Notes under the pieces: generated by a model | What the model saw: the letters and a program-made list of their open reading frames with translations, nothing else | What the model was told of the DNA's origin: nothing | Databases searched by the model: none | Translations under genes and position numbers: made by a program | Shown here: piece by piece, positions 1 to 64,000 of the stretch | How the letters are laid out: each line of letters opens with the position of its first letter | Numbering within the stretch: the stretch's first letter is position 1 | Assembly: GCF_003627815.1 (NCBI RefSeq) | Contig: NZ_CP032698.1 | Coordinates: 4,774,001 to 4,838,000, forward strand | Direction of reading: 5' to 3' | From: Streptomyces hundungensis | GTDB lineage: Bacteria; Actinomycetota; Actinomycetes; Streptomycetales; Streptomycetaceae | DNA: 64,000 nt

Positions 1-666
1 GATGCCGATCTCGCGCGCCCCGGCCGCCCGCAGCGCCTCGACCCCCAGACCGTGGGCGAGCAGCTGGTGGTGGGCGGCCGGCAACGCGTCGAAGATCAGG
101 CGCTTTCCGGGGGCGTGCTCGCCGAGCCCGTAGCCGAGGAGGGTGATCTCGGCGGGCTCGTTGAGGGTGATCCAGCGCGGCACCCGGTCCCCGAGCCGCT
201 CCGCCACCAGCGCGGCGTACGCGGCGAACCGGTGCGCGGTGTCCCGGTCGAGCCAGCCGCCGCGCTCCTCGAGCGCGAGCGGGGTGTCCCAGTGGAACAG
301 GGTGGGGACGGGGGCGATCCCGGCGGCGCACAACTCGTCGACGAGACGGTCGTAGAAGTCCAGGCCCTGGCGGTTGGCCGGGCCCTCGCCGGTCGGCTGG
401 ACGCGGGACCAGGCGATGGAGAACCGGTAGGCGCCGACGCCCAGTTGGGCCATGAGCGCGACGTCTTCGCGGTAGCGGTGGTAGTGGTCGGTGGCCACGT
501 CCGCGTCGGAGCCGTCCTTGATCCGGCCCGGCTCCCGGGTGAACGCGTCCCAGGTGGTGGGCCCCCGGCCCCCGGCGTGCACCGCGCCCTCGATCTGGAA
601 CGCGGAGGCGGACACGCCCCACAGGAAACCGGGCGGGAAGGCGGGCAGCGGCGGCAGCGGCGTCAT
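1..666 (-). CDS. GH1 family beta-glucosidase, partial (C-terminus outside window)
   Basis: Cytoplasmic family 1 glycoside hydrolase that would cleave beta-glucosides such as cellobiose. The start is the ATG at 666, giving [19 protein letters not shown], the usual GH1 opening (PPGFLWG, then a SAFQIEGA motif). The acid/base motif TLNEP is near residue 167. Only about 222 of the usual ~450 residues lie in the window; the nucleophile ENG motif is beyond the left edge. No neighbour on its side is visible, so the usual link to a sugar ABC transporter cannot be tested. Family call is firm, exact substrate is not. Confidence 0.93.
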
Positions 667-835
667 GGGGGAACTTTTGGGCTCGGGGGCGGCTCCTGTC
701 AATGGAAAGTGAACAAGTTTCATGTTTGGCCCCCGCGGTCGACTCGGCGAAGTCGGGTGAAACATCATGGAGGGCCCGACGCGTCATAGGGGTGTAGGGG
801 GGAGAGCGAATGAGCGGGCGGGGGCGGGGCGGTTC

Positions 836-1390
836 GTGAGACAGCCGTGGCGGGGGGTGCAGGGGGGACCGGAAGGGGTGGGCCGGTCGCCCCGCGCGGA
901 GGAGTTCATCGAGTTCGCGTCCGGGCGCGCGGGACAGCTCTTCCGTTCCGCATGCCTGCTGACCAGCGGGGACACCCATCTCGCCGAGGATCTGGTGCAG
1001 GAGACGCTGGGGCGGATGTACACGCTGTGGGGGCGCGTCGCCACCATCGACAACCCCGCGGCCTATGCGCAGACCGTGCTCGTACGGACCTTCCTCACCC
1101 ACCGGCGACGCCGCTCGGCCACCGAACGGCCGCTCGGTGACCTCCCCGACCACGCGACCGCCACCGGCGCGGACCCGGCCCTGCGGGTCGCCCTGCTCGA
1201 CGCGCTCGGACAGCTCTCGCCCAAGGACCGGGCGGTCATCGTGCTGCGCTACTGGGAGGACCGCAGCATCGAGGAGACGGCCGACGCCATGAACGTCAGC
1301 TCGGCCGCGGTCCGCACCCGCTCGGTGCGCGCCCTCGCCAAGCTGCGCGAGCGGCTCGGCGGATCACTCCCCGAGTACGCCTCGCCCTGA
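836..1390 (+). CDS. SigE-family ECF RNA polymerase sigma factor
   Basis: Sigma-70 family, SigE-type extracytoplasmic function sigma factor. Region 2 is seen as EEFIEFASGRAGQLFRSACL and AEDLVQETLGRMY; region 4 as LSPKDRAVIVLRYWEDRSIE followed by an HTH. Length fits the ~170-residue family. The start is uncertain: the frame is open from ATG 767, but conserved sequence begins only near nucleotide 896. I prefer GTG 836, which overlaps the stop of a nine-codon leader ORF (ATG 810, preceded by GGGGGGAG) in a GTGA arrangement; GTG 857 is also possible. The membrane protein gene 124 bases downstream is probably its regulatory partner, as in many SigE-type pairs. Confidence 0.85.
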   Translation: MRQPWRGVQGGPEGVGRSPRAEEFIEFASGRAGQLFRSACLLTSGDTHLAEDLVQETLGRMYTLWGRVATIDNPAAYAQTVLVRTFLTHRRRRSATERPLGDLPDHATATGADPALRVALLDALGQLSPKDRAVIVLRYWEDRSIEETADAMNVSSAAVRTRSVRALAKLRERLGGSLPEYASP

Positions 1391-1514
1391 CGGTGTACGC
1401 CAAGTGCCGCGCGGGGGGCGGCACTTGGCGGCCGCGACGCCGAACAGCTCGCTCCACCTGCCGCACATCGCACGCCGTGTGTCCAGCTACCAGAACAGGA
1501 AGGTGTGGTTCCCC

Positions 1515-2774
1515 ATGCCCTTTGAGGATCGGCTCGGCGAGGCCATGCGCCACACCGGGGACAGCTTCGAACTCGGTGACCGTCGCGAGATCGTGGAGGT
1601 CGGCCTGGTCCGGGGCCGGCGACGGCTGGCCCGGCGCCGCACGGCCGCCGTCACCGGCAGCGTGCTCGCGCTCGCCACGGTGGGGCTCGGCGGCGGGTAT
1701 GCCGTGGGGGCGTTCGGCGACGGCGGCGGGGGAGCCGCCGTGGCCGCCTCGTCGAAGCCGACGGAGCCGGCCGAGCCGACGCGGCTCGCGGGCGCGGACG
1801 TCCGGGGCGAGCAACTGGTCACGCTTTTCAAGTCGTTGCTGCCGCCGGGCACGGTGTCCAAGGAGCGGGGGAGCGGTCCCGGGGACCCGAGTGGCGTCGG
1901 CAAGCCGGGCGCCGCGTCCATGGCCTCGGTGTCCGCGGTCTTCGACGACGGCAAGGGCGCCGGACGCATCGCACTGGGCGTGAGCAGGGTCGATCCGGCC
2001 GACCCGTCCAGCGGGGAGCAGGTGAGCTGCCCCGCCAAGGCGTTCGTGGACTACGACTCCTGCACGGCCGAGAAGCTGGCCGACGGCTCCCGGTACATGC
2101 TGCTGCGGGGCTACGAGTACCCCGACCGGCACGAGCCGACCAAGCTGTGGCGGGCCGTCCTGCTCACCCCCAAGGGCGCTCTGATCGATGCGAGCGAATG
2201 GAACGCCGCCGCCGAGAAGGGGGGTGCGACCACCCGGGACACCCCGCCGCTCACGGCCGAACAGATGAAGGCGCTGGTCACCTCGGACCGGTGGCTGTCG
2301 GTGGCGGACGCGCTGGACGTACCCGTGAAGACGGGCAGGACGAGCGCGGGCTCGCTCTCCGGCGACGTGATCCAGAAGCGGTTCCTGGCCCTGCTCCCCG
2401 CGAGCAAGCACCTCAAGGTCGTCGAGAAGGGCAACCAGGACGGGTATGCCTTCGCCGTGGTCGACGATGGCCGGGGCAAGAGCCTCGTGCAGATCAATGT
2501 GCAGCGCGGGATGTCCGACGTCTCCCCGAGGGGCGAGACCTCGACGCTGCCGGACGGCACGATTGTCGGCCTGGAGAAGGCGCCGGGTGAGAAGGGGGGT
2601 GCGGGGGTCGTCACGTGGACGGCGGACACCGTACGTCCCGACGGGTTCCGGGTGGTGGTCTTCGCGAGCAACACCGGGAACGAGAACAAGGCGGCGACTC
2701 GGGCGGAGCCGGCGGTCAGCCTGGACGAGTTGAGGGGGATTGCGCTTGATGCGGGGTGGGGTGGGGGGGAGTGA
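1515..2774 (+). CDS. Membrane-anchored protein downstream of ECF sigma factor
   Basis: 419-residue protein with a cytoplasmic N-terminus (MPFEDRLGEAMRHTGDSF), an Arg-rich stretch, one transmembrane helix near residues 45-65 (VTGSVLALATVGLGGGYAVG) and a long extracellular part without a family I recognise. The ATG at 1515 follows AGGAAGG; the frame is open further upstream (1404) but that part is not protein-like. One-helix topology and position next to a SigE-type sigma factor suggest an anti-sigma or sigma-regulating role, which is inference; no zinc anti-sigma motif (HxxxCxxC) is visible. Confidence 0.75.
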   Translation: MPFEDRLGEAMRHTGDSFELGDRREIVEVGLVRGRRRLARRRTAAVTGSVLALATVGLGGGYAVGAFGDGGGGAAVAASSKPTEPAEPTRLAGADVRGEQLVTLFKSLLPPGTVSKERGSGPGDPSGVGKPGAASMASVSAVFDDGKGAGRIALGVSRVDPADPSSGEQVSCPAKAFVDYDSCTAEKLADGSRYMLLRGYEYPDRHEPTKLWRAVLLTPKGALIDASEWNAAAEKGGATTRDTPPLTAEQMKALVTSDRWLSVADALDVPVKTGRTSAGSLSGDVIQKRFLALLPASKHLKVVEKGNQDGYAFAVVDDGRGKSLVQINVQRGMSDVSPRGETSTLPDGTIVGLEKAPGEKGGAGVVTWTADTVRPDGFRVVVFASNTGNENKAATRAEPAVSLDELRGIALDAGWGGGE

Positions 2775-2842
2775 GCCGGGGGCGCGGGGCGGCGCGGGGC
2801 GCTTGTGCGCGGGCCTCAACCGTACGGCCCGCCTCGCTCTTC

Positions 2843-3290
2843 GCGCAGTTCCCCGCGCCCCTGAAACCCCCGGTCATGTGCGGGCCGTGGTCGCTTTTTG
2901 CGCAGTTCCCCGCGCCCCTGAAACCCTCTCGAACCTGCGGACCGTGCTCGCTTCTCGCGCAGTTCCTCGCGCCCCTAACTGCTCGGTGCTGGCCGGCGCC
3001 TCAGCCTGTCCGGCGATTGAGGACGAGCGCCGTTCAGGCGCGATCGGGGTCTGGGGCGGAGCCCCAGGGGCTTTTGGCTGCGGGCCGTGGTCGCTTCTCG
3101 CGCAGTTCCTCGCGCCCCTAACTGCTCGGTGCTGGCCGGCGCCTCAGCCTGTCCGGCGATTGAGGACGAGCGCCCTTTAGGCGCGAACGGGGTCTGGGGC
3201 GGAGCCCCAGGGGCCTTGGCTGCGGACCGTGGCGGGCTGGGCGCGCAGTTCCTTGCGCCCCTGGCGGTACCGGTGCCGGCCCGCATCGGC
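2843..3290. repeat. Dispersed intergenic repeats with a ~143-bp tandem duplication
   Basis: The gap 2775-3316 has no gene. It holds five copies of GCGCAGTTCCYCGCGCCCCT (from about 2843, 2900, 2957, 3100 and 3241). A composite unit starting near 2951 (CTTCTCGCGCAGTTCC, then GGCGATTGAGGACGAGCGCC, then the hairpin TGGGGCGGAGCCCCA) is repeated from 3094 with a period of 143 bases and few mismatches. The same motifs recur, some inverted, at 13.4-14.0 and 27.1-27.4 kb; 23.7-24.2 kb has the GGGGCTGCGCCCC-type hairpin. The hairpins may end transcription of 1515-2774. Confidence 0.85.
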
Positions 3291-3316
3291 CACCTCAGCC
3301 TGACCGCGCCGCACGG

Positions 3317-5035
3317 CTACTTCGCGTCTGAGTAGCGCTCCACCACCGCCGTCGTGAACGGAAACCGCACCGGGGTCTCCCCGAAGGCGACGCGTCCCGC
3401 CAGCTCGCCCGCCTCGCGGATCGCCTTCGCCACGACGTCCGCCTCCTCCGCCGGGCAGTGCACGATCACCTCGTCGTGCTGGAAGAAGACCAGCTCGGCC
3501 CGGAGCCCGCCCGAGGTCAGCGCCTGGCGCAGCGCGGCGAGCAGCAGCAGCGCCCAGTCCGCGGCGCTGCCCTGCACCACGAAGTTCCGGGTGAACCGGC
3601 CGCGCGCCCGGGCGTCGCTGGACGCGTAACCGGAAGTGAACTCCCCGCCGGATCCCGGCAGTTGGGCATCCTGGTCCTGCGGGATGCCCGCCTCGTCGGC
3701 CTCGCCCGCGCCGGCGGCCGGCGGGCTGGTACGGCCCAGCCAGGTGCGCACGAGCCGGCCCTCCTCGCCCGCCTTCGCCGCGTCGTCCACGTACGCCACC
3801 GCCAGCGGGAAGCGTCTGCGCAGTGCGGCCAGGTTCTTCAGGCCGTCGCCCGAGGTCTGGCCGTAGATCGCGCCGAGCAGCGCCAGTTTGGCGTGGTTAC
3901 GGTCGCCGGAGAAGGCCCGGTCGGACAGCGAGGTGTAGAGGTCGCCGTCATGGCCCGCGACCTCCATCAGACCCGGGTCGCGGGAGATCGCCGCGAGCAC
4001 CCGGGGCTCCATCTGGTCGGCGTCGGCGACCACCAGGCGCCAGCCCGCGTCGGCGACGACGGCCTGCCGTATCACCTTGGGGATCTGGAGCGCGCCGCCG
4101 CCGTTGGTCGTCCAGCGGCCACTGACCGTGCCGCCCGGGGTGTACTCGGCGCGGAAGCGGCCCTCGCGCACCCAGTCCTGCAACCAGCTCCAGCCGTGCG
4201 CGGTCCAGATCCGGTACAGCTTCTTGTACTCGATCAGGGGCTCCACCGCCGGGTGGTCGAGCGCGGCCAGCTCCCAGCGCCGGGTCGACTTGATCCGGAA
4301 GCCGGCCTCGCCGAACGCCTTGACCACATCGGCCGGCAGGTCCGGTCGGACCCGACGCCCGAACGCCGCCGACACCTGGTCGGCCAGCTCGGCCAGTCGG
4401 CGCGGCTCGCCCCCGCCACCGGTGCGGGGCGAACCGCTCGCATAGCGCTCGCCGAGCAGACCGTGCAGCACGGCGCGGTGCACATCGGCGCGCCAGGGCA
4501 GCCCCGCCCGGTTCATCTCGGCGGCGACCAGCATCCCCGCCGACTGGGACGCGGTGAGCAGCCGCATCCGCCCCGGGTGTTCGGCGAGGTCGTGCCGGCG
4601 CTGCTGATCCGCGTACACCTCGAGCAGCGCCTCAAGGGGCAGCCCCGCGGCCTCCCGGGGCTCGAAGAGGGAGGACTGCGAGCCCGGCTCGGCCGCCCTG
4701 GGCGCGGGATCGGCCGGTACGGGTCTGTCGTGCAGCCGGGCCCAGGCGGCGGCCGCCGAGCGGGGTTCGCCGTGCCGGCCCTCGTGGCCGAGGAGCAGCA
4801 GCTCCGCGTCCTCGATGTCGTAACACCGCTCGACCCGGGCGCCGGCGGCGAGCAGCCTGGGGTAGATCGCGGTGGTGGAGCGCCACACCCAGCGGCCCAC
4901 GTCGGGGCGGCTGCGGACGGCCGCTGCCAGGTCGGCCTCCTCGCGGACCGGGCCGGCGGGCAGCCCGTCGTCGCCGAGGGGGGCGAGCCGTGCCCCGCCG
5001 CCCTCGGTCGCCTCGATCGCCCACCGTTCGTTCAC
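3317..5035 (-). CDS. DNA polymerase I-like protein (3'-5' exonuclease-like/polymerase)
   Basis: Family A DNA polymerase relative found as a second, shorter Pol I in actinomycetes. The polymerase half is intact by motif: VVADADQMEPRVLAAI (motif A, in place of DYSQIELR), RNHAKLALLGAIYG (O-helix, RxxxKxxxxxYG) and FFQHDEVIVH (motif C). The N-terminal ~170 residues occupy the exonuclease position but I see no clear DxE site, so exonuclease activity is doubtful. At about 572 residues it lacks the 5'-3' nuclease domain of true PolA. The frame is open to ATG 5065; GTG 5035 (VNERWAIEATEGG) is chosen because similar proteins start close to this W-A motif. Monocistronic, probably in repair or gap filling (inference). 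Confidence 0.88.
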   Translation of the reverse strand: MNERWAIEATEGGGARLAPLGDDGLPAGPVREEADLAAAVRSRPDVGRWVWRSTTAIYPRLLAAGARVERCYDIEDAELLLLGHEGRHGEPRSAAAAWARLHDRPVPADPAPRAAEPGSQSSLFEPREAAGLPLEALLEVYADQQRRHDLAEHPGRMRLLTASQSAGMLVAAEMNRAGLPWRADVHRAVLHGLLGERYASGSPRTGGGGEPRRLAELADQVSAAFGRRVRPDLPADVVKAFGEAGFRIKSTRRWELAALDHPAVEPLIEYKKLYRIWTAHGWSWLQDWVREGRFRAEYTPGGTVSGRWTTNGGGALQIPKVIRQAVVADAGWRLVVADADQMEPRVLAAISRDPGLMEVAGHDGDLYTSLSDRAFSGDRNHAKLALLGAIYGQTSGDGLKNLAALRRRFPLAVAYVDDAAKAGEEGRLVRTWLGRTSPPAAGAGEADEAGIPQDQDAQLPGSGGEFTSGYASSDARARGRFTRNFVVQGSAADWALLLLAALRQALTSGGLRAELVFFQHDEVIVHCPAEEADVVAKAIREAGELAGRVAFGETPVRFPFTTAVVERYSDAK

Positions 5036-5161
5036 GCGATCGAGTCTGGCACCCGCCACTGACAACGGCCCCGAACCACGACCGGCGGGGACGGCACCCT
5101 TCTTCGGGCGTCAGGGCGTCAGGGCGTCAAGGGGTCACGCCACTCCTCGGGTGTCAGGCGC

Positions 5162-6478
5162 TCACGCCACCGAGTGCAGCATCGCCGCCGCCTCGCCGCG
5201 CGAGCTCACCCCCAGCTTGGCCAGGATGTTCGCCACGTGGAACTTCACCGTCGACTCGCTGATGTGCAGTTCCTCGGCGATCGTCCGGTTGCGGTGCCCC
5301 TGGGCGAGATGGCCCAGCACCTCCGCCTCCCGCGGATGCAGCCCGGCCAGCGGGTCGGCGCGCGGGCTCGGCGCGGTGCCCAGCGGCAGGGTCGCGGTGA
5401 CCGTGGTGCCCCAGCCGGGCAGCGCGTCCACGGCGAGGGTGCCGCCCAGGGCGGCCAGGCGCTGGGCCACCCGGTGGGTGTCGAGCGCGGAACGCGACAG
5501 CTCGCCCGGCCCGTCGTCCCGTACGGACGCGACCAGTTGGCAGCCGGACAGCTGCCAGCGGACGTGGATGCGGCGCACCCCTCGCTGGCCGGCCATGGCG
5601 AGGACGAGCGCGCGGACGGCGGCGCGGGCGAGGTGGGCGACGTCCGCCGCGACCGACGTCTCGGCGGTCTCCGCCTCCGGCGGCGCGAACTCCAGGGACA
5701 CCTCGCTGTGGCGAAGGAGCGGCTTCAGGGAGTCGGCGAGCCGGGCGAAGGCCTCCGCGGCCGGCTCCTCCGTGAGCTCCTGGTTCCGGTCGGCCTCGGC
5801 GCGCAGCGCGACCAGCGCCGACACCGCGAGGTCGACGGCGCGCGAGCGGGCCGCCCGGTCCTCCAGGGCCTTGCTGCGCAACACCCCGAGCAGGGCGGTG
5901 AGCGCGGCCTCGTGGGCCTCGCCCAACTCGGCGATCACCCGGGCCCGTTCGGCGGCGGTGGAACGCGACTGGGCGACCGCGCCCGGCACCGCCTCGAGGG
6001 TGAGGCGGTGGCGGTGCCCGGTCACCAGGTCCCACAGATGCTGGACGATCTCCGCCTCGGACGGTGTCAGCACGCCCGAGGGCGAGGTGCGCAGGAGAAC
6101 GAGCAGGGGTGGCCGCGCGGCCATCGGGGCGGCCTCGCTGGCGACCGCCACCACGGCCCGCTCCTCGCCACCGACCACGGCCGTGCCCTGCCAGGGGTGG
6201 CCGGGCGTGACGCGCGGCCCGAGTTCCTGGAGGTCGGCGACGGTGACCCGCCGGGCGGTCCCGTCCTCGCCGTGCACCTTGAACGGCGAGTGCGCGCACT
6301 GCCCCGACAGTTCGGCGGCGACCGTGTGCGCGACGAGCGGGGCGAGCGCCTCGGACAGGGTCGGCAGGATCTCGTTCATCGGTCCGCGCACCAGCTCCGC
6401 GGCGCGGGCGAGGGCGAAGACGGCGGGCGTCGTCGCGGTACCGGCGCGGGGGGCGATGCGGCTCGTGCGGGGCTCCAT
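5162..6478 (-). CDS. LuxR-family transcriptional regulator with ATPase-like domain
   Basis: 438-residue cytoplasmic regulator. The C-terminal ~60 residues form a LuxR/NarL helix-turn-helix (LHPREAEVLGHLAQGHRNRT and SESTVKFHVANILAKLGV). The middle (about residues 290-370) resembles a histidine-kinase type ATP-binding fold (VRDDGPGE, then LGGTLAVDALPGWGTTVTAT) without a visible phosphoacceptor His; the N-terminus looks like a GAF-type sensing region. Start is the ATG at 6478; the frame runs open far upstream over the divergent gene, which is a shadow. Divergent from the oxidoreductase at 6629 with an inverted repeat between them, so it may regulate itself and that gene. Confidence 0.87.
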   Translation of the reverse strand: MEPRTSRIAPRAGTATTPAVFALARAAELVRGPMNEILPTLSEALAPLVAHTVAAELSGQCAHSPFKVHGEDGTARRVTVADLQELGPRVTPGHPWQGTAVVGGEERAVVAVASEAAPMAARPPLLVLLRTSPSGVLTPSEAEIVQHLWDLVTGHRHRLTLEAVPGAVAQSRSTAAERARVIAELGEAHEAALTALLGVLRSKALEDRAARSRAVDLAVSALVALRAEADRNQELTEEPAAEAFARLADSLKPLLRHSEVSLEFAPPEAETAETSVAADVAHLARAAVRALVLAMAGQRGVRRIHVRWQLSGCQLVASVRDDGPGELSRSALDTHRVAQRLAALGGTLAVDALPGWGTTVTATLPLGTAPSPRADPLAGLHPREAEVLGHLAQGHRNRTIAEELHISESTVKFHVANILAKLGVSSRGEAAAMLHSVA

Positions 6479-6522
6479 CGCTCCAGCGTACGGTCGGCCC
6501 CGCTGTCCGCCGCCCCGCCGTG

Positions 6523-6542
6523 CGGCCAGGTCGAACTGGCCG
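6523..6542. promoter_or_regulatory. Inverted repeat between divergent genes, possible operator
   Basis: CGGCCAG-GTCGAA-CTGGCCG: perfect 7-base arms with a 6-base spacer, in the 150-bp gap between the LuxR regulator (6478) and the oxidoreductase (6629). Placement suits control of both promoters; the binder is unknown. Confidence 0.4.
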
Positions 6543-6628
6543 TAAGGCGGGCCGGATTGGGGCCGGTGGCGGCGGAGGCTTGGTCCACGGCGCCGAGGAC
6601 GGCGTGGTGAGCGAGACGAGGAGTGGTG

Positions 6629-7537
6629 ATGGAAGCGATTCTGTACGAGCGGTTCGGCGGACCCGAGGTGCTGGCCCTGGGCGAGGCCGACAAGCCGCGA
6701 CCGGGCCCCGGCCAGGTGCGGGTGAAGGTGGCCGCGGCGGGCGTGAACCCGGTCGACTACCGGATCCGCAACGGCTGGATGCGCCACCAGTTCCCGGTGA
6801 CCTTCCCCGCGATCCCGGGCCTTGAGGTCGCCGGCACCGTCGACGAACTCGGCGAGGGCGTCACCGGGTTCGCGGTGGGCGACGAGGTGTTCGGGCACGC
6901 CGACACCGGCGCCTACGCCGAGTACGCCCTGGCCACCCAGATCGTCGCCAAGCCCGCCGGGCTCTCCTGGGAGCAGGTCGTGGCGCTGCCCGTGGCCGGC
7001 GAGACCTCCGAGCGGGTCCTGAACCAGCTCGAACTGGCCGAGGGGGAAACCCTGTTGATCCACGGCGCCGCCGGCGTGGTCGGCTCGGTCGGCGTGCAGC
7101 TCGCCGTGGCCCGGGGCGCCACGGTCATCGGCACCGCCTCCCCCGAGAACCACGCCTTCCTGCGCGAGCTGGGCGCCATCCCGCTCGCGTACGGAGAAGG
7201 CCTGGTCGAGCGGGTGCGCGAGGTCGCCCCGCAGGGCATCGACGCGGTGTACGACGCGGCCGGCAAGGGTGCGCTGCCCGACTCGATCACGCTGCGCGGC
7301 GGCACCACCTCCCGCATCGTCACCATCGCCGACACGGGCGCCGCCGAGCTCGGGGTCGTCTTCAGCGGTGACGGCACCCCCGACCCCAAGCCGTACTACG
7401 AGGCCCACGCCCGGCTGGCCGTCGAGGGCCGGCTGCGGATCCGCCACGCGGAGACGTTCCCGCTCGCCGACGCGGTCAAGGCCCTGGAGCTGAGCGAGGG
7501 CGGCCACACCCGGGGCAAGCTCGTCATCCAGCCGTGA
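6629..7537 (+). CDS. NADP-dependent quinone/alkene oxidoreductase, MDR superfamily
   Basis: Medium-chain dehydrogenase/reductase of the zinc-free quinone oxidoreductase type. MEAILYERFGGPEVLALGEA opens the GroES-like fold; the Rossmann part has HGAAGVVGSVGVQLAVARGA. No structural zinc cysteine cluster is present. The start is ATG 6629, 7 bases after GAGGAG; two GTG codons at 6623 and 6626 are in or near the same site. It converges with the AraC gene, the two overlapping by 14 bases (7524-7537). Substrate unknown. Confidence 0.9.
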   Translation: MEAILYERFGGPEVLALGEADKPRPGPGQVRVKVAAAGVNPVDYRIRNGWMRHQFPVTFPAIPGLEVAGTVDELGEGVTGFAVGDEVFGHADTGAYAEYALATQIVAKPAGLSWEQVVALPVAGETSERVLNQLELAEGETLLIHGAAGVVGSVGVQLAVARGATVIGTASPENHAFLRELGAIPLAYGEGLVERVREVAPQGIDAVYDAAGKGALPDSITLRGGTTSRIVTIADTGAAELGVVFSGDGTPDPKPYYEAHARLAVEGRLRIRHAETFPLADAVKALELSEGGHTRGKLVIQP

Positions 7538-8429
7538 GGCCTGCGCGGTAGCGCCCCGGCGTCGTGCCGTACTGCCGGCTGAAGGCGTGCGACAGGGCGT
7601 ACGGGGTGCTGTAGCCGACGTGCCGGGCGATGGCGTCCAGGCCGTCCGGGGTCGCGCGGAGCAGGGCGGCGGCCCGGGTCAGCCGCCACCACGTCAGATA
7701 TCCCATCGGGGCGCGCCCGACCAGCGCCGTGAACCGGCGGGCCAACGTGGCCCGGGACACCCCCACATGGGCGGCGAGGCGCTCGTTGCTCCAGCCGCGG
7801 GCGGGGTCCTCGTGCAGGGCGTGCAGGGCCGCGGCGACCACCGGATCGTGCAGCGCGGCCGGCCAGCGCGCGGTGGTGCTGTCCGCCATCCAGGCCCGTA
7901 CGAGATGGACGAGCAGCAGGTCCAGCAGGCTCGGCAGGGCGATGGCGCCACCCGGCCGCGAGGAGGCGGCCTCGTGCCCCAACAGGGCGATGGCGGCCCG
8001 GAGTTCGTCATGGCGGCCCGCCTGGCGGGGGATGTGGACGACGTCCGGAAGGTCGGCCATGAGCGGGTGGGTGTGGCGCCGGTCGAGCCGGTACTTGCCG
8101 CACAGCAGCTCCGTATCGGCGCCGGAGTCGAAGGATGCCGTGCGCGAGAAGTGCGCGAAGTCGACGGCGCGCTCGATGGTGGGTCCGTCTGCGGGACGGT
8201 CGGCGATGACGTGCCCGCTGCCGTGCGGGAGCAGCACGGCGTCGCCCGTGTTCAGGGCGATGGCCGCGCCTCCCTCGGTCAGCATCCAGCAGCTTCCCTC
8301 CAGGACGACGTGGAAGCCCGCGCCCTCGTACGGGTCGAGCCGCGCACACCAACGGCCGCCCACCCGCAGCCTGGTGGAGGACGGGCGGCCCACCCGCACC
8401 GCCACGATCGCGTCGCTCAGCAGATCCAT
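7524..8429 (-). CDS. AraC-family transcriptional regulator
   Basis: 301-residue AraC regulator with an N-terminal cupin sensor domain (residues ~10-190, with the VLEGSCWMLTEGG and LLPHGSGHVI strands) and a C-terminal double HTH (WSNERLAAHVGVSRATLARR and IARHVGYSTPYALSHAFSRQ, then YGTTPGRYR). This matches the cupin_6/HTH_18 architecture. It is divergent from the metallo-hydrolase gene at 8574, with a recognisable promoter for the latter in between, so it may control that gene. Confidence 0.92.
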   Translation of the reverse strand: MDLLSDAIVAVRVGRPSSTRLRVGGRWCARLDPYEGAGFHVVLEGSCWMLTEGGAAIALNTGDAVLLPHGSGHVIADRPADGPTIERAVDFAHFSRTASFDSGADTELLCGKYRLDRRHTHPLMADLPDVVHIPRQAGRHDELRAAIALLGHEAASSRPGGAIALPSLLDLLLVHLVRAWMADSTTARWPAALHDPVVAAALHALHEDPARGWSNERLAAHVGVSRATLARRFTALVGRAPMGYLTWWRLTRAAALLRATPDGLDAIARHVGYSTPYALSHAFSRQYGTTPGRYRAGLTAG

Positions 8430-8507
8430 GGGCCCAGCCTAAGGAAGCCCCACGCCTGTCCCACACCTTGGTGAGACGCTCGCGTATCCGGATGAGAAGA
8501 AGACGCA

Positions 8508-8537
8508 TTGAGCGGCTCATTCCCGGCTGCCTAGAGT
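8508..8537 (+). promoter_or_regulatory. Vegetative-type promoter for metallo-hydrolase gene
   Basis: TTGAGC (8508-8513), an 18-base spacer, then TAGAGT (8532-8537), close to the HrdB consensus TTGACA/TAnnnT. It lies 36 bases before the ATG at 8574. Confidence 0.5.
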
Positions 8538-8573
8538 CGTGGCGACGGCGAACGAGCGAGAGGCGGCGGGGCC

Positions 8574-9467
8574 ATGCGGAGCATCACCCTGGGCGAGGTC
8601 GAGATCACCCGGATCATGGAGTGGGAGGGCGCGTTCGGGCCGGCGCGCGCCATCGTGCCGGACGCCGGGATCGAGACGTGGAAGGCGAACGAGGAACTGC
8701 TCACCCCCCACTTCTGGGAGCCGGACGCCGACCGGTGGATCGGGGCGCTCCAGACATGGGTGCTGCGCAGCGCCGGGCGGACCGTGCTCGTGGACACCGG
8801 CGTCGGCAACGGCCGCGAGCGGCCCAGCATGCCGATGTTCCACCACCGGAACACCGATTTCCTGGCCCGGTTGGCGGCTGCGGGGGTCCGGCCGCAGGAC
8901 GTCGACGTCGTCGTCAACACACATCTGCACGCGGACCACGTCGGCTGGAACACGGTGGGCCGGGGCCCCGGCGCATGGGAGCCCGCGTTCCCCCGGGCCA
9001 CCTATCTGATGCCGGCCGCCGACCACGCCCACTTCGACCCGGCGAACGGGCGCGATCTGCGCGTGGACGACATCGCCCTCTTCGAGGACAGCGTCGCGCC
9101 GGTCGTCGAAGCCGGGCAGGCCGTGCTGTGGGAGGGCGCGTACCGCATCGACGAGAACCTCGTCCTGGAGGCCGCGCCCGGGCACACGCCGGGCTCCTCC
9201 GTGCTGCGGCTCTCCTCCGGCGGCGAGCGGGCGGTGTTCGTCGGCGATCTGCTGCACAGCCCCGTACAGATCGTCGAGCCGTCCTGCAACAGCTGCTTCT
9301 GCGAGGACGAGGAGCAGGCCGCGGCCACCCGACGCCGCGTCCTGGAGCGCGCCGCCGACGAACGCGAACTCGTCGTGCCCGCCCACTTCGGCGGCCCCGG
9401 CGCCTTCGAAGTGCGGCGCGAGGGAAGCCGGTTCGCGGTCCGGGACTGGGCCTCCTACAGCGCGTAG
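8574..9467 (+). CDS. MBL-fold metallo-hydrolase
   Basis: 297-residue metallo-beta-lactamase-fold hydrolase. The metal motif HxHxDH is seen as NTHLHADHVGWNT near residue 116; later ligands are in AAPGHTPGSS and VPAHFGGP. Overall pattern is that of the N-acyl-homoserine lactonase/alkylsulfatase-like branch, but the substrate cannot be read from sequence. Ends 13 bases inside the convergent SGNH hydrolase gene. The divergent AraC regulator is its likely controller (inference from position). Confidence 0.9.
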   Translation: MRSITLGEVEITRIMEWEGAFGPARAIVPDAGIETWKANEELLTPHFWEPDADRWIGALQTWVLRSAGRTVLVDTGVGNGRERPSMPMFHHRNTDFLARLAAAGVRPQDVDVVVNTHLHADHVGWNTVGRGPGAWEPAFPRATYLMPAADHAHFDPANGRDLRVDDIALFEDSVAPVVEAGQAVLWEGAYRIDENLVLEAAPGHTPGSSVLRLSSGGERAVFVGDLLHSPVQIVEPSCNSCFCEDEEQAAATRRRVLERAADERELVVPAHFGGPGAFEVRREGSRFAVRDWASYSA

Positions 9468-10135
9468 CGGGCGCCCAGCTCCCAGGCGCCGTGCAGCGCG
9501 TCGGCGAAGGCGGCCGCCAGCTTGTGCTCGCCGCTCGGGCCCGGGTGCGTACCGTCGTAGGTGTCCTGATGGATGTCGTAGGACTCCGGGACCGAGGCGA
9601 GCAGCAGCGGCGAGAGGGCCGTGTCGAGATCGGCGAACGCCTTGGCGAGCAGCACGTTGAAGCGGTCCACCTCGGCGGCGAACGGAGCGTCCTGCTCGGC
9701 CCGTATGTTCGGGATGACGGGCAGCGCCACGATGTGGACGCGCGGGTTGGCCTCGCGGGCGGCCTCGACGAACGCGCGCACGTTCGCGGCGGTCTGGGCG
9801 GCGTCCGTGTAGAAGCCGAGGTCTATCAGGCCGAGCGAGACGAGCAGCACGTCCGCCCGGCTCTCGGCGACCGCGGGGCCGATCAGCGGCGCCATGTGCA
9901 GCCAGCCCTCGCCCCAGCCCGCGAGGTGGCGGCGGGCGGCGGGCGGGAAGTCGGGGGACGCGTACGCGTGCGACACGGGCGCCCCGGCCGCCGGGTCGTA
10001 CAGCGCGGTGCGCGGGCCGACGATTTCGTACGGGCCGTCGAAGGAGGCTTCGAGGTGGCGCCACATGCGGTAGCGCCAGGTGAAGTCGCCGGGGCATCCG
10101 ATGGTCATCGAGTCGCCGACGAAGAGAAAACGCAT
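9455..10135 (-). CDS. SGNH/GDSL-family hydrolase
   Basis: About 226 residues. Block I is FVGDSMTIG with the nucleophilic Ser at the start; the C-terminal catalytic pair is in DGTHPGPSGE. No signal peptide, so probably cytoplasmic, unlike many streptomycete GDSL lipases. The start is open between ATG 10135 (MRFLFVGDS, chosen because the family normally starts just before the GDS block) and ATG 10144/10147; none has a good ribosome site, and the latter two abut the palindrome at 10148, which would fit a leaderless message. Confidence 0.88.
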   Translation of the reverse strand: MRFLFVGDSMTIGCPGDFTWRYRMWRHLEASFDGPYEIVGPRTALYDPAAGAPVSHAYASPDFPPAARRHLAGWGEGWLHMAPLIGPAVAESRADVLLVSLGLIDLGFYTDAAQTAANVRAFVEAAREANPRVHIVALPVIPNIRAEQDAPFAAEVDRFNVLLAKAFADLDTALSPLLLASVPESYDIHQDTYDGTHPGPSGEHKLAAAFADALHGAWELGARYAL

Positions 10136-10147
10136 GGAGGCCATCAT

Positions 10148-10159
10148 TACCGATCGGTA
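10148..10159. promoter_or_regulatory. Perfect 12-bp palindrome TACCGATCGGTA
   Basis: Fully self-complementary TACCGATCGGTA directly upstream of the SGNH hydrolase start and 64 bases before the divergent secreted-protein gene (10223). Form and place are typical of a TetR-type operator. No TetR gene is adjacent; the only one in the window is at 34556. Confidence 0.45.
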
Positions 10160-10222
10160 GGCCGACGGCGACGTGACGGTGGACACCCCGGCGTCGCGAA
10201 CCGGGCCGTGGACACTGGGGGC

Positions 10223-11197
10223 ATGCGTTCGCTTCTGAGGGTGTGCGGGGCCGCCGGGCTCGTCCTGGTGTGTGCGGCGGGGCCGGCCGCCGCCGATGAC
10301 GGCGGGTTCACCATCAAGGATCCCCGGATCAAGGAGTCCAGCGGCCTCGCCGCCAGCCGTGCCCACCCGGGCGTCTACTGGACGCACAACGACAGCGGCG
10401 ACGGCGCCTACGTCTACGCCGTCGACGGGAAGACGGGGCGCACCCTCGCGCGGATCACGCTGACGGGAGTGGGGCGGCCGCGCGATGTGGAGGCGATCTC
10501 GCTCGGACCCGACGGCGACCTCTACGTCGGCGACATCGGCGACAACCTGGACGGCTCCTGGAGCCACGTCTGGATCTACCGCTTCCCCGAACCGGCCCGG
10601 CTCGAGGACCAGACCGTCAAGGCGACGCAGTACGACGTGCGGTACGCCGACGGGCCGCGCAACGCCGAGGCGCTGATGGTCCATCCCAAGACCGGCCGGG
10701 TCTACATCGCCTCCAAACGGGAGAGCGGCGGCGGCCTCTACGAGGGACCGGCGACGCTGTCCACCGCCGGCCCGAACGTCTTCCGGCGGGTCGGCGAGGT
10801 GCCGTGGGTGACCGACGGCGCCTTCTCGCCCGACGGTACGAAACTGGCGCTGCGGGGCTATTTCGCGCTGGCCGAATACGCCTGGAAGGGCGGGGCCGAA
10901 CCGCTGGGCGACTGGCACGCGGTACCGGGCACGCCCGTGCAGGGCCAGTCCGAATCGGTGACGTACACCACGGACGGCACCGCCCTGATGGTCGGCTCCG
11001 AGGGCGCGGACAGCGAGGTGGCCCGCGTCCCTCTTACGGAGGGCGGGGCCAAGTCGCCCCACGGGGGCGGGAGTTCCACCGGTTCGGGTGACGCCGGCGG
11101 CAACGGGAACTTCGTGCTCGGCGCGATGGTTGTGGCGGGCGCCGCCGCGCTCGGCGTGGGCGCGAAGCGGATGCTGGGACGCGGGCGGCGCGCCTGA
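10223..11197 (+). CDS. Secreted, membrane-anchored protein of unknown function
   Basis: 324 residues: Sec signal peptide (LLRVCGAAGLVLVCAAGPAA), an extracellular domain with repeated beta-strand blades (VYWTHNDSGDGAYVYAVDG, ISLGPDGDLYVGDIGDN) suggesting a WD40/NHL-like propeller, a Gly/Ser-rich linker and a C-terminal transmembrane helix (NFVLGAMVVAGAAALGVGA) ending in Lys/Arg. Recurrent Asp in the blades may bind calcium. I do not recognise a named family. Divergent from the SGNH hydrolase. Confidence 0.8.
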   Translation: MRSLLRVCGAAGLVLVCAAGPAAADDGGFTIKDPRIKESSGLAASRAHPGVYWTHNDSGDGAYVYAVDGKTGRTLARITLTGVGRPRDVEAISLGPDGDLYVGDIGDNLDGSWSHVWIYRFPEPARLEDQTVKATQYDVRYADGPRNAEALMVHPKTGRVYIASKRESGGGLYEGPATLSTAGPNVFRRVGEVPWVTDGAFSPDGTKLALRGYFALAEYAWKGGAEPLGDWHAVPGTPVQGQSESVTYTTDGTALMVGSEGADSEVARVPLTEGGAKSPHGGGSSTGSGDAGGNGNFVLGAMVVAGAAALGVGAKRMLGRGRRA

Positions 11198-11261
11198 CCT
11201 CGGCGCGGGACCGCCGGGTGCGGGCCCGCGCCGGGTGCGGACGGGTGGGGCGGGGTGCGGG

Positions 11262-11921
11262 TCAGCGCTGCTGCGGGCACTCCTTCCAGGCCAGGTGGTA
11301 GATGGTCTGGATGTCCCCGTCGGTGGAGTCCATCGCCATGAAGCTGTTGGTCTTCGGATCCGAGGTGCCGGCGTTCACGCGGAGCTCGGTGTTGATGTTG
11401 AAGTTGCGCTTCACCCCGCAGGGGGCCCACACCAGTTGACCCCAGTCGGTGGAGTCGGTGGCCTGCCAGTCGTCGTCGTAGGGGCCGTTGAACGGGTGCG
11501 TTCTGCTCGCCGTGTCGGGTGAGCCCTGGAAGTAGTACGAGGCCTTCTGGGTGGCGTTCGAGCCGCGCTCCAGGTGGGCGTAGCCGCGGTAGTCGGCGCT
11601 GGCGACGGCGTAGGTGAAGCCCGAGGGGACGTGCACGATCAGGTTGAGCTGGCAGTTCTTGCGGAAGTCGGTGGGCTTGGAGCCGGCCCCCACCTGCGCC
11701 ATGTACTGGCTGTACGTGACGGTGAAGGCGGTGTTGTCCGGCGCGACGGCGACCGCCGCGGTGCCGAGGGGACAGCCGGAGCCGTTGACGGTCGCGACCT
11801 CGATCACGATCTTGTCGGGCGGCGCGACGATGCCGGAGGGCGCGGCCGGGGCCGCCTGGGTGAGGAGCGAGGAGACGACTAACGCCGCGGTCGCGCCGCC
11901 TGCGAGAAATGCACCGGGCAT
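11262..11921 (-). CDS. DUF4360-type secreted protein with a TTA codon
   Basis: 219 residues with an N-terminal signal peptide and a mature part of the DUF4360 type (conserved Cys in GSGCPLGT, NCQLNL, PCGVKRNFNIN and KECPQ; YSQYMAQVG). Function of the family is unknown. Residue 14 is a TTA leucine codon (complement of 11880-11882). I noticed no other in-frame TTA in the window; translation would need the bldA tRNA, tying it to development. Monocistronic, followed downstream by no obvious hairpin. Confidence 0.85.
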   Translation of the reverse strand: MPGAFLAGGATAALVVSSLLTQAAPAAPSGIVAPPDKIVIEVATVNGSGCPLGTAAVAVAPDNTAFTVTYSQYMAQVGAGSKPTDFRKNCQLNLIVHVPSGFTYAVASADYRGYAHLERGSNATQKASYYFQGSPDTASRTHPFNGPYDDDWQATDSTDWGQLVWAPCGVKRNFNINTELRVNAGTSDPKTNSFMAMDSTDGDIQTIYHLAWKECPQQR

Positions 11922-12132
11922 GATGCTCCGATCGGTTGTCGGTGGCCTTGCGTGGATGTGGGGAGTCCAGCCGAGCGCCCATGTCTAGTTGAGACATGAA
12001 CATGTCAAACCTGCGGGCCGGTCCGGCCGTGGTGCGGAGCGCGCCGGATCGCTTTGGATGGTAGGGACCAGGGCCCGCACGAGATAGGGCGGTTATCGGC
12101 CGCGCCGGGGCCGCCGATCGCCCGGGGACGCG

Positions 12133-12167
12133 CGAGGGCCCGGCACCACCGGGGTGCCGGGCCCTCG
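12133..12167. terminator. Long hairpin, probable terminator downstream of serC
   Basis: CGAGGGCCCGGCACC and its exact complement enclose a short loop; 15-bp perfect stem about 105 bases past the serC stop. No U-run, as usual in this genus. The gap 11922-12272 has otherwise only the 35-bp direct repeat. Confidence 0.6.
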
Positions 12168-12176
12168 ACCGCGTTC

Positions 12177-12260
12177 GCGGAACGCCTGAACGCTCCGGTT
12201 CGCGGGGCGCCGAACGCCCCGGTTTGCGGAACGCCTGAACGCTCCGGTTCGCGGGGCGCC
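12177..12260. repeat. 35-bp direct repeat, period 49
   Basis: Two exact copies of a 35-base unit (12177-12211 and 12226-12260, each starting GCGGAACGCCTGAACGCTCC), with a related partial copy between them. Located directly after the serC stop; no function evident. Confidence 0.75.
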
Positions 12261-12272
12261 CGAACTACTCGC

Positions 12273-13990
<1,718 letters not shown>

Positions 13991-13992
13991 GG

Positions 13993-15267
13993 TTAGGTCA
14001 GGTGGACCGGGAGGTCGAAGAGGTCGTTCTGGGTGACGATCGGCTTGTTGTGGAGGGCGTCCGCCGGGACGGCCAGGGTCAGGGAGGGGAACCGGGCGTA
14101 CAGCGCGGGAAGCGCCACCCCCGCCTCCAGGCGGGACAGCGCCGCCCCGGGGCAGACGTGCGGCCCGTGCCCGAAGGAGATGTGCCGGTTCGGCGCGCGG
14201 GTGACGTCGAAGGCACCCGCCGTGTCCCCGTGCTGCCCCGCATCGCGGCCGATCGCGCCGAAGGACACGATGAGCGCCTCGCCCGCCGGAAGGACGCGGT
14301 CGCCCACCGGCACGTCTTCCGTCGCGAACCGGAACAGGACGTGCGAGGTGGGCGTCGACCAGCGCAGGGTCTCCTCGATCACGTTCTCCCACGGCACCGC
14401 CCCCTCCAGCACCAGCTCGCGCTGCTCGGGATGGGTCTCCAGGGCCACCACCGCGTTCACGATGAGGCTGATCGTGGTCTCGTGGCCCGCCGCGATCATC
14501 AGCTGGAGGGTGTTGGTGATCTCCTCCGTGGTGAGGTGGTCGCCGTCCTCGGACGCGGCCAGCAGCGCGCTCGTCAGGTCGTCGCCCGGCTCGCGCCGCT
14601 TGGACTCGACGATCCGCCCGAACAGCTCGCCCAGGTCCGCCATCATCCGCGGCACCTCCTCCGGCGGCGTCTGGGTGGAGAAGAACTTCTCGAACAGGGC
14701 CTTCAGACGCGGGTGGTCGGCCGCGTCCACACCCATCAGCTCGCTGACCACGTTCATGGGCAGCGGGTAGGCGAACTCGGCCTTCAGGTCCACCACTTCA
14801 CCCGCGGGGAGCGCGGCGAGCCGGTCAAGCATCGACTCCGTCAGCGCCTCGATGCCCGCCCGCAGCCGCTCCACCCGGCGCACGGTGAGCGCCTGCGCGA
14901 CCAGGGTGCGAAGGCGGCGGTGCTCCTCGCCGTCGACGGTCAGCATCGAGCGCCCCGGGTTGGCGAGCCCGATCAGCGGCCAGTCCAGCGGGATCTCACC
15001 GCGCCGCCAGGCGCCCCACACGTCGATGTCCTTGACCAGACGCGGGTCGGTCAGGAGCTGACGGGCCTCCGCGTGGTGCGTCACCGCGTAGCACGCCACC
15101 CCGCCGGGCAGCACGACGCGCGCCAGCGGTCCGGCCGCGCGCAGCGCCGCGCTCTCGGCGTCGAGGTCGGACACGAACGGGTCGAGGGTGATGGCACCGC
15201 TGTGGTCCACGGGGCACTGCGACGGTCTGCTCGTCGGGTGCGTCGGGTTGCTCGGCCGGCTGCTCAT
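13993..15267 (-). CDS. Cytochrome P450, conservon-linked, CYP156-like
   Basis: Heme monooxygenase, 424 residues. All P450 signatures are intact: I-helix IAAGHETTISL, K-helix EETLR, heme loop ISFGHGPHVCPGA with the Cys ligand. Start ATG 15267 overlaps the stop of the preceding P450 by 4 bases (ATGA), so it is the last gene of the six-gene conservon transcript. Paired P450s of families CYP157 and CYP156 at the end of conservons are known in S. coelicolor; I place this as the CYP156-type partner on order and on its normal motifs. Substrate unknown. Confidence 0.92.
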   Translation of the reverse strand: MSSRPSNPTHPTSRPSQCPVDHSGAITLDPFVSDLDAESAALRAAGPLARVVLPGGVACYAVTHHAEARQLLTDPRLVKDIDVWGAWRRGEIPLDWPLIGLANPGRSMLTVDGEEHRRLRTLVAQALTVRRVERLRAGIEALTESMLDRLAALPAGEVVDLKAEFAYPLPMNVVSELMGVDAADHPRLKALFEKFFSTQTPPEEVPRMMADLGELFGRIVESKRREPGDDLTSALLAASEDGDHLTTEEITNTLQLMIAAGHETTISLIVNAVVALETHPEQRELVLEGAVPWENVIEETLRWSTPTSHVLFRFATEDVPVGDRVLPAGEALIVSFGAIGRDAGQHGDTAGAFDVTRAPNRHISFGHGPHVCPGAALSRLEAGVALPALYARFPSLTLAVPADALHNKPIVTQNDLFDLPVHLT

Positions 15268-16493
15268 CTGGCTGCTCCAAGGGCGGGAGTGGGAGTGAAG
15301 GTCACGGGAAGCTCGGACAGACCGCGCAGCCACGGCGAGGGGCGGCGCGTCAACTGCCCGGCGGACGCCGCGAGATCGACGTCGGGCAGCCGGTCGAGCA
15401 GCACCTCGATCCCGGTGCGCGCGATGACCTCGGCGACTTCCTGGGCGGGGAAAGGGCAGCGGTGCTCGCCGTGCCCGAACGAGAAGAAGGCACTGTTGCC
15501 GCCGGTCAACGCGCCCACGTCGGTACGTATCTGGGGGTCGGCGTTGGCCGCGGCCAGGCCGAGCAGGAGCAGGTCGCCGGAGCGGATGTGCCGGCCGCCG
15601 AGGTGGGTGTCGCGGGAGGCCCAGCGGCCCGCCACGTTCTGGGTGGGGGTGTCCTCCCACAGCACCTCGTTCATGGCCTCGCCGACGCTGTGCCGGCCGC
15701 CCGCGAGCGAGGCCGCGAACCGGTCGTCGGTCAGCATCAGGCGCAGCGAGTTGCCGATCCAGTCCGCGGTGGGCTGGTGGCCGGCGGCCATCATCACCAT
15801 CAGGTCCTGGCCGACCTCCTCGACGGTGAAGCCGTACGGGTTGGCGAGCATCCGGGACGCCACGTCCTCACCGGGCTCGACCTGCTTGGCGGTGAGCAGC
15901 GCGTACATCGACTCGGCGAGATGACGCTGCCCCTCCAGGGCGCCCTCACGGCCGTTGATCATGTCGTTCATGGCGGTGACCAGGCCGGGACCCTGCTCGT
16001 CGGCGAACCCGTAGAGCCGGGCCAGGACGCGTACCGGCAGGAGCATCGCGTACTGGCCGACGATGTCGGCGCTGCCCGCGCCGCACACCGCGTCGATCAG
16101 CTCGTCCGCGAACCGCTCGGCGTGGCGGCGCAGTTCGAAGGGGTCGACCGCCTCCAGGGCGTCCGAGACCATCGCGGCCCGCTCGCGGTGGCGCTCGCCG
16201 ACCGTGTACAGGATCGACGGCTGCTTGCGGCCGATCATCGGCAGCAGCGGCCAGTCGGCGGGGATGCGGTCCCACTGGTTCCACAGGTCGGAATCGCGCG
16301 AGAACAGCGCCGGATCACTGGTGACCTGGTGCAGTTCGCGGTAGCCGAGCACCAGCCAGGCCGGTACGTCGCCGTCCAGGACGACGGGCGCCACGGCACC
16401 GTGGTCGCGCCGCATGTCGCGGTACAGCTCGTTCGGCTCGGTCTGGAACCGGGGGCCGCTCAGCGGGACGGGGGCTGGGATGGGGCACGTCAC
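15264..16493 (-). CDS. Cytochrome P450 lacking ExxR, conservon-linked, CYP157-like
   Basis: 409-residue P450 with the heme Cys loop SFGHGEHRCPF, though Phe replaces the usual final Gly. The K-helix ExxR is replaced by EVLW (in NEVLWEDTPTQNVA), so the nearly invariant arginine is absent; the I-helix reads AAGHQPTADW. Absence of ExxR is documented for CYP157 proteins of Streptomyces conservons, which supports this assignment and argues against simple decay, as the frame is otherwise clean. Overlaps its neighbours by 4 bases on each side. Catalytic activity should not be assumed. Confidence 0.92.
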   Translation of the reverse strand: MTCPIPAPVPLSGPRFQTEPNELYRDMRRDHGAVAPVVLDGDVPAWLVLGYRELHQVTSDPALFSRDSDLWNQWDRIPADWPLLPMIGRKQPSILYTVGERHRERAAMVSDALEAVDPFELRRHAERFADELIDAVCGAGSADIVGQYAMLLPVRVLARLYGFADEQGPGLVTAMNDMINGREGALEGQRHLAESMYALLTAKQVEPGEDVASRMLANPYGFTVEEVGQDLMVMMAAGHQPTADWIGNSLRLMLTDDRFAASLAGGRHSVGEAMNEVLWEDTPTQNVAGRWASRDTHLGGRHIRSGDLLLLGLAAANADPQIRTDVGALTGGNSAFFSFGHGEHRCPFPAQEVAEVIARTGIEVLLDRLPDVDLAASAGQLTRRPSPWLRGLSELPVTFTPTPALGAAR

Positions 16494-17089
16494 GGTATGA
16501 GCTCCGGGGCCTTCTGAAGGCGTGCGAGATGTTCCACGAGGGCGATCAGGACGGACTTGCTGGACTCACGGGAGCGGGCGTCGCAGCGCAGCAGCGGCAC
16601 CTCGGGCGGCAGGTCGAGCGCCTCGCGGACCTGCGCCTCGGTGTGCGGGGGCCCGCCGAAGTCGTTGCAGGCCACGACGAAGGGCGTGCCGTGGTGCTCC
16701 AGGCGGTCGATGGCGTACCAGGAGTCCGCGAGCCGCCGGGTGTCGACCAGGACGACCGCGCCCAGCGTGCCCGCGAACAACCGGTCCCACAGGAACCAGA
16801 ACCGCTCCTGGCCGGGCGCCCCGAACAGGTACAGGACGTTGCGCGCGTCCAGGGTGATGCGGCCGAAGTCGAAGGCGACCGTGGTGGCCGTCTTCGTGCG
16901 GACGCCGTCGAGGTCGTCCACCGCCTCGCCCGCCTTGGTCATGGTCTCCTCGGTGTTCAGCGGACGTATCTCGCTGACCGAGCGCACCATGGTCGTCTTT
17001 CCGACGCCGAAACCACCGACGACGACGATTTTCAGGCCGTTGTCCGCGGTCCCCGCGAGGGCGGGCCGTTCAGAGATTTCGGAGGCCAA
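16490..17089 (-). CDS. cvnD: Conservon GTPase CvnD
   Basis: 199-residue Ras/MglA-like ATP/GTP-binding protein. P-loop GGFGVGKTT, switch region TVAFDFGRITL, LFGAPGQERF (Walker B, DxxG-like as GAPG) and CNDFG (NKxD position). In conservons CvnD works with CvnA-C as a membrane-linked signalling complex, compared in literature with eukaryotic G-protein systems. Its start overlaps cvnC by 20 bases; its end overlaps the P450 start by 4. Confidence 0.94.
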   Translation of the reverse strand: MASEISERPALAGTADNGLKIVVVGGFGVGKTTMVRSVSEIRPLNTEETMTKAGEAVDDLDGVRTKTATTVAFDFGRITLDARNVLYLFGAPGQERFWFLWDRLFAGTLGAVVLVDTRRLADSWYAIDRLEHHGTPFVVACNDFGGPPHTEAQVREALDLPPEVPLLRCDARSRESSKSVLIALVEHLARLQKAPELIP

Positions 17090-17417
17090 CGAGCACCTGC
17101 TCCAGGATGTCGGGGTCGGGAAGGCGGTGGGCGGAGCGCGGGTGGCGGGCGCTGATGCGGCCGGTGTCGTGCAGGTCGGCGAGGAGGATGCGGACCACCG
17201 TGACGGGCAGCGCCAGCTCGGCGGCGATCTCCACGACCGCGGTCGGGAAGCGGCACATGCGCAGGATCGCGACGTGCTCGGACTGCATGCCGGGCGTCGG
17301 GTCCGACTCCGTGACCACCAGGGTGACCAGGTCGAAGGCGTCCGAACCGGAGCGGCTGCGGCCGCCGGTGAGGGTGTAGAGCCGGTCCGGCGAGTCGTCC
17401 CGGCCCGGCCTGCTCAT
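17070..17417 (-). CDS. cvnC: Conservon protein CvnC (DUF742)
   Basis: 115 residues, DUF742 family: DRLYTLTGGRS near the N-terminus, an HTH-like middle (AAELALPVTVVRILLADLHD) and the ending EQVLVGLRNL. Role within the conservon complex is not known in biochemical detail. ATG 17417 overlaps cvnB by 4 bases; translationally coupled. Confidence 0.94.
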   Translation of the reverse strand: MSRPGRDDSPDRLYTLTGGRSRSGSDAFDLVTLVVTESDPTPGMQSEHVAILRMCRFPTAVVEIAAELALPVTVVRILLADLHDTGRISARHPRSAHRLPDPDILEQVLVGLRNL

Positions 17418-17815
17418 GCCCGCGGCTCGGCGCTGAGGTATTCGCCGAGCTGCTCCACCAGCTCGGACATGTTGTGGCCCACCAGACCCGCGTCCGCGTC
17501 CTCGGCGGCGACCACCGCGAGGTGGGCGCCCTCACCGGCCTCCACGATGAACAGGATGCCGCCGTAGAACTCGGCCATCGCGGAGCGCACCCCGCCGCTT
17601 CCGTCGCCGAACTCCATGGACGCCCCGTGCGACAGGCTCTGGATGCCCGCGGCGATCGCGGCCAGCTGGTCGGCCTGGTCGACGGAGAGCTCCGGCGTAC
17701 GGCACAGCTTGAGGCCGTCGCGGGACAGCACGAGGGCGTGGCGGGCCCCCGGGGTGCGCTGGAGCAGGTTCTCCAGGAGCCAGTTGAGCTTCTCGTCGGT
17801 GGTGGTGCCGGTCAT
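17414..17815 (-). CDS. cvnB: Conservon roadblock/LC7 protein CvnB
   Basis: 133 residues with the roadblock/LC7 fold common to MglB-like GTPase partners: LNWLLENLLQRTPGARHALV, SRDGLKL and GGILFIVEAGEGAHLAVVA. Expected to bind CvnD and modulate its nucleotide cycle (family knowledge). ATGA overlaps with cvnA and cvnC. Confidence 0.95.
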   Translation of the reverse strand: MTGTTTDEKLNWLLENLLQRTPGARHALVLSRDGLKLCRTPELSVDQADQLAAIAAGIQSLSHGASMEFGDGSGGVRSAMAEFYGGILFIVEAGEGAHLAVVAAEDADAGLVGHNMSELVEQLGEYLSAEPRA

Positions 17816-19278
17816 TCGGAGTTGCCTTCCGGGGTGGGGGAGTTCGCGCGTACGGCCTGGCGGAAGCTGCTGAAGCGGGCGGCCGCGTCCGATGCCGCGG
17901 TCGAGGCGCGGGCCGGGGCCGCCGGGGCGTCGGGACCCTCGGGATGGGCGGCGGCAAGGGCCCGGCCGCGCTTGCGCTTGGGCAGCCCGCTCTCGCCGAA
18001 CTGCGGGAACTCGCCACTGGTTTCACTGGCGGGCTCGGCGGCCGTCGCGTGGGCGGCCTCCGGTTCGGGGACGGCCTTCGGTTTGGGGACGGCCTCCGGT
18101 TCGGGGGCGGCCACTGGTTTGGGGGCGGCCTCCGGTTCGGGGGCGGCCTTCGGGTTCTGCGCCAAGTCCTGCGCCAAGTCCTGTGCCAGGTCCTGCGGCA
18201 GATCGAGGGCGGCGGGCGTGACCGGGTCCACGGTGTTCGTCGGGGTGACGTGGGTGATGAGCTCGTGCGGGAGCAGCATCAGCGCGCCGGTGCCGCCGCG
18301 CGCGGAGGGCCGGAACGACACCATCAGACCGTGCTTGCGGGCCAGCCGGCCGACGACCGCGAGGCCGAGCCGGGTACCGGAGAGCCCGGCGAGGTCCGAG
18401 GAGCGTCCGGACACGGCCTGCTCGGCGCGGCGCTGCTGCACCTCGCTCATGACCAGCCCGCTGTCCTCGACCGTGATGATGACCCCGGCGGGGACTTCCT
18501 CCACGTACACATGGACCTCGGCGGTCGGCGGCGAGAAGTTCGCCGCGTTGTCGAGGAGTTCGGCCAGGGCGTGCATGACGCCCTCGGCGGCGTGCCCGGC
18601 GACGGCCGCGTCACTGGTGGAGTGGAGCCGCACCCGCTGGTAGCCGCCGATGCGTCCCATGGCGCCGCGCAGGATGGACTCCATGACGATGGGCCTGGCC
18701 CAGCGGCGGCCCGAACGCGCCCCGGTCAGCACGGCGATGGAGTCCGCGAGGCGGCCCGCCTGCGCGGTGCGGTGGTCGAGGTGGAGCAGATCGCCGAGCA
18801 CGTCCTCGTCGGCGTGCCGGTGCTCCATCTCGCGCAGGTCGGCGAGCATGCCGGTGGCGAGCGCCTGCATCCGGCCGGCCGCGTTGGCGGTGGCCGCGAG
18901 CGCCGCCGCACGGGCCGACTCGGCGCGGCGCAGTTCGGCGGCGTGGGCGGCGATCAGCGCCTTGCGCTCGGCGGCGTGGGCCGCGTCGAGGCGTACCGCG
19001 TCGGCGCTGCGCCGGGCGGCGTTGGCCTCCTGGGCGTCGATCTGCGCGGTGAGGGCGGTGAGCCGGGCGCGCAGGACGCGATTGCGCAGCACGGTGTGGG
19101 TCATGGCGTACGCGCCGGCGCTGAGCAGCACCGCCGCGATGCCGAGGCTCCAGCCGAGTACGGCACGGGAGCCGGGCGCGGCCGAGACCACCGCCACCGT
19201 GCAGAACGCGCCGGTGACCACCGCGGTGATCAACAGGGCCAGAGCGGAGGGGCGGATAGGGGAGGGCGACGCCGTCAT
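17812..19278 (-). CDS. cvnA: Conservon sensor kinase-like protein CvnA
   Basis: 488 residues. Two N-terminal membrane helices (about 10-30 and 40-60), an Ala/Arg-rich coiled coil (80-150), a DHp-like helix and a HATPase_c domain (HALAELLDNAANFSPP, VEDSGLVMS, GTRLGLAVVGRLARKHG). The C-terminal tail carries hexapeptide repeats of the APEPEA/VPKPKA type, encoded by ~18-bp tandem DNA repeats at about 18050-18160. Start ATG 19278 has a weak AAGG site. First gene of the six-gene conservon operon. Such CvnA proteins lack a classic response regulator and signal through CvnB-D. Confidence 0.93.
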   Translation of the reverse strand: MTASPSPIRPSALALLITAVVTGAFCTVAVVSAAPGSRAVLGWSLGIAAVLLSAGAYAMTHTVLRNRVLRARLTALTAQIDAQEANAARRSADAVRLDAAHAAERKALIAAHAAELRRAESARAAALAATANAAGRMQALATGMLADLREMEHRHADEDVLGDLLHLDHRTAQAGRLADSIAVLTGARSGRRWARPIVMESILRGAMGRIGGYQRVRLHSTSDAAVAGHAAEGVMHALAELLDNAANFSPPTAEVHVYVEEVPAGVIITVEDSGLVMSEVQQRRAEQAVSGRSSDLAGLSGTRLGLAVVGRLARKHGLMVSFRPSARGGTGALMLLPHELITHVTPTNTVDPVTPAALDLPQDLAQDLAQDLAQNPKAAPEPEAAPKPVAAPEPEAVPKPKAVPEPEAAHATAAEPASETSGEFPQFGESGLPKRKRGRALAAAHPEGPDAPAAPARASTAASDAAARFSSFRQAVRANSPTPEGNSE

Positions 19279-19533
19279 GATCAATGCCTTACAGCGCTTA
19301 TGGCGGGCGAAGGGAGGGTCGTGCGCGGGGGTGGAAGGTCGTGTTCCTGTTCGCGGGGAACGAGGGGCAACTATAGGAGAGTTGGTGATCGATTTGGATA
19401 GTTCTTGGTGAACATTCCTGCACATTGGGACCGTTGACGCATCACATTCAGGTCATCCCCGCTGTTTCAGGACACGCGCCGAAGGGTGCCCCATCGAGCC
19501 CACGGGCCGCCGGGACCAGGGCATCCTGAGCCC

Positions 19534-22482
19534 ATGGCAGATGGCGCGCGGGGCTCGGGAGCGGGACGAGAGCGGGAGAGCGACCGGAAGGGCGAGCCCG
19601 TACGGGAGTTGGTGCCGGAGCTGGCGCACGCTCTGACGCGAGTGGTGCGGGGGCGGGTGGATCTCGGGGTCACCGCACGCGCCCTGACGACGATGGACGC
19701 CTCCAACTACCGCCGGGTGCCGCTGGGGGTGGTCGCCCCGCGCGACGCCGACGACGTGGCGGCGGTCCTCGCCGTCTGCCGGACGTACGGGGTGCCGGTG
19801 GTGCCGCGCGGCGGAGGCACCTCGATCGCGGGCCAGGCCACCGGCACCGGGATCGTGCTCGACTTGACCCGCTTCATGCGCTCCCTCGTGTCGGTGGACG
19901 CGGAGGCCCGAACCGCCGTGGTGCAGCCGGGAGTTGTCCTCGATGTCCTGCGGGAGGCGGTCGCCCCGCATAGGCTGACCTTCGGCCCGGACCCCTCGAC
20001 CCACAGTCGTTGCACGCTCGGCGGGATGATCGGCAACAACGCGTGCGGGGCGCATTCGGTGGCCTGGGGGACGACGGCGGACAACATCCGTGATCTGACG
20101 GTCGTCAGCGCGCGGGGCGAACGTCACCGTCTGTCACAGGGATGGCAGAACTCGACATCGCCTGTTGGTCTACGCGATTTCGTCATCCGTCATCTGTCAG
20201 CGCTGCGCACCGGTTACCCCCAGGACCTTCCGCGCCGCATCTCCGGCTATGCGATGGACGCCCTGCTCCCCGAGCGCGGCGCCGATCTGGCACGGGCGTT
20301 CTGCGGCAGCGAGGGCACGCTGGGGGTGGTCACCGAGGCGACCGTACGCCTGGTGGAGTCGCCGGCGGCACGCGCCCTGGCCGTCCTCGGCTATGTCGAC
20401 GAGAGCGAGGCGGCCGAGGCGGCGGCGGGCCTGCTCCCGTACCGCCCGCTGACCGTCGAGGGCATGGCCGCCGATCTCGTAAGGGTACGAGGAGCGGGAG
20501 CGGCCGGGTTGCCGCGCGGCGGGGCCTGGCTGTTCGTCGAGGCCGGCGGGGCGACGGAGGGCGAAGCCCGGTCGCGGGCGGGCGAGTTGGCGCGGGCGGG
20601 CGGCGCGCTCGACACCCGCGTGGTGACCGAGCCGGGCGCGATGCGCGCGCTGTGGCGGATCCGCGAGGACGCGGCGGGCACCGCGACCCGGATTCCCGAC
20701 GGCACCGAGGCGTGGCCCGGCTGGGAGGACTGCGCCGTGCCGCCCGTCCGGCTCGGCGCGTACCTGCGGGAGTTCCGCTCGCTCCTCACCTCGCACGGCC
20801 TGCGCGGCACCCCGTACGGACACTTCGGCGACGGGTGCATCCATGTCCGCATCGACTTCGACCTGCTCACCCCCGCCGGGGTGGGACGTTTCCGCTCGTT
20901 CTCCGAGGAGCTCGCCGAGCTGGTGGTCGCCCACGGCGGCTCGCTCAGCGGTGAACACGGCGACGGGCAGGCCCGCGCGGAACTGCTCCCGAAGATGTAC
21001 GGGCCCGAACTGGTGGCGCTCTTCGGGGAGTTCAAGGACGTGTGGGACCCGGACGGTCTGCTCAACCCCGCCATCCTGGCCCGGCCGGCCCGGCTCGACG
21101 AGAACCTGCGCTTCGAGGTGCTGCCGAAGCGGCCGGTGGACGTGGAGTTCGGCTACCCGCAGGACGGCGGCGACTTCTCGGCGGCGGTACGCCGATGCGT
21201 GGGCGTCGCCAAATGCCGTACGGCAGAAGGAAGTTCGTCATCTGTCATGTGTCCGTCCTTCCGGGTCACCGGAGAGGAGGAGCACTCCACGCGGGGACGG
21301 GCGCGGCTGTTGCACGAGATGCTGGCGGGCGAGGTGGTCACGGACGGGTGGCGCTCGCGCGAGGTGCGGGACGCGCTCGATCTGTGTCTGTCCTGCAAGG
21401 GCTGTCGCAGTGACTGCCCGGTCGGCGTGGACATGGCCACGTACAAGGCGGAGTTCCTGCACCACCACTACCGGGGACGCCGCCGTCCCGCCTCCCACTA
21501 CGCCCTGGGCCGGCTCCCCGAGTGGCTGCGGGCGACCGCGCCGCTGGCCCGCCCGCTGAACGCGGCGACCCGGCTGCGCCTCCTAGCGGCCCTCGCGAAG
21601 CGGCTCGCGGGCATCGCCCCGGAACGCACGATTCCGCCGCTGGCGCCGACGACGTTTCTGCGCGGGGTGCGCGCGGTGCGCGGGCGGGGAGGGCTGGAGG
21701 GGGTGCGCGGGCCGGGAGGGGTGCGCGGGCTTGGAGGGGGGCGCGGGCGGGGGGAGCTGGACGGGGCGGCGGTGATCCTCTGGCCGGACACCTTCACCAA
21801 CCACCTTTCCCCGCAGGTGGGTTGGGACGCGCTGAAGGTGCTGGCGGACGCCGGGATCGAGGTCGGGCTTCCGGCGGGCCGGGTCTGCTGCGCTCTCACC
21901 TATGTGTCCACCGGACAGTTGGACCGCGCGAAGGTGGTGCTGCGCCACACCCTGGAGGTGATGGAGCCCTGTCTGGCCGAGGCGGACCGTCCCGTGGTCG
22001 TACTCGAACCGAGCTGCGCGGCCACCCTGCGCACGGATCTGCCGGAGCTGCTCCCGGACGACCCGCGCGCGGCGCGCCTCGCCGCGTCGGTCCGTACCTT
22101 CGCCGAGGCGCTGGAGGAGTGCGCCCCGGACTGGACCCCGCCGCGCCTGGACCGTCCCGTGGTCGGACAGACCCACTGCCACCAGCATGCGGTGCTCGGT
22201 GACGCCGCCGAGCGCCGGCTGCGCGAGAAGGCCGGTCTGACGGGTGAGCTCAGCGGCGGGTGCTGCGGTCTCGCCGGGAACTTCGGCTTCGAGCGCGGCC
22301 ACTGGGAGGTGTCGCTGGCCTGCGCGGAGGACCAGCTGCTCCCTGCGGTACGGGCCGCCGCACCCGGCACGGAAGTCCTGGCCGACGGCTACTCCTGTCG
22401 TACGCAGCTGGCGCAGCTGGCGGGCCGCCGGGCCAGGCATCTGGCGGAGGTGCTGGCGGAGGGCCTGGGCGGTGAGGAGTAA
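19534..22482 (+). CDS. FAD-linked oxidase with C-terminal Fe-S/CCG domains (D-lactate dehydrogenase-like)
   Basis: 982-residue fusion: FAD_binding_4 (PRGGGTSIAGQATGTG, GNNACGAHS), FAD oxidase C-terminal domain (GHFGDGCIHVRIDFD, GEHGDGQARAE), a two-cluster 4Fe-4S module (VMCPS and CLSCKGCRSDCP) and CCG cysteine-rich domains (SGGCCGLAGNFG). This is the GlcD/GlpC-like Dld-II type, oxidising D-lactate or another D-2-hydroxyacid to the quinone pool; which one is not decidable. Start ATG 19534 is chosen over 19486. Residues ~711-742 are an RGG-rich low-complexity insert unlike the rest. Confidence 0.9.
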   Translation: MADGARGSGAGRERESDRKGEPVRELVPELAHALTRVVRGRVDLGVTARALTTMDASNYRRVPLGVVAPRDADDVAAVLAVCRTYGVPVVPRGGGTSIAGQATGTGIVLDLTRFMRSLVSVDAEARTAVVQPGVVLDVLREAVAPHRLTFGPDPSTHSRCTLGGMIGNNACGAHSVAWGTTADNIRDLTVVSARGERHRLSQGWQNSTSPVGLRDFVIRHLSALRTGYPQDLPRRISGYAMDALLPERGADLARAFCGSEGTLGVVTEATVRLVESPAARALAVLGYVDESEAAEAAAGLLPYRPLTVEGMAADLVRVRGAGAAGLPRGGAWLFVEAGGATEGEARSRAGELARAGGALDTRVVTEPGAMRALWRIREDAAGTATRIPDGTEAWPGWEDCAVPPVRLGAYLREFRSLLTSHGLRGTPYGHFGDGCIHVRIDFDLLTPAGVGRFRSFSEELAELVVAHGGSLSGEHGDGQARAELLPKMYGPELVALFGEFKDVWDPDGLLNPAILARPARLDENLRFEVLPKRPVDVEFGYPQDGGDFSAAVRRCVGVAKCRTAEGSSSSVMCPSFRVTGEEEHSTRGRARLLHEMLAGEVVTDGWRSREVRDALDLCLSCKGCRSDCPVGVDMATYKAEFLHHHYRGRRRPASHYALGRLPEWLRATAPLARPLNAATRLRLLAALAKRLAGIAPERTIPPLAPTTFLRGVRAVRGRGGLEGVRGPGGVRGLGGGRGRGELDGAAVILWPDTFTNHLSPQVGWDALKVLADAGIEVGLPAGRVCCALTYVSTGQLDRAKVVLRHTLEVMEPCLAEADRPVVVLEPSCAATLRTDLPELLPDDPRAARLAASVRTFAEALEECAPDWTPPRLDRPVVGQTHCHQHAVLGDAAERRLREKAGLTGELSGGCCGLAGNFGFERGHWEVSLACAEDQLLPAVRAAAPGTEVLADGYSCRTQLAQLAGRRARHLAEVLAEGLGGEE

Positions 22483-22736
22483 GCGGTGAGGAGTAAGGGG
22501 GGTCGTGGCCGCTTACATTGGAGGGAGTGTTCGGAGTGCGCCCTTCCGCTTGTGGCGGCTGGTCGGCGTCCATGGCCCGCCTGGCGCGGCCTGGCGCGCT
22601 GTCTGTCGCCGCTTCCTGGGAAATGCCTTGCGGAGTGGGGTTTGGTGCACAATGCTGGATGTGTAAGTCCAATCTATTGAACGTTGCGAGGGCTGTCGGG
22701 GCCACTGGTCCGACGGGCTGATTGAGGTGAACGCCG

Positions 22737-23687
22737 GTGAATTCGGTCAAGGGCGCGGGCGCGGCGGAGCCGGTCGCGGCGGCCGCCGTCGCCGTACCGG
22801 AGGCCGTCGGCGCGCTGGGCGGCGGCCCGGGCCGCGGCGGGCGTCGGGCGGCGTTCGGTCCGGTGGCGCTGGTGGTGACGGCCGGCATGTCGGTGCAGTT
22901 CGGGGCCGCCGTGGCGGTGACGCTGATGCCGAGGGCGGGGGCGGCCGGGGTCGTCACGCTGCGGCTCGTCGCGGCGGCGCTCGTGCTCCTGCTGATCTGC
23001 CGGCCGAAACTGCGCGGGCACTCGCGGGCGGACTGGGGAACGGTGGTCGCGTTCGGCGTGGCCATGGCCGGCATGAACGGGCTGTTCTACCAGGCCGTCG
23101 ACCGCATCCCGCTCGGCGTCGCCGTCACCCTTGAGGTGCTCGGCCCGCTGGCGCTCTCCGTGCTCGCGTCCCGGCGCCTGGTCAACGCGTTGTGGGCCAC
23201 GCTCGCCCTCGCGGGAGTCGCCCTCCTCGGCGGGGGCGGGTTCGGCGGCATCGACCTGGTCGGGGTGGCGTATGCGCTGGGGGCGGGGGCGTGCTGGGCG
23301 GTGTACATCCTGTTCAGCGCGCGTACGGGGCGCAGGTTCCCCCAGGCCGACGGGCTGGCCCTCGCGATGGCGGTGGCGGCGGTGCTGTTCCTGCCGATCG
23401 GCATCGCGCAGGCGGGCGCCACGCTGGTGGTCCCCTCCACGATGGCGCTGGGCGCGGCCGTGGCGCTGCTGTCCTCCGTCCTGCCCTACACCCTGGAGCT
23501 CCTGGCCCTGCGCCGCCTGCCCGCGTCCACCTTCGCGATCCTGATGAGCCTGGAGCCGGCGATCGCGGCGACGGCCGGGTTCCTCGTCCTGGGCCAGGCG
23601 CTGTCCTGGTTCCAGGCGGTGGCGATCGGGTTGGTGATCGGGGCGAGTATGGGGGCGGTGCGGACTCAGGTGGGGGGGATCGGGTAG
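22737..23687 (+). CDS. EamA-family (DMT) transporter
   Basis: 316-residue drug/metabolite transporter with ten hydrophobic helices in two EamA repeats (helices such as GPVALVVTAGMSVQFGAAVA and AAVALLSSVLPYTLELLALR). It probably exports a small metabolite or amino acid; RhtA-like. Start is GTG 22737 (VNSVKGAG), after GGTGAACGCCG; an Ala/Val-rich cytoplasmic tail precedes the first helix. It stands alone; the 245-bp upstream gap shows no convincing gene. Confidence 0.9.
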   Translation: MNSVKGAGAAEPVAAAAVAVPEAVGALGGGPGRGGRRAAFGPVALVVTAGMSVQFGAAVAVTLMPRAGAAGVVTLRLVAAALVLLLICRPKLRGHSRADWGTVVAFGVAMAGMNGLFYQAVDRIPLGVAVTLEVLGPLALSVLASRRLVNALWATLALAGVALLGGGGFGGIDLVGVAYALGAGACWAVYILFSARTGRRFPQADGLALAMAVAAVLFLPIGIAQAGATLVVPSTMALGAAVALLSSVLPYTLELLALRRLPASTFAILMSLEPAIAATAGFLVLGQALSWFQAVAIGLVIGASMGAVRTQVGGIG

Positions 23688-23689
23688 GT

Positions 23690-24240
23690 CGTGGGGGTGG
23701 GGCGGGGTGGCTCCCTGGGCGGAGGGTGTTTGCCCACCCGCCATCCCGTGCGGGGGTGGGAGGGTTCGGCTCCCTGGGGCTGCGCCCCAGACCCCCAGCG
23801 TGCTTGCCCACCCGCCCGCCCGTAAAAGGGGTTGGAGGGCTCGACCCCTGGGGCTCCGCCCCAGACCCCGAGGGCGCTTGCCCACCCGCCCGCCCGTAAA
23901 AGGGGTTGGAAGGCCCGGCCCCTGGGGCTGCGCCCCAGACCCCGAGGGCGCTTGCCCAACCGCCCGCCCGTGCGGGGGGTTGGAGGGCTCGGCTCCCTGG
24001 GGCTGCGCCCCAGACCCCGAGGGCGCTTGCCCAACCGCCCGCCCGTGCGGGGGGTTGGAGGGCTCGGCTCCCTGGGGCTGCGCCCAGACCCGCTGAGGGG
24101 CTGCGCCCCTCGGACCCCTCTGGGGCTGCGCCCCAGACCCGCTGAGGGGCTGCGCCCCTCGGACCCCCCTGGGGCTGCGCCCCAGACCCGCTGGGGGGCT
24201 GCGCCCCTCGGACCCCCCTGGGGGCTGCGCCCCTCGCCCC
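23690..24240. repeat. Tandem hairpin repeats between EamA and catabolic cluster
   Basis: Five copies of a 74-75-bp unit begin at 23774, 23848, 23922, 23997 and 24072, each starting CTGGGGCTGCGCCCCAGACC (self-complementary core GGGGCTGCGCCCC) followed by CCGAGGGCGCTTGCCCACCC. From about 24100 a shorter unit (CTGAGGGGCTGCGCCCCTCG) repeats three times. Together this is an array of G+C-rich hairpins with no gene; it may block readthrough from the EamA gene. Confidence 0.85.
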
Positions 24241-24334
24241 CTCGGACCCGGCAAGGGCGCCCCGGCCCGGGCACCGTTCCGGCCAACCTCCGTCCAAACC
24301 AAGGCTGTTGCATAGGTAACCCGCGACAATAAAT

Positions 24335-24348
24335 GCAAGCACGCTTGC
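24335..24348. promoter_or_regulatory. Candidate TetR operator before the catabolic cluster
   Basis: GCAAGC-AC-GCTTGC, perfect 6-base arms with a 2-base spacer, in an A+T-richer patch (TGCAAGCACGCTTGCTTG) 62 bases before the first gene of the catabolic cluster. It resembles operators of TetR repressors of acyl-CoA catabolism. The TetR gene at the cluster's end is the natural candidate binder (inference). Confidence 0.55.
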
Positions 24349-24409
24349 TTGTTTCGGGGCGGGCTGCCATGCTCCGGGGCACGCCCGCTGTCCCGGAGGG
24401 GAGCGCACC

Positions 24410-25276
24410 GTGTCTGAACCGGCCGGTCCTACCGACGCCGTTCTCGTTGTCCTTGATGATCTGCTCGCCGAAGGCGGCGAACTGGACGTCCTCATCGGTG
24501 AGTTGAGCCCGGCCCAGTGGGCCACGCCGACCGCCGCGCCCGGCTGGACCATCGCCCACCAGGTCGCCCACCTCGCGTGGACCGACACCGCGGCCCTGCT
24601 CTCCGTCACCGACCCCGACGCCTTCGCGGCGGAGGTCGACAAGGCCGCCGCGTCGCCGGACACCTTCGTGGACGACGGCGCCGAGGCGGGGGCCCTGCTC
24701 CCGCCCGCCGAGCTGCTCTCGTGGTGGCGGGACAGCCGCGTACAACTCCAAGAGGCGCTGCGGGCCGCGCCCGCCGGGGCGCGGTTTCCCTGGTACGGGC
24801 CGCCCATGTCCGCCGCGTCCATGGCCACCGGGCGCCTGATGGAGACCTGGGCGCACGGCCAGGACGTCTTCGACGCGCTGGGCCGTACCCGCAAGCCGAC
24901 CGACCGGCTCCGCCATGTCGCCCGCATCGGCATCCGAGCCCGTAACTACGCTTTCGCGGTACGGGGGTTGGAGCCGCCAGCCGAGGAGTTCCGGGTGGAG
25001 TTGACCGCGCCCGGCGGTGAGGGCGAGGATGGTGAGGGTGGCCCCGGGACCTGGGCTTTTGGGCCCGCTGATGCGCAACAGCGCGTTACCGGGCCCGCGT
25101 TGGACTTCTGTCTGTTGGTCACCCAGCGGCTGCACCGCGACGACACGGCCGTGACGGCCGAGGGCGCCGACGCCGACCGCTGGCTCGACATCGCCCAGGC
25201 CTTCGCCGGCCCCGCGGGCCCCGGTCGCCCGCCCCGCTCGTCCTCGAACCCCGTATCCGACGGCGGCGACGCCTGA
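24410..25276 (+). CDS. TIGR03084-family metal-binding (DinB-like) protein
   Basis: 288 residues, GTG start at 24410 (VSEPAGPTDAVLVVLDDLLA) after GGAGGGGAG. The family shares the DinB/maleylpyruvate isomerase four-helix fold; metal-ligand His residues are seen in GWTIAHQVAHLAWTD and METWAHGQD. Biochemical role unknown, but it occurs beside AtuA and acyl-CoA genes. Its stop overlaps the next start by one base (TGATG), so it is part of the same operon. Confidence 0.88.
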   Translation: MSEPAGPTDAVLVVLDDLLAEGGELDVLIGELSPAQWATPTAAPGWTIAHQVAHLAWTDTAALLSVTDPDAFAAEVDKAAASPDTFVDDGAEAGALLPPAELLSWWRDSRVQLQEALRAAPAGARFPWYGPPMSAASMATGRLMETWAHGQDVFDALGRTRKPTDRLRHVARIGIRARNYAFAVRGLEPPAEEFRVELTAPGGEGEDGEGGPGTWAFGPADAQQRVTGPALDFCLLVTQRLHRDDTAVTAEGADADRWLDIAQAFAGPAGPGRPPRSSSNPVSDGGDA

Positions 25277-27084
25277 TGGACCGGGGCGGGCGCATAGGTG
25301 ACGAGGGGGAGCGGGGGAGGGAGAGGGAGGCGCGGGTCGTACGTCCTCTGCGGATCGGGAACGCCTCCGGGTTCTACGGTGACCGGTTCGACGCCATGCG
25401 GGAGATGCTCACCGGCGGCCCCCTCGACGTCCTCACCGGCGACTACCTCGCCGAACTCACCCTGCTCATCCTCGGCCGCGACCGGCTGCGCGACCCGCGG
25501 CTCGGGTACGCCAAGACGTTCCTGCGGCAATTGGAGGAGTGCCTCGGGCTTGCCCGGGAGCGCGGGGTGCGGATCGTCGCCAACGCCGGCGGCCTCAACC
25601 CGGCCGGACTGGCGGACGCTGTAAGGGAGTTGAGCGCACGGCTGGACGTTCCCGTACGGGTCGCCCATGTGGAGGGGGACGCCCTGCCCCTGCCCGAGGG
25701 CGCGCTCACCGCCAACGCCTACCTCGGCGGCGCCGGGATCGCGGCCTGTCTGCGCGCCGGCGCGGACATCGTCGTCACGGGGCGGGTCACGGACGCCGCC
25801 CTGGTCACCGGGCCCGCGGCGTGGTGGTTCGACTGGGGGCCCGAGGAGTACGACGCGCTCGCGGGCGCGGTGGTCGCGGGGCACGTGCTGGAGTGCGGCG
25901 CCCAGGCCACCGGCGGGAACTACTCCTTCTTCACCGAGTTCGCGCGCCGCGACCTCGTCCGGCCCGGCTTCCCCCTCGCCGAGATCCACGCCGACGGCAC
26001 CAGCGTCATCACCAAGCATCCCGGCACCGGCGGGGTGGTCGACACCGGGACGGTCACCGCGCAGCTCCTGTACGAGACGTCCGGGGCGCGGTACGCCGGG
26101 CCCGACGTCACCGCGCGGCTCGACACGGTACGGCTCGACCCGGACGGGCCGGACCGGGTGCGCATCAGCGGGGTGCGGGGCGAGGCGCCGCCGCCGACGC
26201 TCAAGGTGGGGATCAGCCGCATCGGGGGGTGGCGCAACGAGGTCGTGTTCGTGCTGACCGGGCTCGATGTGGAGGAGAAGGCGGAGCTGGTGCGGGAGCA
26301 GGTCGCGGACGCCTTCGCACGCGCCAAGTGCCGCCCGGCGCACGTCAGTTGGGAACTGTCCCGCACCGACCGGGCCGACGCGTCGACCGAGGAGTGCGCG
26401 AGTGCGCTGCTGCGGCTGGTCGTACGGGATGCGGATCCCGAGGCGGTGGGGCGGGTGGTGAGTGGCGCGGCCGTCGAGCTCGCCCTCTCCAGCTACCCCG
26501 GTTTCCATGTGACGGCGCCGCCGTCGAAGGGGGCGCCGTACGGGGTGTTCTCGGCGGCGTATGTCGATGCGGGGGCGGTTGAGCAGGTGGCGGTGCTTCC
26601 GTCCGGCGCGCGGCAGTCGATCCCGGCGGCGCCGCGCGGGGGGGTCCGGAAGGGTGTCGGGCCCCTTTCGGAACCCGATCTGTCTTCTGTGGCTTCTGTG
26701 TCTTCTGCGGCCTCGCTGCCCCCGCTGCCCCCCGTTGTTGCCTCGGGGCCGACGCGGCAGGTGCCGTTGGGGGCCGTGGTGGGGGCGCGGAGTGGGGACA
26801 AAGGGGGGGATGTGAATGTGGGGGTTTGGGCGCGGTCGGAGGGGGTGTGGGCGTGGCTGGTGCATGCGGTGACCGTCGACTGTTTTCGTCAACTGCTGCC
26901 GGAGGTGGGGGGGTTGGTTGTTGTCCGGCATGTTCTGCCCAACCTTTGGGCGCTGAATTTCGTGGTGGAGGGGTTGTTGGGGGAGGGGGTGGCTTCGCGG
27001 GCGCGGTTCGATCCTCAGGGGAAGGGGGTGGGGGAGTGGTTGCGGAGTCGGGTGGTGGCGGTGCCGGTGGATTTGTTGGGGTGA
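25276..27084 (+). CDS. Acyclic terpene utilisation AtuA-family protein
   Basis: 602 residues. N-terminal DUF1446/AtuA domain (LRIGNASGFYGDRFDAM, GDYLAELTLLILGRDR, NAYLGGAGIAACLRAGADIV, TGRVTDAALV) and, from about residue 495, the AtuA-like ferredoxin-fold domain (GARSGDKGGDVNVGVWA, LNFVVEGLLGEG). In Pseudomonas the atu locus degrades citronellol/geraniol; here AtuA sits with acyl-CoA carboxylase genes in the same way. The linker at ~450-490 is Ser/Pro-rich and low complexity. Exact reaction of AtuA is not established. Confidence 0.9.
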   Translation: MDRGGRIGDEGERGREREARVVRPLRIGNASGFYGDRFDAMREMLTGGPLDVLTGDYLAELTLLILGRDRLRDPRLGYAKTFLRQLEECLGLARERGVRIVANAGGLNPAGLADAVRELSARLDVPVRVAHVEGDALPLPEGALTANAYLGGAGIAACLRAGADIVVTGRVTDAALVTGPAAWWFDWGPEEYDALAGAVVAGHVLECGAQATGGNYSFFTEFARRDLVRPGFPLAEIHADGTSVITKHPGTGGVVDTGTVTAQLLYETSGARYAGPDVTARLDTVRLDPDGPDRVRISGVRGEAPPPTLKVGISRIGGWRNEVVFVLTGLDVEEKAELVREQVADAFARAKCRPAHVSWELSRTDRADASTEECASALLRLVVRDADPEAVGRVVSGAAVELALSSYPGFHVTAPPSKGAPYGVFSAAYVDAGAVEQVAVLPSGARQSIPAAPRGGVRKGVGPLSEPDLSSVASVSSAASLPPLPPVVASGPTRQVPLGAVVGARSGDKGGDVNVGVWARSEGVWAWLVHAVTVDCFRQLLPEVGGLVVVRHVLPNLWALNFVVEGLLGEGVASRARFDPQGKGVGEWLRSRVVAVPVDLLG

Positions 27085-27087
27085 GTT

Positions 27088-27385
27088 TTCCCCACCCCGC
27101 CCCTTCCCGAGACCCTCCGGGGGATCGCCACCCCCCAGCCCACGCACCCGGCCCTGCGCAGTTCCCCGCGCCCCCAAGAAACCCGCTTTCGGCTGCGGGC
27201 CGTGGGTGGCTGGGCGCGCAGTTCCCCGCGCCCCTAAACCCTCTCGATCCTGCGGGTCGTGGTCGCTTCTCGCGAGGGACGAGCGCCCTTTAGGCGCGAA
27301 CGGGGTCTGGGGCGGAGCCCCAGGAGGACGTCACCTCAGCCCACTCACACCCCCGGAGGGTCTCGGGAAGGGGCGGGGTGGGGAA
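27088..27385. mobile_element. 298-bp MITE-like element with 36-bp terminal inverted repeats
   Basis: 27088-27123 is the exact reverse complement of 27350-27385 (outer ends TTCCCCACCCCGCCCC and its complement). The interior has no ORF; it carries two GCGCAGTTCCCCGCGCCCC motifs and a copy of the GGGGTCTGGGGCGGAGCCCCAG element joined after a deletion (CTTCTCGCG runs straight into AGGGACGAGCGCCC). No target-site duplication is visible. It occupies nearly all of the 356-bp gap between atuA and the carboxylase gene, interrupting the operon. Confidence 0.6.
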
Positions 27386-27440
27386 GCCGCCCGCCGCAGG
27401 CGCCCCCGCCCACCCACCCCCAGGCAGAAACAGGAGCCCC

Positions 27441-29042
27441 ATGCCCACCCTCCGCACCACCCTCGACCCCACCACCCCCGAACACCGCACCGCCTCCACC
27501 GCCATGCGCAGCAAACTCGCCGATCTGGAGGCCGAGCACGCCAAGGCTCTCGCCGGGGGCGGGGAGAAGTACACCGCCCGCCACCGGCGACGAGGCAAAC
27601 TGCTCCCCCGCGAGCGCATCGAGCTGCTGCTCGACCCGGACACCCCCTTCCTGGAGCTGTCCCCGCTGGCGGCCTGGGGCAGCGACTACCCCGTGGGCGC
27701 CTCGATGGTCACCGGCATCGGCACCGTGGAGGGCGTCGAGTGCCTGGTCACCGCCAACGACCCCACCGTGCGCGGCGGCGCCTCCAACCCCTGGACGCTC
27801 AAGAAGGCCCTGCGCGCCAACGAGATCGCGTACACCAACCGCCTCCCGTGCATCAGCCTCGTCGAGTCGGGCGGCGCCGATCTGCCCTCCCAGAAGGAGA
27901 TCTTCATTCCGGGTGGCGCGATCTTCCGGGACATCACCCGGCTGTCCGCCGCCGGCATCCCCACCATCGCCGTGGTCTTCGGCAACTCCACGGCCGGCGG
28001 GGCGTACGTCCCGGGCATGTCGGACCACACCGTGATGATCAAGGAGCGTTCGAAGGTGTTCCTCGGGGGGCCGCCGCTGGTCAAGATGGCGACCGGCGAG
28101 GAGAGCGACGACGAGTCGCTCGGCGGTGCGGAGATGCACGCCCGAACCTCCGGGCTCGCCGACCACTTCGCCGTCGACGAGCAGGACGCGATCCGTCAGG
28201 CCCGGCGCATCGTGGCCCGCCTCAACCACCGCAAGGCGCACCCCGATCCGGTACGGCCCGTCGAGCCGCCCAAGTACGACGAGGAGGAGCTGCTCGGCAT
28301 CGTGCCGGAGGACCTCAAGACGCCCTTCGACCCCCGCGAGGTCATCGCCCGCGTCGTCGACGGTTCGGAGTTCGACGAGTTCAAGCCGTTGTACGGGACG
28401 AGCCTGGTGACGGGGTGGGCCGAACTGCACGGCTACCCCGTCGGCATCCTCGCCAACGCCCAGGGCGTGCTGTTCTCGGCCGAGTCGCAGAAGGCCGCGC
28501 AGTTCATCCAGCTCGCCAACCAGCGCGACATCCCGCTCCTCTTCCTCCACAACACCACCGGGTACATGGTCGGCAAGGAGTACGAGCAGGGCGGCATCAT
28601 CAAGCACGGCGCGATGATGATCAACGCGGTGTCCAACTCCCGTGTTCCGCATCTCTCCGTGCTGCTCGGCGCGTCCTACGGAGCCGGCCACTACGGCATG
28701 TGCGGCCGCGCCTACGATCCGCGCTTCCTGTTCGCCTGGCCGAGCGCGAAGTCCGCCGTCATGGGCCCCCAGCAGCTCGCCGGCGTCCTGTCGATCGTGG
28801 CGCGCGCCTCCGCGCAGGCCAAGGGGCAGCCGTACGACGACGAGGCGGACGCCGGGCTGCGCGCCATGGTGGAGCAGCAGATCGAGGCCGAGTCGCTGCC
28901 GATGTTCCTGTCCGGGCGGCTCTACGACGACGGGGTCATCGACCCGCGCGACACCCGGACCGTCCTCGGGCTGTGCCTGTCGGCGATCCACACCGCCCCC
29001 GTCGAAGGCGCCCGTGGCGGCTTCGGCATCTTCCGGATGTGA
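27441..29042 (+). CDS. Acyl-CoA carboxylase beta subunit (carboxyltransferase)
   Basis: 533-residue carboxyltransferase of the methylcrotonyl/geranyl/acyl-CoA carboxylase type, moving CO2 from carboxybiotin to an acyl-CoA. N- and C-terminal crotonase-like halves are complete (SLVESGGADLPSQKE, GGAIFRDITRLSAAGIP, FGNSTAGGAYVPGMSD; later HGAMMINAVSNSRVPHLSV and SYGAGHYGMCGRAYDPRF). Start ATG 27441 follows CAGGAG. The alpha subunit begins 5 bases after the stop. Together with AtuA this suggests geranyl-CoA-like or methylcrotonyl-CoA carboxylation; sequence alone does not decide. Confidence 0.94.
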   Translation: MPTLRTTLDPTTPEHRTASTAMRSKLADLEAEHAKALAGGGEKYTARHRRRGKLLPRERIELLLDPDTPFLELSPLAAWGSDYPVGASMVTGIGTVEGVECLVTANDPTVRGGASNPWTLKKALRANEIAYTNRLPCISLVESGGADLPSQKEIFIPGGAIFRDITRLSAAGIPTIAVVFGNSTAGGAYVPGMSDHTVMIKERSKVFLGGPPLVKMATGEESDDESLGGAEMHARTSGLADHFAVDEQDAIRQARRIVARLNHRKAHPDPVRPVEPPKYDEEELLGIVPEDLKTPFDPREVIARVVDGSEFDEFKPLYGTSLVTGWAELHGYPVGILANAQGVLFSAESQKAAQFIQLANQRDIPLLFLHNTTGYMVGKEYEQGGIIKHGAMMINAVSNSRVPHLSVLLGASYGAGHYGMCGRAYDPRFLFAWPSAKSAVMGPQQLAGVLSIVARASAQAKGQPYDDEADAGLRAMVEQQIEAESLPMFLSGRLYDDGVIDPRDTRTVLGLCLSAIHTAPVEGARGGFGIFRM

Positions 29043-29047
29043 GGGCC

Positions 29048-30979
29048 ATGATCAAGTCCGTACTCGTCGCCAACCGGGGCGAGATCGCCTGCCGGGTCTT
29101 TCGCACCTGCCGTGAGCTGGGCATCGCCACGGTCGCCGTGTTCTCGGACGCCGACGCGGGCGCCCTGCACGTACGGGAGGCGGACACGGCCGTACGGCTG
29201 CCGGGGGCCACGCCCGCCGAGACGTATCTGCGCGGTGACCTCCTCGTGGCGGCGGCCCTCGCCTCGGGCGCCGACGCCGTGCACCCGGGCTACGGCTTCC
29301 TCTCCGAGAACGCCGATTTCGCGCGGGCGGTGGCCGGCGCCGGGCTCACCTGGATCGGCCCGCCGCCCGACGCCATCGAGGCCATGGCCTCCAAGACCCG
29401 CGCCAAGGAACTCATGGGCCTGCCCCCTCTGAACCTCGCGGACGTCACCGAGCGCGACCTTCCCCTGCTCATCAAGGCATCGGCGGGCGGCGGCGGCCGG
29501 GGAATGCGAGTGGTGCGCCAACTCGCCGACCTGGAAGCCCAGTTGACGGCCGCGCGCGCGGAGGCGCTCGGTGCCTTCGGTGACGGGGATGTGTTCGTCG
29601 AGCCGTATGTCGAGGGCGGGCGCCATGTCGAGGTGCAGATCCTCGCCGACGCCCATGGCACGGTCTGGGTGCTGGGCACCCGCGACTGCTCGCTCCAGCG
29701 CCGCCACCAGAAGGTCATCGAGGAGGCCCCGGCGCCCGGTCTGCGCCCCGAGATGGTCGATGAGTTGTACGCCCTGGCGGTACGGGCCGTGAAGGCCACC
29801 GACTATCGGGGCGCGGGCACCGTCGAGTTCCTGGTCGCGGGTGCCAAGGCCCACTTCCTTGAGATGAACACCCGCCTCCAGGTCGAACACCCCGTCACGG
29901 AGGCGGTGTTCGGCCTCGATCTCGTCGCACTGCAACTGCGTGTCGCCGAGGGCGATGCCCTTCCGCCGTCGCCGCCGGCCCCACGGGGCCACGCCATCGA
30001 GGCCCGGCTGTACGCCGAGGACCCGGCCAACGGCTGGGCCCCGCAGACCGGCACCATCCACCAACTGGCCTTTGACGGAGCCCGGTTGGATGCCGGGTAC
30101 GCGGACGGCGACACCATCGGCGTCCACTACGACCCCATGATCGCCAAGGTCGTCGTCCACGGCGCGACGCGCGCCGAAGCCGCCCGCAAGCTGGCCCACG
30201 CCCTCGAACGCGCCCGCGTCCACGGACCGGCCACCAATCGCGACCTGCTCGTACGCTCCCTGCGCCACCCCGACTTCACCGACGGCCCCGACCACCTGGA
30301 CAGCGATTCCGCCAGCGCGTACCAGGGCCCTCAGGGCCCCCGCCTCGACACCGGCTTCTACGACCGCAACCTCGCCGACGTCACCGCGCCCCTGCCCGGC
30401 GCAGCCCACGCCGCCCTCGCAGCCGCGCTCGCCGACGCTGCCTCCCGGGCCGGGCGGTTCGGCGGCGGCTGGCGCAACGTACCCTCGCAGCCGCAGGTCA
30501 AGCGGTACGGCGAGCACGAGGTCCGCTACCGCCTCGCCCGCCAAGGACTCGAGGCCGACGGCCACCCCGGGGTGCGCCTCGACTGCGCCACACCCGATCG
30601 CGTACGCCTCGAAGTGGGCGGCCTGATACGGGAGTTCGGCGTGTCCCGGTACGGGGACGGCGTCGTTTACGTCGACACCGCGTCGGGGTGTCACGCCCTC
30701 ACCGCCCACCCCCGCTTCACCGACCCCAGCGACCTCGTCGCGCCCGGCTCGCTGCTCGCCCCCATGCCGGGGGTGGTGGCGCGGGTCGCCGACGGGGTCG
30801 AGGAAGGCTGCCGCGTCCACGCGGGGCAGCCGCTGCTCTGGCTGGAGGCCATGAAGATGGAGCACCGCATCAGCGCTCCCGCCTCCGGCACGCTCACCGC
30901 GCTCCACGCCGCCCCCGGACGCCAGGTCGAGGTCGGTGCCCTGCTCGCCGTAGTCGCATCGGAGGCCGAGGAAGCATGA
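29048..30979 (+). CDS. Acyl-CoA carboxylase alpha subunit (biotin carboxylase-BCCP)
   Basis: 643 residues. Biotin carboxylase (IKSVLVANRGEIACRVFRTC, HPGYGFLSENADFARAV, ATP-grasp KASAGGGGRGMRVV, EMNTRLQVEHPVTE) and a C-terminal biotinyl domain with the acceptor lysine in LEAMKMEH. Between MASKTRAKELMG and DVTERDLPLLIKAS the chain is a few residues shorter than the usual AGVP-containing loop, possibly a small in-frame loss. ATG 29048 chosen; the frame is open upstream through the beta gene. Works with the preceding beta subunit. Confidence 0.94.
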   Translation: MIKSVLVANRGEIACRVFRTCRELGIATVAVFSDADAGALHVREADTAVRLPGATPAETYLRGDLLVAAALASGADAVHPGYGFLSENADFARAVAGAGLTWIGPPPDAIEAMASKTRAKELMGLPPLNLADVTERDLPLLIKASAGGGGRGMRVVRQLADLEAQLTAARAEALGAFGDGDVFVEPYVEGGRHVEVQILADAHGTVWVLGTRDCSLQRRHQKVIEEAPAPGLRPEMVDELYALAVRAVKATDYRGAGTVEFLVAGAKAHFLEMNTRLQVEHPVTEAVFGLDLVALQLRVAEGDALPPSPPAPRGHAIEARLYAEDPANGWAPQTGTIHQLAFDGARLDAGYADGDTIGVHYDPMIAKVVVHGATRAEAARKLAHALERARVHGPATNRDLLVRSLRHPDFTDGPDHLDSDSASAYQGPQGPRLDTGFYDRNLADVTAPLPGAAHAALAAALADAASRAGRFGGGWRNVPSQPQVKRYGEHEVRYRLARQGLEADGHPGVRLDCATPDRVRLEVGGLIREFGVSRYGDGVVYVDTASGCHALTAHPRFTDPSDLVAPGSLLAPMPGVVARVADGVEEGCRVHAGQPLLWLEAMKMEHRISAPASGTLTALHAAPGRQVEVGALLAVVASEAEEA

Positions 30980-32127
30980 CCGGTGTCATCGAAAGCCAGG
31001 AGAACAAGGACCTACGGGCCGCCGTCGCCGCGCTGGGCGCCCGGCACGGACGCGGATTCGACCGCGCCGCTCTGTGGTCGGAGGCGGCCAAGCTCGGCTA
31101 CCTCGGCGTCAACCTGCCCGAGGAGTACGGCGGCGGGGGCGGCGGCATGGCCGAACTCTCCATCGTCCTGGAGGAGTTGGGGGCGGCCGGCTGTCCGCTT
31201 CTGATGATGGTGGTCTCGCCCGCCATCTGCGGCACGGTCATCGCCCGCTTCGGCACCGAGGAGCAGCGCCGCACCTGGCTGCCGGGGCTCGCCGACGGCT
31301 CGCTCACCATGGCGTTCGGCATCACCGAGCCCGACGCCGGATCCAACTCGCACCGCATCACCACCACCGCCCGGCGCGACGGCGACGACTGGATCCTCAC
31401 CGGCCGCAAGGTCTTCATCTCCGGCGTGGACATAGCGGACGCGACCCTCATCGTCGGCCGCACCCGGTCCGCGCCCGACGACGCGACGGGCCGCCCGGCA
31501 GGCCTCAAGCCCTGTCTGTTCATCGTCCCGCGCGACACCCCGGGCTTCGAGCGGACCGGAATCGACATGGAACTCCAGGCGGCGGAGAAACAGTTCGAGC
31601 TCGTCCTGGACGACGTGCGGCTGCCCGCCGACTCCCTCGTCGGCGACGAGGACGCGGGACTGCTCCAACTGTTCGCCGGCCTCAACCCCGAGCGGATCAT
31701 GACGGCGGCTTTCGCGATCGGCATGGGCCGCTACGCGCTCGCCCGGGCCGTCGACTACGCCACGACCCGCCAGGTGTGGAAGCTCCCCATCGGCGGCCAC
31801 CAGGCCATCGCCCACCCCCTCGCCCAGGCCCACATCGAGCTCGAACTGGCCCGTCTGATGATGCAGAAGGCCGCAGCGCTCTACGACGCGGGCGACGACA
31901 TCGGCGCGGGCGAGGCCGCCAACATGGCGAAGTACGCGGCGGCCGAGGCCTGCGTCAAGGCCGTCGACCAGGCCGTGCACACCCTCGGCGGCAACGGCCT
32001 GACCCGCGAGTACGGCCTGGCCCCGCTCATCACGGCCGCCCGGGTCGCCAGGATCGCGCCGGTGAGCCGCGAAATGATCCTCAACTATGTGTCGCACCAG
32101 TCCCTGGGCCTTCCCAAGTCGTACTAG
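30976..32127 (+). CDS. Acyl-CoA dehydrogenase
   Basis: 383-residue FAD enzyme that introduces the alpha-beta double bond into an acyl-CoA. Signatures: LGVNLPEEYGG, FGITEPDAGSNSHRI, FISGVDIADATLIVGRT and VHTLGGNGLTREYGLAP. Start ATG 30976 overlaps the alpha-subunit stop in an ATGA. Length is normal. In the order used here it would act before the carboxylase on a branched or terpenoid acyl-CoA (inference). Confidence 0.94.
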   Translation: MTGVIESQENKDLRAAVAALGARHGRGFDRAALWSEAAKLGYLGVNLPEEYGGGGGGMAELSIVLEELGAAGCPLLMMVVSPAICGTVIARFGTEEQRRTWLPGLADGSLTMAFGITEPDAGSNSHRITTTARRDGDDWILTGRKVFISGVDIADATLIVGRTRSAPDDATGRPAGLKPCLFIVPRDTPGFERTGIDMELQAAEKQFELVLDDVRLPADSLVGDEDAGLLQLFAGLNPERIMTAAFAIGMGRYALARAVDYATTRQVWKLPIGGHQAIAHPLAQAHIELELARLMMQKAAALYDAGDDIGAGEAANMAKYAAAEACVKAVDQAVHTLGGNGLTREYGLAPLITAARVARIAPVSREMILNYVSHQSLGLPKSY

Positions 32128-32146
32128 CCGTGACTGGAGACCCGCC

Positions 32147-33784
32147 ATGAACTCCCCCGCCGTTCCCGCTCCCCAAGGGCCCCGCGTCCACCGCAGTGAG
32201 TACGCCGACGTGCCCGTGGTCGACGAGCCCATCCACGAGGCGGTGCTCGCCCGCTCCGCCGCCCTCCACCCCGACGCCGTCGCCCTCATCGACGCCGACG
32301 ACCCCGACGCGTCCGGAACCACGACCTACGCCCAACTCGACGTCCGGCACCGCGCGTTGGCGGCCGCGCTGATCGCGAGCGGGCTGCGCAAAGGGGACGT
32401 ACTCGCCCTGCACAGCCCCAACTCGGTCCTCTACCCCGTGGTGTTCTACGGGGCGAGCCGAGCCGGGGCGGCCGTCACCACCGTCCACCCGATGTGCACC
32501 GCCGAGGAGTTCGCCAAACAGCTCGCGGACTCCCGCGCCCGCTGGATCGTCACCGTCTCCCCCCTCCTGGACACCGCCCGCCGGGCCGCCGACCTGGCCG
32601 GCACCATCCAGGAGATCCTCGTCTGCGACCGGGCCGAAGGGCACCGCTCCATCGTCCACGACCTGCTGAGCGACGCCCCCGAGACGCCCGTGCCCGCCGT
32701 CCCCATCGACCCCGCCCAGGACATCGCCGTACTGCCGTACTCGTCCGGCACCACCGGCGCCCCCAAAGGCGTCATGCTGACCCACCGCAACATCGCCACC
32801 AACCTGGCCCAGCTCCACCCCCTGGTCCCGATGGTGCCCGGCGACCGCATCCTCGCGGTGCTGCCCTTCTTCCACATCTACGGCATGACCGCCCTGCTGA
32901 ACGCGCCCCTGCAAGCCGGCGCCACCGTCGTGGTGCTGGCGCGCTTCGACCTCGACCCGTTCCTGCGCGCCATCGAGCGGCACCGCATCACCGGCCTGTA
33001 CGTCGCCCCGCCCATCGTGCTCGCCCTGGCGAAACACCCGGCGGTCGACCGGTACGACCTCTCCAGCATCGAGTACATCGTCAGCGCGGCCGCCCCCCTC
33101 GACCCCCGCCTGGCGCAGGCCTGTTCGGACCGGCTCGGCCTGCCGCCGATACGCCAGGGGTACGGCATGACGGAGCTGTCACCCGCCACCCACATCGTGC
33201 CGCTGGCCACCGAGGACCCGCCGCCCGGCGCGGTCGGCAGACTCCTGCCGTCCACCGAGATGCGCATCCTGCGCCTGGACGACCCGGGCCGCGACGCCGA
33301 ACCCGGCGAGGAGGGCGAGATCGCGATCCGGGGCCCCCAGGTCATGAAGGGCTACCTCGGCCGGCCCGAGGCCACCGCCGCGTTGATCGACCCGGCGGGC
33401 TGGGTGCACACCGGCGACGTCGGCCGGGTGGACGGCGACGGCTGGCTGTACGTCGTCGACCGGGTCAAGGAACTCATCAAGTACAAGGGCTTCCAGGTCG
33501 CCCCCGCCGACCTGGAAGCCCTCCTCCTCACCCACCCCGCCATCGCGGACGCGGCCGTCATCGGCGTGCCCGACACCGACGGCAACGAGGTGCCCAAGGC
33601 CTTCGTCGTACGTGGGCCGGGGGCGGCGGACCTCGACGCGGACGAGGTGATGGCCCACGTCGCCGAACGCGTCGCCCCGTACAAGAAGATCCGCCGCGTG
33701 GAGTTCATCGACGCCGTGCCCCGGGCCGTGTCCGGCAAGATCCTGCGCCGGGAACTGCGGCTCCGAGAGAAGGACCGGACATGA
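32147..33784 (+). CDS. AMP-binding acyl-CoA ligase (4-coumarate-CoA ligase-like)
   Basis: 545-residue adenylate-forming enzyme activating a carboxylic acid to its CoA thioester. P-loop YSSGTTGAPKGVML, A5 motif GYGMTELSP, A7 GWVHTGDVG, A8 RVKELIKYKGFQVAPADLE and catalytic A10 lysine in VSGKILRREL. Closest in pattern to 4CL/fatty-acid ligases. Start ATG 32147 follows GGAGA. Would supply the acyl-CoA for the pathway encoded around it. Confidence 0.93.
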   Translation: MNSPAVPAPQGPRVHRSEYADVPVVDEPIHEAVLARSAALHPDAVALIDADDPDASGTTTYAQLDVRHRALAAALIASGLRKGDVLALHSPNSVLYPVVFYGASRAGAAVTTVHPMCTAEEFAKQLADSRARWIVTVSPLLDTARRAADLAGTIQEILVCDRAEGHRSIVHDLLSDAPETPVPAVPIDPAQDIAVLPYSSGTTGAPKGVMLTHRNIATNLAQLHPLVPMVPGDRILAVLPFFHIYGMTALLNAPLQAGATVVVLARFDLDPFLRAIERHRITGLYVAPPIVLALAKHPAVDRYDLSSIEYIVSAAAPLDPRLAQACSDRLGLPPIRQGYGMTELSPATHIVPLATEDPPPGAVGRLLPSTEMRILRLDDPGRDAEPGEEGEIAIRGPQVMKGYLGRPEATAALIDPAGWVHTGDVGRVDGDGWLYVVDRVKELIKYKGFQVAPADLEALLLTHPAIADAAVIGVPDTDGNEVPKAFVVRGPGAADLDADEVMAHVAERVAPYKKIRRVEFIDAVPRAVSGKILRRELRLREKDRT

Positions 33785-33833
33785 ACCACCAGAGCGGCCC
33801 CGGCCGATGAAGGCGCCGACGGAAGGACCGGAC

Positions 33834-34568
33834 GTGAGCGTCGTGAAAACCACCCACGAGCGGGGCATCGCCACCCTCACCCTTGACGCGCCCGCCAATC
33901 GCAACGCGCTCTCGGCGCCCCTCGTGTCCGAACTGGGCGCGGCCCTCGCCCGGTGCGCCGGCGACCGGGACGTACGCGCCGTCGTGCTCACCCACACCGG
34001 CACCACGTTCTGCGCGGGCGCCGACCTGAAGGCGCCGGCCGACCCGGGCGCCTTCGTGGCCCTGATGCGCGCCGTGGTCGCGCTCCCCAAACCGGTGGTG
34101 GCGCGGGTCACCGGCCATGTCCGCGCGGGCGGCCTCGGCCTCCTCGCGGCCTGCGACATCGCGGTGGCGGGCCCCGCCTCGTCGTACGCGTTCACGGAAG
34201 TCCGGCTCGGTCTCGCGCCCGCCGTGATCTCCATGCCGGTACTGCCCCGCATGGACCCGCGCGCCGCGAGCCGCTACTACCTCACCGGCGAACGCTTCGA
34301 CGCGGCGGAGGCAGCCCGCACCGGGCTCGTCACGCTGGCCGCCGACGACGTCGACAGCGCGCTCCAACCCGTCCTCGACGGGCTGCGCAGATCCTCACCC
34401 GAGGGCCTGGCCGCGTCGAAGGCACTGCTCACGGCTACCGTGTCGGAGACCTTCGACCGCTGGTCGAAGGAGCTGACCGCCCGCTCGGCGTCCCTCTTCG
34501 CCTCCGCCGAGGCGCGGGAGGGAGTGACGGCCTTCCTCGAACGACGGGACCCCGCATGGGTGTTGTGA
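33834..34568 (+). CDS. Enoyl-CoA hydratase/isomerase family protein
   Basis: Crotonase-fold enzyme of about 244 residues, adding water to an enoyl-CoA. TFCAGADLK and GHVRAGGLGLLAACD form the oxyanion hole; FTEVRLGLAP carries the usual catalytic Glu. GTG 33834 is preferred since GGAAGG lies 9 bases before it; ATG 33807 is in frame but has no site. Ends inside the TetR start. Confidence 0.9.
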   Translation: MSVVKTTHERGIATLTLDAPANRNALSAPLVSELGAALARCAGDRDVRAVVLTHTGTTFCAGADLKAPADPGAFVALMRAVVALPKPVVARVTGHVRAGGLGLLAACDIAVAGPASSYAFTEVRLGLAPAVISMPVLPRMDPRAASRYYLTGERFDAAEAARTGLVTLAADDVDSALQPVLDGLRRSSPEGLAASKALLTATVSETFDRWSKELTARSASLFASAEAREGVTAFLERRDPAWVL

Positions 34569-35143
34569 CCCCACCGAAGACCCCGAAGCAGGACCGCAGC
34601 CGGGCCACCCGGCAGCGTCTCCTGGAGGCCGCCGTGGCCTGCCTGGCCGAACACGGCTGGGCGGGCTCGACGGTGTCCGTGGTGGCCGAGCGGGCCGGGG
34701 TCTCGCGCGGCGCCGCCCAGCACCACTTCCCGACCCGCGAGGACCTGTTCACCGCCGCTGTCGAGTACGTCGCCGAACAGCGTTCGTTCGCGCTGCGGGC
34801 CCTGGACCGCAGCGACCGTCGACACGTGGTGTCCGCCCTCGTCGGCCTCTACACCGGTCCGCTGTTCCGGGCCGCACTGCACCTGTGGGTCGCCGCCGCC
34901 AACGAGCCCCAACTGCACGCTCGCGTCATCGAGTTGGAGGCGAAGGTGGGCCGCGAATCGCATCGCATCGCGGTGGAACTCCTCGGCGCCGACGAGTCGG
35001 TGCCGGGCGTTCGCGAGACGGTGCAGGGCCTTCTCGACATGGCCCGGGGCCTTGGCCTCGCCAACCTGCTCACCGACGACGCGGCCCGCCGCGAACGCGT
35101 CGTGGCCCAGTGGGCGGTCCTCCTCGACGAGGCGCTGCGCTGA
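34556..35143 (+). CDS. TetR/AcrR-family transcriptional regulator
   Basis: 195 residues. N-terminal HTH (TRQRLLEAAVACLAEHGWAG, VAERAGVSRGAAQHHFPTRE), with a C-terminal ligand domain. ATG 34556 overlaps the hydratase gene by 13 bases; GTG 34565, in a GTGA overlap with the stop, is an equally good start. As the last gene of the cluster it is the likely repressor, sensing an acyl-CoA intermediate and binding GCAAGC-AC-GCTTGC at 24335 (inference). Confidence 0.92.
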   Translation: MGVVTPPKTPKQDRSRATRQRLLEAAVACLAEHGWAGSTVSVVAERAGVSRGAAQHHFPTREDLFTAAVEYVAEQRSFALRALDRSDRRHVVSALVGLYTGPLFRAALHLWVAAANEPQLHARVIELEAKVGRESHRIAVELLGADESVPGVRETVQGLLDMARGLGLANLLTDDAARRERVVAQWAVLLDEALR

Positions 35144-35173
35144 GTGCGCCGCCGCCGGAGCGGGCGCACGAAA

Positions 35174-35206
35174 ACGGCCGGCCCCGGGTGACCCGGGACC
35201 GGCCGT
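35174..35206. terminator. Bidirectional hairpin between TetR and rodlin genes
   Basis: ACGGCCGG-C-CCCGGG-TGA-CCCGGG-A-CCGGCCGT; near-perfect stem placed between two convergent stops (35143 and 35218), so it can serve both. Confidence 0.75.
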
Positions 35207-35217
35207 CGACCGGTTGA

Positions 35218-35625
35218 TCAGCTGCCGTCGGCACCGTTGCCGGAGAGCACCGGGATGTCGTCCAGGATGTGCGACAGCGCCTCGTCGCGCTTGGCCTGGG
35301 TGGAGTTCTCGGTGCACTGCTGGGTCTGCGGCGAGGACAGGACCGGGATGTCCTGGACGCCGACGTTGACCAGGGCGACGATGTTCTGGATGTCCGCCTT
35401 GGCCGGCAGGCCGACACACAGCTTGTTCAGCGAGCCCTGGACCAGGGTCATCTGGGGGCTCATGTCGCCGTCGGTCTTCGAGTTGCCGAAGGCCTGCTCG
35501 GCACCGTTGCCGCTGAGCGACGTCGTACCGCTGTCGTTGCCGATGGCCATCGCCTGCGGCGCGGCCATCATCGCGACACCGGAAACGGCTGCGGCGACGG
35601 CTGCGGCCGACCACAACTTCTGCAT
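35218..35625 (-). CDS. Rodlin protein
   Basis: 135-residue secreted rodlin, the family that with chaplins makes the rodlet layer on aerial hyphae and spores. Signal peptide ends at APQAMA; the mature part begins [20 protein letters not shown] and has the family core [36 protein letters not shown] and terminal [11 protein letters not shown]. Two cysteines (LNKLC, TQQC). One of three rodlins here; closest to the one at 36893. An inverted repeat lies 73 bases upstream. Confidence 0.95.
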   Translation of the reverse strand: MQKLWSAAAVAAAVSGVAMMAAPQAMAIGNDSGTTSLSGNGAEQAFGNSKTDGDMSPQMTLVQGSLNKLCVGLPAKADIQNIVALVNVGVQDIPVLSSPQTQQCTENSTQAKRDEALSHILDDIPVLSGNGADGS

Positions 35626-35697
35626 GTCTACTCCTGTTGGTCTGATTCCACTGACGGGGATCTGTGTAGAGAAACGGTAAGAATCTCTTTTGGTTGC

Positions 35698-35718
35698 GCT
35701 CTGTCCCCCGGACAGAGC
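35698..35718. promoter_or_regulatory. 9-bp inverted repeat upstream of rodlin gene
   Basis: GCTCTGTCC-CCC-GGACAGAGC, perfect arms, between the rodlin start (35625) and the small ORF at 35786. Either an operator for the divergent pair or a short hairpin. Confidence 0.45.
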
Positions 35719-35785
35719 ATTGCGGAATCAACTCCGCCCGGACCGTGGTAATGAGGACGTGACCACGGACCGATGGTGAGGAAAC

Positions 35786-35980
35786 ATGACTGAGACGCAG
35801 GGCGCCTGGCGCCGGCAGACTTTCATCCCGATCACCCGTCGACGATTCGAGAGCGAGGCGGAAGCCGAACCCGTCTACGCGGACCTGGTGCGTTCCTGGG
35901 CCGCGGAAAGGCGTACGGTGCCGGGCCGGCCCGACTGGGAGTGGAATGCGCTTGTCAATGGTTTCCGCTGGCCGGACTGA
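35786..35980 (+). CDS. Small hypothetical protein
   Basis: 64 residues, MTETQGAWRRQTFIPITRRR with an acidic middle and W-rich end (PDWEWNALVNGFRWPD); no signal peptide or known motif. GTGAGGAAAC before the ATG is a fair ribosome site and nothing else occupies the region, so it is probably real. Divergent from the first rodlin. Its stop codon lies inside a 14-bp tandem repeat. Confidence 0.6.
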   Translation: MTETQGAWRRQTFIPITRRRFESEAEAEPVYADLVRSWAAERRTVPGRPDWEWNALVNGFRWPD

Positions 35981-36028
35981 ACTGGCCTGATTGAACTGGC
36001 CGGACTGAACTGGCCGGACTGAAAAGGC
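35975..36028. repeat. 14-bp tandem repeats over a stop codon
   Basis: Four successive units GACTGAACTGGCCT, GATTGAACTGGCCG, GACTGAACTGGCCG, GACTGAAAAGGC. The first TGA is the stop of the 64-residue ORF; each later unit repeats a TGA. Confidence 0.75.
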
Positions 36029-36062
36029 GCTTCGTCACCGCTCGGGGTGCTGGGCGCGAAAA

Positions 36063-36096
36063 GGCCGGATCGTCGGAGTGTGCCGGCGATCCGGCC
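36063..36096. terminator. Hairpin downstream of second rodlin gene
   Basis: GGCCGGATCG ... CGATCCGGCC, perfect 10-bp arms with an 14-base loop that can pair partly, ~65 bases past the rodlin stop at 36163. Confidence 0.65.
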
Positions 36097-36162
36097 AGGA
36101 CATCAGGGCGTCGGACCCCCGAAGGGATTGACAGCGGCCCGGCCGTCCTGAAATCGCTGATT

Positions 36163-36573
36163 TCAGCTGTGCGAGGCGCCGTTGCCGGAGAGGATCGGGA
36201 TGTTGCTCAGGATGTGCGACAGCGCCTCGTCGCCCTTGGCCTGGGTGGAGTTCTCGGTGCACTGCTGAGTCTGCGGCGAGGACAGGACCGGGATGTCCTG
36301 GATCCCCACGTTCACCAGGGCGAGGATGTTCTGGATGTTGGCCTTGGCCGGCAGGGCGATGCAGGGCTTGTTGAAGGAACCCTGGATCAGCGCGATCTGC
36401 GGGCTCATGTTGCCGTACGTGGCGGAGTTCCCGTACGACTGCAACGCGTTGTTGCCGCTGACCGTCGTGGTCCCGCTGTCGTTGCCGATCGCCATCGCCT
36501 GCGGCGCCATCGCCGCGGACGCGCCGATCACGGACACGCCGACGGCTGCCGCCGCCATAGCCTTCTTGATCAC
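36163..36573 (-). CDS. Rodlin protein (most divergent of three)
   Basis: 136 residues. Start GTG 36573 (VIKKAMAAAAVGVSVIGASA) follows AAAGGGACC; the frame is open upstream through non-coding sequence. Signal peptide to APQAMA, mature start IGNDSGTTTVSGNNALQSYG, core [28 protein letters not shown]. It differs from the other two in NSATYGNMSPQIALIQGSFN. Divergent from the rodlin at 36893, the classic rdlA/rdlB head-to-head layout. Confidence 0.95.
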   Translation of the reverse strand: MIKKAMAAAAVGVSVIGASAAMAPQAMAIGNDSGTTTVSGNNALQSYGNSATYGNMSPQIALIQGSFNKPCIALPAKANIQNILALVNVGIQDIPVLSSPQTQQCTENSTQAKGDEALSHILSNIPILSGNGASHS

Positions 36574-36792
36574 GCTGGTCCCTTTCTGGTGGATGCCCCA
36601 GACGGAGCCTCCTGCCCAACAGTCCAGACGGCGGATCGGTTTCTTCTCTTCACTCTTTCGGCCGTACGAAAATAGGGCCGAACACGTCTCTGCGGCTTTT
36701 TGGATTGAGATTATATGGAGATCTGACGGGAGCGTCTTCGGCGTGGTGTCCGGCATTCTTCGTCCCCCTTGAGAACCGTTCGGGTGATGTGG
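36574..36792. promoter_or_regulatory. Divergent rodlin promoter region, TATAAT on minus strand
   Basis: The 319-bp gap 36574-36892 between two rodlins is A+T-rich for this genome. On the minus strand a perfect TATAAT occupies 36715-36710, 137 bases before the GTG; AAGACG 17 bases further up is only a weak -35. If used, the message has a ~125-base leader. The plus-strand promoter is listed separately. Confidence 0.35.
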
Positions 36793-36820
36793 CGGAACCA
36801 AACCAGTTCGGCGAAGTTGA
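36793..36820 (+). promoter_or_regulatory. Sigma-BldN-like promoter for third rodlin
   Basis: CGGAAC (36793-36798), exactly 16 bases, AGTTGA (36815-36820). The BldN consensus I recall is CGTAAC-N16-CGTTGA, so one mismatch in each box. It ends 72 bases before the rodlin ATG. Confidence 0.6.
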
Positions 36821-36892
36821 CCAGGCAGTAGTACGGCGCAGTGGATAGGGGCGCGGTACTGCACGTGCTCTCCACCAAGAAAAGGGAAGACC

Positions 36893-37303
36893 ATGCTCAA
36901 GAAGGTTATGGCCGCGTCTGCTGCCGCCGTTTCGATTGTCGGCGCCTCCGCCATGCTGGCCCCCCAGGCCATGGCCATCGGCAACGACACCGGTACGACG
37001 TCGCTCAGCGGCAACGGCGCGAAGCAGGCCTTCGGCAACTCGAAGACCGAAGGCGACATGAGCCCGCAGCTCTCGCTGGTCCAGGGCTCCCTGAACAAGC
37101 CGTGCATCGGCCTCCCGCTCAAGGCGGACATCCAGAACATCGTCGCCCTGGTCAACGTCGGCGTCCAGGACATCCCGATCCTGTCCTCGCCGCAGACCCA
37201 GCAGTGCACCGAGAACTCCACCCAGGCCAAGCGCGACGAGGCGCTGTCGCACATCCTGGACGACATCCCGGTGCTCTCCGGCAACGGCGCCTCCGGCAGC
37301 TGA
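36893..37303 (+). CDS. Rodlin protein
   Basis: 136 residues, ATG 36893 after AAAGGGAAGACC. Signal peptide [20 protein letters not shown]...APQAMA, mature [20 protein letters not shown]; core [20 protein letters not shown] and C-terminal [14 protein letters not shown]. Very similar to the rodlin at 35218. Preceded by a BldN-like promoter and followed by a strong hairpin, so monocistronic. Confidence 0.95.
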
Positions 37304-37316
37304 GGCCCTGCCGCCG

Positions 37317-37360
37317 CTCGGGCCGTCGCGGTCCTCTGTTGGGGGCCGCGGCGGCCCGAG
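37317..37360 (+). terminator. Hairpin after third rodlin
   Basis: CTCGGGCCG ... CGGCCCGAG with further inner pairing (CGCGGTCC/GGGGCCGCG), 14 bases past the stop. Confidence 0.7.
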
Positions 37361-37579
37361 TTCTTGTGGCACACATCGCACGACGGTCGAGGGCGTGGCG
37401 CGAACAGCCGTTTCTCCTGTCATTTGGGTGAGGAAAACGGCAGTACGGTTCCGCTTCGGTTTCCTTTGCCGGAATCAATCGTTATCAAGTCGTCAGCGGC
37501 TCCTTGGGCGAAAGCTCTGGCAACGCGCCGTGTGCAACGACTTGTTGCGTGACTTTTTGACTGAGGGAAGGAAATCCAC

Positions 37580-37813
37580 GTGAAGTACATGAAGGCTGCT
37601 ACGGTTCTGACCGGTTTTGTCCTCGCCGCGGGCGGTGCCGCCCCGGCGTTCGCCGACGCGGGCGCCCAGGGTGCCGCTGTCGGCAGCCCGGGCGTCCTGT
37701 CCGGCAACGTGGTGCAGATCCCGATCCACATCCCGGTCAACATCTGCGGCAACACCGTCAACGTCATCGGTCTGCTGAACCCCGCGTTCGGCAACACCTG
37801 CATCAACAAGTGA
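37580..37813 (+). CDS. Short chaplin
   Basis: 77-residue secreted chaplin: signal peptide to PAFA, then one chaplin domain DAGAQGAAVGSPGVLSGNVV with both conserved cysteines (NICGNTVNV, FGNTCINK). Short chaplins (ChpD-H type) self-assemble into amphipathic fibrils on the surface of aerial hyphae. Start 37580 after GGAAGGAAATCCAC. The long chaplin follows 97 bases later behind a hairpin. No clear BldN-type promoter was found in the 276-bp upstream gap. Confidence 0.95.
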   Translation: MKYMKAATVLTGFVLAAGGAAPAFADAGAQGAAVGSPGVLSGNVVQIPIHIPVNICGNTVNVIGLLNPAFGNTCINK

Positions 37814-37839
37814 CGTAGCACCAGGACTCTCCACTCCGA

Positions 37840-37870
37840 CTTTGGGGCGTGCCCACCGCACGCCCCAAAG
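37840..37870 (+). terminator. Strong hairpin between short and long chaplin genes
   Basis: CTTTGGGGCGTGC-CCACC-GCACGCCCCAAAG: 13-bp perfect stem, 27 bases past the first chaplin stop and 41 before the TTG start of the second. It may terminate, or attenuate so that the long chaplin is made in smaller amount. Confidence 0.7.
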
Positions 37871-37910
37871 CCGGTTTCTCCCACTTTTCTCCGCGACGGA
37901 AGACAGTCCA

Positions 37911-39269
37911 TTGCGCCAGGTCATCAGTAAGACCCTGTTCACTGCCGTGGCAGCCACGAGCGTCCTTTCGATGAGCGCGAACTGTGCTCAGGCCGCCGGT
38001 GCCGATGCCGAGAGCGTGGGCTCGCCAGGTGTCCTTTCGGGGAACACGATCTCGGCACCCGTGGAAGTCCCGGTCCAGGCGTGCGGAAACTCGGTGAACC
38101 CGGTCGGAGCGCTCAACCCGTCCTTCGGGAACAACTGCGCCACGGTCTCGTCGTCCGGCGAGCGCGCGGACGACGACGCCGCATACATGGCCGACCACGC
38201 GGGCGAGGACGCCGGGCGCCCCGGGGCCCCGTCCCACGACTACGGCGACTTCTACGCGCGGGAGTACGCCGCCGCGCACGCTCCCGAGCACCATGCGGGC
38301 GGCAGCCAGGCGCACTCCGTGACCAGCGGCTCGCCGGGCGTGGTGTCCGGCAACTCCGCGGCCGCGCCGGTCGATGTGCCCGTGCAGGCGTGCGGGAACT
38401 CGGTGAGCGTGGTGGGTCTGCTCAACCCGACCTTCGGCAACCACTGCGCCACCAACCCGGCCACGCACGAGCCCCACCGCTCGGCCCCGCCCCGGCACGT
38501 CCCCCCGACGCGCCACGCGGCCCCGCCGGTCCACCACGCGGCCCCGCCGGTCCATCAGGTTCCGCCCGCACACCATGCGGCTCCGCCGGTTCACCAGGCT
38601 CCGCCCGCGCACCATGCGGCTCCGCCGGTTCACCAGGCACCGCCCGCCCACCACGCGGCCCCGCCCGCACACCACGTACCCCCGGTGCACCAGGCGCCCC
38701 CCATGCACCAGGCACCCCCGACGCATGAGGTCCCGCCGGCCCACCAGGCACCCTCGGTGCACCACGCGCCCCCCGTGCACCAGGCACCCCCGATGCACGA
38801 AGCACCCCCGACGCACGCGACGCCCCGGGTGCACGACGCACCCCCCGCGCACCACGCACACCACGCGCATCACGTGCCGCCCCACCACTGCCCGCCCGGG
38901 CACGAGGCGCACCACGCGCCTCCGGAGCGGCACCTTCCCCCGGTCCACGAGGCCCCGCCCGTGCACCACGCACCTCCGGTGCACCAGGCGCCCCCCGTGC
39001 ACCACGCACCCCCCGTGCACGCGGCGCCCCCCGTCCACCAGGCACCCCCGGTGCACCACGCACCCCCCGTGCACGACACCCCGCGGCACGCGCGGCACGC
39101 CGTTCCCGCGCGACCCGACGCCCGGGTCGTCGCGCCCGTGGCCTCGGCGCATCTCGCGGACACCGGGGCCGACCCGGCGCTCCTCGCTGCGGCCGCCGCC
39201 GGTGCTGCCGGGCTTGTGCTCGGCGGTAGCGTCCTCTACCGGCGCGGCCGGGCGATGGCCAAGGGCTGA
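37911..39269 (+). CDS. Long chaplin with two chaplin domains, His/Pro-rich spacer and LAxTG sorting signal
   Basis: 452 residues, to be anchored to the cell wall by sortase. Start is TTG 37911 (LRQVISKTLFTAVAATSVLS), after GGAAG; long chaplins of other streptomycetes begin with MRQV, and the frame's ATG-like starts further up are not protein-like. Signal peptide to about 28, chaplin domain 1 ~30-76, domain 2 ~136-180, each with two Cys (QACGNSV, FGNNC/FGNHC). Residues ~184-405 are a spacer built of PPVHQAPPAHHAAPP-like repeats with about 52 His. LADTG at 415-419, a membrane helix, then RRGRAMAKG. ChpA-C of S. coelicolor share the plan but have a much shorter spacer. Confidence 0.93.
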   Translation: MRQVISKTLFTAVAATSVLSMSANCAQAAGADAESVGSPGVLSGNTISAPVEVPVQACGNSVNPVGALNPSFGNNCATVSSSGERADDDAAYMADHAGEDAGRPGAPSHDYGDFYAREYAAAHAPEHHAGGSQAHSVTSGSPGVVSGNSAAAPVDVPVQACGNSVSVVGLLNPTFGNHCATNPATHEPHRSAPPRHVPPTRHAAPPVHHAAPPVHQVPPAHHAAPPVHQAPPAHHAAPPVHQAPPAHHAAPPAHHVPPVHQAPPMHQAPPTHEVPPAHQAPSVHHAPPVHQAPPMHEAPPTHATPRVHDAPPAHHAHHAHHVPPHHCPPGHEAHHAPPERHLPPVHEAPPVHHAPPVHQAPPVHHAPPVHAAPPVHQAPPVHHAPPVHDTPRHARHAVPARPDARVVAPVASAHLADTGADPALLAAAAAGAAGLVLGGSVLYRRGRAMAKG

Positions 39270-39321
39270 GACCCGGTGAAAACGCGGTAGTCGAGTAGAC
39301 CGCTCAGCCGGTCGTTCCGTA

Positions 39322-39365
39322 CGTCGAAGGGCCCGGTTCCACTTCAGGAGCCGGGCCCTTCGACG
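39322..39365. terminator. Terminator after long chaplin
   Basis: CGTCGAAGGGCCCGG and its exact complement, 15-bp arms around a 14-base loop, 53 bases past the stop. Confidence 0.8.
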
Positions 39366-39545
39366 TGCCCGCACGCGATCCCGAGGCACCGCCCTGAGGA
39401 CCCATCAGGAGGCCCACGTACGGCGGCACATGGCCTGCGGCCGTTCGGGGGGCTTCCGGCGTGGGCTGCTTATCTTCCCTATCGGCGCAATAAGAATATT
39501 TTCAACCGGGAATCCGGGGAGGTCCTCAGAACCAAGGGAGCGCAC

Positions 39546-40849
39546 ATGCGTCAGCGACGTCATCGAGCGGCCACCTTCACGACCAGCGTTCTGGCGGCGG
39601 GCGCCCTCTTCAGCCTCGCGCTGGCCCCACCCCGGACGCCACGCTCCCGGGCACCCCGGACACCACGCACACGCGAACCCCGCACCCCGCGCCCGTGGGC
39701 ACCGCCGCCCCCACCCCGGACGCCACGCGTCCCGGCGGCGGTGTCGACCCCCCGCCCGCCCATCCCTCCGTCGAGACCTTCGGCGCGTTCCTCGATTCCG
39801 GTGTGCTCGGCGTCAAGCGGATCGCGGCGCTGGAGAAGTGGCTCGGCGGGGTGAACATCCGGGTCGGGCACACTTATCTGCCCGGGAACACCTGGTCCGA
39901 CATCGAGGGCAGGGCCGGGTTCCTGGACGCCTGGGCCGCCTGGCGCGGGGAGCGCACCGACCGCACCCTCGTCCTCAACGTGCCGATGCAGGCGCTCAAC
40001 GAGGCCGGCGTTCCCGACGTCCGGGTGCGCAGGCTGCTGGCCGAGGGCGCGGCGGGCCGGTTCGACGAGCACTACACGCGGCTGGCCCAGCGGCTGGTCG
40101 AGCTGAAGATTCCGGACACGGTGATCGTGCTCGGCTGGGAGATGAACGGCACCACGTACACCCACCGCTGCGGCCCGGACCCGGCGGCGTGGAAGGCGTA
40201 CTGGAGGCGGGCCGTCGCCGCCATGCGGGCGGTGCCGGGGCAGAAGTTCCGCTTCGACTTCGCGCCGAGCCGCGGCCGGGACGCGGTGCCGTGGACGGAG
40301 TGCTACCCCGGGGACGACGTCGTCGACATCATCGGCATGGACTCCTACGACCAGCCGCCGGGGCAGGATTTCGACCGGCAGATCACGGAGCCGTACGGGC
40401 TCCAGCAGCACGTGGACTTCGCGGCGGCGCACCACAAGCCCATCTCCTATCCGGAGTGGGGGCTCTTCCGCAACGGCGACAACCCCGAGTACATGCGGCG
40501 CATGCTGGCGTGGATGGACGCGCACAAGCCGGTCTACAACACCATCACCGACTACTGCCCGCACGGGGTGTGGGAGTGCGAGGACAACCCGCGCTCCTCG
40601 GAGGTCTACCGGGCGCTCCTGTACGGCCGCACCGACGCGACCGCGCAGCCGTCGACGCCGGTGAGCCCGCAGCCCTCCGTCCCGGTCGGCCCCAAGCCCA
40701 CCACCCCGCCGAGCCCGCTGCCCCCGACCCCGCCCGTCGCGCCGACGCCGCCCGGCAAGTGCGCGCCGGTCGATCTCGGGTCGTGGGCGGAGTACTGGAT
40801 CGGGGGCAAGCTGTGTCTGCGCTTCGACTGGTTCTCACGCCGGTCCTGA
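39546..40849 (+). pseudogene. GH26-like secreted glycoside hydrolase, frameshifted after the signal peptide
   Basis: ATG 39546, with AAGGGAG in front, starts a clear signal peptide (RQRRHRAATFTTSVLAAGAL, FSLALA). The catalytic domain is in a different frame (codons starting one base earlier). In that frame the linker PTPDATLPGTPDTTHTRTP is sensible from about 39626, so a one-base loss lies in the C-run near 39615-39634. The domain itself is complete: GHTYLPGNTW, LGWEMNGTTYTH (acid/base Glu), SYPEWGLFRNGD (nucleophile Glu), GMDSYDQPPG; a Pro/Thr linker and a C-terminal Cys-containing stretch follow. Broken gene, sequencing error or -1 slippage are open. Paralogue at 56947. Its end overlaps the convergent acetyltransferase gene by 15 bases. 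Confidence 0.8.
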
Positions 40850-41965
40850 GCGCTCCGGGGCTGGGCGGCGCCGTTCGTCCCGCCGGCGCCGCAGCTCGCG
40901 CCGCACGGCGCCCGCGCGGCGCCGCAGCAGGGCGTGGAGCGTGCTGGCCCACAGCAGGGGCAGGGTCCGCCGCCGAGCGAGCAGGAAGCGCTGGTTGACC
41001 ACGAGCTCGGGCCGCCAGTGCTGCTTGTACGGTTCGCTGCCGCGCAGCAGGCTCAGGGCGCCCCGCCCACTGCCCTCAAGCCGCTGGGCGTTGGTCCGCA
41101 GCAGCATCGTGGCCACGTCCACCTTGCGGTCGCGCAGCGCGGGGTGGACCCCGTAGAGGTAGGCGCCGGCGAGGGCGGGCGAGAGCACCGTCAAGTCGCA
41201 CGCCACGATCTGCCCGTCGAGCCGGAACTCGGTGACCACGGCGTCGCCGTGCCGGGTCATCTCGCTCACCGCACGCGTCAGATGCTGCTCGAAACGCGGG
41301 CGCGTGTGCTCGCGGGTCACTCCGCGGCCCTGCCACTGGAGCCCGTGGAGCGCGAGCAGGGTGCGCAGGGCCCCGGGCACGTCGTCGGCCGGCACCTCGC
41401 GCTGTTCGATGCCCAGCGCGTCGATCTTGCGGAGCTTCGCGCGGACCCGCTGGGCGCGGCTGGAGGGCAGCGCGGCGAGGATCGTGTCCATGCCGGCCGC
41501 CGGTAGTTCCATGCAGCCCGAGTCGGTCAACGTACGCCGCTTGCCGGGCCAGTTGGCGTGGATGCGTTCGGCGCCGGCGCCCGGGCGGACCTCGCCGAAG
41601 TCGATCAGGGCGGAGCGCGCCGAGCCGATCAGCACCCCGGTGAGGGCGGCGGCGGCCTCCTCGGCGCAGTCGTCGTCCAGGAGGACGTCCGTGAAGTCGG
41701 AGATGGCGCCGCCGAGCGGTACCAGCGCGGGCAGCGGGCGCCACACCCGCATCAGCGGGGCCGCGCCGACCAACTCATCGCCCCGGTACACCAGATGGAT
41801 CCGCAGCCGACCCGGTGTGCCGTACGAGAGCCACCACGAGTGGAGCCACGCGTGGCTCTGGAAGGGGGTCGCCGCCGAGCAACGACGGTGCAGCGCACGC
41901 CAGTTGGGCGCGAGGTCGGCGAAGGCGAGCTCCTCGGTGCACACCTCCACGCGGAGCCCGGACAC
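40835..41965 (-). CDS. GNAT-type acyltransferase (CelD/BcsL-like), EPS operon
   Basis: 376 residues, acetyltransferase_6/BioF2-like double GNAT fold as in cellulose-operon CelD proteins: TPFQSHAWLHSWWLSYG, ELVGAAPLMRVW, GAYLYGVHPALRDRKVDVAT. Expected to acylate a cell-envelope polysaccharide or lipid (family inference). GTG 41965 overlaps the preceding stop by one base (TAGTG). Last gene of the eight-gene EPS operon; the C-terminus is very Arg-rich. Confidence 0.88.
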   Translation of the reverse strand: MSGLRVEVCTEELAFADLAPNWRALHRRCSAATPFQSHAWLHSWWLSYGTPGRLRIHLVYRGDELVGAAPLMRVWRPLPALVPLGGAISDFTDVLLDDDCAEEAAAALTGVLIGSARSALIDFGEVRPGAGAERIHANWPGKRRTLTDSGCMELPAAGMDTILAALPSSRAQRVRAKLRKIDALGIEQREVPADDVPGALRTLLALHGLQWQGRGVTREHTRPRFEQHLTRAVSEMTRHGDAVVTEFRLDGQIVACDLTVLSPALAGAYLYGVHPALRDRKVDVATMLLRTNAQRLEGSGRGALSLLRGSEPYKQHWRPELVVNQRFLLARRRTLPLLWASTLHALLRRRAGAVRRELRRRRDERRRPAPERSGPA

Positions 41966-42636
41966 TAGCCGACCTCCTGCGGTACGCAGGCCGAGCCGGC
42001 CGGTCCCGGCACCGCGGCGACCCGCTCGGGTCCCGTGCCGGGCTCCTCGTGACGGCGCGGCCGGGCGAGCAGCGAGAGACCGCCGAGCAGCCCGCCCGCG
42101 CAGCCGCCCACCAGGGCCGTCAGCGACGCGGTGGGGGAGGAGGGGGCGACGGGTTTGGCGGCGCGCGAGAACTGCACCACGCGCACCCCGGTGTCCTTCT
42201 GGCTGTGCACGCCGTCGAGGGTGAGGGCCCGGGCCACCGCGTTGGCCATGCCCGCGGCGTCCGCGGCGCGCTCCGAGGTGGCGGTGATCGCGATCATCGG
42301 CGCGTCGGGGGAGGTCGCCGTCTGTACGCTCCGGCGCAGTGTGTCCGCGCTCACCCCCGCCCACACCTGGGCGTCCCCGATGACGGCGACCTCGGTCGCG
42401 ACCCGCCCGTAGGCCTGCGCGAAGCCGAGCGCCACCGACGGGTCGGCCTTCTCCGCGGGGGTGACCACCACATAGCTGGTCGCGCTGTACTCCGGGGTCT
42501 TCACGGCGCCGTAGACGCCGCCCGCCGTCGCGCCGAGCAGCGCGCACACGGGCAGCGGCCACCAGCGCGGCAGCCACCGGGTACGCAGCGGGCCGCGGCT
42601 GCGCTGACGCTGCCGCGAGCCGGAGATTGGGCTCAT
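41965..42636 (-). CDS. Wzz-like polysaccharide chain-length/co-polymerase protein
   Basis: 223 residues: transmembrane helix at ~28-48 (WWPLPVCALLGATAGGVYGA), an extracellular part with the Wzz-type start VKTPEYSATSYVVVTP, and a second helix at ~168-190, then a short cytoplasmic tail. It lacks the tyrosine-kinase domain of BY-kinases, so it is the membrane adaptor half only; no separate kinase gene lies in the operon. It would govern chain length or export. 4-base overlap with the glycosyltransferase gene. Confidence 0.85.
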   Translation of the reverse strand: MSPISGSRQRQRSRGPLRTRWLPRWWPLPVCALLGATAGGVYGAVKTPEYSATSYVVVTPAEKADPSVALGFAQAYGRVATEVAVIGDAQVWAGVSADTLRRSVQTATSPDAPMIAITATSERAADAAGMANAVARALTLDGVHSQKDTGVRVVQFSRAAKPVAPSSPTASLTALVGGCAGGLLGGLSLLARPRRHEEPGTGPERVAAVPGPAGSACVPQEVG

Positions 42637-43874
42637 CTGGACTCTTCTTTCTCCGAGAGGTTCGTCGGGATGTCCGTCGCGCCGGCGGGAGGGTGGCCCG
42701 CGGGGCCGGTCGCCCTCGCGTCCGGCGCCGGCCGGGCGGCGGGTCGCCGCGGGGCGCGCTCCGCCGCCGTCTCGTACACCCGGACCAGCTGGGCCGAGGT
42801 CGACGTGACGCTGTAGTGGCGCACCGCGTCGGGGACGGGCTGGCGCAGGCGGCGGCCCGAGCGCTGGAGTTCGCCCAGGGCGTCGGCGAACGCGGCGGCC
42901 GTGCGGCCGGTGCGCAGCGCGCCGGGCGCCGAGCCGGGCGGCAGGTCGTCGATGGCCGGGCAGGTCACGTACGCCACCGGGAGCCCGGCCGCGAGGCCCT
43001 CCACGACGGCCAGGCCGAAGGACTCCTCACCGGACGGCGAGGCCAGACAGTCCACCGCGCACAGCAGCCCGGCCAGGGTGGGGCGGTGGCCCGCCGGGGC
43101 CGTGCCGTCCTGGACGCACTCGCCCACGAACACCACCCGGTCGGCCAGGCCGAGCCGGTCGGCGCGGGCCCGCAGGGGCTGTTCCTGTTCCCCGGTTCCG
43201 GCCAACACCAGCATCGCGTGCGGGAGTTCGGCCAGTGCGTCGATCAGGGTGTGGAAGCGTTTGCCCGCCGTGAGGCGGCCGACCCCGCCGATGACGAACG
43301 CCCGTGGCGGGAGCCCGAGGGTGCGGCGTACTTTCTCGCGCGTACGGGGGTCGAAGGCGAACCGTGCCGCGTCGATGCCGTTCGGCACCACCTGGACGCG
43401 GTGCTCGGGGACGCCCCAGTCGGTCAGCCTGCGCGCGATGGTGTCGGAGACCGCGACGGTGGTGGTGCCGAGCCGTTCGCTCGCCAGATACAGGCCGCGT
43501 ACGGCGGGACCGAGCCGGCGGCCCTCCATGCGGGTCTCGCCCAGGGAGTGTTCGGTGGCGACGATGGTGCGCACCCGGGCGAGCTTCGCCGCGAGGCGAC
43601 CGTACAGACAGGCCCGGTACAGATGGGTGTGGACCAGGTCGTAGTGGCCCTGGGCGATGAGCCGGGTGAGCCGGGGGAGCGCGGACAGGTCGCGGTTGCC
43701 CGCCATGTCCAGGTTCCGCACCCGGCCGCCCTCGCGGACGATGGCGCGGGCCACGGCGCCCGGGTTGGTGAGGGTGACCACGTCGGCCTCGTAGGGCAAG
43801 TGCCGCAACAGCAGCCGTAGTTGCTGCTCGGCGCCGCCGATGCCGAGGCCGGTGATGACGTGCAGGACCTTCAT
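42633..43874 (-). CDS. GT4-family glycosyltransferase, EPS operon
   Basis: 413 residues, GT-B fold: MKVLHVITGLGIGGAEQQLR at the N-terminus, HTHLYRACLYGRLAA, VVPNGIDAARF and the C-terminal nucleotide-sugar site SPSGEESFGLAVVEGLAAGL. Cytoplasmic; adds a sugar to the lipid-linked repeat unit. The last ~45 residues are Ala/Pro/Arg-rich tail. ATGA overlap with the deacetylase gene. Confidence 0.92.
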   Translation of the reverse strand: MKVLHVITGLGIGGAEQQLRLLLRHLPYEADVVTLTNPGAVARAIVREGGRVRNLDMAGNRDLSALPRLTRLIAQGHYDLVHTHLYRACLYGRLAAKLARVRTIVATEHSLGETRMEGRRLGPAVRGLYLASERLGTTTVAVSDTIARRLTDWGVPEHRVQVVPNGIDAARFAFDPRTREKVRRTLGLPPRAFVIGGVGRLTAGKRFHTLIDALAELPHAMLVLAGTGEQEQPLRARADRLGLADRVVFVGECVQDGTAPAGHRPTLAGLLCAVDCLASPSGEESFGLAVVEGLAAGLPVAYVTCPAIDDLPPGSAPGALRTGRTAAAFADALGELQRSGRRLRQPVPDAVRHYSVTSTSAQLVRVYETAAERAPRRPAARPAPDARATGPAGHPPAGATDIPTNLSEKEESR

Positions 43875-44656
43875 GAACCCTCCGGGAGGTCGGCGGGCTC
43901 CTCGCGGCGCCAGCGGTGCAGGCTGCGTTTGAGGTGCAGCCGCCAGCCGTTGTCGCGCTCGCCCACGTGGACGCGGGGCAGCGCGTAGCGGCCGGTCAGT
44001 GGGCCCGGGTCGATGGCGCAGGCGTACCGGTAGCCGGCCGCGCGGACCGCGGCGACGGCGCGCAGGTCGACGGCGCCGTACGGGTAGCAGAAGCCCGCCA
44101 CGTCGTGTCCGGTGAGGTCGCGCAGCAGCTGTCTGCTGTCGCGGACCTCGCGGTGGAGGGTGTCCTCGTCGACGTGGGTCAGGTCGAGGTGGCGCAGGCC
44201 GTGCGAGGCGACCTCCATGCCCCAGGTGGCGGCCCGCTGGATGCCGCGCTCGTCGAGCAGCGGCCGGCGCGGGCCCAGCGGGTCCCAGTCGTTGGCGCCG
44301 CCGAGCAGGCCGGGCAGCACGAACACGGTCGCGGTGCAGTCGTAGCGGCGCAGCAGCGCCAGGGCCTCGGCGGTGAAGTCGGCGTACCCGTCGTCGAAGG
44401 TGAGGCCCACCAGGCCGCGCGCGGTGCCGGCCGCGCGGGCCCGCAGCAGTTCGGCCACGCTCACCCCCTTGAGGCCGTGTCCGCGCAGCCAGCGCAGCTG
44501 GCGTTCGAAGCGGGGCGGGGAGACGGTGATGCGGTACGGGTCGTCCGTGGTGTGGGTCACCGAGTGGTACATGGCCACCCACAACGGTGCGGCGGGGCGC
44601 GGTCTCGAACCAGTCAGCGGACCTTTCGGGTCGCCGACTGCCGTGTCAACGGGCAT
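43871..44656 (-). CDS. Polysaccharide deacetylase (CE4), EPS operon
   Basis: 261 residues with the NodB fold: motif 1 LTFDDGYADF (catalytic Asp and metal Asp), motif 2 SHGLRHLDL (two metal His), motif 3 GFCYPYGAVD. Removes N-acetyl groups from a sugar polymer or lipid-linked precursor. No signal peptide after the chosen start ATG 44656, though the frame opens further to 44758. That start lies 11 bases inside the flippase gene. Presence implies an N-acetylated repeat unit. Confidence 0.9.
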   Translation of the reverse strand: MPVDTAVGDPKGPLTGSRPRPAAPLWVAMYHSVTHTTDDPYRITVSPPRFERQLRWLRGHGLKGVSVAELLRARAAGTARGLVGLTFDDGYADFTAEALALLRRYDCTATVFVLPGLLGGANDWDPLGPRRPLLDERGIQRAATWGMEVASHGLRHLDLTHVDEDTLHREVRDSRQLLRDLTGHDVAGFCYPYGAVDLRAVAAVRAAGYRYACAIDPGPLTGRYALPRVHVGERDNGWRLHLKRSLHRWRREEPADLPEGS

Positions 44657-46262
44657 GCCAGAGCTTTCGTGTGACGGGACGGAACAGCAGACAGAACTCC
44701 CGGACCCGCAGCAGACGTGCCGTGACGGCGAACACCACGACGGCCACCGAGGCCCCAATGACCAGAGCGAACAAGGGACTTGAGGAGGCGGACGCGCCCC
44801 ACCGGCAGGCGGCGGTGGCGACGCACGCGGCGCCCAGAAGCCGGACGAGCTGTCCGCTGACCGGGCCCACCGACAGCGCGGTACGCCGCCGGCCGCTGCC
44901 CCAGAGCAGCAGGAGCGCGGTGAGCGTGATGCCGAGCGCGTTGGCGGCGGCGATGCCGGGCGCGCCCCACGCCGGTACGGCGAGCGCCCCGGCCACGGCG
45001 GTCGCCGTCAGGCCGGCCAGCATGGCGCAGGCCGGGAACCACAGGGGCCTGGCCTCGGAGAAGTACGAGCGGGCGAGCACCCCGACCAGGGTCTGGCCGA
45101 GCAGACCGAGGGCGTAGACGCGCATCACGGCGGCGGTCGCCGCGGTGTCGTGGGCGGTGAACGCGCCGCGCTGGAAGAGGAGTTGGATGATCTCCGGGGC
45201 GCAGGCCACCACGACCGAGGCGCCGAGCAGCACGATGGTGCCCGCCACGATCAGGTCGCTCTCCACCCGGCGCCTGGCCCGCTCGGTGTCGCCCGCGGCG
45301 AGCGCGCGCGCGATGACCGGGAAGGTGACCGTGCACAGCATCAGGGAGAGCACCATCGGCATCTGCGCCACCTTCTGCGCGTAGTTCAGATGCGAGATGG
45401 CGCCGGCGGGCAGCGGCGCGGCCAGGAAGCGTTCGATGAGGACCTGCGTCTGGCGGCTGAGCGCGAACACCACCACGGGGGCGACCAGCGCGAACCGCAG
45501 CGCCCGCGGCGTCTTCCCGGCGGGCCCGCGGGCGGCGGGCAGCGCGGGCACGGCCTCTCGCCGGCGCCAGCCCCGCCACAGCGCGGGCACCTGCACAAGG
45601 ACCATGAGGACGCCCCCGAACGCGACCCCGGCGGCGGCCGCCCGCACCCCCCACGCCCGGCCGAGCAGCAGGAGAAGCCCGATGATGCCCACGTTGTACG
45701 CCACGTAGATCGACGCGGGTGCCAGGAAGCGGCCGTGCCCGCGCAGGGCCGCGCTGCAATATCCGGCGAGCCCGAAGCTGAGCACACAGGTCGCGGTGGC
45801 GCGGGTGCAGTCGACGGCCAGGTCCGCGCGGGGCAGGCTGGGCGCGAGGACCGCGACGACGGCGGGGGCCGCGCAGATCAGCACGGCGGCGCCCCCGGTC
45901 AGCGCGAACATCAAGCGGGGCAGGGTGGCCGCCACCAGGGCGCGTACCGGATCGGGGTCGGGGTGCCGGGCGCGCCGCACCAGGGCGAGGCTGAACGCGG
46001 GCACCAGCACGAAGGCGAGGCCGTCCTCGATCAGCAGGGTCGCGGCGACTTCCGGGACGGTCCAGGAGACGAGGAAGGCGTCGGTGTCGGCGCCGGCGCC
46101 GAAGACGTGCGCGAAGGCCTGGTCGCGCAGGAGACCGAGGACGGCTCCGGCGACGGTGAGGACGGCGGTGAGGAACGCGGCCCGCGCCAACAGCCGCCCG
46201 GACGCGGCGGGTTCGGGTGGCGCGGCGGGCGCCGGGAGCAGTGGGGGGACGGTCTCCGTCAC
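44646..46262 (-). CDS. MurJ/Wzx-like lipid-linked oligosaccharide flippase
   Basis: 538 residues, 13-14 membrane helices, MviN/MurJ family by pattern (LRDQAFAHVFGAGADTDAFLVSWTVPEVAATLL, PAFSLALVRR), in an EPS context so expected to flip the lipid-linked repeat unit rather than lipid II. GTG 46262 (VTETVPP) forms a GTGA overlap with the ligase gene. Sequence near 45400-45440 (SHLNYAQKVAQMP) matches the family. Confidence 0.88.
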   Translation of the reverse strand: MTETVPPLLPAPAAPPEPAASGRLLARAAFLTAVLTVAGAVLGLLRDQAFAHVFGAGADTDAFLVSWTVPEVAATLLIEDGLAFVLVPAFSLALVRRARHPDPDPVRALVAATLPRLMFALTGGAAVLICAAPAVVAVLAPSLPRADLAVDCTRATATCVLSFGLAGYCSAALRGHGRFLAPASIYVAYNVGIIGLLLLLGRAWGVRAAAAGVAFGGVLMVLVQVPALWRGWRRREAVPALPAARGPAGKTPRALRFALVAPVVVFALSRQTQVLIERFLAAPLPAGAISHLNYAQKVAQMPMVLSLMLCTVTFPVIARALAAGDTERARRRVESDLIVAGTIVLLGASVVVACAPEIIQLLFQRGAFTAHDTAATAAVMRVYALGLLGQTLVGVLARSYFSEARPLWFPACAMLAGLTATAVAGALAVPAWGAPGIAAANALGITLTALLLLWGSGRRRTALSVGPVSGQLVRLLGAACVATAACRWGASASSSPLFALVIGASVAVVVFAVTARLLRVREFCLLFRPVTRKLWHAR

Positions 46263-47593
46263 GGCCTCCCCTCCCCTCGCGACGCCAGGCCCCACCAGGC
46301 GGCGAGGCCGAGGACGAGCGCGGTCAGGGCGGTCGAGGGGCCGCCGATGTCACCGTAGAAGAAGTCCACGAGCAGCCAGGTCAGCAGGCCGAGGGCGACG
46401 AGCCCGCAGTCCATGGGGGCTCGCTGTCGGCGCGCGCGGTGCAGGGCGCGCACCCCGGTCACCAGGAGGGCCGCCCAGCCGCCCACCAGGGTGACGACCC
46501 CGATCAGGCCCTGCTCGCTCAGGACGAGGAGGTACATGTTGTGCGGGGAGAGCAGCGGCTGGCGTTTGAAGGCGGCGCCCGCGCCCGCCGTGTCACTGCC
46601 GGAGGACAGCGCGAGCGAGGAGTGCGCGTCGCGGTGGGCGGGGAAGCCCTTCAACCCGACGCCGCCCAGCGGTTGTTGACGCCACATCAGTTCGGCTGCG
46701 GCCCACATCGTGTACCGGTCGGTCACGGACTGGTCGGGGGCGCTCTCGACCTGGGTGATGCTGGCGAGCCGCTCCTGGAGCATTCGCGTACCGGAACCGC
46801 TCGCGCCCACCAGGACCACGGTGGCCGCGGCGACGACCGCGAGCACGACCAGGGAGCGGCGCACCCCGGAGAGCAGCAGCACCGTGCAGGCCGCCACCGT
46901 CGTCGCGATCCAGGCGCCCCGGCTGAACGACACGGCGAGCGGCAGGAGCAGCAGGGCCGCGCAGCCGAGCGCGACCCGTCGCGTCACGCGGCTCGCGCCG
47001 GGGGCGGGGTCGAGGGCGAGAGCGACCGCGCACAGCAGCCCGCACGACACGACCGTGGCCATGCCCATGATGTCGGAGGCGCCGAAGGTGCCGACCGCGC
47101 GGATGTCCTCGCCCATGTAGGAGGCGCCGGTCGAGGTCAGGTACTGCTGGACGCCGATGCCGCCCTCGAACAGGGCGAGCGCCACCACCGCGCCCGCCGC
47201 CACCCGGAAGTCGTGGCGGTCGCGCAGCAGCAGCAGGACGGCCAGCGGTACGAGGACGAAGATCTGGAGGTAGCGGCCGAGCCCGGCGATCGCGGTGGAC
47301 GGGTCGGCCGCGCCCATCGCGGCCACACAGATCCCGGTCACCGGGAGCCCCATCACCAGCGCGGCGCGGCGGCTCAGCGGCCGCTCGCCCGAGCGCACCA
47401 CCCGCAGGATCGCCCACACCACGAGCAGCCCGCACGCGGCGTCGGCGGCGGTCGCCGAGCCGTCGCCGCCGAGCGGGGGCGTGGCGAGCAGGGCGATGAC
47501 CGCGAGCAGGGGCAGCAGGTGCAGGGCCCGGCCGAACCGGATCGGTAGCGGCAGCGGCAGCGGCATCGGCGACGCGGCCGTGACGGCGTGCAC
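46259..47593 (-). CDS. O-antigen ligase/Wzy-like polymerase
   Basis: 444 residues with about 11-12 membrane helices and the Wzy_C type large loop (GVGLKGFPAHRDAHSSLALS, LLSPHNMYLLVLSEQGLIGV). It would polymerise the repeat unit outside the membrane or ligate it. Start GTG 47593 (VHAVTAASPMPL) is two bases after the stop of the preceding gene with GGGGAG overlapping that stop; the frame is open far upstream as a shadow. Confidence 0.9.
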   Translation of the reverse strand: MHAVTAASPMPLPLPLPIRFGRALHLLPLLAVIALLATPPLGGDGSATAADAACGLLVVWAILRVVRSGERPLSRRAALVMGLPVTGICVAAMGAADPSTAIAGLGRYLQIFVLVPLAVLLLLRDRHDFRVAAGAVVALALFEGGIGVQQYLTSTGASYMGEDIRAVGTFGASDIMGMATVVSCGLLCAVALALDPAPGASRVTRRVALGCAALLLLPLAVSFSRGAWIATTVAACTVLLLSGVRRSLVVLAVVAAATVVLVGASGSGTRMLQERLASITQVESAPDQSVTDRYTMWAAAELMWRQQPLGGVGLKGFPAHRDAHSSLALSSGSDTAGAGAAFKRQPLLSPHNMYLLVLSEQGLIGVVTLVGGWAALLVTGVRALHRARRQRAPMDCGLVALGLLTWLLVDFFYGDIGGPSTALTALVLGLAAWWGLASRGEGRP

Positions 47594-47595
47594 GC

Positions 47596-49080
47596 TCAAC
47601 TCCCCGTGGGGCGGACGAGACAGGCGGCGGTGCGCAGCAGGATGCACAGGTCCTGCCAGAGCGACCAGTGGTCGATGTAGTAGTTGTCGTAGCGCGCCCG
47701 GTCCTCGATGGAGGTGTCGCCGCGCAACCCCTCGACCTGGGCGAGCCCGGTGAGGCCGACGGGCATCCGGTGGCGGGCCGCGTATCCGGGGTGGGCGTTG
47801 CTGAACTGGGCGACGAAATAAGGGCGTTCGGGGCGCGGGCCGACGAGGCTCATGTCGCCCCGGATCACGTTCCACAGCTGGGGCAGCTCGTCGAGCGAGG
47901 TGCGCCGCATGAAGTGCCCGGCGCGGCTCATGCGGTGGTCGTCGGCGATGTTCCAGCGGGTGGCGGCCTCGTGCACGGTGTCGGGGCGCAGCGTACGGAA
48001 CTTCAAAAGGGTGAACGTGGTGCCTCCCGCCCCGATGCGTTCCTGACGGAACAGCACACCGGGCCCGTCGCTGCGGCGCAGCACCAGCGCGCACACCAGC
48101 AGCACGGGGGAGGCGACGATCAGCGCCGGCACGGTGAGCGCGAGATCGAGCAGGCGCTTGGCGAAGAGACCGAACGCGCCGGCGGGGGTGCTGGTCAGCG
48201 GGGAGCAGGGGAAGGCGGCGAGCTCGTCCACCTGACCGCCGGGCACGGTGTGGCCGGGCGCCCGCGTGTCGAGCTGCCACAGCGCACAGCCCAGGGCTTC
48301 GAGGAGCGCCGGGGACGCGGGACTCGGGCCGCCCGCCTCGACGGCGTACGTGAACAGGCAGTCCCGCACCCCGTTCTGGACGACGGCGCGCTGGACCTCC
48401 TCGTAGCTGCGCAGGACCGGCACCGGGCCCGCCTCCACGGCGGCCTCGGACGGCGGCACGACGACGCCGACGGGCCGGACCCCGCCGCCCGCCTGGCGCA
48501 CCAGCGCGGCCGTGACGCGCACGGCGGTCGCGGCGGGGCCCACCACCAGGGCCGGGCGCGGCCTGCGGGCGGACTTGCGCCGGCGCAGCCACAGCGCGCC
48601 GCCGCGCCCGGCGCAGCTCGCCACCGTCTGCACCGCACACCCGGCGATCACCGCCGACACCGCGAGCGGCATGTCACCCCGCTCGGCGAGGACGCTGCGG
48701 TGGGCCAGCACGGCGGCCAGCACACACCAGCCGGCGCTCGCGCGTACGAGGAGGGCGGGGACGTCGCCGAGGACGCCGCCCGTCATCGTCGGCCGGTAGA
48801 GCCCGGCCTGCGCGTTGAGCAGGAGCACGGTGGCGACGAGCAGGCCGGCGGGCCCCGGCGGCAGCCCCGCGTACGGCAGGGCGAGCATGCCGAGCAGGCC
48901 CGCCGCGCAGTCGACGGCGAGCAGCACGGACACGAACGTGCCGCCCGCGCGGGGCCGCCCGGCCGGGGGGACGAAGTGGTCCGGCGCCTCGCGGGGCGTG
49001 ACCACCGAGACGGTTCCCGTTGACATCCCGGCGCCGTGCGGCGGGCCACCGGCGGACGGGACGATGCTTTCCGCGGTCAC
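47596..49080 (-). CDS. Polyprenyl glycosylphosphotransferase initiating EPS synthesis
   Basis: 494 residues. N-terminal membrane helices and a CoA-binding-like domain, then the bacterial sugar transferase domain from ~300: KRLLDLALTVPALIVASPVL, GVLFRQERIG, FTLLKFRTL, TSLDELPQLWNVIRGDMSLV, GPRPERPYF. It puts the first sugar phosphate on undecaprenyl phosphate, the committed step of repeat-unit assembly. GTG 49080 overlaps the preceding glycosyltransferase stop (GTGA). Confidence 0.95.
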   Translation of the reverse strand: MTAESIVPSAGGPPHGAGMSTGTVSVVTPREAPDHFVPPAGRPRAGGTFVSVLLAVDCAAGLLGMLALPYAGLPPGPAGLLVATVLLLNAQAGLYRPTMTGGVLGDVPALLVRASAGWCVLAAVLAHRSVLAERGDMPLAVSAVIAGCAVQTVASCAGRGGALWLRRRKSARRPRPALVVGPAATAVRVTAALVRQAGGGVRPVGVVVPPSEAAVEAGPVPVLRSYEEVQRAVVQNGVRDCLFTYAVEAGGPSPASPALLEALGCALWQLDTRAPGHTVPGGQVDELAAFPCSPLTSTPAGAFGLFAKRLLDLALTVPALIVASPVLLVCALVLRRSDGPGVLFRQERIGAGGTTFTLLKFRTLRPDTVHEAATRWNIADDHRMSRAGHFMRRTSLDELPQLWNVIRGDMSLVGPRPERPYFVAQFSNAHPGYAARHRMPVGLTGLAQVEGLRGDTSIEDRARYDNYYIDHWSLWQDLCILLRTAACLVRPTGS

Positions 49081-50240
49081 TGGCTGATGGGTTCCCTGTG
49101 CTCGGAGCGCGGTAGCACGGCCACGTCGCGGTACACCTCCGCGACGCTTCGGGCCGTCTGCCGCACGTCATGGGTGGAGGTCACGTGCTGGAGGCCCTGG
49201 CGGGCGAGGGTGGTGCGCAGCGGCGCGTCCGTGAGGAGACGGGTGATGGCGCGGGCCAACGCGCCCGGGTCCTCCGGGGGGACGAGGCAGAGTGCGGCAT
49301 GGCCCGGCGGGAGGCTCTCGGCGGAGCCCCCCACGTCGGTGACGACCACCGGTGTGCCGCACGCCATCGCTTCCAGCGGGGCGAGCGCCATCCCCTCCCA
49401 GCGCGAGGGCAGCACCACGAGGTCGGCGGCGCGGTACCAGGCGGCGGTGGAGGAGACCGCGCCGATCAGCGAGACCGAGCCCGGCGCGGCCGCGCGCAGC
49501 GCCGCGAGGTCCGGGCCGTCGCCGACCAGGACCAGATGGGCGCCGGGCACCGCATGGCGTACGTCCTGCCAGGCCCGGAGCAGCACGTCCTGGCCCTTCT
49601 GGCGACAGAGCCGCCCGACACAGACCACCAGGGGCGCGTCCGTCGCGGCCCGCGCCGTCCCAGGGGCGCGGTAGAGGTCGAGGTCGACGCCGTTGGGGAT
49701 CACCGCGAACGACGCGAGGACCCCGGCGCGTTCCCCGGTGGCCCGCTCGCCCTCGCTGACGCACACCACCCGCGAGGTCCACCGCACCGCGGCCCGCTCC
49801 CAACTCCGCGACAGGCGCTCGGTGATGCCGCCCACCGCCTCGAACGACCAGGCGTGCGGCTGGAAGACGGTCGGCACCCGGCCCCGCGCCGCGAGCCGGG
49901 CGGCGACCCCGGCCTTGGCGCTGTGCGCGTGGATCACATCGGGGCGTACGCGCCGGATGAGGCGGGCCGCGCGCAGCGTCTCGCCGAGCAGCGCGGGGCC
50001 CGGCGAGCGGGTGGCCCGCCAGGGGACCACCCGGGCGCCCAGGCGCGACAGTTCGGTGCTCAACGGGCCTCCCTCGGGGCATGCCACGGTGACCCGGAAT
50101 CCACTGCGCAGCTGGTCCCGTACCAAGTCCGTGACGACTCGGGCTACGCCCCCCTCAACGGGCTGAACCAGGTGCAGGACACTCAAGTCGTGCGCGGGCG
50201 GCCCATCGGGTCCGCCGGGGGCGTTGGCTCTCGTGGGCAT
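49077..50240 (-). CDS. GT4-family glycosyltransferase, first gene of EPS operon
   Basis: 387 residues: LSVLHLVQPVEGGVARVVTD, HAHSAKAGVAARLA, VIPNGVDLDLY, CVGRLCRQKGQDVLLRAW and SRWEGMALAPLEAMACGTPV, a GT-B retaining enzyme. Start ATG 50240 is the operon's first; promoter must lie in 50241-50791, where I see no strong consensus. Confidence 0.92.
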   Translation of the reverse strand: MPTRANAPGGPDGPPAHDLSVLHLVQPVEGGVARVVTDLVRDQLRSGFRVTVACPEGGPLSTELSRLGARVVPWRATRSPGPALLGETLRAARLIRRVRPDVIHAHSAKAGVAARLAARGRVPTVFQPHAWSFEAVGGITERLSRSWERAAVRWTSRVVCVSEGERATGERAGVLASFAVIPNGVDLDLYRAPGTARAATDAPLVVCVGRLCRQKGQDVLLRAWQDVRHAVPGAHLVLVGDGPDLAALRAAAPGSVSLIGAVSSTAAWYRAADLVVLPSRWEGMALAPLEAMACGTPVVVTDVGGSAESLPPGHAALCLVPPEDPGALARAITRLLTDAPLRTTLARQGLQHVTSTHDVRQTARSVAEVYRDVAVLPRSEHREPISQ

Positions 50241-50791
50241 GCGCGGTCACTCCGGTCCTGGCGCTCGAAATGAAAGCTGGACAAAGATGCTGCGGGACTC
50301 GCCCAGCGGGCGGTCTGCTCGTGAATTCCGCTTTACCGGTCGTGCGGTCGCCGGGGTTCCCACGCGTCGAACGGCCCCGGGCGAGGAGCAACTGTAACCG
50401 TATTTACGACCCGGTCACGTCATGAATGCGCGGGCCGGGGTGTCCCTTCGGGCGATGGGCCGTATCCGATTGACGATTCGCTCTTTGTATCGGTGGCCTC
50501 CCCTCCATCCGAATCCACATCCGAATTCACCATCGAACGCCTTGTCGCATATCCGTCCGAAGGAAAAGCGGGTAATCGAACGGTGGGTCCGCCGTCACGG
50601 CGGGTGACGGCGTCGCGGTCGAGGCCGCGGACACCTGCGCTGTTGAACGCCCGCTCCGGGCGTCATCGGCCTCGCGGGGCAACCCGTCGGGGTGGTTTTC
50701 CACGGCCCTGACCGCCATCCGTGTGCGCGGTCCGGACCAGTGGTTCGGCCAATCATTCGCTTGCCGGAAACATGGGTTCACCCGTTAGGGG
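50241..50791. other. Non-coding region upstream of EPS operon
   Basis: About 550 bases between the divergent EPS operon and the chaplin promoter. A+T content rises around 50380-50420 (AACTGTAACCGTATTTACGA) and 50460-50600. Open frames here are short and unconvincing. It must contain the EPS operon promoter; I cannot place it. Confidence 0.5.
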
Positions 50792-50819
50792 CAAAACCGG
50801 GGGGCCGTGTCCGCGTTGA
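50792..50819 (+). promoter_or_regulatory. Sigma-BldN-like promoter for chaplin gene
   Basis: CAAAAC (50792-50797), 16 bases, CGTTGA (50814-50819): exact -10 and 4 of 6 in the -35 against CGTAAC-N16-CGTTGA. It ends 77 bases before the chaplin ATG. Confidence 0.55.
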
Positions 50820-50896
50820 GGTGTAGGTCGAGTGATACACCCGGTCAGTGCCTTATCCCAAGGCCCATGACTTTCCCAATCTAGGAGTGCTTCTCC

Positions 50897-51136
50897 ATGT
50901 CGCGTACCGCGAAGGCCCTGGTCATGTCCACCGCTGCCATTGCCACCATTGCCGGCGGGGCCGGCGTCGCCGCCGCCGACGCCGGCGCGCAGGGCGCTGC
51001 CACCAACTCCCCCGGTGTCCTCTCGGGCAACCTGCTCCAGGTGCCGGTGCACGTTCCGGTCAACGTCTGCGGCAACACGGTCAACGTGATCGCCCTGCTG
51101 AACCCCGCCTTCGGCAACACCTGCGTCAACAAGTAG
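50897..51136 (+). CDS. Short chaplin
   Basis: 79 residues: signal peptide MSRTAKALVMSTAAIATIAG ending at VAAA, one chaplin domain (DAGAQGAATNSPGVLSGNLL, NVCGNTVNVIALLNPAFGNT, CVNK). ATG 50897 after AGGAGTGCTTCTCC. BldN-like promoter upstream, strong hairpin downstream, so monocistronic. Divergent from the EPS operon. Confidence 0.95.
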   Translation: MSRTAKALVMSTAAIATIAGGAGVAAADAGAQGAATNSPGVLSGNLLQVPVHVPVNVCGNTVNVIALLNPAFGNTCVNK

Positions 51137-51147
51137 TCCCCGCCTCG

Positions 51148-51182
51148 GCCCCGGCCGCCCCTGCCCAGGGGGCCGCCGGGGC
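51148..51182 (+). terminator. Terminator after chaplin
   Basis: GCCCCGGCCGCCCCTG-CC-CAGGGGGCCGCCGGGGC, followed by TTT; 11 bases past the stop. Confidence 0.75.
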
Positions 51183-51291
51183 TTTGTGCTGCTCCGGATG
51201 GCGCAGGCGGCGCGGGCAGGCGGTTGCGGGAGGTGAAGGGGCCGCGCACGGTGAGGGAAATGCGCCTGTTCCAGCGAAGGAGAACCCTTTC

Positions 51292-52185
51292 ATGCGTGCA
51301 CGCACACCGCGGCGACTGGCCGCAGTGGCCCTGTCGACCGCGATCGTCATCGCCACCGCCGGGGCCGCCGCGGCCGAGGGCGTCCAGCCGCCGCGACCGG
51401 TCGCCGCCGAAGCCGCGGTGCCGGGTTCCGACGAGGTGCTCCAACAGGTCAAGGTGCTGGCGGACCTGGGGGGCGTGCTCAAGCCGGTCACGGATCTGCT
51501 GACCGCAGCGCTGGGCGGCAAGTCGCCCGCCGAGATCACGGCCCTCGCGTCCGGGGCGACGTCCGCCCTGGACGCCGCGAAGTCAGCGACCCCGGCGGCG
51601 CTCGTGCCGGCGAAGCCCGCGACCCCGGCCAACCCTGCACTGCCCGCGACCCCGGACAAGCCCGCGACCCCGGCCAACCCTGCCGCCGTGCCCGCGACCC
51701 CGGCCAACCCCGCGACCCCGGCCAACCCTGCACTGCCCGCGACCCCGGCCAAGCCCGCGACCCCGGCCAACCCTGCACTGCCCGCGACCCCGGCCAACCC
51801 CGCGACCCCGGCCAACCCCGCAGCCCCCGCCGCCCCCGCCACCTCCGTGCGCCCGGTCATGCCCGCGGCCCCGGTCACTCCCACGTCGCCCGCGCTGTCC
51901 GCGCTGCCGCTGAGCGGGCAGCCGCAGGCCGCCGGGCCGGTGGACGTCAGGGCCGACGCCGTCGCCGTGCTCAAGAAGTCCGTCGACGACCTCGTCAAGG
52001 CGGTCACCAGCGCCAAGGCCGACGGCGTCGTGCCGGCGGCGACCTCCGTGGTCACCGGCCTGGTCGGTCTCGTCGTCGCCACCTTGGTCGGTGCGGGACT
52101 GCCCGTGCCCAGCCTCCCGGGCCTGCCCCAGCCTCCCAAGTCCCCGGCCGGATCGCTGCCCGCGGCCCCCGGGCTGCCCGCCTGA
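51292..52185 (+). CDS. Secreted Pro/Ala/Thr-rich repeat protein
   Basis: 297 residues, ATG 51292 eight bases after AAGGAG. Signal peptide RRLAAVALSTAIVIATAGAA, an N-terminal region (to ~95) predicted helical, then ~100-187 of PATPANPALPATPAKPATPA-type repeats encoded by tandem DNA repeats (CCCGCGACCCCGGCCAACCC), and a C-terminal part with a hydrophobic stretch (VVTGLVGLVVATLVGAGLPV) and Pro-rich end. I do not recognise a family; the repeat resembles wall-spanning or mucin-like linkers. Its position after a chaplin suggests a surface role. Confidence 0.8.
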   Translation: MRARTPRRLAAVALSTAIVIATAGAAAAEGVQPPRPVAAEAAVPGSDEVLQQVKVLADLGGVLKPVTDLLTAALGGKSPAEITALASGATSALDAAKSATPAALVPAKPATPANPALPATPDKPATPANPAAVPATPANPATPANPALPATPAKPATPANPALPATPANPATPANPAAPAAPATSVRPVMPAAPVTPTSPALSALPLSGQPQAAGPVDVRADAVAVLKKSVDDLVKAVTSAKADGVVPAATSVVTGLVGLVVATLVGAGLPVPSLPGLPQPPKSPAGSLPAAPGLPA

Positions 52186-52374
52186 CCCGTACCGCCCCGA
52201 TCCGGCACCCGCCCGGCCGCGATGCGGCCGCAATCCGCTCCCGAGGGGTTTCTCAACCGTCCAGGTGTCGTTAGCCAAGGCGAAGCATCGCAAAGCGATC
52301 AGAGATACGCGCGGCTCCGCCCAAGTGCGGCACGCGCGGCCCATTCGGCGATCGAACTCGCCGCGGAAGGATTG

Positions 52375-52686
52375 ATGATGAAGTCGATGAAGGTAGCCGC
52401 GGCGGTCGCCGGTTCCCTCGCGGTGATGGGCGCGGCGGCCCCGGCCTTCGCCGCCGGAGGTACGCCTCCCATGCCCCCCATGAGCCTCAACGGCGGCCTC
52501 GACTCGCTGACCAACGCGGCGTCCCACGCCCAGTTGGCCGACGCGGCGCCCGTCAACACCAGCGCGCTCGACCCCAAGTCGGACGGCTCGGTGCTGCACG
52601 CGGTGACCAGTGCCGCCCACGACCTCAACAAGTCCCACGGCGGGTCCGGCTCCGGCCGGATGCTCGGCGGACTGCCGATCGGCTGA
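52375..52686 (+). CDS. Small secreted protein
   Basis: 103 residues, ATG 52375 close behind GGAAGG. Signal peptide MKVAAAVAGSLAVMGAAAPAFA; mature part has no cysteine (SLNGGLDSLTNAASHAQLAD, ALDPKSDGSVLHAVTSAAHD, NKSHGGSGSGRMLGGLPIG). No family recognised. The sequence right after its stop looks like the tail of a chaplin gene, which suggests this gene arose or moved next to a chaplin remnant. Confidence 0.75.
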   Translation: MMKSMKVAAAVAGSLAVMGAAAPAFAAGGTPPMPPMSLNGGLDSLTNAASHAQLADAAPVNTSALDPKSDGSVLHAVTSAAHDLNKSHGGSGSGRMLGGLPIG

Positions 52687-52690
52687 CCAG

Positions 52691-52732
52691 GGTCTCCTGG
52701 ACCCCGCCTTCGGCAACACCCGCGTCAACGAC
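52691..52732 (+). pseudogene. Chaplin gene remnant
   Basis: Fourteen codons read GLLDPAFGNTRVND, matching the chaplin C-terminus GLLNPVFGNTCVND seen at 56029, with Asn to Asp and the conserved Cys changed to Arg. No start, signal peptide or rest of the domain is present in any nearby frame. A decayed fragment, not a gene. Confidence 0.65.
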
Positions 52733-52997
52733 CGAGCGGGGCCGGGCGCGTGCGTGCCCGGCCGCCGGGCGCCAAGTGGCCGCCGGCTCCCGGGAGTTCG
52801 GGAGCCGCGGCCGCTTCCGCATGCGCCGGGCCGGCCGCCCCCACGCGTCACCCCGGCCGCACCCACGCGTCACCCCGGCCGCCCCCACGCGTCACCCCCG
52901 CCGCATACGCAGAGCCCGGTGCGTCCCGCGAAGGACGTTTCATCCGGATGAGTGACAGCGGCGCAGGGCTCGACCCGGAATGTCCTAGAGTCCCGGC

Positions 52998-53498
52998 ATG
53001 ACTTCAGCCAGCAGTGCCGTACAGCCGTCCAGGGCCGCCCTGTTGGGCTCGCTCATCGTCATCGCGTGGAGTGGCGAACACCCCGACGAATCCGGCGACA
53101 TGCCCTTCCTCATGGCGTACCCCCTCGGTGACGGCGTCCAGGGCCCCGAGGGCGCCGAGGTCGCGGCGCGGGCGTTCCTCGAGGAGATCGGCATGCCGCC
53201 GGGCAGTGTGGTCGACCAGAGCCACGGCGGCTCGTTCCCGCTGACCCTGATCGTGCAGGCCGGCCGGGCCGTCCTGACCCTGCCGACCATGACCGCCCAG
53301 TGCCCCGCGCCGCCCGAGTGGCTGGCGGCCGCCGAGAGGCGCGGCACCGTCCAGTTCATCTTCGCCACCCGCTCCTGGCCGGAGGCCGTGCCCGGCGTCG
53401 CCGTCACCGACGAGCAGTTGCGGGCGTTCGCGGGCGACGAGGCCACCATCACCACCGCCGGCCACTGCCTGCTCCCCATCCGCCGCCTGCGCGGCTGA
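52998..53498 (+). CDS. DUF5949-family protein
   Basis: 166-residue cytoplasmic protein, MTSASSAVQPSRAALLGSLI; DMPFLMAYPLGDGVQGPEGA and TAGHCLLPIRRLRG fit DUF5949, a Streptomyces family of unknown function. It is followed after 36 bases by the VKOR gene in the same direction, so the two may be co-transcribed. Confidence 0.8.
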   Translation: MTSASSAVQPSRAALLGSLIVIAWSGEHPDESGDMPFLMAYPLGDGVQGPEGAEVAARAFLEEIGMPPGSVVDQSHGGSFPLTLIVQAGRAVLTLPTMTAQCPAPPEWLAAAERRGTVQFIFATRSWPEAVPGVAVTDEQLRAFAGDEATITTAGHCLLPIRRLRG

Positions 53499-53534
53499 GC
53501 CCGCCGGACGAGAACGCAACGGAAGACGACACCG

Positions 53535-54185
53535 ATGCCCTTCCACGGGACGCTCCAGGAGCCGGCTCCGCTCACCGACTCGTCCGGACCCCCGCCACCG
53601 CCCAGCACCGCCTTCGGCGCCGGCCGCGGCTTCGCCCGGCTGGTCGTGCTCACCGGCGCGGCCGGCCTGCTGGCCTCCTGGGTCATCACCCTGGACGAGT
53701 TCGAGCTCCTGCGTAATCCGGACTTCGTCCCGGGGTGCAGCCTCAACCCGGTGATCTCCTGCGGCACCATCATGAAGAGCGCGCAGGCGTCCGTCTTCGG
53801 GTTCCCCAATCCGATGCTGGGCCTGGTGGCGTACGGGATCGTGTGCTGTGTGGGGATGAGCCTGCTCGGGGGCGGCCGGTTCGGGCGCTGGTACTGGCTG
53901 GCGCTCAACGCGGGGGCCGCCTTCGGCGTCGTCTTCGTCGGCTGGCTCCAGTTCGAGTCGCTGTACCGCATCAACGCGCTGTGCCTGTGGTGCTGTCTGG
54001 CGTGGGTCGCCACCATCGTGCTGTTCTGGCGGGTCACCCACCTCAACGTGATCAACGGAGCGCTGCCCGCGCCGGGTTGGGCGCGAGAGCTGTCCGCCGA
54101 GTTCGGCTGGGCGGTGCCGGTGGTGCACATCGGGGTCGTCGCGATGCTGATCCTGACCCGCTGGTGGGACTTCTGGACGCGGTGA
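53535..54185 (+). CDS. Vitamin K epoxide reductase (VKOR) family protein
   Basis: 216 residues with 4-5 membrane helices. The loop pair CSLNPVISCGTIMKSAQASV and the active-site CLWC (in NALCLWCCLAW) match bacterial VKORs, which re-oxidise DsbA-like partners with menaquinone and so drive disulfide formation outside the membrane. Chaplins, rodlins and the hydrolases here carry paired cysteines, so it may serve their folding (inference). No DsbA gene is in the window. Confidence 0.92.
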   Translation: MPFHGTLQEPAPLTDSSGPPPPPSTAFGAGRGFARLVVLTGAAGLLASWVITLDEFELLRNPDFVPGCSLNPVISCGTIMKSAQASVFGFPNPMLGLVAYGIVCCVGMSLLGGGRFGRWYWLALNAGAAFGVVFVGWLQFESLYRINALCLWCCLAWVATIVLFWRVTHLNVINGALPAPGWARELSAEFGWAVPVVHIGVVAMLILTRWWDFWTR

Positions 54186-54333
54186 GGATGCGCCCGAGCG
54201 GACGCCCGGTCGCGGAGGCCGACCCCGGCTCGCCCCGCGCACCGGCTGGGCCAACCGCGTGAAACGCCTCCGGCCGCCGACACGCCCGCCCGCTCCGGGC
54301 GTTGACCCCATCGACCAGTCGCATGGTTGAAGC

Positions 54334-54369
54334 CTCCCCGGGCCGTGCAACCAGTACCGGCCCGGGGAG
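54334..54369. terminator. Hairpin between VKOR and melC
   Basis: CTCCCCGGGCCG ... CGGCCCGGGGAG, 12-bp perfect arms with a 12-base loop, 149 bases after the VKOR stop. Rest of the 355-bp gap 54186-54540 has no gene. Confidence 0.6.
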
Positions 54370-54540
54370 CGCCGACGGCGCCGCGAGCGTACGGCGGCCG
54401 TTTCCTGCGCCCGGGGGCCTCGTTGTACCCGGCATCGGTCAAGGAGAGCGGACGCTCGGCGGGCCCCGGAACCTGGACGGTTTGCGGGGCCCACGCATGT
54501 GCCGGACTCGTCCGCGCGAGCGAGCACGAGGGAGACGCCC

Positions 54541-55068
54541 ATGAACGACGCGCCACACTTCTGGAGCGCACGCCGCACCGGCCGCACCCGCCTGCGCAGC
54601 CGCGCCCCCGAACCCACCGGGCCCGGCGCGCCCCCGCCCCGTACCGCCTGGCGCACCGCCCGACGCGGCCTGCTGCGCGCCCTGTTCGCCTCGGCGGCCG
54701 TCGCCTTCACCGGCGCCGCGCTCTCCCGCATCCCCTCCGCCGCGCCGGCCGGTGCCACGGGCCCCGGGCCCACCGCGCGTGTTCCCGAGAGCATGCTCTT
54801 CGACGAGATGCACGCCGGGCACCGCATCCAGGGCCGGGCCCTCCAGGCGGACGGGTCCGAGGTCGCCGTGTTCGTGGACGACCGCCGGCTCATGCTGATG
54901 CGCCGCGCCGACGGCACCTATCTGAGCGCCGTCGACCACTACGAGTCCTACGCCACCGCACGCGAGGCCGCCCGCGCCGCCGCGGCCGAGCTGGGCCGCG
55001 CCCGGCTGGCCGCCGTGCCCGTGCACGCGGGCCACGAAGGGGGAGCCGTCCGTGGTGTACACGCGTAA
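54541..55068 (+). CDS. melC1: Tyrosinase cofactor / copper chaperone MelC1
   Basis: 175 residues. MelC1 delivers copper to and escorts export of the tyrosinase MelC2. ATG 54541 after GAGGGAG (MNDAPHFWSARR). Twin-arginine motif TARRGLLRALF precedes the hydrophobic stretch, in line with Tat export of the MelC1-MelC2 complex. The C-terminal region has the family's MHAGHRIQGR, VDDRRLMLMRRADGTYLSAV and HYESYATAREAARAA. Overlaps melC2 by 17 bases. Confidence 0.94.
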   Translation: MNDAPHFWSARRTGRTRLRSRAPEPTGPGAPPPRTAWRTARRGLLRALFASAAVAFTGAALSRIPSAAPAGATGPGPTARVPESMLFDEMHAGHRIQGRALQADGSEVAVFVDDRRLMLMRRADGTYLSAVDHYESYATAREAARAAAAELGRARLAAVPVHAGHEGGAVRGVHA

Positions 55069-55921
55069 GAACCAGCGGAACCTGACGAGCGCCGAGCGCA
55101 AGGCGTTCGTCAACGCCGTGCTCGAACTCAAACGGCGTGGCACATACGACGCGTTCGCGCGCACCCACATCGACTTCTACGTCTCCGACGGCGACCGCGG
55201 GCTGCGCGTGGCGCACATGGCGCCGTCCTTCCTGCCCTGGCACCGCCGGTTCCTGCTGGAGTTCGAGCGGGCGCTCCAGAAGGTCGACCCGCGCGTCACC
55301 GTGCCGTACTGGGACTGGACGCGCGACAGTTCGGCCGCCTCGTCCCTGTGGGGCGACGACTTCATGGGCGGCAACGGACGCCGGGGTGATCTCCAGGTCA
55401 TGACCGGCCCCTTCGCGCACGCCCACGGCCACTGGGACATCACCGTCAACGTCACCGACGAACGCTTCCTCACGCGGGACCTGGGCCGCCCCAAGAACCC
55501 CATCAAACTGCCCACCGCCGCCGATGTCGCCCAGGCGCTCGCCGACCCGGTGTACGACGTCTCCCCCTGGAACTCGATGAGCGGGACCGGGTTCCGCAAC
55601 AAGCTGGAGGGCTGGACCAAGGCGTCGGGCGACGCCCGCTTCCGTACGCACAACCAGGTCCACCGCTGGATCGGCGGGATCATGCTCGGCGGCGCCGCCG
55701 TCAACGATCCCGTGTTCTGGCTGCACCACGCCTTCGTCGACAGCCTGTGGTCACGCTGGCAGGCCGCCCACCCGAAGTCCAAGCGCTATCTGCCGGACGT
55801 CCCGCCGCCGCTGGGCGACCTCCAGCACGGCCGGGTGGCGGCGCTCCACGACCCGATGCCGCCGTGGAACGTGGCGCCTGCGGCGCTCTTGGACCACAGC
55901 CGGATCTACCGGTACGCCTGA
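55052..55921 (+). CDS. melC2: Tyrosinase MelC2
   Basis: 289-residue type 3 copper enzyme making melanin from tyrosine via DOPA. Copper A ligands in RTHIDFY, AHMAPSFLPWHRRFLLEFE; copper B in THNQVHRW and VFWLHHAFVDSLW. No signal peptide: exported together with MelC1. GTG 55052 (VVYTRKNQRNLTSAERKAF) after GAAGGGGGAG; GTG 55055 is as likely. Full length for the streptomycete family. Confidence 0.96.
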   Translation: MVYTRKNQRNLTSAERKAFVNAVLELKRRGTYDAFARTHIDFYVSDGDRGLRVAHMAPSFLPWHRRFLLEFERALQKVDPRVTVPYWDWTRDSSAASSLWGDDFMGGNGRRGDLQVMTGPFAHAHGHWDITVNVTDERFLTRDLGRPKNPIKLPTAADVAQALADPVYDVSPWNSMSGTGFRNKLEGWTKASGDARFRTHNQVHRWIGGIMLGGAAVNDPVFWLHHAFVDSLWSRWQAAHPKSKRYLPDVPPPLGDLQHGRVAALHDPMPPWNVAPAALLDHSRIYRYA

Positions 55922-55930
55922 CACGGCGAC

Positions 55931-55960
55931 GGCCTCCCGGGGGGAGAAGTCCGGGAGGCC
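55931..55960 (+). terminator. Terminator after melC2
   Basis: GGCCTCCCGG-GGGGAGAAGT-CCGGGAGGCC, perfect 10-bp arms, 10 bases past the stop. Confidence 0.75.
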
Positions 55961-55982
55961 GCAGGCACCGTGGGAGCAGAGG

Positions 55983-56017
55983 CCCGGCCGGACCGTCACG
56001 AGGACCGTCCGGCCGGG
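55983..56017 (-). terminator. Terminator for the convergent chaplin
   Basis: CCCGGCCGGACCGTC-ACGAG-GACCGTCCGGCCGGG, 15-bp arms with one mismatch, 12 bases past the chaplin stop on the minus strand. Confidence 0.7.
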
Positions 56018-56028
56018 ACAGGGAGGCG

Positions 56029-56304
56029 TCAGCCCCCGTAGCCGCCGTGGTGGTGGAGCAGGTGGGAGTCGTTGACGCAGGTGTTGCCGAACACCGGGTT
56101 CAGCAGGCCGATGACGTCAACGGTGTTGCCGCAGAGGTTGACCGGGATGTGCACCGGCACCTGCACCAGGTTCCCCGAGAGGACGCCGGGGGAGTTGGAC
56201 GCGACAGCCTCGGCGCCGGCGTCGGCAGCGGCCATACCCGCACCGGCCAGTGCCATGGCGCCCGCTCCGGCGACGACGGCGGCCGTCTTCGCGATACGAG
56301 ACAT
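56029..56304 (-). CDS. Short chaplin with His-rich tail
   Basis: 91 residues, ATG 56304 (MSRIAKTAAVVAGAGAMALA) after AAGGAGAACTTTG. One chaplin domain with both Cys (NLCGNTVDVI, FGNTCVND), then an added tail SHLLHHHGGYGG not found in the other two short chaplins here. BldN-like promoter upstream. Convergent with melC2. Confidence 0.95.
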   Translation of the reverse strand: MSRIAKTAAVVAGAGAMALAGAGMAAADAGAEAVASNSPGVLSGNLVQVPVHIPVNLCGNTVDVIGLLNPVFGNTCVNDSHLLHHHGGYGG

Positions 56305-56358
56305 CAAAGTTCTCCTTGATTGGACACGCGACCGCAGACACGCAGTCGTCATGTCACT

Positions 56359-56386
56359 TCAACGTGTCGACCGGCCATAGGTAACG
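56359..56386 (-). promoter_or_regulatory. Sigma-BldN-like promoter for chaplin gene
   Basis: Read on the minus strand: CGTTAC (56386-56381), 16 bases, CGTTGA (56364-56359). Exact -10, 5 of 6 in the -35, exact spacing; it ends 54 bases before the ATG. The best of the three matches in the window. Confidence 0.65.
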
Positions 56387-56454
56387 GACACCAAGGAGCA
56401 AATCGGTTCCTCCCTGAGCGAACCGGGGACGGCCGCCCCGCGCGCACAAGCGCT

Positions 56455-56784
56455 TCACTCCTCGCCGTACCTCCCGCGTGAGGAGCGCCGGGACAGGGCG
56501 ACCGCCGCCGCCCCCGTGACGACCGCGCCCACGCTCAGGGCGCCGAGCAGCGTGGCGTTGGCGTCGGCGCCGGTGTCCGCCAGGGTCGGCGGAGCCGCGC
56601 CGGGGCGCACTGGGGCGCCGCCGGGCGCGTGCGGGGCCGTGTGCGGCGCTGTGTGGGGCGCGGAGGCGGGCGGCGGGGCCGCGCCGGGACGGTCGGTGGC
56701 GTGCGCCGCGTACCCGGTGCCCAGCGCGGACACCAGGCCCGTGACGAGGGCGGCCCGCGCCGCGGAACCTGAGAGCTTGTACAT
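56455..56784 (-). CDS. Small LAxTG sortase-substrate protein without chaplin domain
   Basis: 109 residues: signal peptide (SAARAALVTGLVSALGTGYAA), a short spacer with APHTAPHTAPHAPGGAP, sorting motif LADTGADAN, a membrane helix and RRSSRGRYGEE. The sorting segment shares LADTGAD and layout with the long chaplin at 37911, but no chaplin domain is present. Either a wall-anchored small protein in its own right or a reduced long chaplin. ATG 56784. Confidence 0.82.
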   Translation of the reverse strand: MYKLSGSAARAALVTGLVSALGTGYAAHATDRPGAAPPPASAPHTAPHTAPHAPGGAPVRPGAAPPTLADTGADANATLLGALSVGAVVTGAAAVALSRRSSRGRYGEE

Positions 56785-56946
56785 GCCTGCGACCCTTCAA
56801 CAGGAAAACCGGAGGGGGGATCAGATGCTGATACGCATAATTGGGATCCGCCTCGCGGGGCCCCCGGGGCCACGCGAGCACCACCGAAGGGATCACCCGC
56901 CCGGCCCATCGGCCGCCCCCGCACGGCTCAGCGCGCGGCCCGCCGC

Positions 56947-57951
56947 TCACCGCGCCCGGTAGGCGTGCGCCGCCTCGGGGTGGTCGGGGCACTCCCAGAC
57001 GCCGTGCGGGCAGTAGTCGGTCAGGGTCTGGTAGACGGGCCGGTAGCGGCGGAACCAGGCCGTCATCCCGCGCACGTACGGCGCGTCGTCCCCGTTGCGG
57101 AAGAGTCCCCACTCCGGGTACGACACCGGCTTGCCGTGCCGGGCGGCGAAGTCGACCTGGGCGCGCAGTCCGTACGGCTCCTCGACCTGCTCGCGGAAGG
57201 ACATGCCGGCGGGCTGGTCGTAGGAGTCCATGCCGACGATGTCGACGAAGGCGTCCCCGGGATAGCACTCGGTCCACGCCACCGCGTCGCGCCCGCGGTT
57301 CGGCGCGAAGTCGAAGCGGAAGTGCTGCCCCGCCACCGAGCGCATCGCGGTGACCACGCGCCGCCAGTACGCCCGCCAGGAGGCCGGATCGGGAGCGCAG
57401 CGGTGCGTATAGGTGACGCCGTTCATCTCCCACCCGAGGACGACGTTGGTGTCGGCGAGCCGGAGGGCGACCAGGCGCTCGGCCAGCGCGGTGAAGTGGC
57501 CGTCGAAGGCGCCGCGCGCGCCCTGTCCGAGCAGGCCGCGCACCTCGGCGTCGGGCAGGCCGGCCTCGTTGGGGGCCAGCATCGGCACGTTGAGGACGAA
57601 GACCCGGTCGGTGCGCTCGTGGCGCCAGCGGGCCCAGGGCGCGAGGAGCCGGGGCGGGCCCTCGATGCCGCTCCAGGTGTCGCCCGGCAGATAGGTGTGG
57701 CCGGCCCGCAGCCGCCCCTGGCCGCGCCACTTCTCGACCGCAGCCAGCTTGACGATGCCGTCCCCGTCGGACCCGGTGAAGACGCCCGCCGCCGTCCTGG
57801 CCCCGGTCGGCATCGGGCCGCGCGTCCGGTCGCCCGGCGGCTGGACCAGCGCGGAGAGGAGCAGCACGAGCGCGCACAGCGCGGCCTTCCACGAGGACGC
57901 GGCGTTCGACGCCCGACGGCGTCCGGGGCCGGTCCCGCTCGCCCGGCGCAC
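56947..57951 (-). CDS. GH26-like secreted/anchored glycoside hydrolase
   Basis: 334 residues; GTG 57951, signal-anchor ALCALVLLLSALVQPP, then a domain closely matching the hydrolase at 39546: GHTYLPGDTWSGIEG, LGWEMNGVTYTHRC (acid/base Glu), RFDFAPNRGRDAV, GMDSYDQPAG, SYPEWGLFRNGDD (nucleophile Glu). Related GH26 enzymes cut beta-mannans and similar glucans. Here the frame is intact and there is no C-terminal Pro-rich extension. It starts 8 bases after the 75-residue secreted protein's stop, so likely co-transcribed with it. Confidence 0.88.
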   Translation of the reverse strand: MRRASGTGPGRRRASNAASSWKAALCALVLLLSALVQPPGDRTRGPMPTGARTAAGVFTGSDGDGIVKLAAVEKWRGQGRLRAGHTYLPGDTWSGIEGPPRLLAPWARWRHERTDRVFVLNVPMLAPNEAGLPDAEVRGLLGQGARGAFDGHFTALAERLVALRLADTNVVLGWEMNGVTYTHRCAPDPASWRAYWRRVVTAMRSVAGQHFRFDFAPNRGRDAVAWTECYPGDAFVDIVGMDSYDQPAGMSFREQVEEPYGLRAQVDFAARHGKPVSYPEWGLFRNGDDAPYVRGMTAWFRRYRPVYQTLTDYCPHGVWECPDHPEAAHAYRAR

Positions 57952-57959
57952 CGTGACCT

Positions 57960-58187
57960 TCAGTGGGCCCCGGACGCGCCGTCGGGCTGGAGGGTGCCGC
58001 CGAACATGGCGACACCGGCGGTGAGCGTCTCGGCGATCTCGCCCCGCCCGCCGAGCACCTTCGGCTGCCCGTACTCGGAGACGCTGCCCTGCCCCGCGCC
58101 CGTATCGGCCGCCGCGACACCGGGCGCGGCGAGGAGCAGGAGGGATGCGGCGGCGGTGGCGGCTCGGAGGCGGCGCTGTGTGTTCAT
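57960..58187 (-). CDS. Small secreted protein upstream of GH26-like gene
   Basis: 75 residues: signal peptide RLRAATAAASLLLLAAPGVA, mature ADTGAGQGSVSEYGQPKVLG and GGTLQPDGASGAH, no cysteine. ATG 58187. No family recognised. Position 8 bases before the hydrolase start suggests one transcript. Confidence 0.7.
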   Translation of the reverse strand: MNTQRRLRAATAAASLLLLAAPGVAAADTGAGQGSVSEYGQPKVLGGRGEIAETLTAGVAMFGGTLQPDGASGAH

Positions 58188-58245
58188 GCCCGGTACAACG
58201 CCCCGCGCGCGGCGAGGGTACGCGGGCGGGGCCGGGCGCCGGTTC

Positions 58246-59526
58246 TCAGGGCTTGGCCGCATCGAAGGTGAAGTACTGCCTGCGGACGCGGTGGTCGAAG
58301 TTGGACGTGCCGAGTTCCGGCTCGCCGAGCGCGCGCACGGCCAGCGGCCGGGTGAGCAGTTCGCGCAGGACGGCCTTGATCTCCAGGCGGGCCAGATGGG
58401 CGCCGAGACAGTAGTGCGGGCCGCCGCCCCCGTATCCGAGGTGCGGGTTGGGGTCGCGGGTGATGTCGAAGACGTCCGGGTCGGTGAAGACCGACGCGTC
58501 ACGGTTGGCGGATGCGTACAGGAGCATCACCTTGTCGCCGGGCAGAAAGGTGTGGCCGCTCAGGGTGTAGCGCGTGGTGACGGTGCGGCGGAACTGGATG
58601 ATGGGCGTCGAGTGGCGCACGATCTCGTCCACGGCGCCGTCCGCGTACCGGTCGAAGTCGTCGGTCAGCAGGGCGAGTTGGTCCGGGTTGCGGGTCAGGA
58701 GCACCAGGGCGTGAGCGATGGCGTTGCGTGTCGTCTCGACGCCCGCGACGAGCAACAGCGAGAAGAACGAGCCCAGTTGACGGTACGTCAGCGCCTGTCC
58801 CTCCACGTCGGCGCAGACCAGTGCCGAGATGAGGTCGCCGGTGGGGTGGCGGCGCCGCTCGCGGCCGAGGCGCGCCACCGTCAGCTCCATCCGGGCCAGC
58901 GCCCGCAGCCCCTTGCCCGGGCTCATCAGGCGGGCACCGAGACCACGCCGTACCCCGGCGTGCTCGGAGGCCCGGTCGATCTGGCGGGCGATGCGGCGCC
59001 GGTCGGCGTCCGGCACGCCCAGCATCGCGCAGATGACCTCGAACGACATCCGGGAGGCCACTGAGGAGACGAACTCATCGGGCCGCTCGGCGACCATGTC
59101 GTCCACGATGCGCACGGCGAGCTCACGGATGTGCGTCTCGGTGGCGGCCAGCAGGCGCGGGGTGAAGGCCTGCTGCACGATGCGGCGCAGCCGCGCGTGG
59201 TCGGCGCCGTCCAGGTTGACCATCGAGTCACCGAACAGCGTCCGCACCCAGCGCGCCGGCTCGGGCGAGGTGACCCCGGGCGCGCTCGCGAACACCCGGG
59301 GCAGCCGGCTCGCCTTGAGTACGTCGGCGTGCCGGACCAGCGCGTAGAAACCCTGCTCGGCGCGGCGGGGGGTGGAGGGGCGTTCGGTGAAGAACACGGG
59401 GCGCGGCTCGTGCCGCAACTCCGTGAAGCGTGCCAGGCGTTGAGCGGCCGGCAGCTTCCAGAACGCCGGGTTCGCGAGGTCGGCGCAGGCGTCGCTGGGG
59501 GCCGGGATGGTCCGGGTGTGGGTCAC
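58246..59526 (-). CDS. Cytochrome P450
   Basis: 426 residues, GTG 59526 ([20 protein letters not shown]). I-helix [17 protein letters not shown]-helix DEIVRHSTP (ExxR present), heme loop [20 protein letters not shown] (Tyr for the usual Phe). The N-terminal DLANPAFW and the FDHRVRR end resemble P450s acting on steroids or terpenes (CYP125/CYP111-like); substrate not deducible. No redox partner gene adjacent. Confidence 0.92.
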
Positions 59527-59602
59527 GCTCGTACCGTTCTGACCGCCGCGCGGCTCTGGGTCGACACTGCAAGGACGCTGGGGGACGGGGATTCGGGCGG
59601 GG

Positions 59603-59881
59603 TCAGCTCATCAGCTCGCGGCCGGCCTTGACCGCGTCCTTGGCCGCCTTGACCGCGTCGGTGCCGGCCTTCACGCCGTTCTTGACGGCGGTGACCTTCT
59701 TGCCCAGCTTGTCCCCGACGGCGCTCTCGGCGACGGGCTTGACCTGGGCGCCCGCGGCGCTGGTGGTGGTGGCCGCCTTGCTCAGGGTGTTGCCCAGGTC
59801 GAGGGCGTGCGCGGCGGGGGAGAGGGCGGCCGCGATGGCGGTTCCGGCTGCGGCGGCGGCGAGGTATCGGCGTACGTTCAT
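59603..59881 (-). CDS. Small secreted Lys/Ala-rich protein
   Basis: 92 residues: signal peptide to AAHA, mature [20 protein letters not shown] followed by a helical, basic Lys/Ala repeat ([20 protein letters not shown]). No family recognised. ATG 59881 ([15 protein letters not shown]). Confidence 0.7.
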
Positions 59882-60046
59882 GTCGGCTACAACGCATGAG
59901 CCGGGCCAAGGGCACGCCCGGGGGGCGCGCGGCGCGCGAACGGGCTCCAGGTTGCTGCAAGCAGGGGAACTTTGCAGTGATACCGCCGCCGGGATCGTTC
60001 TAGCAGAACGACACGGCCGAAGAGGCCAGGGAAGGAAAGAACATCC

Positions 60047-60547
60047 ATGGGAATCACCTCACGCGCGGGCCTGGCGACCGTACTGACCTGCATCGCGACG
60101 GCAGCGGCTGTGGCGCCGGCCGCGGCCGCCCCGACCGCCCCGGTCGACGTGCCGCTCGGCGGTCTGAACACCGTCCTTCCGTTCGACGCCCCCACCGTGC
60201 ACACCGGCATGCCGCTGCCCGTCCCCGGCGCCCCGGACGGACCGCGCTATGTGAAGGGCAACCTCCTGCCGCACAACATGGTCCCCGCGCTGCCGATCGA
60301 GACCGCGCTGCCCGACACCCACATCGGTACGCCGCTGCCCGACCCGCTGAGCCCCCGCAACCTCGGCACCCCCCAACTGGTCGCCCCCGACACCGCGCTG
60401 CACCTGCTCACCCCGGGAGCGGACCTCGGCGCCCCCCTGAGCCAGCCGCGCGCCGGTCTTTACGGGCTGCCGGCCGTCACCCTGCCGGAGGCCGGCCTGA
60501 CCGCGCCCGCGGTCCAGAGCGACCCGGCCGCCACCGCGGCCCTCTGA
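60047..60547 (+). CDS. Secreted Pro/Leu-rich protein
   Basis: 166 residues, ATG 60047 after GGAAGGAAAG. Signal peptide GLATVLTCIATAAAVAPAAA; mature region of loose repeats (GMPLPVPGAPDGP, IGTPLPDPLSP) without cysteine or known domain. Divergent from the Lys/Ala-rich protein gene. Followed after 78 bases by another secreted protein gene. Confidence 0.75.
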   Translation: MGITSRAGLATVLTCIATAAAVAPAAAAPTAPVDVPLGGLNTVLPFDAPTVHTGMPLPVPGAPDGPRYVKGNLLPHNMVPALPIETALPDTHIGTPLPDPLSPRNLGTPQLVAPDTALHLLTPGADLGAPLSQPRAGLYGLPAVTLPEAGLTAPAVQSDPAATAAL

Positions 60548-60625
60548 GCCGAGCGCCCGCCCGGGGCGCCGTGCCCGCACCCTGGGGACGGCCCCAACTC
60601 GCCCCGCTCTCCCAGGAGTTGACCC

Positions 60626-61243
60626 ATGTCCCGTCCGTCGGGGAACGTCCCTGCCACCTTGCGGCTCGCCGGGGCCGTCGCGGCGCTGCTCGCCGTCACC
60701 GCCCTCACGGCCCAGGGCGCGACGGCGGCGGCGCCCGGCCGCCCCGATCCGCACCCGGTGGGTGAGGGCGCGCCGCCGTGGCCCGCGCCCGCCGACCCGG
60801 CCGCGGCGGCCAAATCGGCGGGCCTTGAGATGCTGTCCGCCGAGGGCATGGTCCAGCACACCCACACCCATCTGGACGTCCTCGTCGACGGCCGGCCCGT
60901 CACCGTCCCCGCCTCGATCGGCATCGACGCGCCGCACCGGCTCATCAGCCCCCTGCACACCCACGACACCAGCGGGGTGATCCACGTCGAGTCGCCGAAG
61001 CGGGCGGACTTCACACTGGGCCAGTTCATGACCGAGTGGGGCGTCCCGCTGAGCGCCGACCGCATCGGCGGCCTGCACGCGGTCGGCGGGCGCCATCTGA
61101 AGGCGTACGTCAACGGGCGCGCGGTCGCCGGGAACCCCGCGGCGATCGTGCTGCGCGAACGCGACGAGATCGCGCTCGTCCTCACCCGGGACACCGACAC
61201 CCACCCGGTGCCCGCGAGCTACGCCTGGCCGAACGGTCTGTAG
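60626..61243 (+). CDS. Secreted protein with His-rich HTHTHLDV motif
   Basis: 205 residues. Signal peptide LRLAGAVAALLAVTALTAQG; then a compact domain with HTHTHLDVLVDGRPVTVPAS, ISPLHTHDTSGVIHVESP and FTLGQFMTEWGV, a pattern I have seen in unnamed bacterial extracellular domains, some near thioredoxin/VKOR genes. The His clusters suggest metal binding. ATG 60626 is in the right place for the signal peptide. Confidence 0.78.
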   Translation: MSRPSGNVPATLRLAGAVAALLAVTALTAQGATAAAPGRPDPHPVGEGAPPWPAPADPAAAAKSAGLEMLSAEGMVQHTHTHLDVLVDGRPVTVPASIGIDAPHRLISPLHTHDTSGVIHVESPKRADFTLGQFMTEWGVPLSADRIGGLHAVGGRHLKAYVNGRAVAGNPAAIVLRERDEIALVLTRDTDTHPVPASYAWPNGL

Positions 61244-61393
61244 GGCTCGGCACAGGGCGTACGGCACCGAGTCACTGACGTCGTCACCGGCGCGCACGGG
61301 GGCACCGGTGGCCGGACGGAACGTCTCCCCGCACGGCTGCTCGTCGGGCCGTGCGGACACAGGATCCGTGTCGCGGCGCGGACAGCACGCCGG

Positions 61394-61434
61394 CAGCTCC
61401 TGTCCGGGGATCTACTCCCCCCGGACAGGAGCTG
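61394..61434. terminator. Strong hairpin downstream of His-rich protein gene
   Basis: CAGCTCCTGTCCGGGG and its exact complement, 16-bp arms with a short loop, in the 285-bp gap 61244-61528; 150 bases after the preceding stop. Confidence 0.6.
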
Positions 61435-61528
61435 CTGCCATGTGCGGCGGGGGCCAGGGCCGGGTACGCCCGTGGGGTGAGAGCGGGTGGCGGCCGTGTC
61501 CTTGGCCGCCACTCCCCGTTGTGCAGGC

Positions 61529-61822
61529 GTGATCTCAACACGACGCATCGCCACTGTCCTCGCCGTCGCCGCCGGTGTCTCGGGCCTCGCCGTCTCCTCG
61601 GCGAACGCGGCGGGCCCCCTCGACCACGTGGGCAAGCCGTTGAACCCGATCAGCGAGCTCGACAACCTCGCCGCCAGCGGCATCCCCGCCCAGTACGCGG
61701 CCCAGCTCCCCGGCGTCAAGCAGCAGCTCGCCGGTCTCAACCACCTCAACGACCTCAGCCAGCTGCACCAGGTGATCGACCCGGTCCAGCCGCTCCTGGG
61801 CCTCCTGCCCGTGACGGGCTGA
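61529..61822 (+). CDS. Small secreted protein
   Basis: 97 residues from GTG 61529 (VISTRRIATVLAVAAGVSGL). Signal peptide to ANAA, mature GPLDHVGKPLNPISELDNLA ... DPVQPLLGLLPVTG. No cysteine, no known family. The frame opens at 61487 but the signal peptide fits the later start. Confidence 0.72.
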   Translation: MISTRRIATVLAVAAGVSGLAVSSANAAGPLDHVGKPLNPISELDNLAASGIPAQYAAQLPGVKQQLAGLNHLNDLSQLHQVIDPVQPLLGLLPVTG

Positions 61823-61846
61823 CCCGAGGCGACCCGGGACGCAACA

Positions 61847-61888
61847 CGGGCGCGCGCCCGGAACCCAGTGGTTCCGGGCGCGCGCCCG
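61847..61888. terminator. Bidirectional terminator, 19-bp perfect stem
   Basis: CGGGCGCGCGCCCGGAACC-CAGT-GGTTCCGGGCGCGCGCCCG, between convergent stops at 61822 and 61910. Confidence 0.85.
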
Positions 61889-61909
61889 CTCGGTGTCGCG
61901 GTTCCTCGC

Positions 61910-62119
61910 TCAGAGGAGGATCAGCAGCAGGCTCGTCAGCAGGCCGTAGTGGCGGTGGCGGTTCGAGTCGTTGTTGCCGTGGTCGTCGCCGTAACCGTAG
62001 TTACCGTGGGCCACGACGCGCACAGCGGACTGCGGGGCGGCCTGGGCGGTCGCGGTGGTGGGGACGATCACGGCGGCGGAGAGCGCGGCCACAACGGCGG
62101 CGCGGCGGATGAGGCTCAC
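61910..62119 (-). CDS. Small secreted His/Asn/Gly-rich protein
   Basis: 69 residues from GTG 62119 (VSLIRRAAVVAALSAAVIVP), since GGAG lies 6 bases before it; ATG 62131 is in frame but unsupported. Mature part VVAHGNYGYGDDHGNNDSNR with HRHY, ending in a Leu-rich hydrophobic tail (YGLLTSLLLILL). No family recognised. Confidence 0.72.
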   Translation of the reverse strand: MSLIRRAAVVAALSAAVIVPTTATAQAAPQSAVRVVAHGNYGYGDDHGNNDSNRHRHYGLLTSLLLILL

Positions 62120-62269
62120 AATGAACTCCACATTCGGGTGGGCAAAACGGACTAAACCGAACCGTAAGTGCCTTATCGCGCATCATCGTGTTGGGCGCGC
62201 GCACCGCTACTCCACGTGGCGCCATCCAATTTTCCGCCGCGCCCGGCCCGCCCGTGTCCCCGCCCGTGC

Positions 62270-63388
62270 TCAGCCCGCGAAGTCGGCGACGCCCAGCGTG
62301 TCCGAGTACCCCTCGATCGACTGCGGGTCGCGCGAGCCCGGCCCCACATAGCGGGCGGAGGGCCGCACCAGACGGCCCGTCCGCTTCTGCTCCAGGATGT
62401 GCGCCGACCAGCCCGCCGTCCGCGCACAGGAGAACATCGACGTGAACATGTGCGCCGGAACCTCCGCGAAGTCCAGCACGATCGCCGCCCAGAACTCCAC
62501 GTTCGTGGCCAGCACCCGGTCGGGCCGGCGCGCGTGCAGCTCCTCCAGGGCCGCCTTCTCCAGCGCCTCCGCCACCTCGAAGCGGGGCGCGCCCAGCTCC
62601 TTGGCGGTGCGGCGCAGCACCCGGGCGCGCGGGTCCTCGGCGCGGTAGACGCGGTGGCCGAAGCCCATCAGGCGCTCGCCCTTGTCGAGGGCCTGTTTCA
62701 CATACGCGCTCGCGTCGCCGCTGCGCTCGATCTCCTCGATCATGCCGAGCACCCGCGAGGGCGCGCCGCCGTGCAGCGGGCCCGACATCGCGCCGACCGC
62801 GCCGGACAGCGCCGCCGCGACGTCCGCGCCGGTCGAGGCGATGACCCGGGCGGTGAACGTCGAGGCGTTCATGCCGTGCTCGGCGGCGCTCGTCCAGTAC
62901 GCGTCGACCGCCTTGACGTGCTTGGGGTCGGGCTCGCCGCGCCAGCGGATCATGAAGCGCTCCACTACGGACTGCGCCTTGTCGATCTCGCGCTGCGGAA
63001 CCATCGGCAGGCCCTGCCCGCGCGCCGACTGGGCGACGTACGACAGCGCCATCACGGCGGCCCGCGCCAGGTCGTCGCGGGCGGTCTTCTCGTCGATGTC
63101 GAGCAGCGGCTTCAGGCCCCACACCGGCGCCAGCATGGCGAGCGCGGACTGCACGTCCACCCGGATGTCTCCGGAGTGGACCGGGATCGGGAACGGCTCG
63201 GCCGGCGGCAGACCGGGGTTGAACGCCCCGTCGACCAGCAGGCCCCACACGTTCCCGAACGAGACGTGTCCGACCAGGTCCTCGATGTCGACGCCCCGGT
63301 AGCGAAGGGCGCCGCCCTCCTTGTCCGGCTCGGCGATCTCCGTCTCGAACGCGACGACTCCCTCAAGTCCGGGTACGAAGTCGGACAT
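62270..63388 (-). CDS. Citrate synthase (type II-like, CitA/citrate synthase 2)
   Basis: 372 residues, condensing acetyl-CoA and oxaloacetate. Catalytic His regions EHGMNASTF and [13 protein letters not shown]; the third catalytic position is Glu in NVEFWAA where most have NVDF, as in actinobacterial citrate synthase 2 proteins. [12 protein letters not shown] and RPSARYVGP close the active site. ATG 63388 ([16 protein letters not shown]) lies after GAGGAG. Divergent from pdxH, an arrangement conserved in Streptomyces. Confidence 0.94.
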
Positions 63389-63670
63389 CAGGCGGCTCCT
63401 CAGGATGTGTGCGACGGGCTGCGGGCGGGCCGTGCCGCCCCGGGTCCCTCGGTCATGCCCCGTACGGCGGGCAGGAATCCCGCCGCGGGTCTCACCACGT
63501 GTATGGAGGCCACAGTGGCCCAGCCGAGAGTTTGGCGGGTCCCGCCGATGCGGGGAAGCGTGACATCCGGCACACTGCCCCAAATCCGCGGTACAGGGTT
63601 AACGCCCCGCCGCCGCGGGCACACTGGACCCCCTCCGGGCCCGGGGCCGCGGTACGGCAGGATGGGTCGG

Positions 63671-64000
63671 GTGACCGACCTGGACCCCGCAGCGATGCGC
63701 GAGCAGTACCGGACCACCCTTCTCGCACAGGAGGAGCTGGCCGCCACGCCCATGGGCCAGTTCGCCCGGTGGTTCAAGGAGGCCGTGGCGGGCGGCCTGC
63801 ACGAGCCCAACGCGATGGTCGTCGCCACCGCCACCCCCGACGGCCGGCCCTCCACCCGCACGGTGCTCCTGAAGTCCTACGACGAGCACGGCTTCGTCTT
63901 CTTCACCAACTACGCCTCGCGCAAGGCCGCCGAACTCACCGCCAACCCGTACGTCTCGCTGCTCTTCCCCTGGCACCAGCTGGCCCGCCAGGTCATCGTG
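63671..64000 (+). CDS. pdxH: Pyridoxamine 5'-phosphate oxidase, partial (3' end outside window)
   Basis: FMN enzyme producing pyridoxal 5'-phosphate. First ~110 residues: [65 protein letters not shown], all PdxH signatures. GTG 63671 is chosen because AGGA lies 8 bases before it; ATG 63662 is in frame. Cut at the right window edge. Confidence 0.93.

Follow-up and report, generated by a model that had tools for sequence, protein, structure and literature searches.

Genes at the locus

The window, a stretch of 64,000 nucleotides from Streptomyces hundungensis, carries a dense group of genes for surface proteins on both sides of a polysaccharide operon. The coat genes (chaplins and rodlins, whose products form the hydrophobic covering of aerial hyphae) and their neighbours are as follows.

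35218-35625, minus strand: rodlin 1 (82% identity to rodlin 3)
36163-36573, minus strand: rodlin 2 (75% identity to rodlin 3)
36893-37303, plus strand: rodlin 3 (NCBIfam rodlin_AB NF041022, 226.3 bits)
37580-37813, plus strand: short chaplin (PF03777, 103.8 bits)
37842-39269, plus strand: long chaplin ORF, start codon uncertain, with two PF03777 domains, His/Ala/Pro repeats and an LADTG sortase signal
50897-51136, plus strand: full-length short chaplin of 79 aa, divergent from the operon (PF03777, 100.8 bits)
51292-52185, plus strand: Ala/Pro-rich protein with a signal-like N-terminus (no Pfam match at E 0.1)
52375-52686, plus strand: small secreted protein, found near chaplin/rodlin genes in many loci
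52998-53498, plus strand: DUF5949 protein (PF19374, 233 bits)
53535-54185, plus strand: VKOR-family membrane oxidoreductase (PF07884)
54499-55068, plus strand: melC1, tyrosinase co-factor (PF06236, 77.2 bits)
55052-55921, plus strand: melC2, tyrosinase (PF00264, 152.3 bits)
56029-56352, minus strand: short chaplin beside melC2 (PF03777, 98 bits)
56455-56784, minus strand: small protein with an LADTG sortase signal, in which the chaplin pattern was not seen

An earlier note on this DNA had listed three rodlins, four chaplins, two sortase-signal proteins, melC1-melC2, a VKOR and six or more small secreted proteins, and this inventory holds: the NCBIfam profile scan was applied to rodlin 3 and the other two rodlins were assigned through their identity to it, the four chaplin genes carry five chaplin domains, and six small proteins have signal-like N-termini as judged by eye. 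No separate chaplin remnant, which had also been listed, was found, the gene at 50897-51136 being intact. A P450 gene is also present at the locus, and the small secreted protein at 52375-52686 is present in 55 of 80 loci by tblastn.

The polysaccharide operon

Between the two groups of coat genes lie eight genes in one direction, in which every junction overlaps or abuts start-to-stop (8/8 genes, by coordinates).

40835-50240, minus strand: operon of eight translationally coupled polysaccharide genes
49077-50240, minus strand: gt1, glycosyltransferase of the GT4 type that opens the operon in this strain (PF13692/PF13439), overlapping the next start
47596-49080, minus strand: pgt, polyprenyl-phosphate sugar-phosphate transferase, predicted to start the repeat unit (PF02397, 203.8 bits; TIGR03025, 326.8 bits)
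46259-47593, minus strand: wzy, polymerase/ligase-type membrane protein (PF04932, 64.3 bits, cut-off 31.7)
44646-46262, minus strand: MurJ-family flippase (PF03023, 185.6 bits)
43871-44656, minus strand: pda, CE4/NodB-type N-deacetylase (PF01522, 91.3 bits)
42633-43874, minus strand: gt2, GT4-type glycosyltransferase (PF13439/PF13692)
41965-42636, minus strand: Wzz-like chain-length protein (PF02706, 23.1 bits, slightly under the cut-off of 25.5)
40835-41965, minus strand: GNAT acyltransferase of the Acetyltransf_6 family, closing the operon (PF13480, 79.8 bits)

The product of pgt, with four TM-like segments, scores above the TIGR03025 cut-off of 295.6 bits and thus has the profile of an initiating transferase of the Wzx/Wzy-dependent pathway, and that of wzy, with 11 TM-like segments, belongs to the Wzy-type polymerase family, which also includes ligases. 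The flippase was tried as a Wzx and rejected, since PF01943 gives 18.9 bits against a cut-off of 28.2; its solved-structure matches are MurJ in six of six, and of the genome's three MurJ-like proteins it scores lowest, the others reaching 399.7 and 316.6 bits with PF03023. The operon is therefore Wzx/Wzy-like in its presumed working rather than a strict member of that pathway, and the eight-gene Wzx/Wzy EPS operon described earlier stands as to its eight coupled genes and its Wzy-type protein but not as to a Wzx. In pda, for which neither a signal nor a TM segment was detected, D88, D89, H152 and H156 are invariant in 91 of 91 sequences, and we take them to be the metal-binding Asp-His-His triad and the catalytic Asp of CE4 (NodB) enzymes. 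A kinase domain was looked for in the Wzz-like protein and none was found, and the XrtA exosortase EPS families TIGR03088, TIGR03097, TIGR03006 and TIGR03013 all score far under their cut-offs in the operon proteins.

The GH26 hydrolases

Two genes for GH26-like hydrolases accompany the operon.

39695-40849, plus strand: gh26a, running towards the operon's end and encoding a GH26-like domain (PF02156, 25.5 bits, cut-off 20.2)
56947-57951, minus strand: gh26b, second GH26-like hydrolase (PF02156, 29.7 bits), with an N-terminal hydrophobic signal-like segment

The domain of gh26a is 66% identical to gh26b, the latter having a single TM-like segment, at residue 17. The GH26 fold was recovered, and E113 (in WEMNG) and E218 (in PEWG), presumably the two catalytic glutamates of the GH26 motif, are invariant in 32 of 32 sequences. 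The pair of hydrolases claimed earlier is borne out by the profile matches to both genes, with the exception that in this strain the signal-peptide ORF of gh26a (39546-39854) lies in a different frame from its GH26 domain (39803-40849); the gene is apparently frame-broken, so that the operon-adjacent hydrolase may be inactive here, while gh26b is open.

The operon's partner through inheritance is the GH26 hydrolase, and nearly strictly so: among 61 Streptomyces genomes both are present in 42 and neither in 16, with only three discordant. No GH26 gene turned up at one of 17 evenly drawn Streptomyces loci, nor at four of 15 operon loci of other genera, one of these four being cut by a contig end. 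The eight-gene set forms a complete machinery for a surface polysaccharide, accompanied by a dedicated sugar-cutting enzyme, and has apparently been little studied. The Wzy-like protein might instead be an O-oligosaccharyl ligase, in which case the lipid-linked unit would not be polymerised but would decorate the wall or proteins that are either secreted or anchored by sortase. Its top NCBIfam match is indeed a putative exosortase-system O-glycosylation ligase (53.8 bits, under the cut-off of 188.1) and two sortase-signal proteins are nearby, but the Wzz-like gene (PF02706 under cut-off) and the secreted GH26 both suit a polymer, and we consider a ligase very improbable.

Linkage to the coat genes

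The comparison across Streptomyces which the earlier note proposed does not place the operon at an unrelated site: a chaplin adjoins it in 77 of 86 loci, with four changes on the operon's own tree. This linkage is old, persistent and not peculiar to this strain. A chaplin equally near a random position is expected in about 2.4% of cases (a rough figure, from 9.0 domains per genome), and the observed figures are 15 of the 17 loci drawn evenly and 56 of the 61 best-matching loci with at least 4 kb on both sides, counts that are not independent because the loci are related by descent. The lasting linkage over the genus exceeds the expectation under independence and counts against reading the operon as an autonomous module.

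Such linkage suits the proposal that the locus is one functional unit, a dedicated protein-polysaccharide sheath in which the polymer would hold the chaplin amyloid and rodlins of aerial hyphae in place as their scaffold or anchor. It survives an operon-citA distance that ranges from 0.02 to 4.3 Mb and an altered neighbour order, and in one genus (g173) the operon is linked to chaplins and rodlins in 5/5. Against this proposal, all 61 Streptomyces have chaplins whereas only 43 have the operon flippase, and rodlins occur in 15 of the 18 without the flippase vs 29 of the 43 with it, so that in this draw rodlin presence is not associated with the flippase (Fisher p 0.35) and constant co-presence of the operon with chaplins and rodlins was not found. 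By our reading, rodlins are placed away from the operon in seven of 25 decidable genomes with both. A rodlin-chaplin-DUF5949 block lacks the operon at three loci (L161-L163) and is accompanied by only a gt1-like piece at a fourth (L164), all four also carrying the small secreted protein. The operon itself occurs at 15 loci of three other genera of the family (g169, g177, g180) and at five of a second family (f17) where the retrieved flanking sequence contains neither chaplin nor rodlin nor melC. As the polysaccharide set also stands alone in related bacteria, a shared coat is no more than a possibility.

The promoters likewise tell against a single unit. A motif common to chaplin/rodlin promoters, AACC-N16-GTTG(A), precedes 50 of 85 rodlins and 40 of 204 chaplins, and when both strands of the window were scanned for AACC-N16-GTTGA only two copies appeared.

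36796-36820, plus strand: motif, 97 nt 5' of rodlin 3
50795-50819, plus strand: motif, 102 nt 5' of the chaplin at 50897

In the operon's direction it was found before gt1 in 0/102 cases and before the upstream secreted gene in 0/57, the opposite-strand copies upstream of the operon being those of the divergent chaplin; co-expression may still be achieved via another promoter. The earlier idea of one locus making one sheath is thus upheld in its old linkage and unsupported in its obligatory joint function, and we regard a dedicated sheath as rather unlikely.

The neighbourhood could also be passive, the operon and the coat genes having been brought together by one event in a permissive region of surface genes and remaining together by descent with no functional meaning. 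The linkage spans the Streptomyces operon clade, its absences fit four losses, and the lack of association with rodlins is in keeping with this. Around the operon, melC, chaplin, P450 and GH26 have nevertheless changed places with one another while staying near it, and the distance to citA varies widely, which makes mere descent improbable to us.

A probable old polysaccharide module and its possible working

We lean, with some confidence, toward the view that the operon and the convergent GH26 form an ancient, self-contained module, which both builds and remodels a single surface heteropolysaccharide under control separate from that of the coat genes. Gene content, near-fixed gene order across loci, translational coupling, conserved catalytic motifs and operon-GH26 co-inheritance support it. 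On the best reading of the sequences, the product would be an independent surface glycan resembling a holdfast, de-N-acetylated in part and served by a depolymerase of its own. The transferase would put the first sugar on undecaprenyl phosphate, the two GT4 enzymes would lengthen the lipid-linked unit, the cytoplasmic deacetylase would free an amine by N-deacetylation, and the GNAT enzyme may attach another acyl group to that amine, as has been proposed for HfsH/HfsK of the Caulobacter holdfast. The MurJ-type flippase would then move the unit to the outer side, Wzy would join units into polymer under the Wzz-like protein, and the secreted GH26 would cleave it, either as trimming or to free hyphae or spores. 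On this reading the module joined the chaplin, rodlin and tyrosinase genes early in the Streptomyces lineage and has remained beside them, probably because all act at the outer hyphal surface, with the operon under separate control and neither side requiring the other to exist.

A bolder suggestion, doubtful at present, is that most Streptomyces have a further, unstudied hyphal glycan, lipid-linked in its synthesis and partly de-N-acetylated, as a base layer for chaplins and rodlins from which GH26 frees hyphae or spores. If so, the hydrophobic sheath would be a glycan-protein composite that goes back, within the Streptomyces lineage, to a single ancestral locus, and sister genera would use the same module for another surface job. 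Chaplins and rodlins are textbook Streptomyces development, yet the genes between chpF and chpA are apparently little noticed. In S. coelicolor chpF is SCO2705 and chpA is SCO2716, with SCO2706-SCO2711 between them (PMC5826349); a literature text search found no paper naming any of SCO2706-SCO2711 in its text, and none of SCO2712-SCO2714 was named among the matches listed. With the coat proteins so well known and these genes unnamed in the literature searched, the locus gives a ready test of what the non-protein hyphal coat material is and what anchors the amyloid sheath. Because operon and GH26 are inherited together almost strictly, they are likely to be a matched synthase and depolymerase, which makes the polymer experimentally accessible.

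Comparison with known systems

Among Streptomyces systems, CslA/GlxA and MatAB likewise concern hyphal surface glycans, as far as their descriptions were available. They are synthase-type and not lipid-linked repeat-unit systems. The Ebosin (ste) cluster of Streptomyces sp. 139 is also a Streptomyces exopolysaccharide cluster but, compared by description only and from part of the report, differs in its 27 ste genes, which come with regulators and with synthesis of nucleotide sugars (PMC11078827); in S. coelicolor it is reported to correspond to SCO0381-SCO0401, a different place from the operon locus (PMC4398421, in part).

In the Caulobacter holdfast, a deacetylase and a GNAT acyltransferase (HfsH, HfsK) are thought to modify the EPS precursor, a pairing like that in our operon, with the likeness to HfsK being by description only; export and anchoring are of a Gram-negative kind, and the parts of the report available mention no GH26 (PMC5362036). 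By profile, pda scores 41.0 bits with the HfsH family (NF050820) and pgt 153.8 bits with the HfsE family (NF050817), both far under the cut-offs.

Clusters of Actinoplanes missouriensis share further features, again by what the available parts of the reports describe. The wps-1 cluster has a GH26 gene but also sulfotransferases, and in wps-3 the genes for Wzx, Wzy and Wzz are accompanied by those for a GT4, a deacetylase and a BioF2-like acyltransferase; compared by description only, GH26 and the deacetylase/acyltransferase features are divided between these two clusters, and their flippases were assigned to the polysaccharide-transport type, not MurJ (PMC13390465). The imp cluster differs in four glycosyltransferases and three membrane proteins, with no deacetylase named and no chaplin/rodlin neighbours described in the parts available, and its hydrolases GimA and GimB are GH5 with a galactose-binding-like domain; like the present locus, it joins a flippase/polymerase-type cluster to an adjoining secreted glycoside hydrolase, with two hydrolase paralogues and a role in the surface or spore matrix of an actinomycete (PMC12691653).

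Gene Content of the Locus

The window spans positions 4774001-4838000 on a single-contig Streptomyces chromosome of 8.39 Mb and holds, between 35218 and 62131, three rodlins and four chaplin genes (five chaplin domains), both being coat proteins of aerial hyphae, together with two GH26-like genes, melC1-melC2 (tyrosinase co-factor and tyrosinase), a VKOR, a DUF5949 protein and a P450. An LADTG sortase signal is present in two proteins of this region, and there are six small proteins with signal-like N-termini. Amid them lies an operon of eight genes, overlapping or abutting start to stop:

39546-39854 (+), signal-peptide ORF of gh26a, the GH26-like gene convergent with the operon
39803-40849 (+), GH26 domain of gh26a
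50240 down to 40835 (-), the operon, in order: gt1 (GT4), pgt (sugar-phosphate transferase), wzy (Wzy-type), MurJ-type flippase, pda (CE4 deacetylase), gt2 (GT4), Wzz-like, gnat (GNAT acyltransferase)
50897-51136, a complete chaplin
56947-57951, gh26b, the second GH26-like gene, with an open reading frame

The earlier note had described a surface locus, and this is confirmed as a real neighbourhood, of old standing and not assembled at random. The chaplin remnant which it had also listed was not found in the window, the gene at 50897-51136 being complete. Since the operon flippase scores lowest among the three MurJ-family proteins of this genome (186.6 bits vs 399.7 and 316.6), we read it as dedicated to the operon. 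The signal peptide and the domain of gh26a stand in different frames here and in one frame in relatives such as locus L013, and the frame break of this strain is either a sequencing error or a broken copy. Matches of the GH26 profile to PDB sequences were partial, covering mostly residues ~124-230 of the domain.

Conservation and Linkage in Streptomyces

GTDB genomes were scanned with the flippase, and the best 80 matches, which are not a random sample, were taken as loci. Flanks of 4 kb or more on each side were available for 61 of these, all of which hold the eight core genes and GH26; 56 also have a chaplin, 40 a rodlin and 36 melC2. In an even draw from the class, the flippase was present in 25 of the 28 Streptomyces entries among the matches listed; 22 of these 25 were fetched and five dropped for short flanks, and the remaining 17 loci contain the eight core genes in 16, GH26 in 16, a chaplin in 15, a rodlin in seven and melC2 in five. 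A further 13 stretches from a draw of the genus were chosen as odd cases; the flippase is present in 11, seven of which entered the tree.

This tree of 91 loci, built from the joined flippase, deacetylase and gt2 by a quick method with SH-aLRT support only, carries a tool warning on long branches (L059 and the clade of the window), and sets the 86 Streptomyces loci on one side of a branch with SH-aLRT 100. The comparison of synteny across Streptomyces that the earlier note had proposed bore out the chaplin neighbourhood: a chaplin, detected by a strict scripted pattern that may miss some, is kept beside the operon in 77 of the 86 loci, with four changes on the tree. Rodlins are linked in 50/86 and melC2 in 45/86, each with 18 changes. 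The few changes therefore indicate that chaplin linkage is old and stable, and linkage to rodlins and melC comes and goes, both of the latter being undercounted because the fetched flanks vary (~4-6 kb past the operon in many loci). A chance assembly confined to one strain is rejected by the conservation over many loci and by the tree of chaplin linkage. Plain frozen synteny of the core region is weakened by the distance between the flippase and citA, which spans 17.6 kb (in the window) to 4.3 Mb, with a median of 834 kb, in 20 genomes having both genes on one contig.

Arrangements around the operon vary, and some clades have melC, a chaplin and the P450 on its opposite side. In another clade (L067, L074, L088, L090, L152-L154) the operon is flanked by GH26, melC, a chaplin and a P450 like that at 58246-59526 of the window. 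The window operon, together with its two close relatives L011 and L012, sits on a long branch of 0.53 changes per column, and the module is unusually diverged in this strain. The genome of locus L009 has a second tyrosinase gene elsewhere (G000:C1:7449675-7450277).

Co-occurrence of the Operon, Its Hydrolase and the Coat Genes

Among 61 Streptomyces genomes, in which presence of the operon was scored as a flippase match at E 1e-30, the flippase was found in 43, GH26 in 44 and rodlins in 44. Flippase and GH26 are both present or both absent in 58 of the 61 (42 and 16, respectively; Fisher p 1.2e-11), with G045, G010 and G030 as the three exceptions. The GH26 match of G030 is weak (39%), and G010, with no flippase match, retains GH26 and five of the other operon genes. 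At its locus L157 (G010:C2:2934700-2954600), gt1, pgt, pda, gt2, gnat and GH26 match, and the flippase, Wzy and Wzz are unmatched at the threshold used.

A joint function of operon and coat genes, which the earlier note had inferred, gained no support from co-occurrence in these genomes. Chaplins occur in 61/61 and the flippase in only 43/61, and rodlins show no association with the flippase, being present in 29/43 genomes with it vs 15/18 without (p 0.35). By our reading of their positions, 18 of the 29 genomes having both flippase and rodlin have them linked within ~25 kb, seven have them separate (three on one contig, four on different contigs) and four are undecidable owing to broken assemblies. 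Twelve rodlin loci were fetched from genomes without the flippase: four (L161-L164) hold a block of rodlin, chaplin, small secreted and DUF5949 genes without the operon, L165 and L166 have rodlins with a chaplin, L167 has rodlins with VKOR, small secreted and DUF5949 genes, and the other five (L168-L172) have rodlins with no chaplin within the window fetched. At L164 (G034:C26:100000-119900) a lone gt1-like piece lies between chaplin genes, as if left over from a deletion. Weak gh26a matches (37-51%), perhaps to the Pro-rich tail alone, lie near the rodlins of L169 (14222), L170 (50) and L172 (14874), genomes having no GH26 match at E 1e-15. One published report describes multiple chaplins in all streptomycetes and an easy loss of rodlins (PMC4255298).

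Promoter Motif of the Coat Genes

Short-word pairs enriched before rodlin and chaplin genes gave AACC-N16-GTTGA, which resembles the sigma-BldN promoter of bldM. Chaplins and rodlins are named as BldN targets in PMC4125116. Since rodlin and chaplin upstreams, in sets with several genes per locus, were the very source of the motif, the operon counts alone are an independent test. AACC-N16-GTTG lies upstream of 50/85 rodlins and 40/204 chaplins, and before gt1 in 0/102 (~0.7 expected from shuffles); the 64 kb of the window have it twice, upstream of rodlin 3 and of the chaplin at 50897. Because a DUF3344-like secreted gene heads the operon in many loci (e.g., L016, L022, L076, L145), making the interval before gt1 the wrong one there, the scan was repeated before this gene, and gave 0/57 in the direction of the operon. 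The gene, assigned by a match of 21.4 bits that is below the family cut-off, was found in 50/86 loci of the tree, and was unmatched in the window and in five loci of a second, more distant family (f17).

CAAC-N17-GTTG, a pattern that is its own reverse complement, precedes the upstream secreted gene in 34/57 loci and was considered as a promoter common to operon and chaplin. On the opposite strand 29 of the 34 sites read AACC-N16-GTTG, 16 including the final A, and in 33/34 a chaplin domain follows 206-240 nt further on, for which reasons the site is assigned instead to the divergent chaplin. This promoter may also fire toward the operon. The looser AAC-N17-GTTG occurs within 500 nt before gt1 in 11/102 (shuffled mean 0.75), and these 11 matches are presumably the same symmetric site. 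No clear motif pair emerged for the operon's own promoter, and the motif distribution argues against one regulon for operon and coat genes, though they may be co-expressed or served by a two-way promoter.

The Operon Outside Streptomyces

A draw of the family has the flippase in 37/61 genomes and 6/17 genera, and 20 loci from four genera other than Streptomyces were compared. Chaplins, rodlins and melC surround the operon in all five loci of one genus (g173). In the 15 loci of the other three (g169, g177, g180) chaplin, rodlin and melC are absent within windows of ~20 kb (10.5 kb in one), with the eight genes in the same order in 14/15 (L195 is truncated by the end of its contig) and GH26 in 11/15. 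In f17 the flippase occurs in 6/80 genomes and chaplin-like domains in 61/80; the five loci fetched gave no chaplin matches and place gt1 after gnat. In three of these genera and in f17 the operon thus stands without nearby chaplins, and the module therefore either predates the chaplin neighbourhood or at least does not depend on it.

What holds tightly together is the operon and its GH26 hydrolase. A single sheath system of polysaccharide, chaplins and rodlins, as the earlier note had proposed, is unsupported by co-occurrence, promoter and wider phylogeny; such a system as an elaboration of the Streptomyces lineage is possible.

Comparison with Known Systems

In Streptomyces coelicolor, chpF is SCO2705 and chpA is SCO2716, which by locus tags leaves ten genes between them (PMC5826349), and by synteny these would be counterparts of genes here. 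No naming of SCO2706-SCO2711 was found in the main texts of the open-licence literature, and the genes may nevertheless have been studied; SCO2712-SCO2714 gave none among the matches listed in that literature, and chaplin joined with polysaccharide, Wzy or glycosyl gave no title on this operon among the matches listed. Two transcriptome studies of S. coelicolor show selected genes in their main texts; chpF and rdlA appear there alongside chpA/chpD, and SCO2706-SCO2715 are absent. The excerpted texts of PMC4255298, PMC3937824, PMC10090380, PMC9640686, PMC5650626 and PMC9205884 are silent on any polysaccharide operon in this region. The Ebosin cluster, judged by its description in published reports, is placed at another locus.

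A working analogy for the operon with its GH26 is given by Actinoplanes missouriensis, whose sporangium matrix is reported to be digested by GimA and GimB and made by the imp cluster beside gimB (PMC12691653). In the same species, according to a further report, wps-1 has a GH26 gene and wps-3 a deacetylase and an acyltransferase (PMC13390465).
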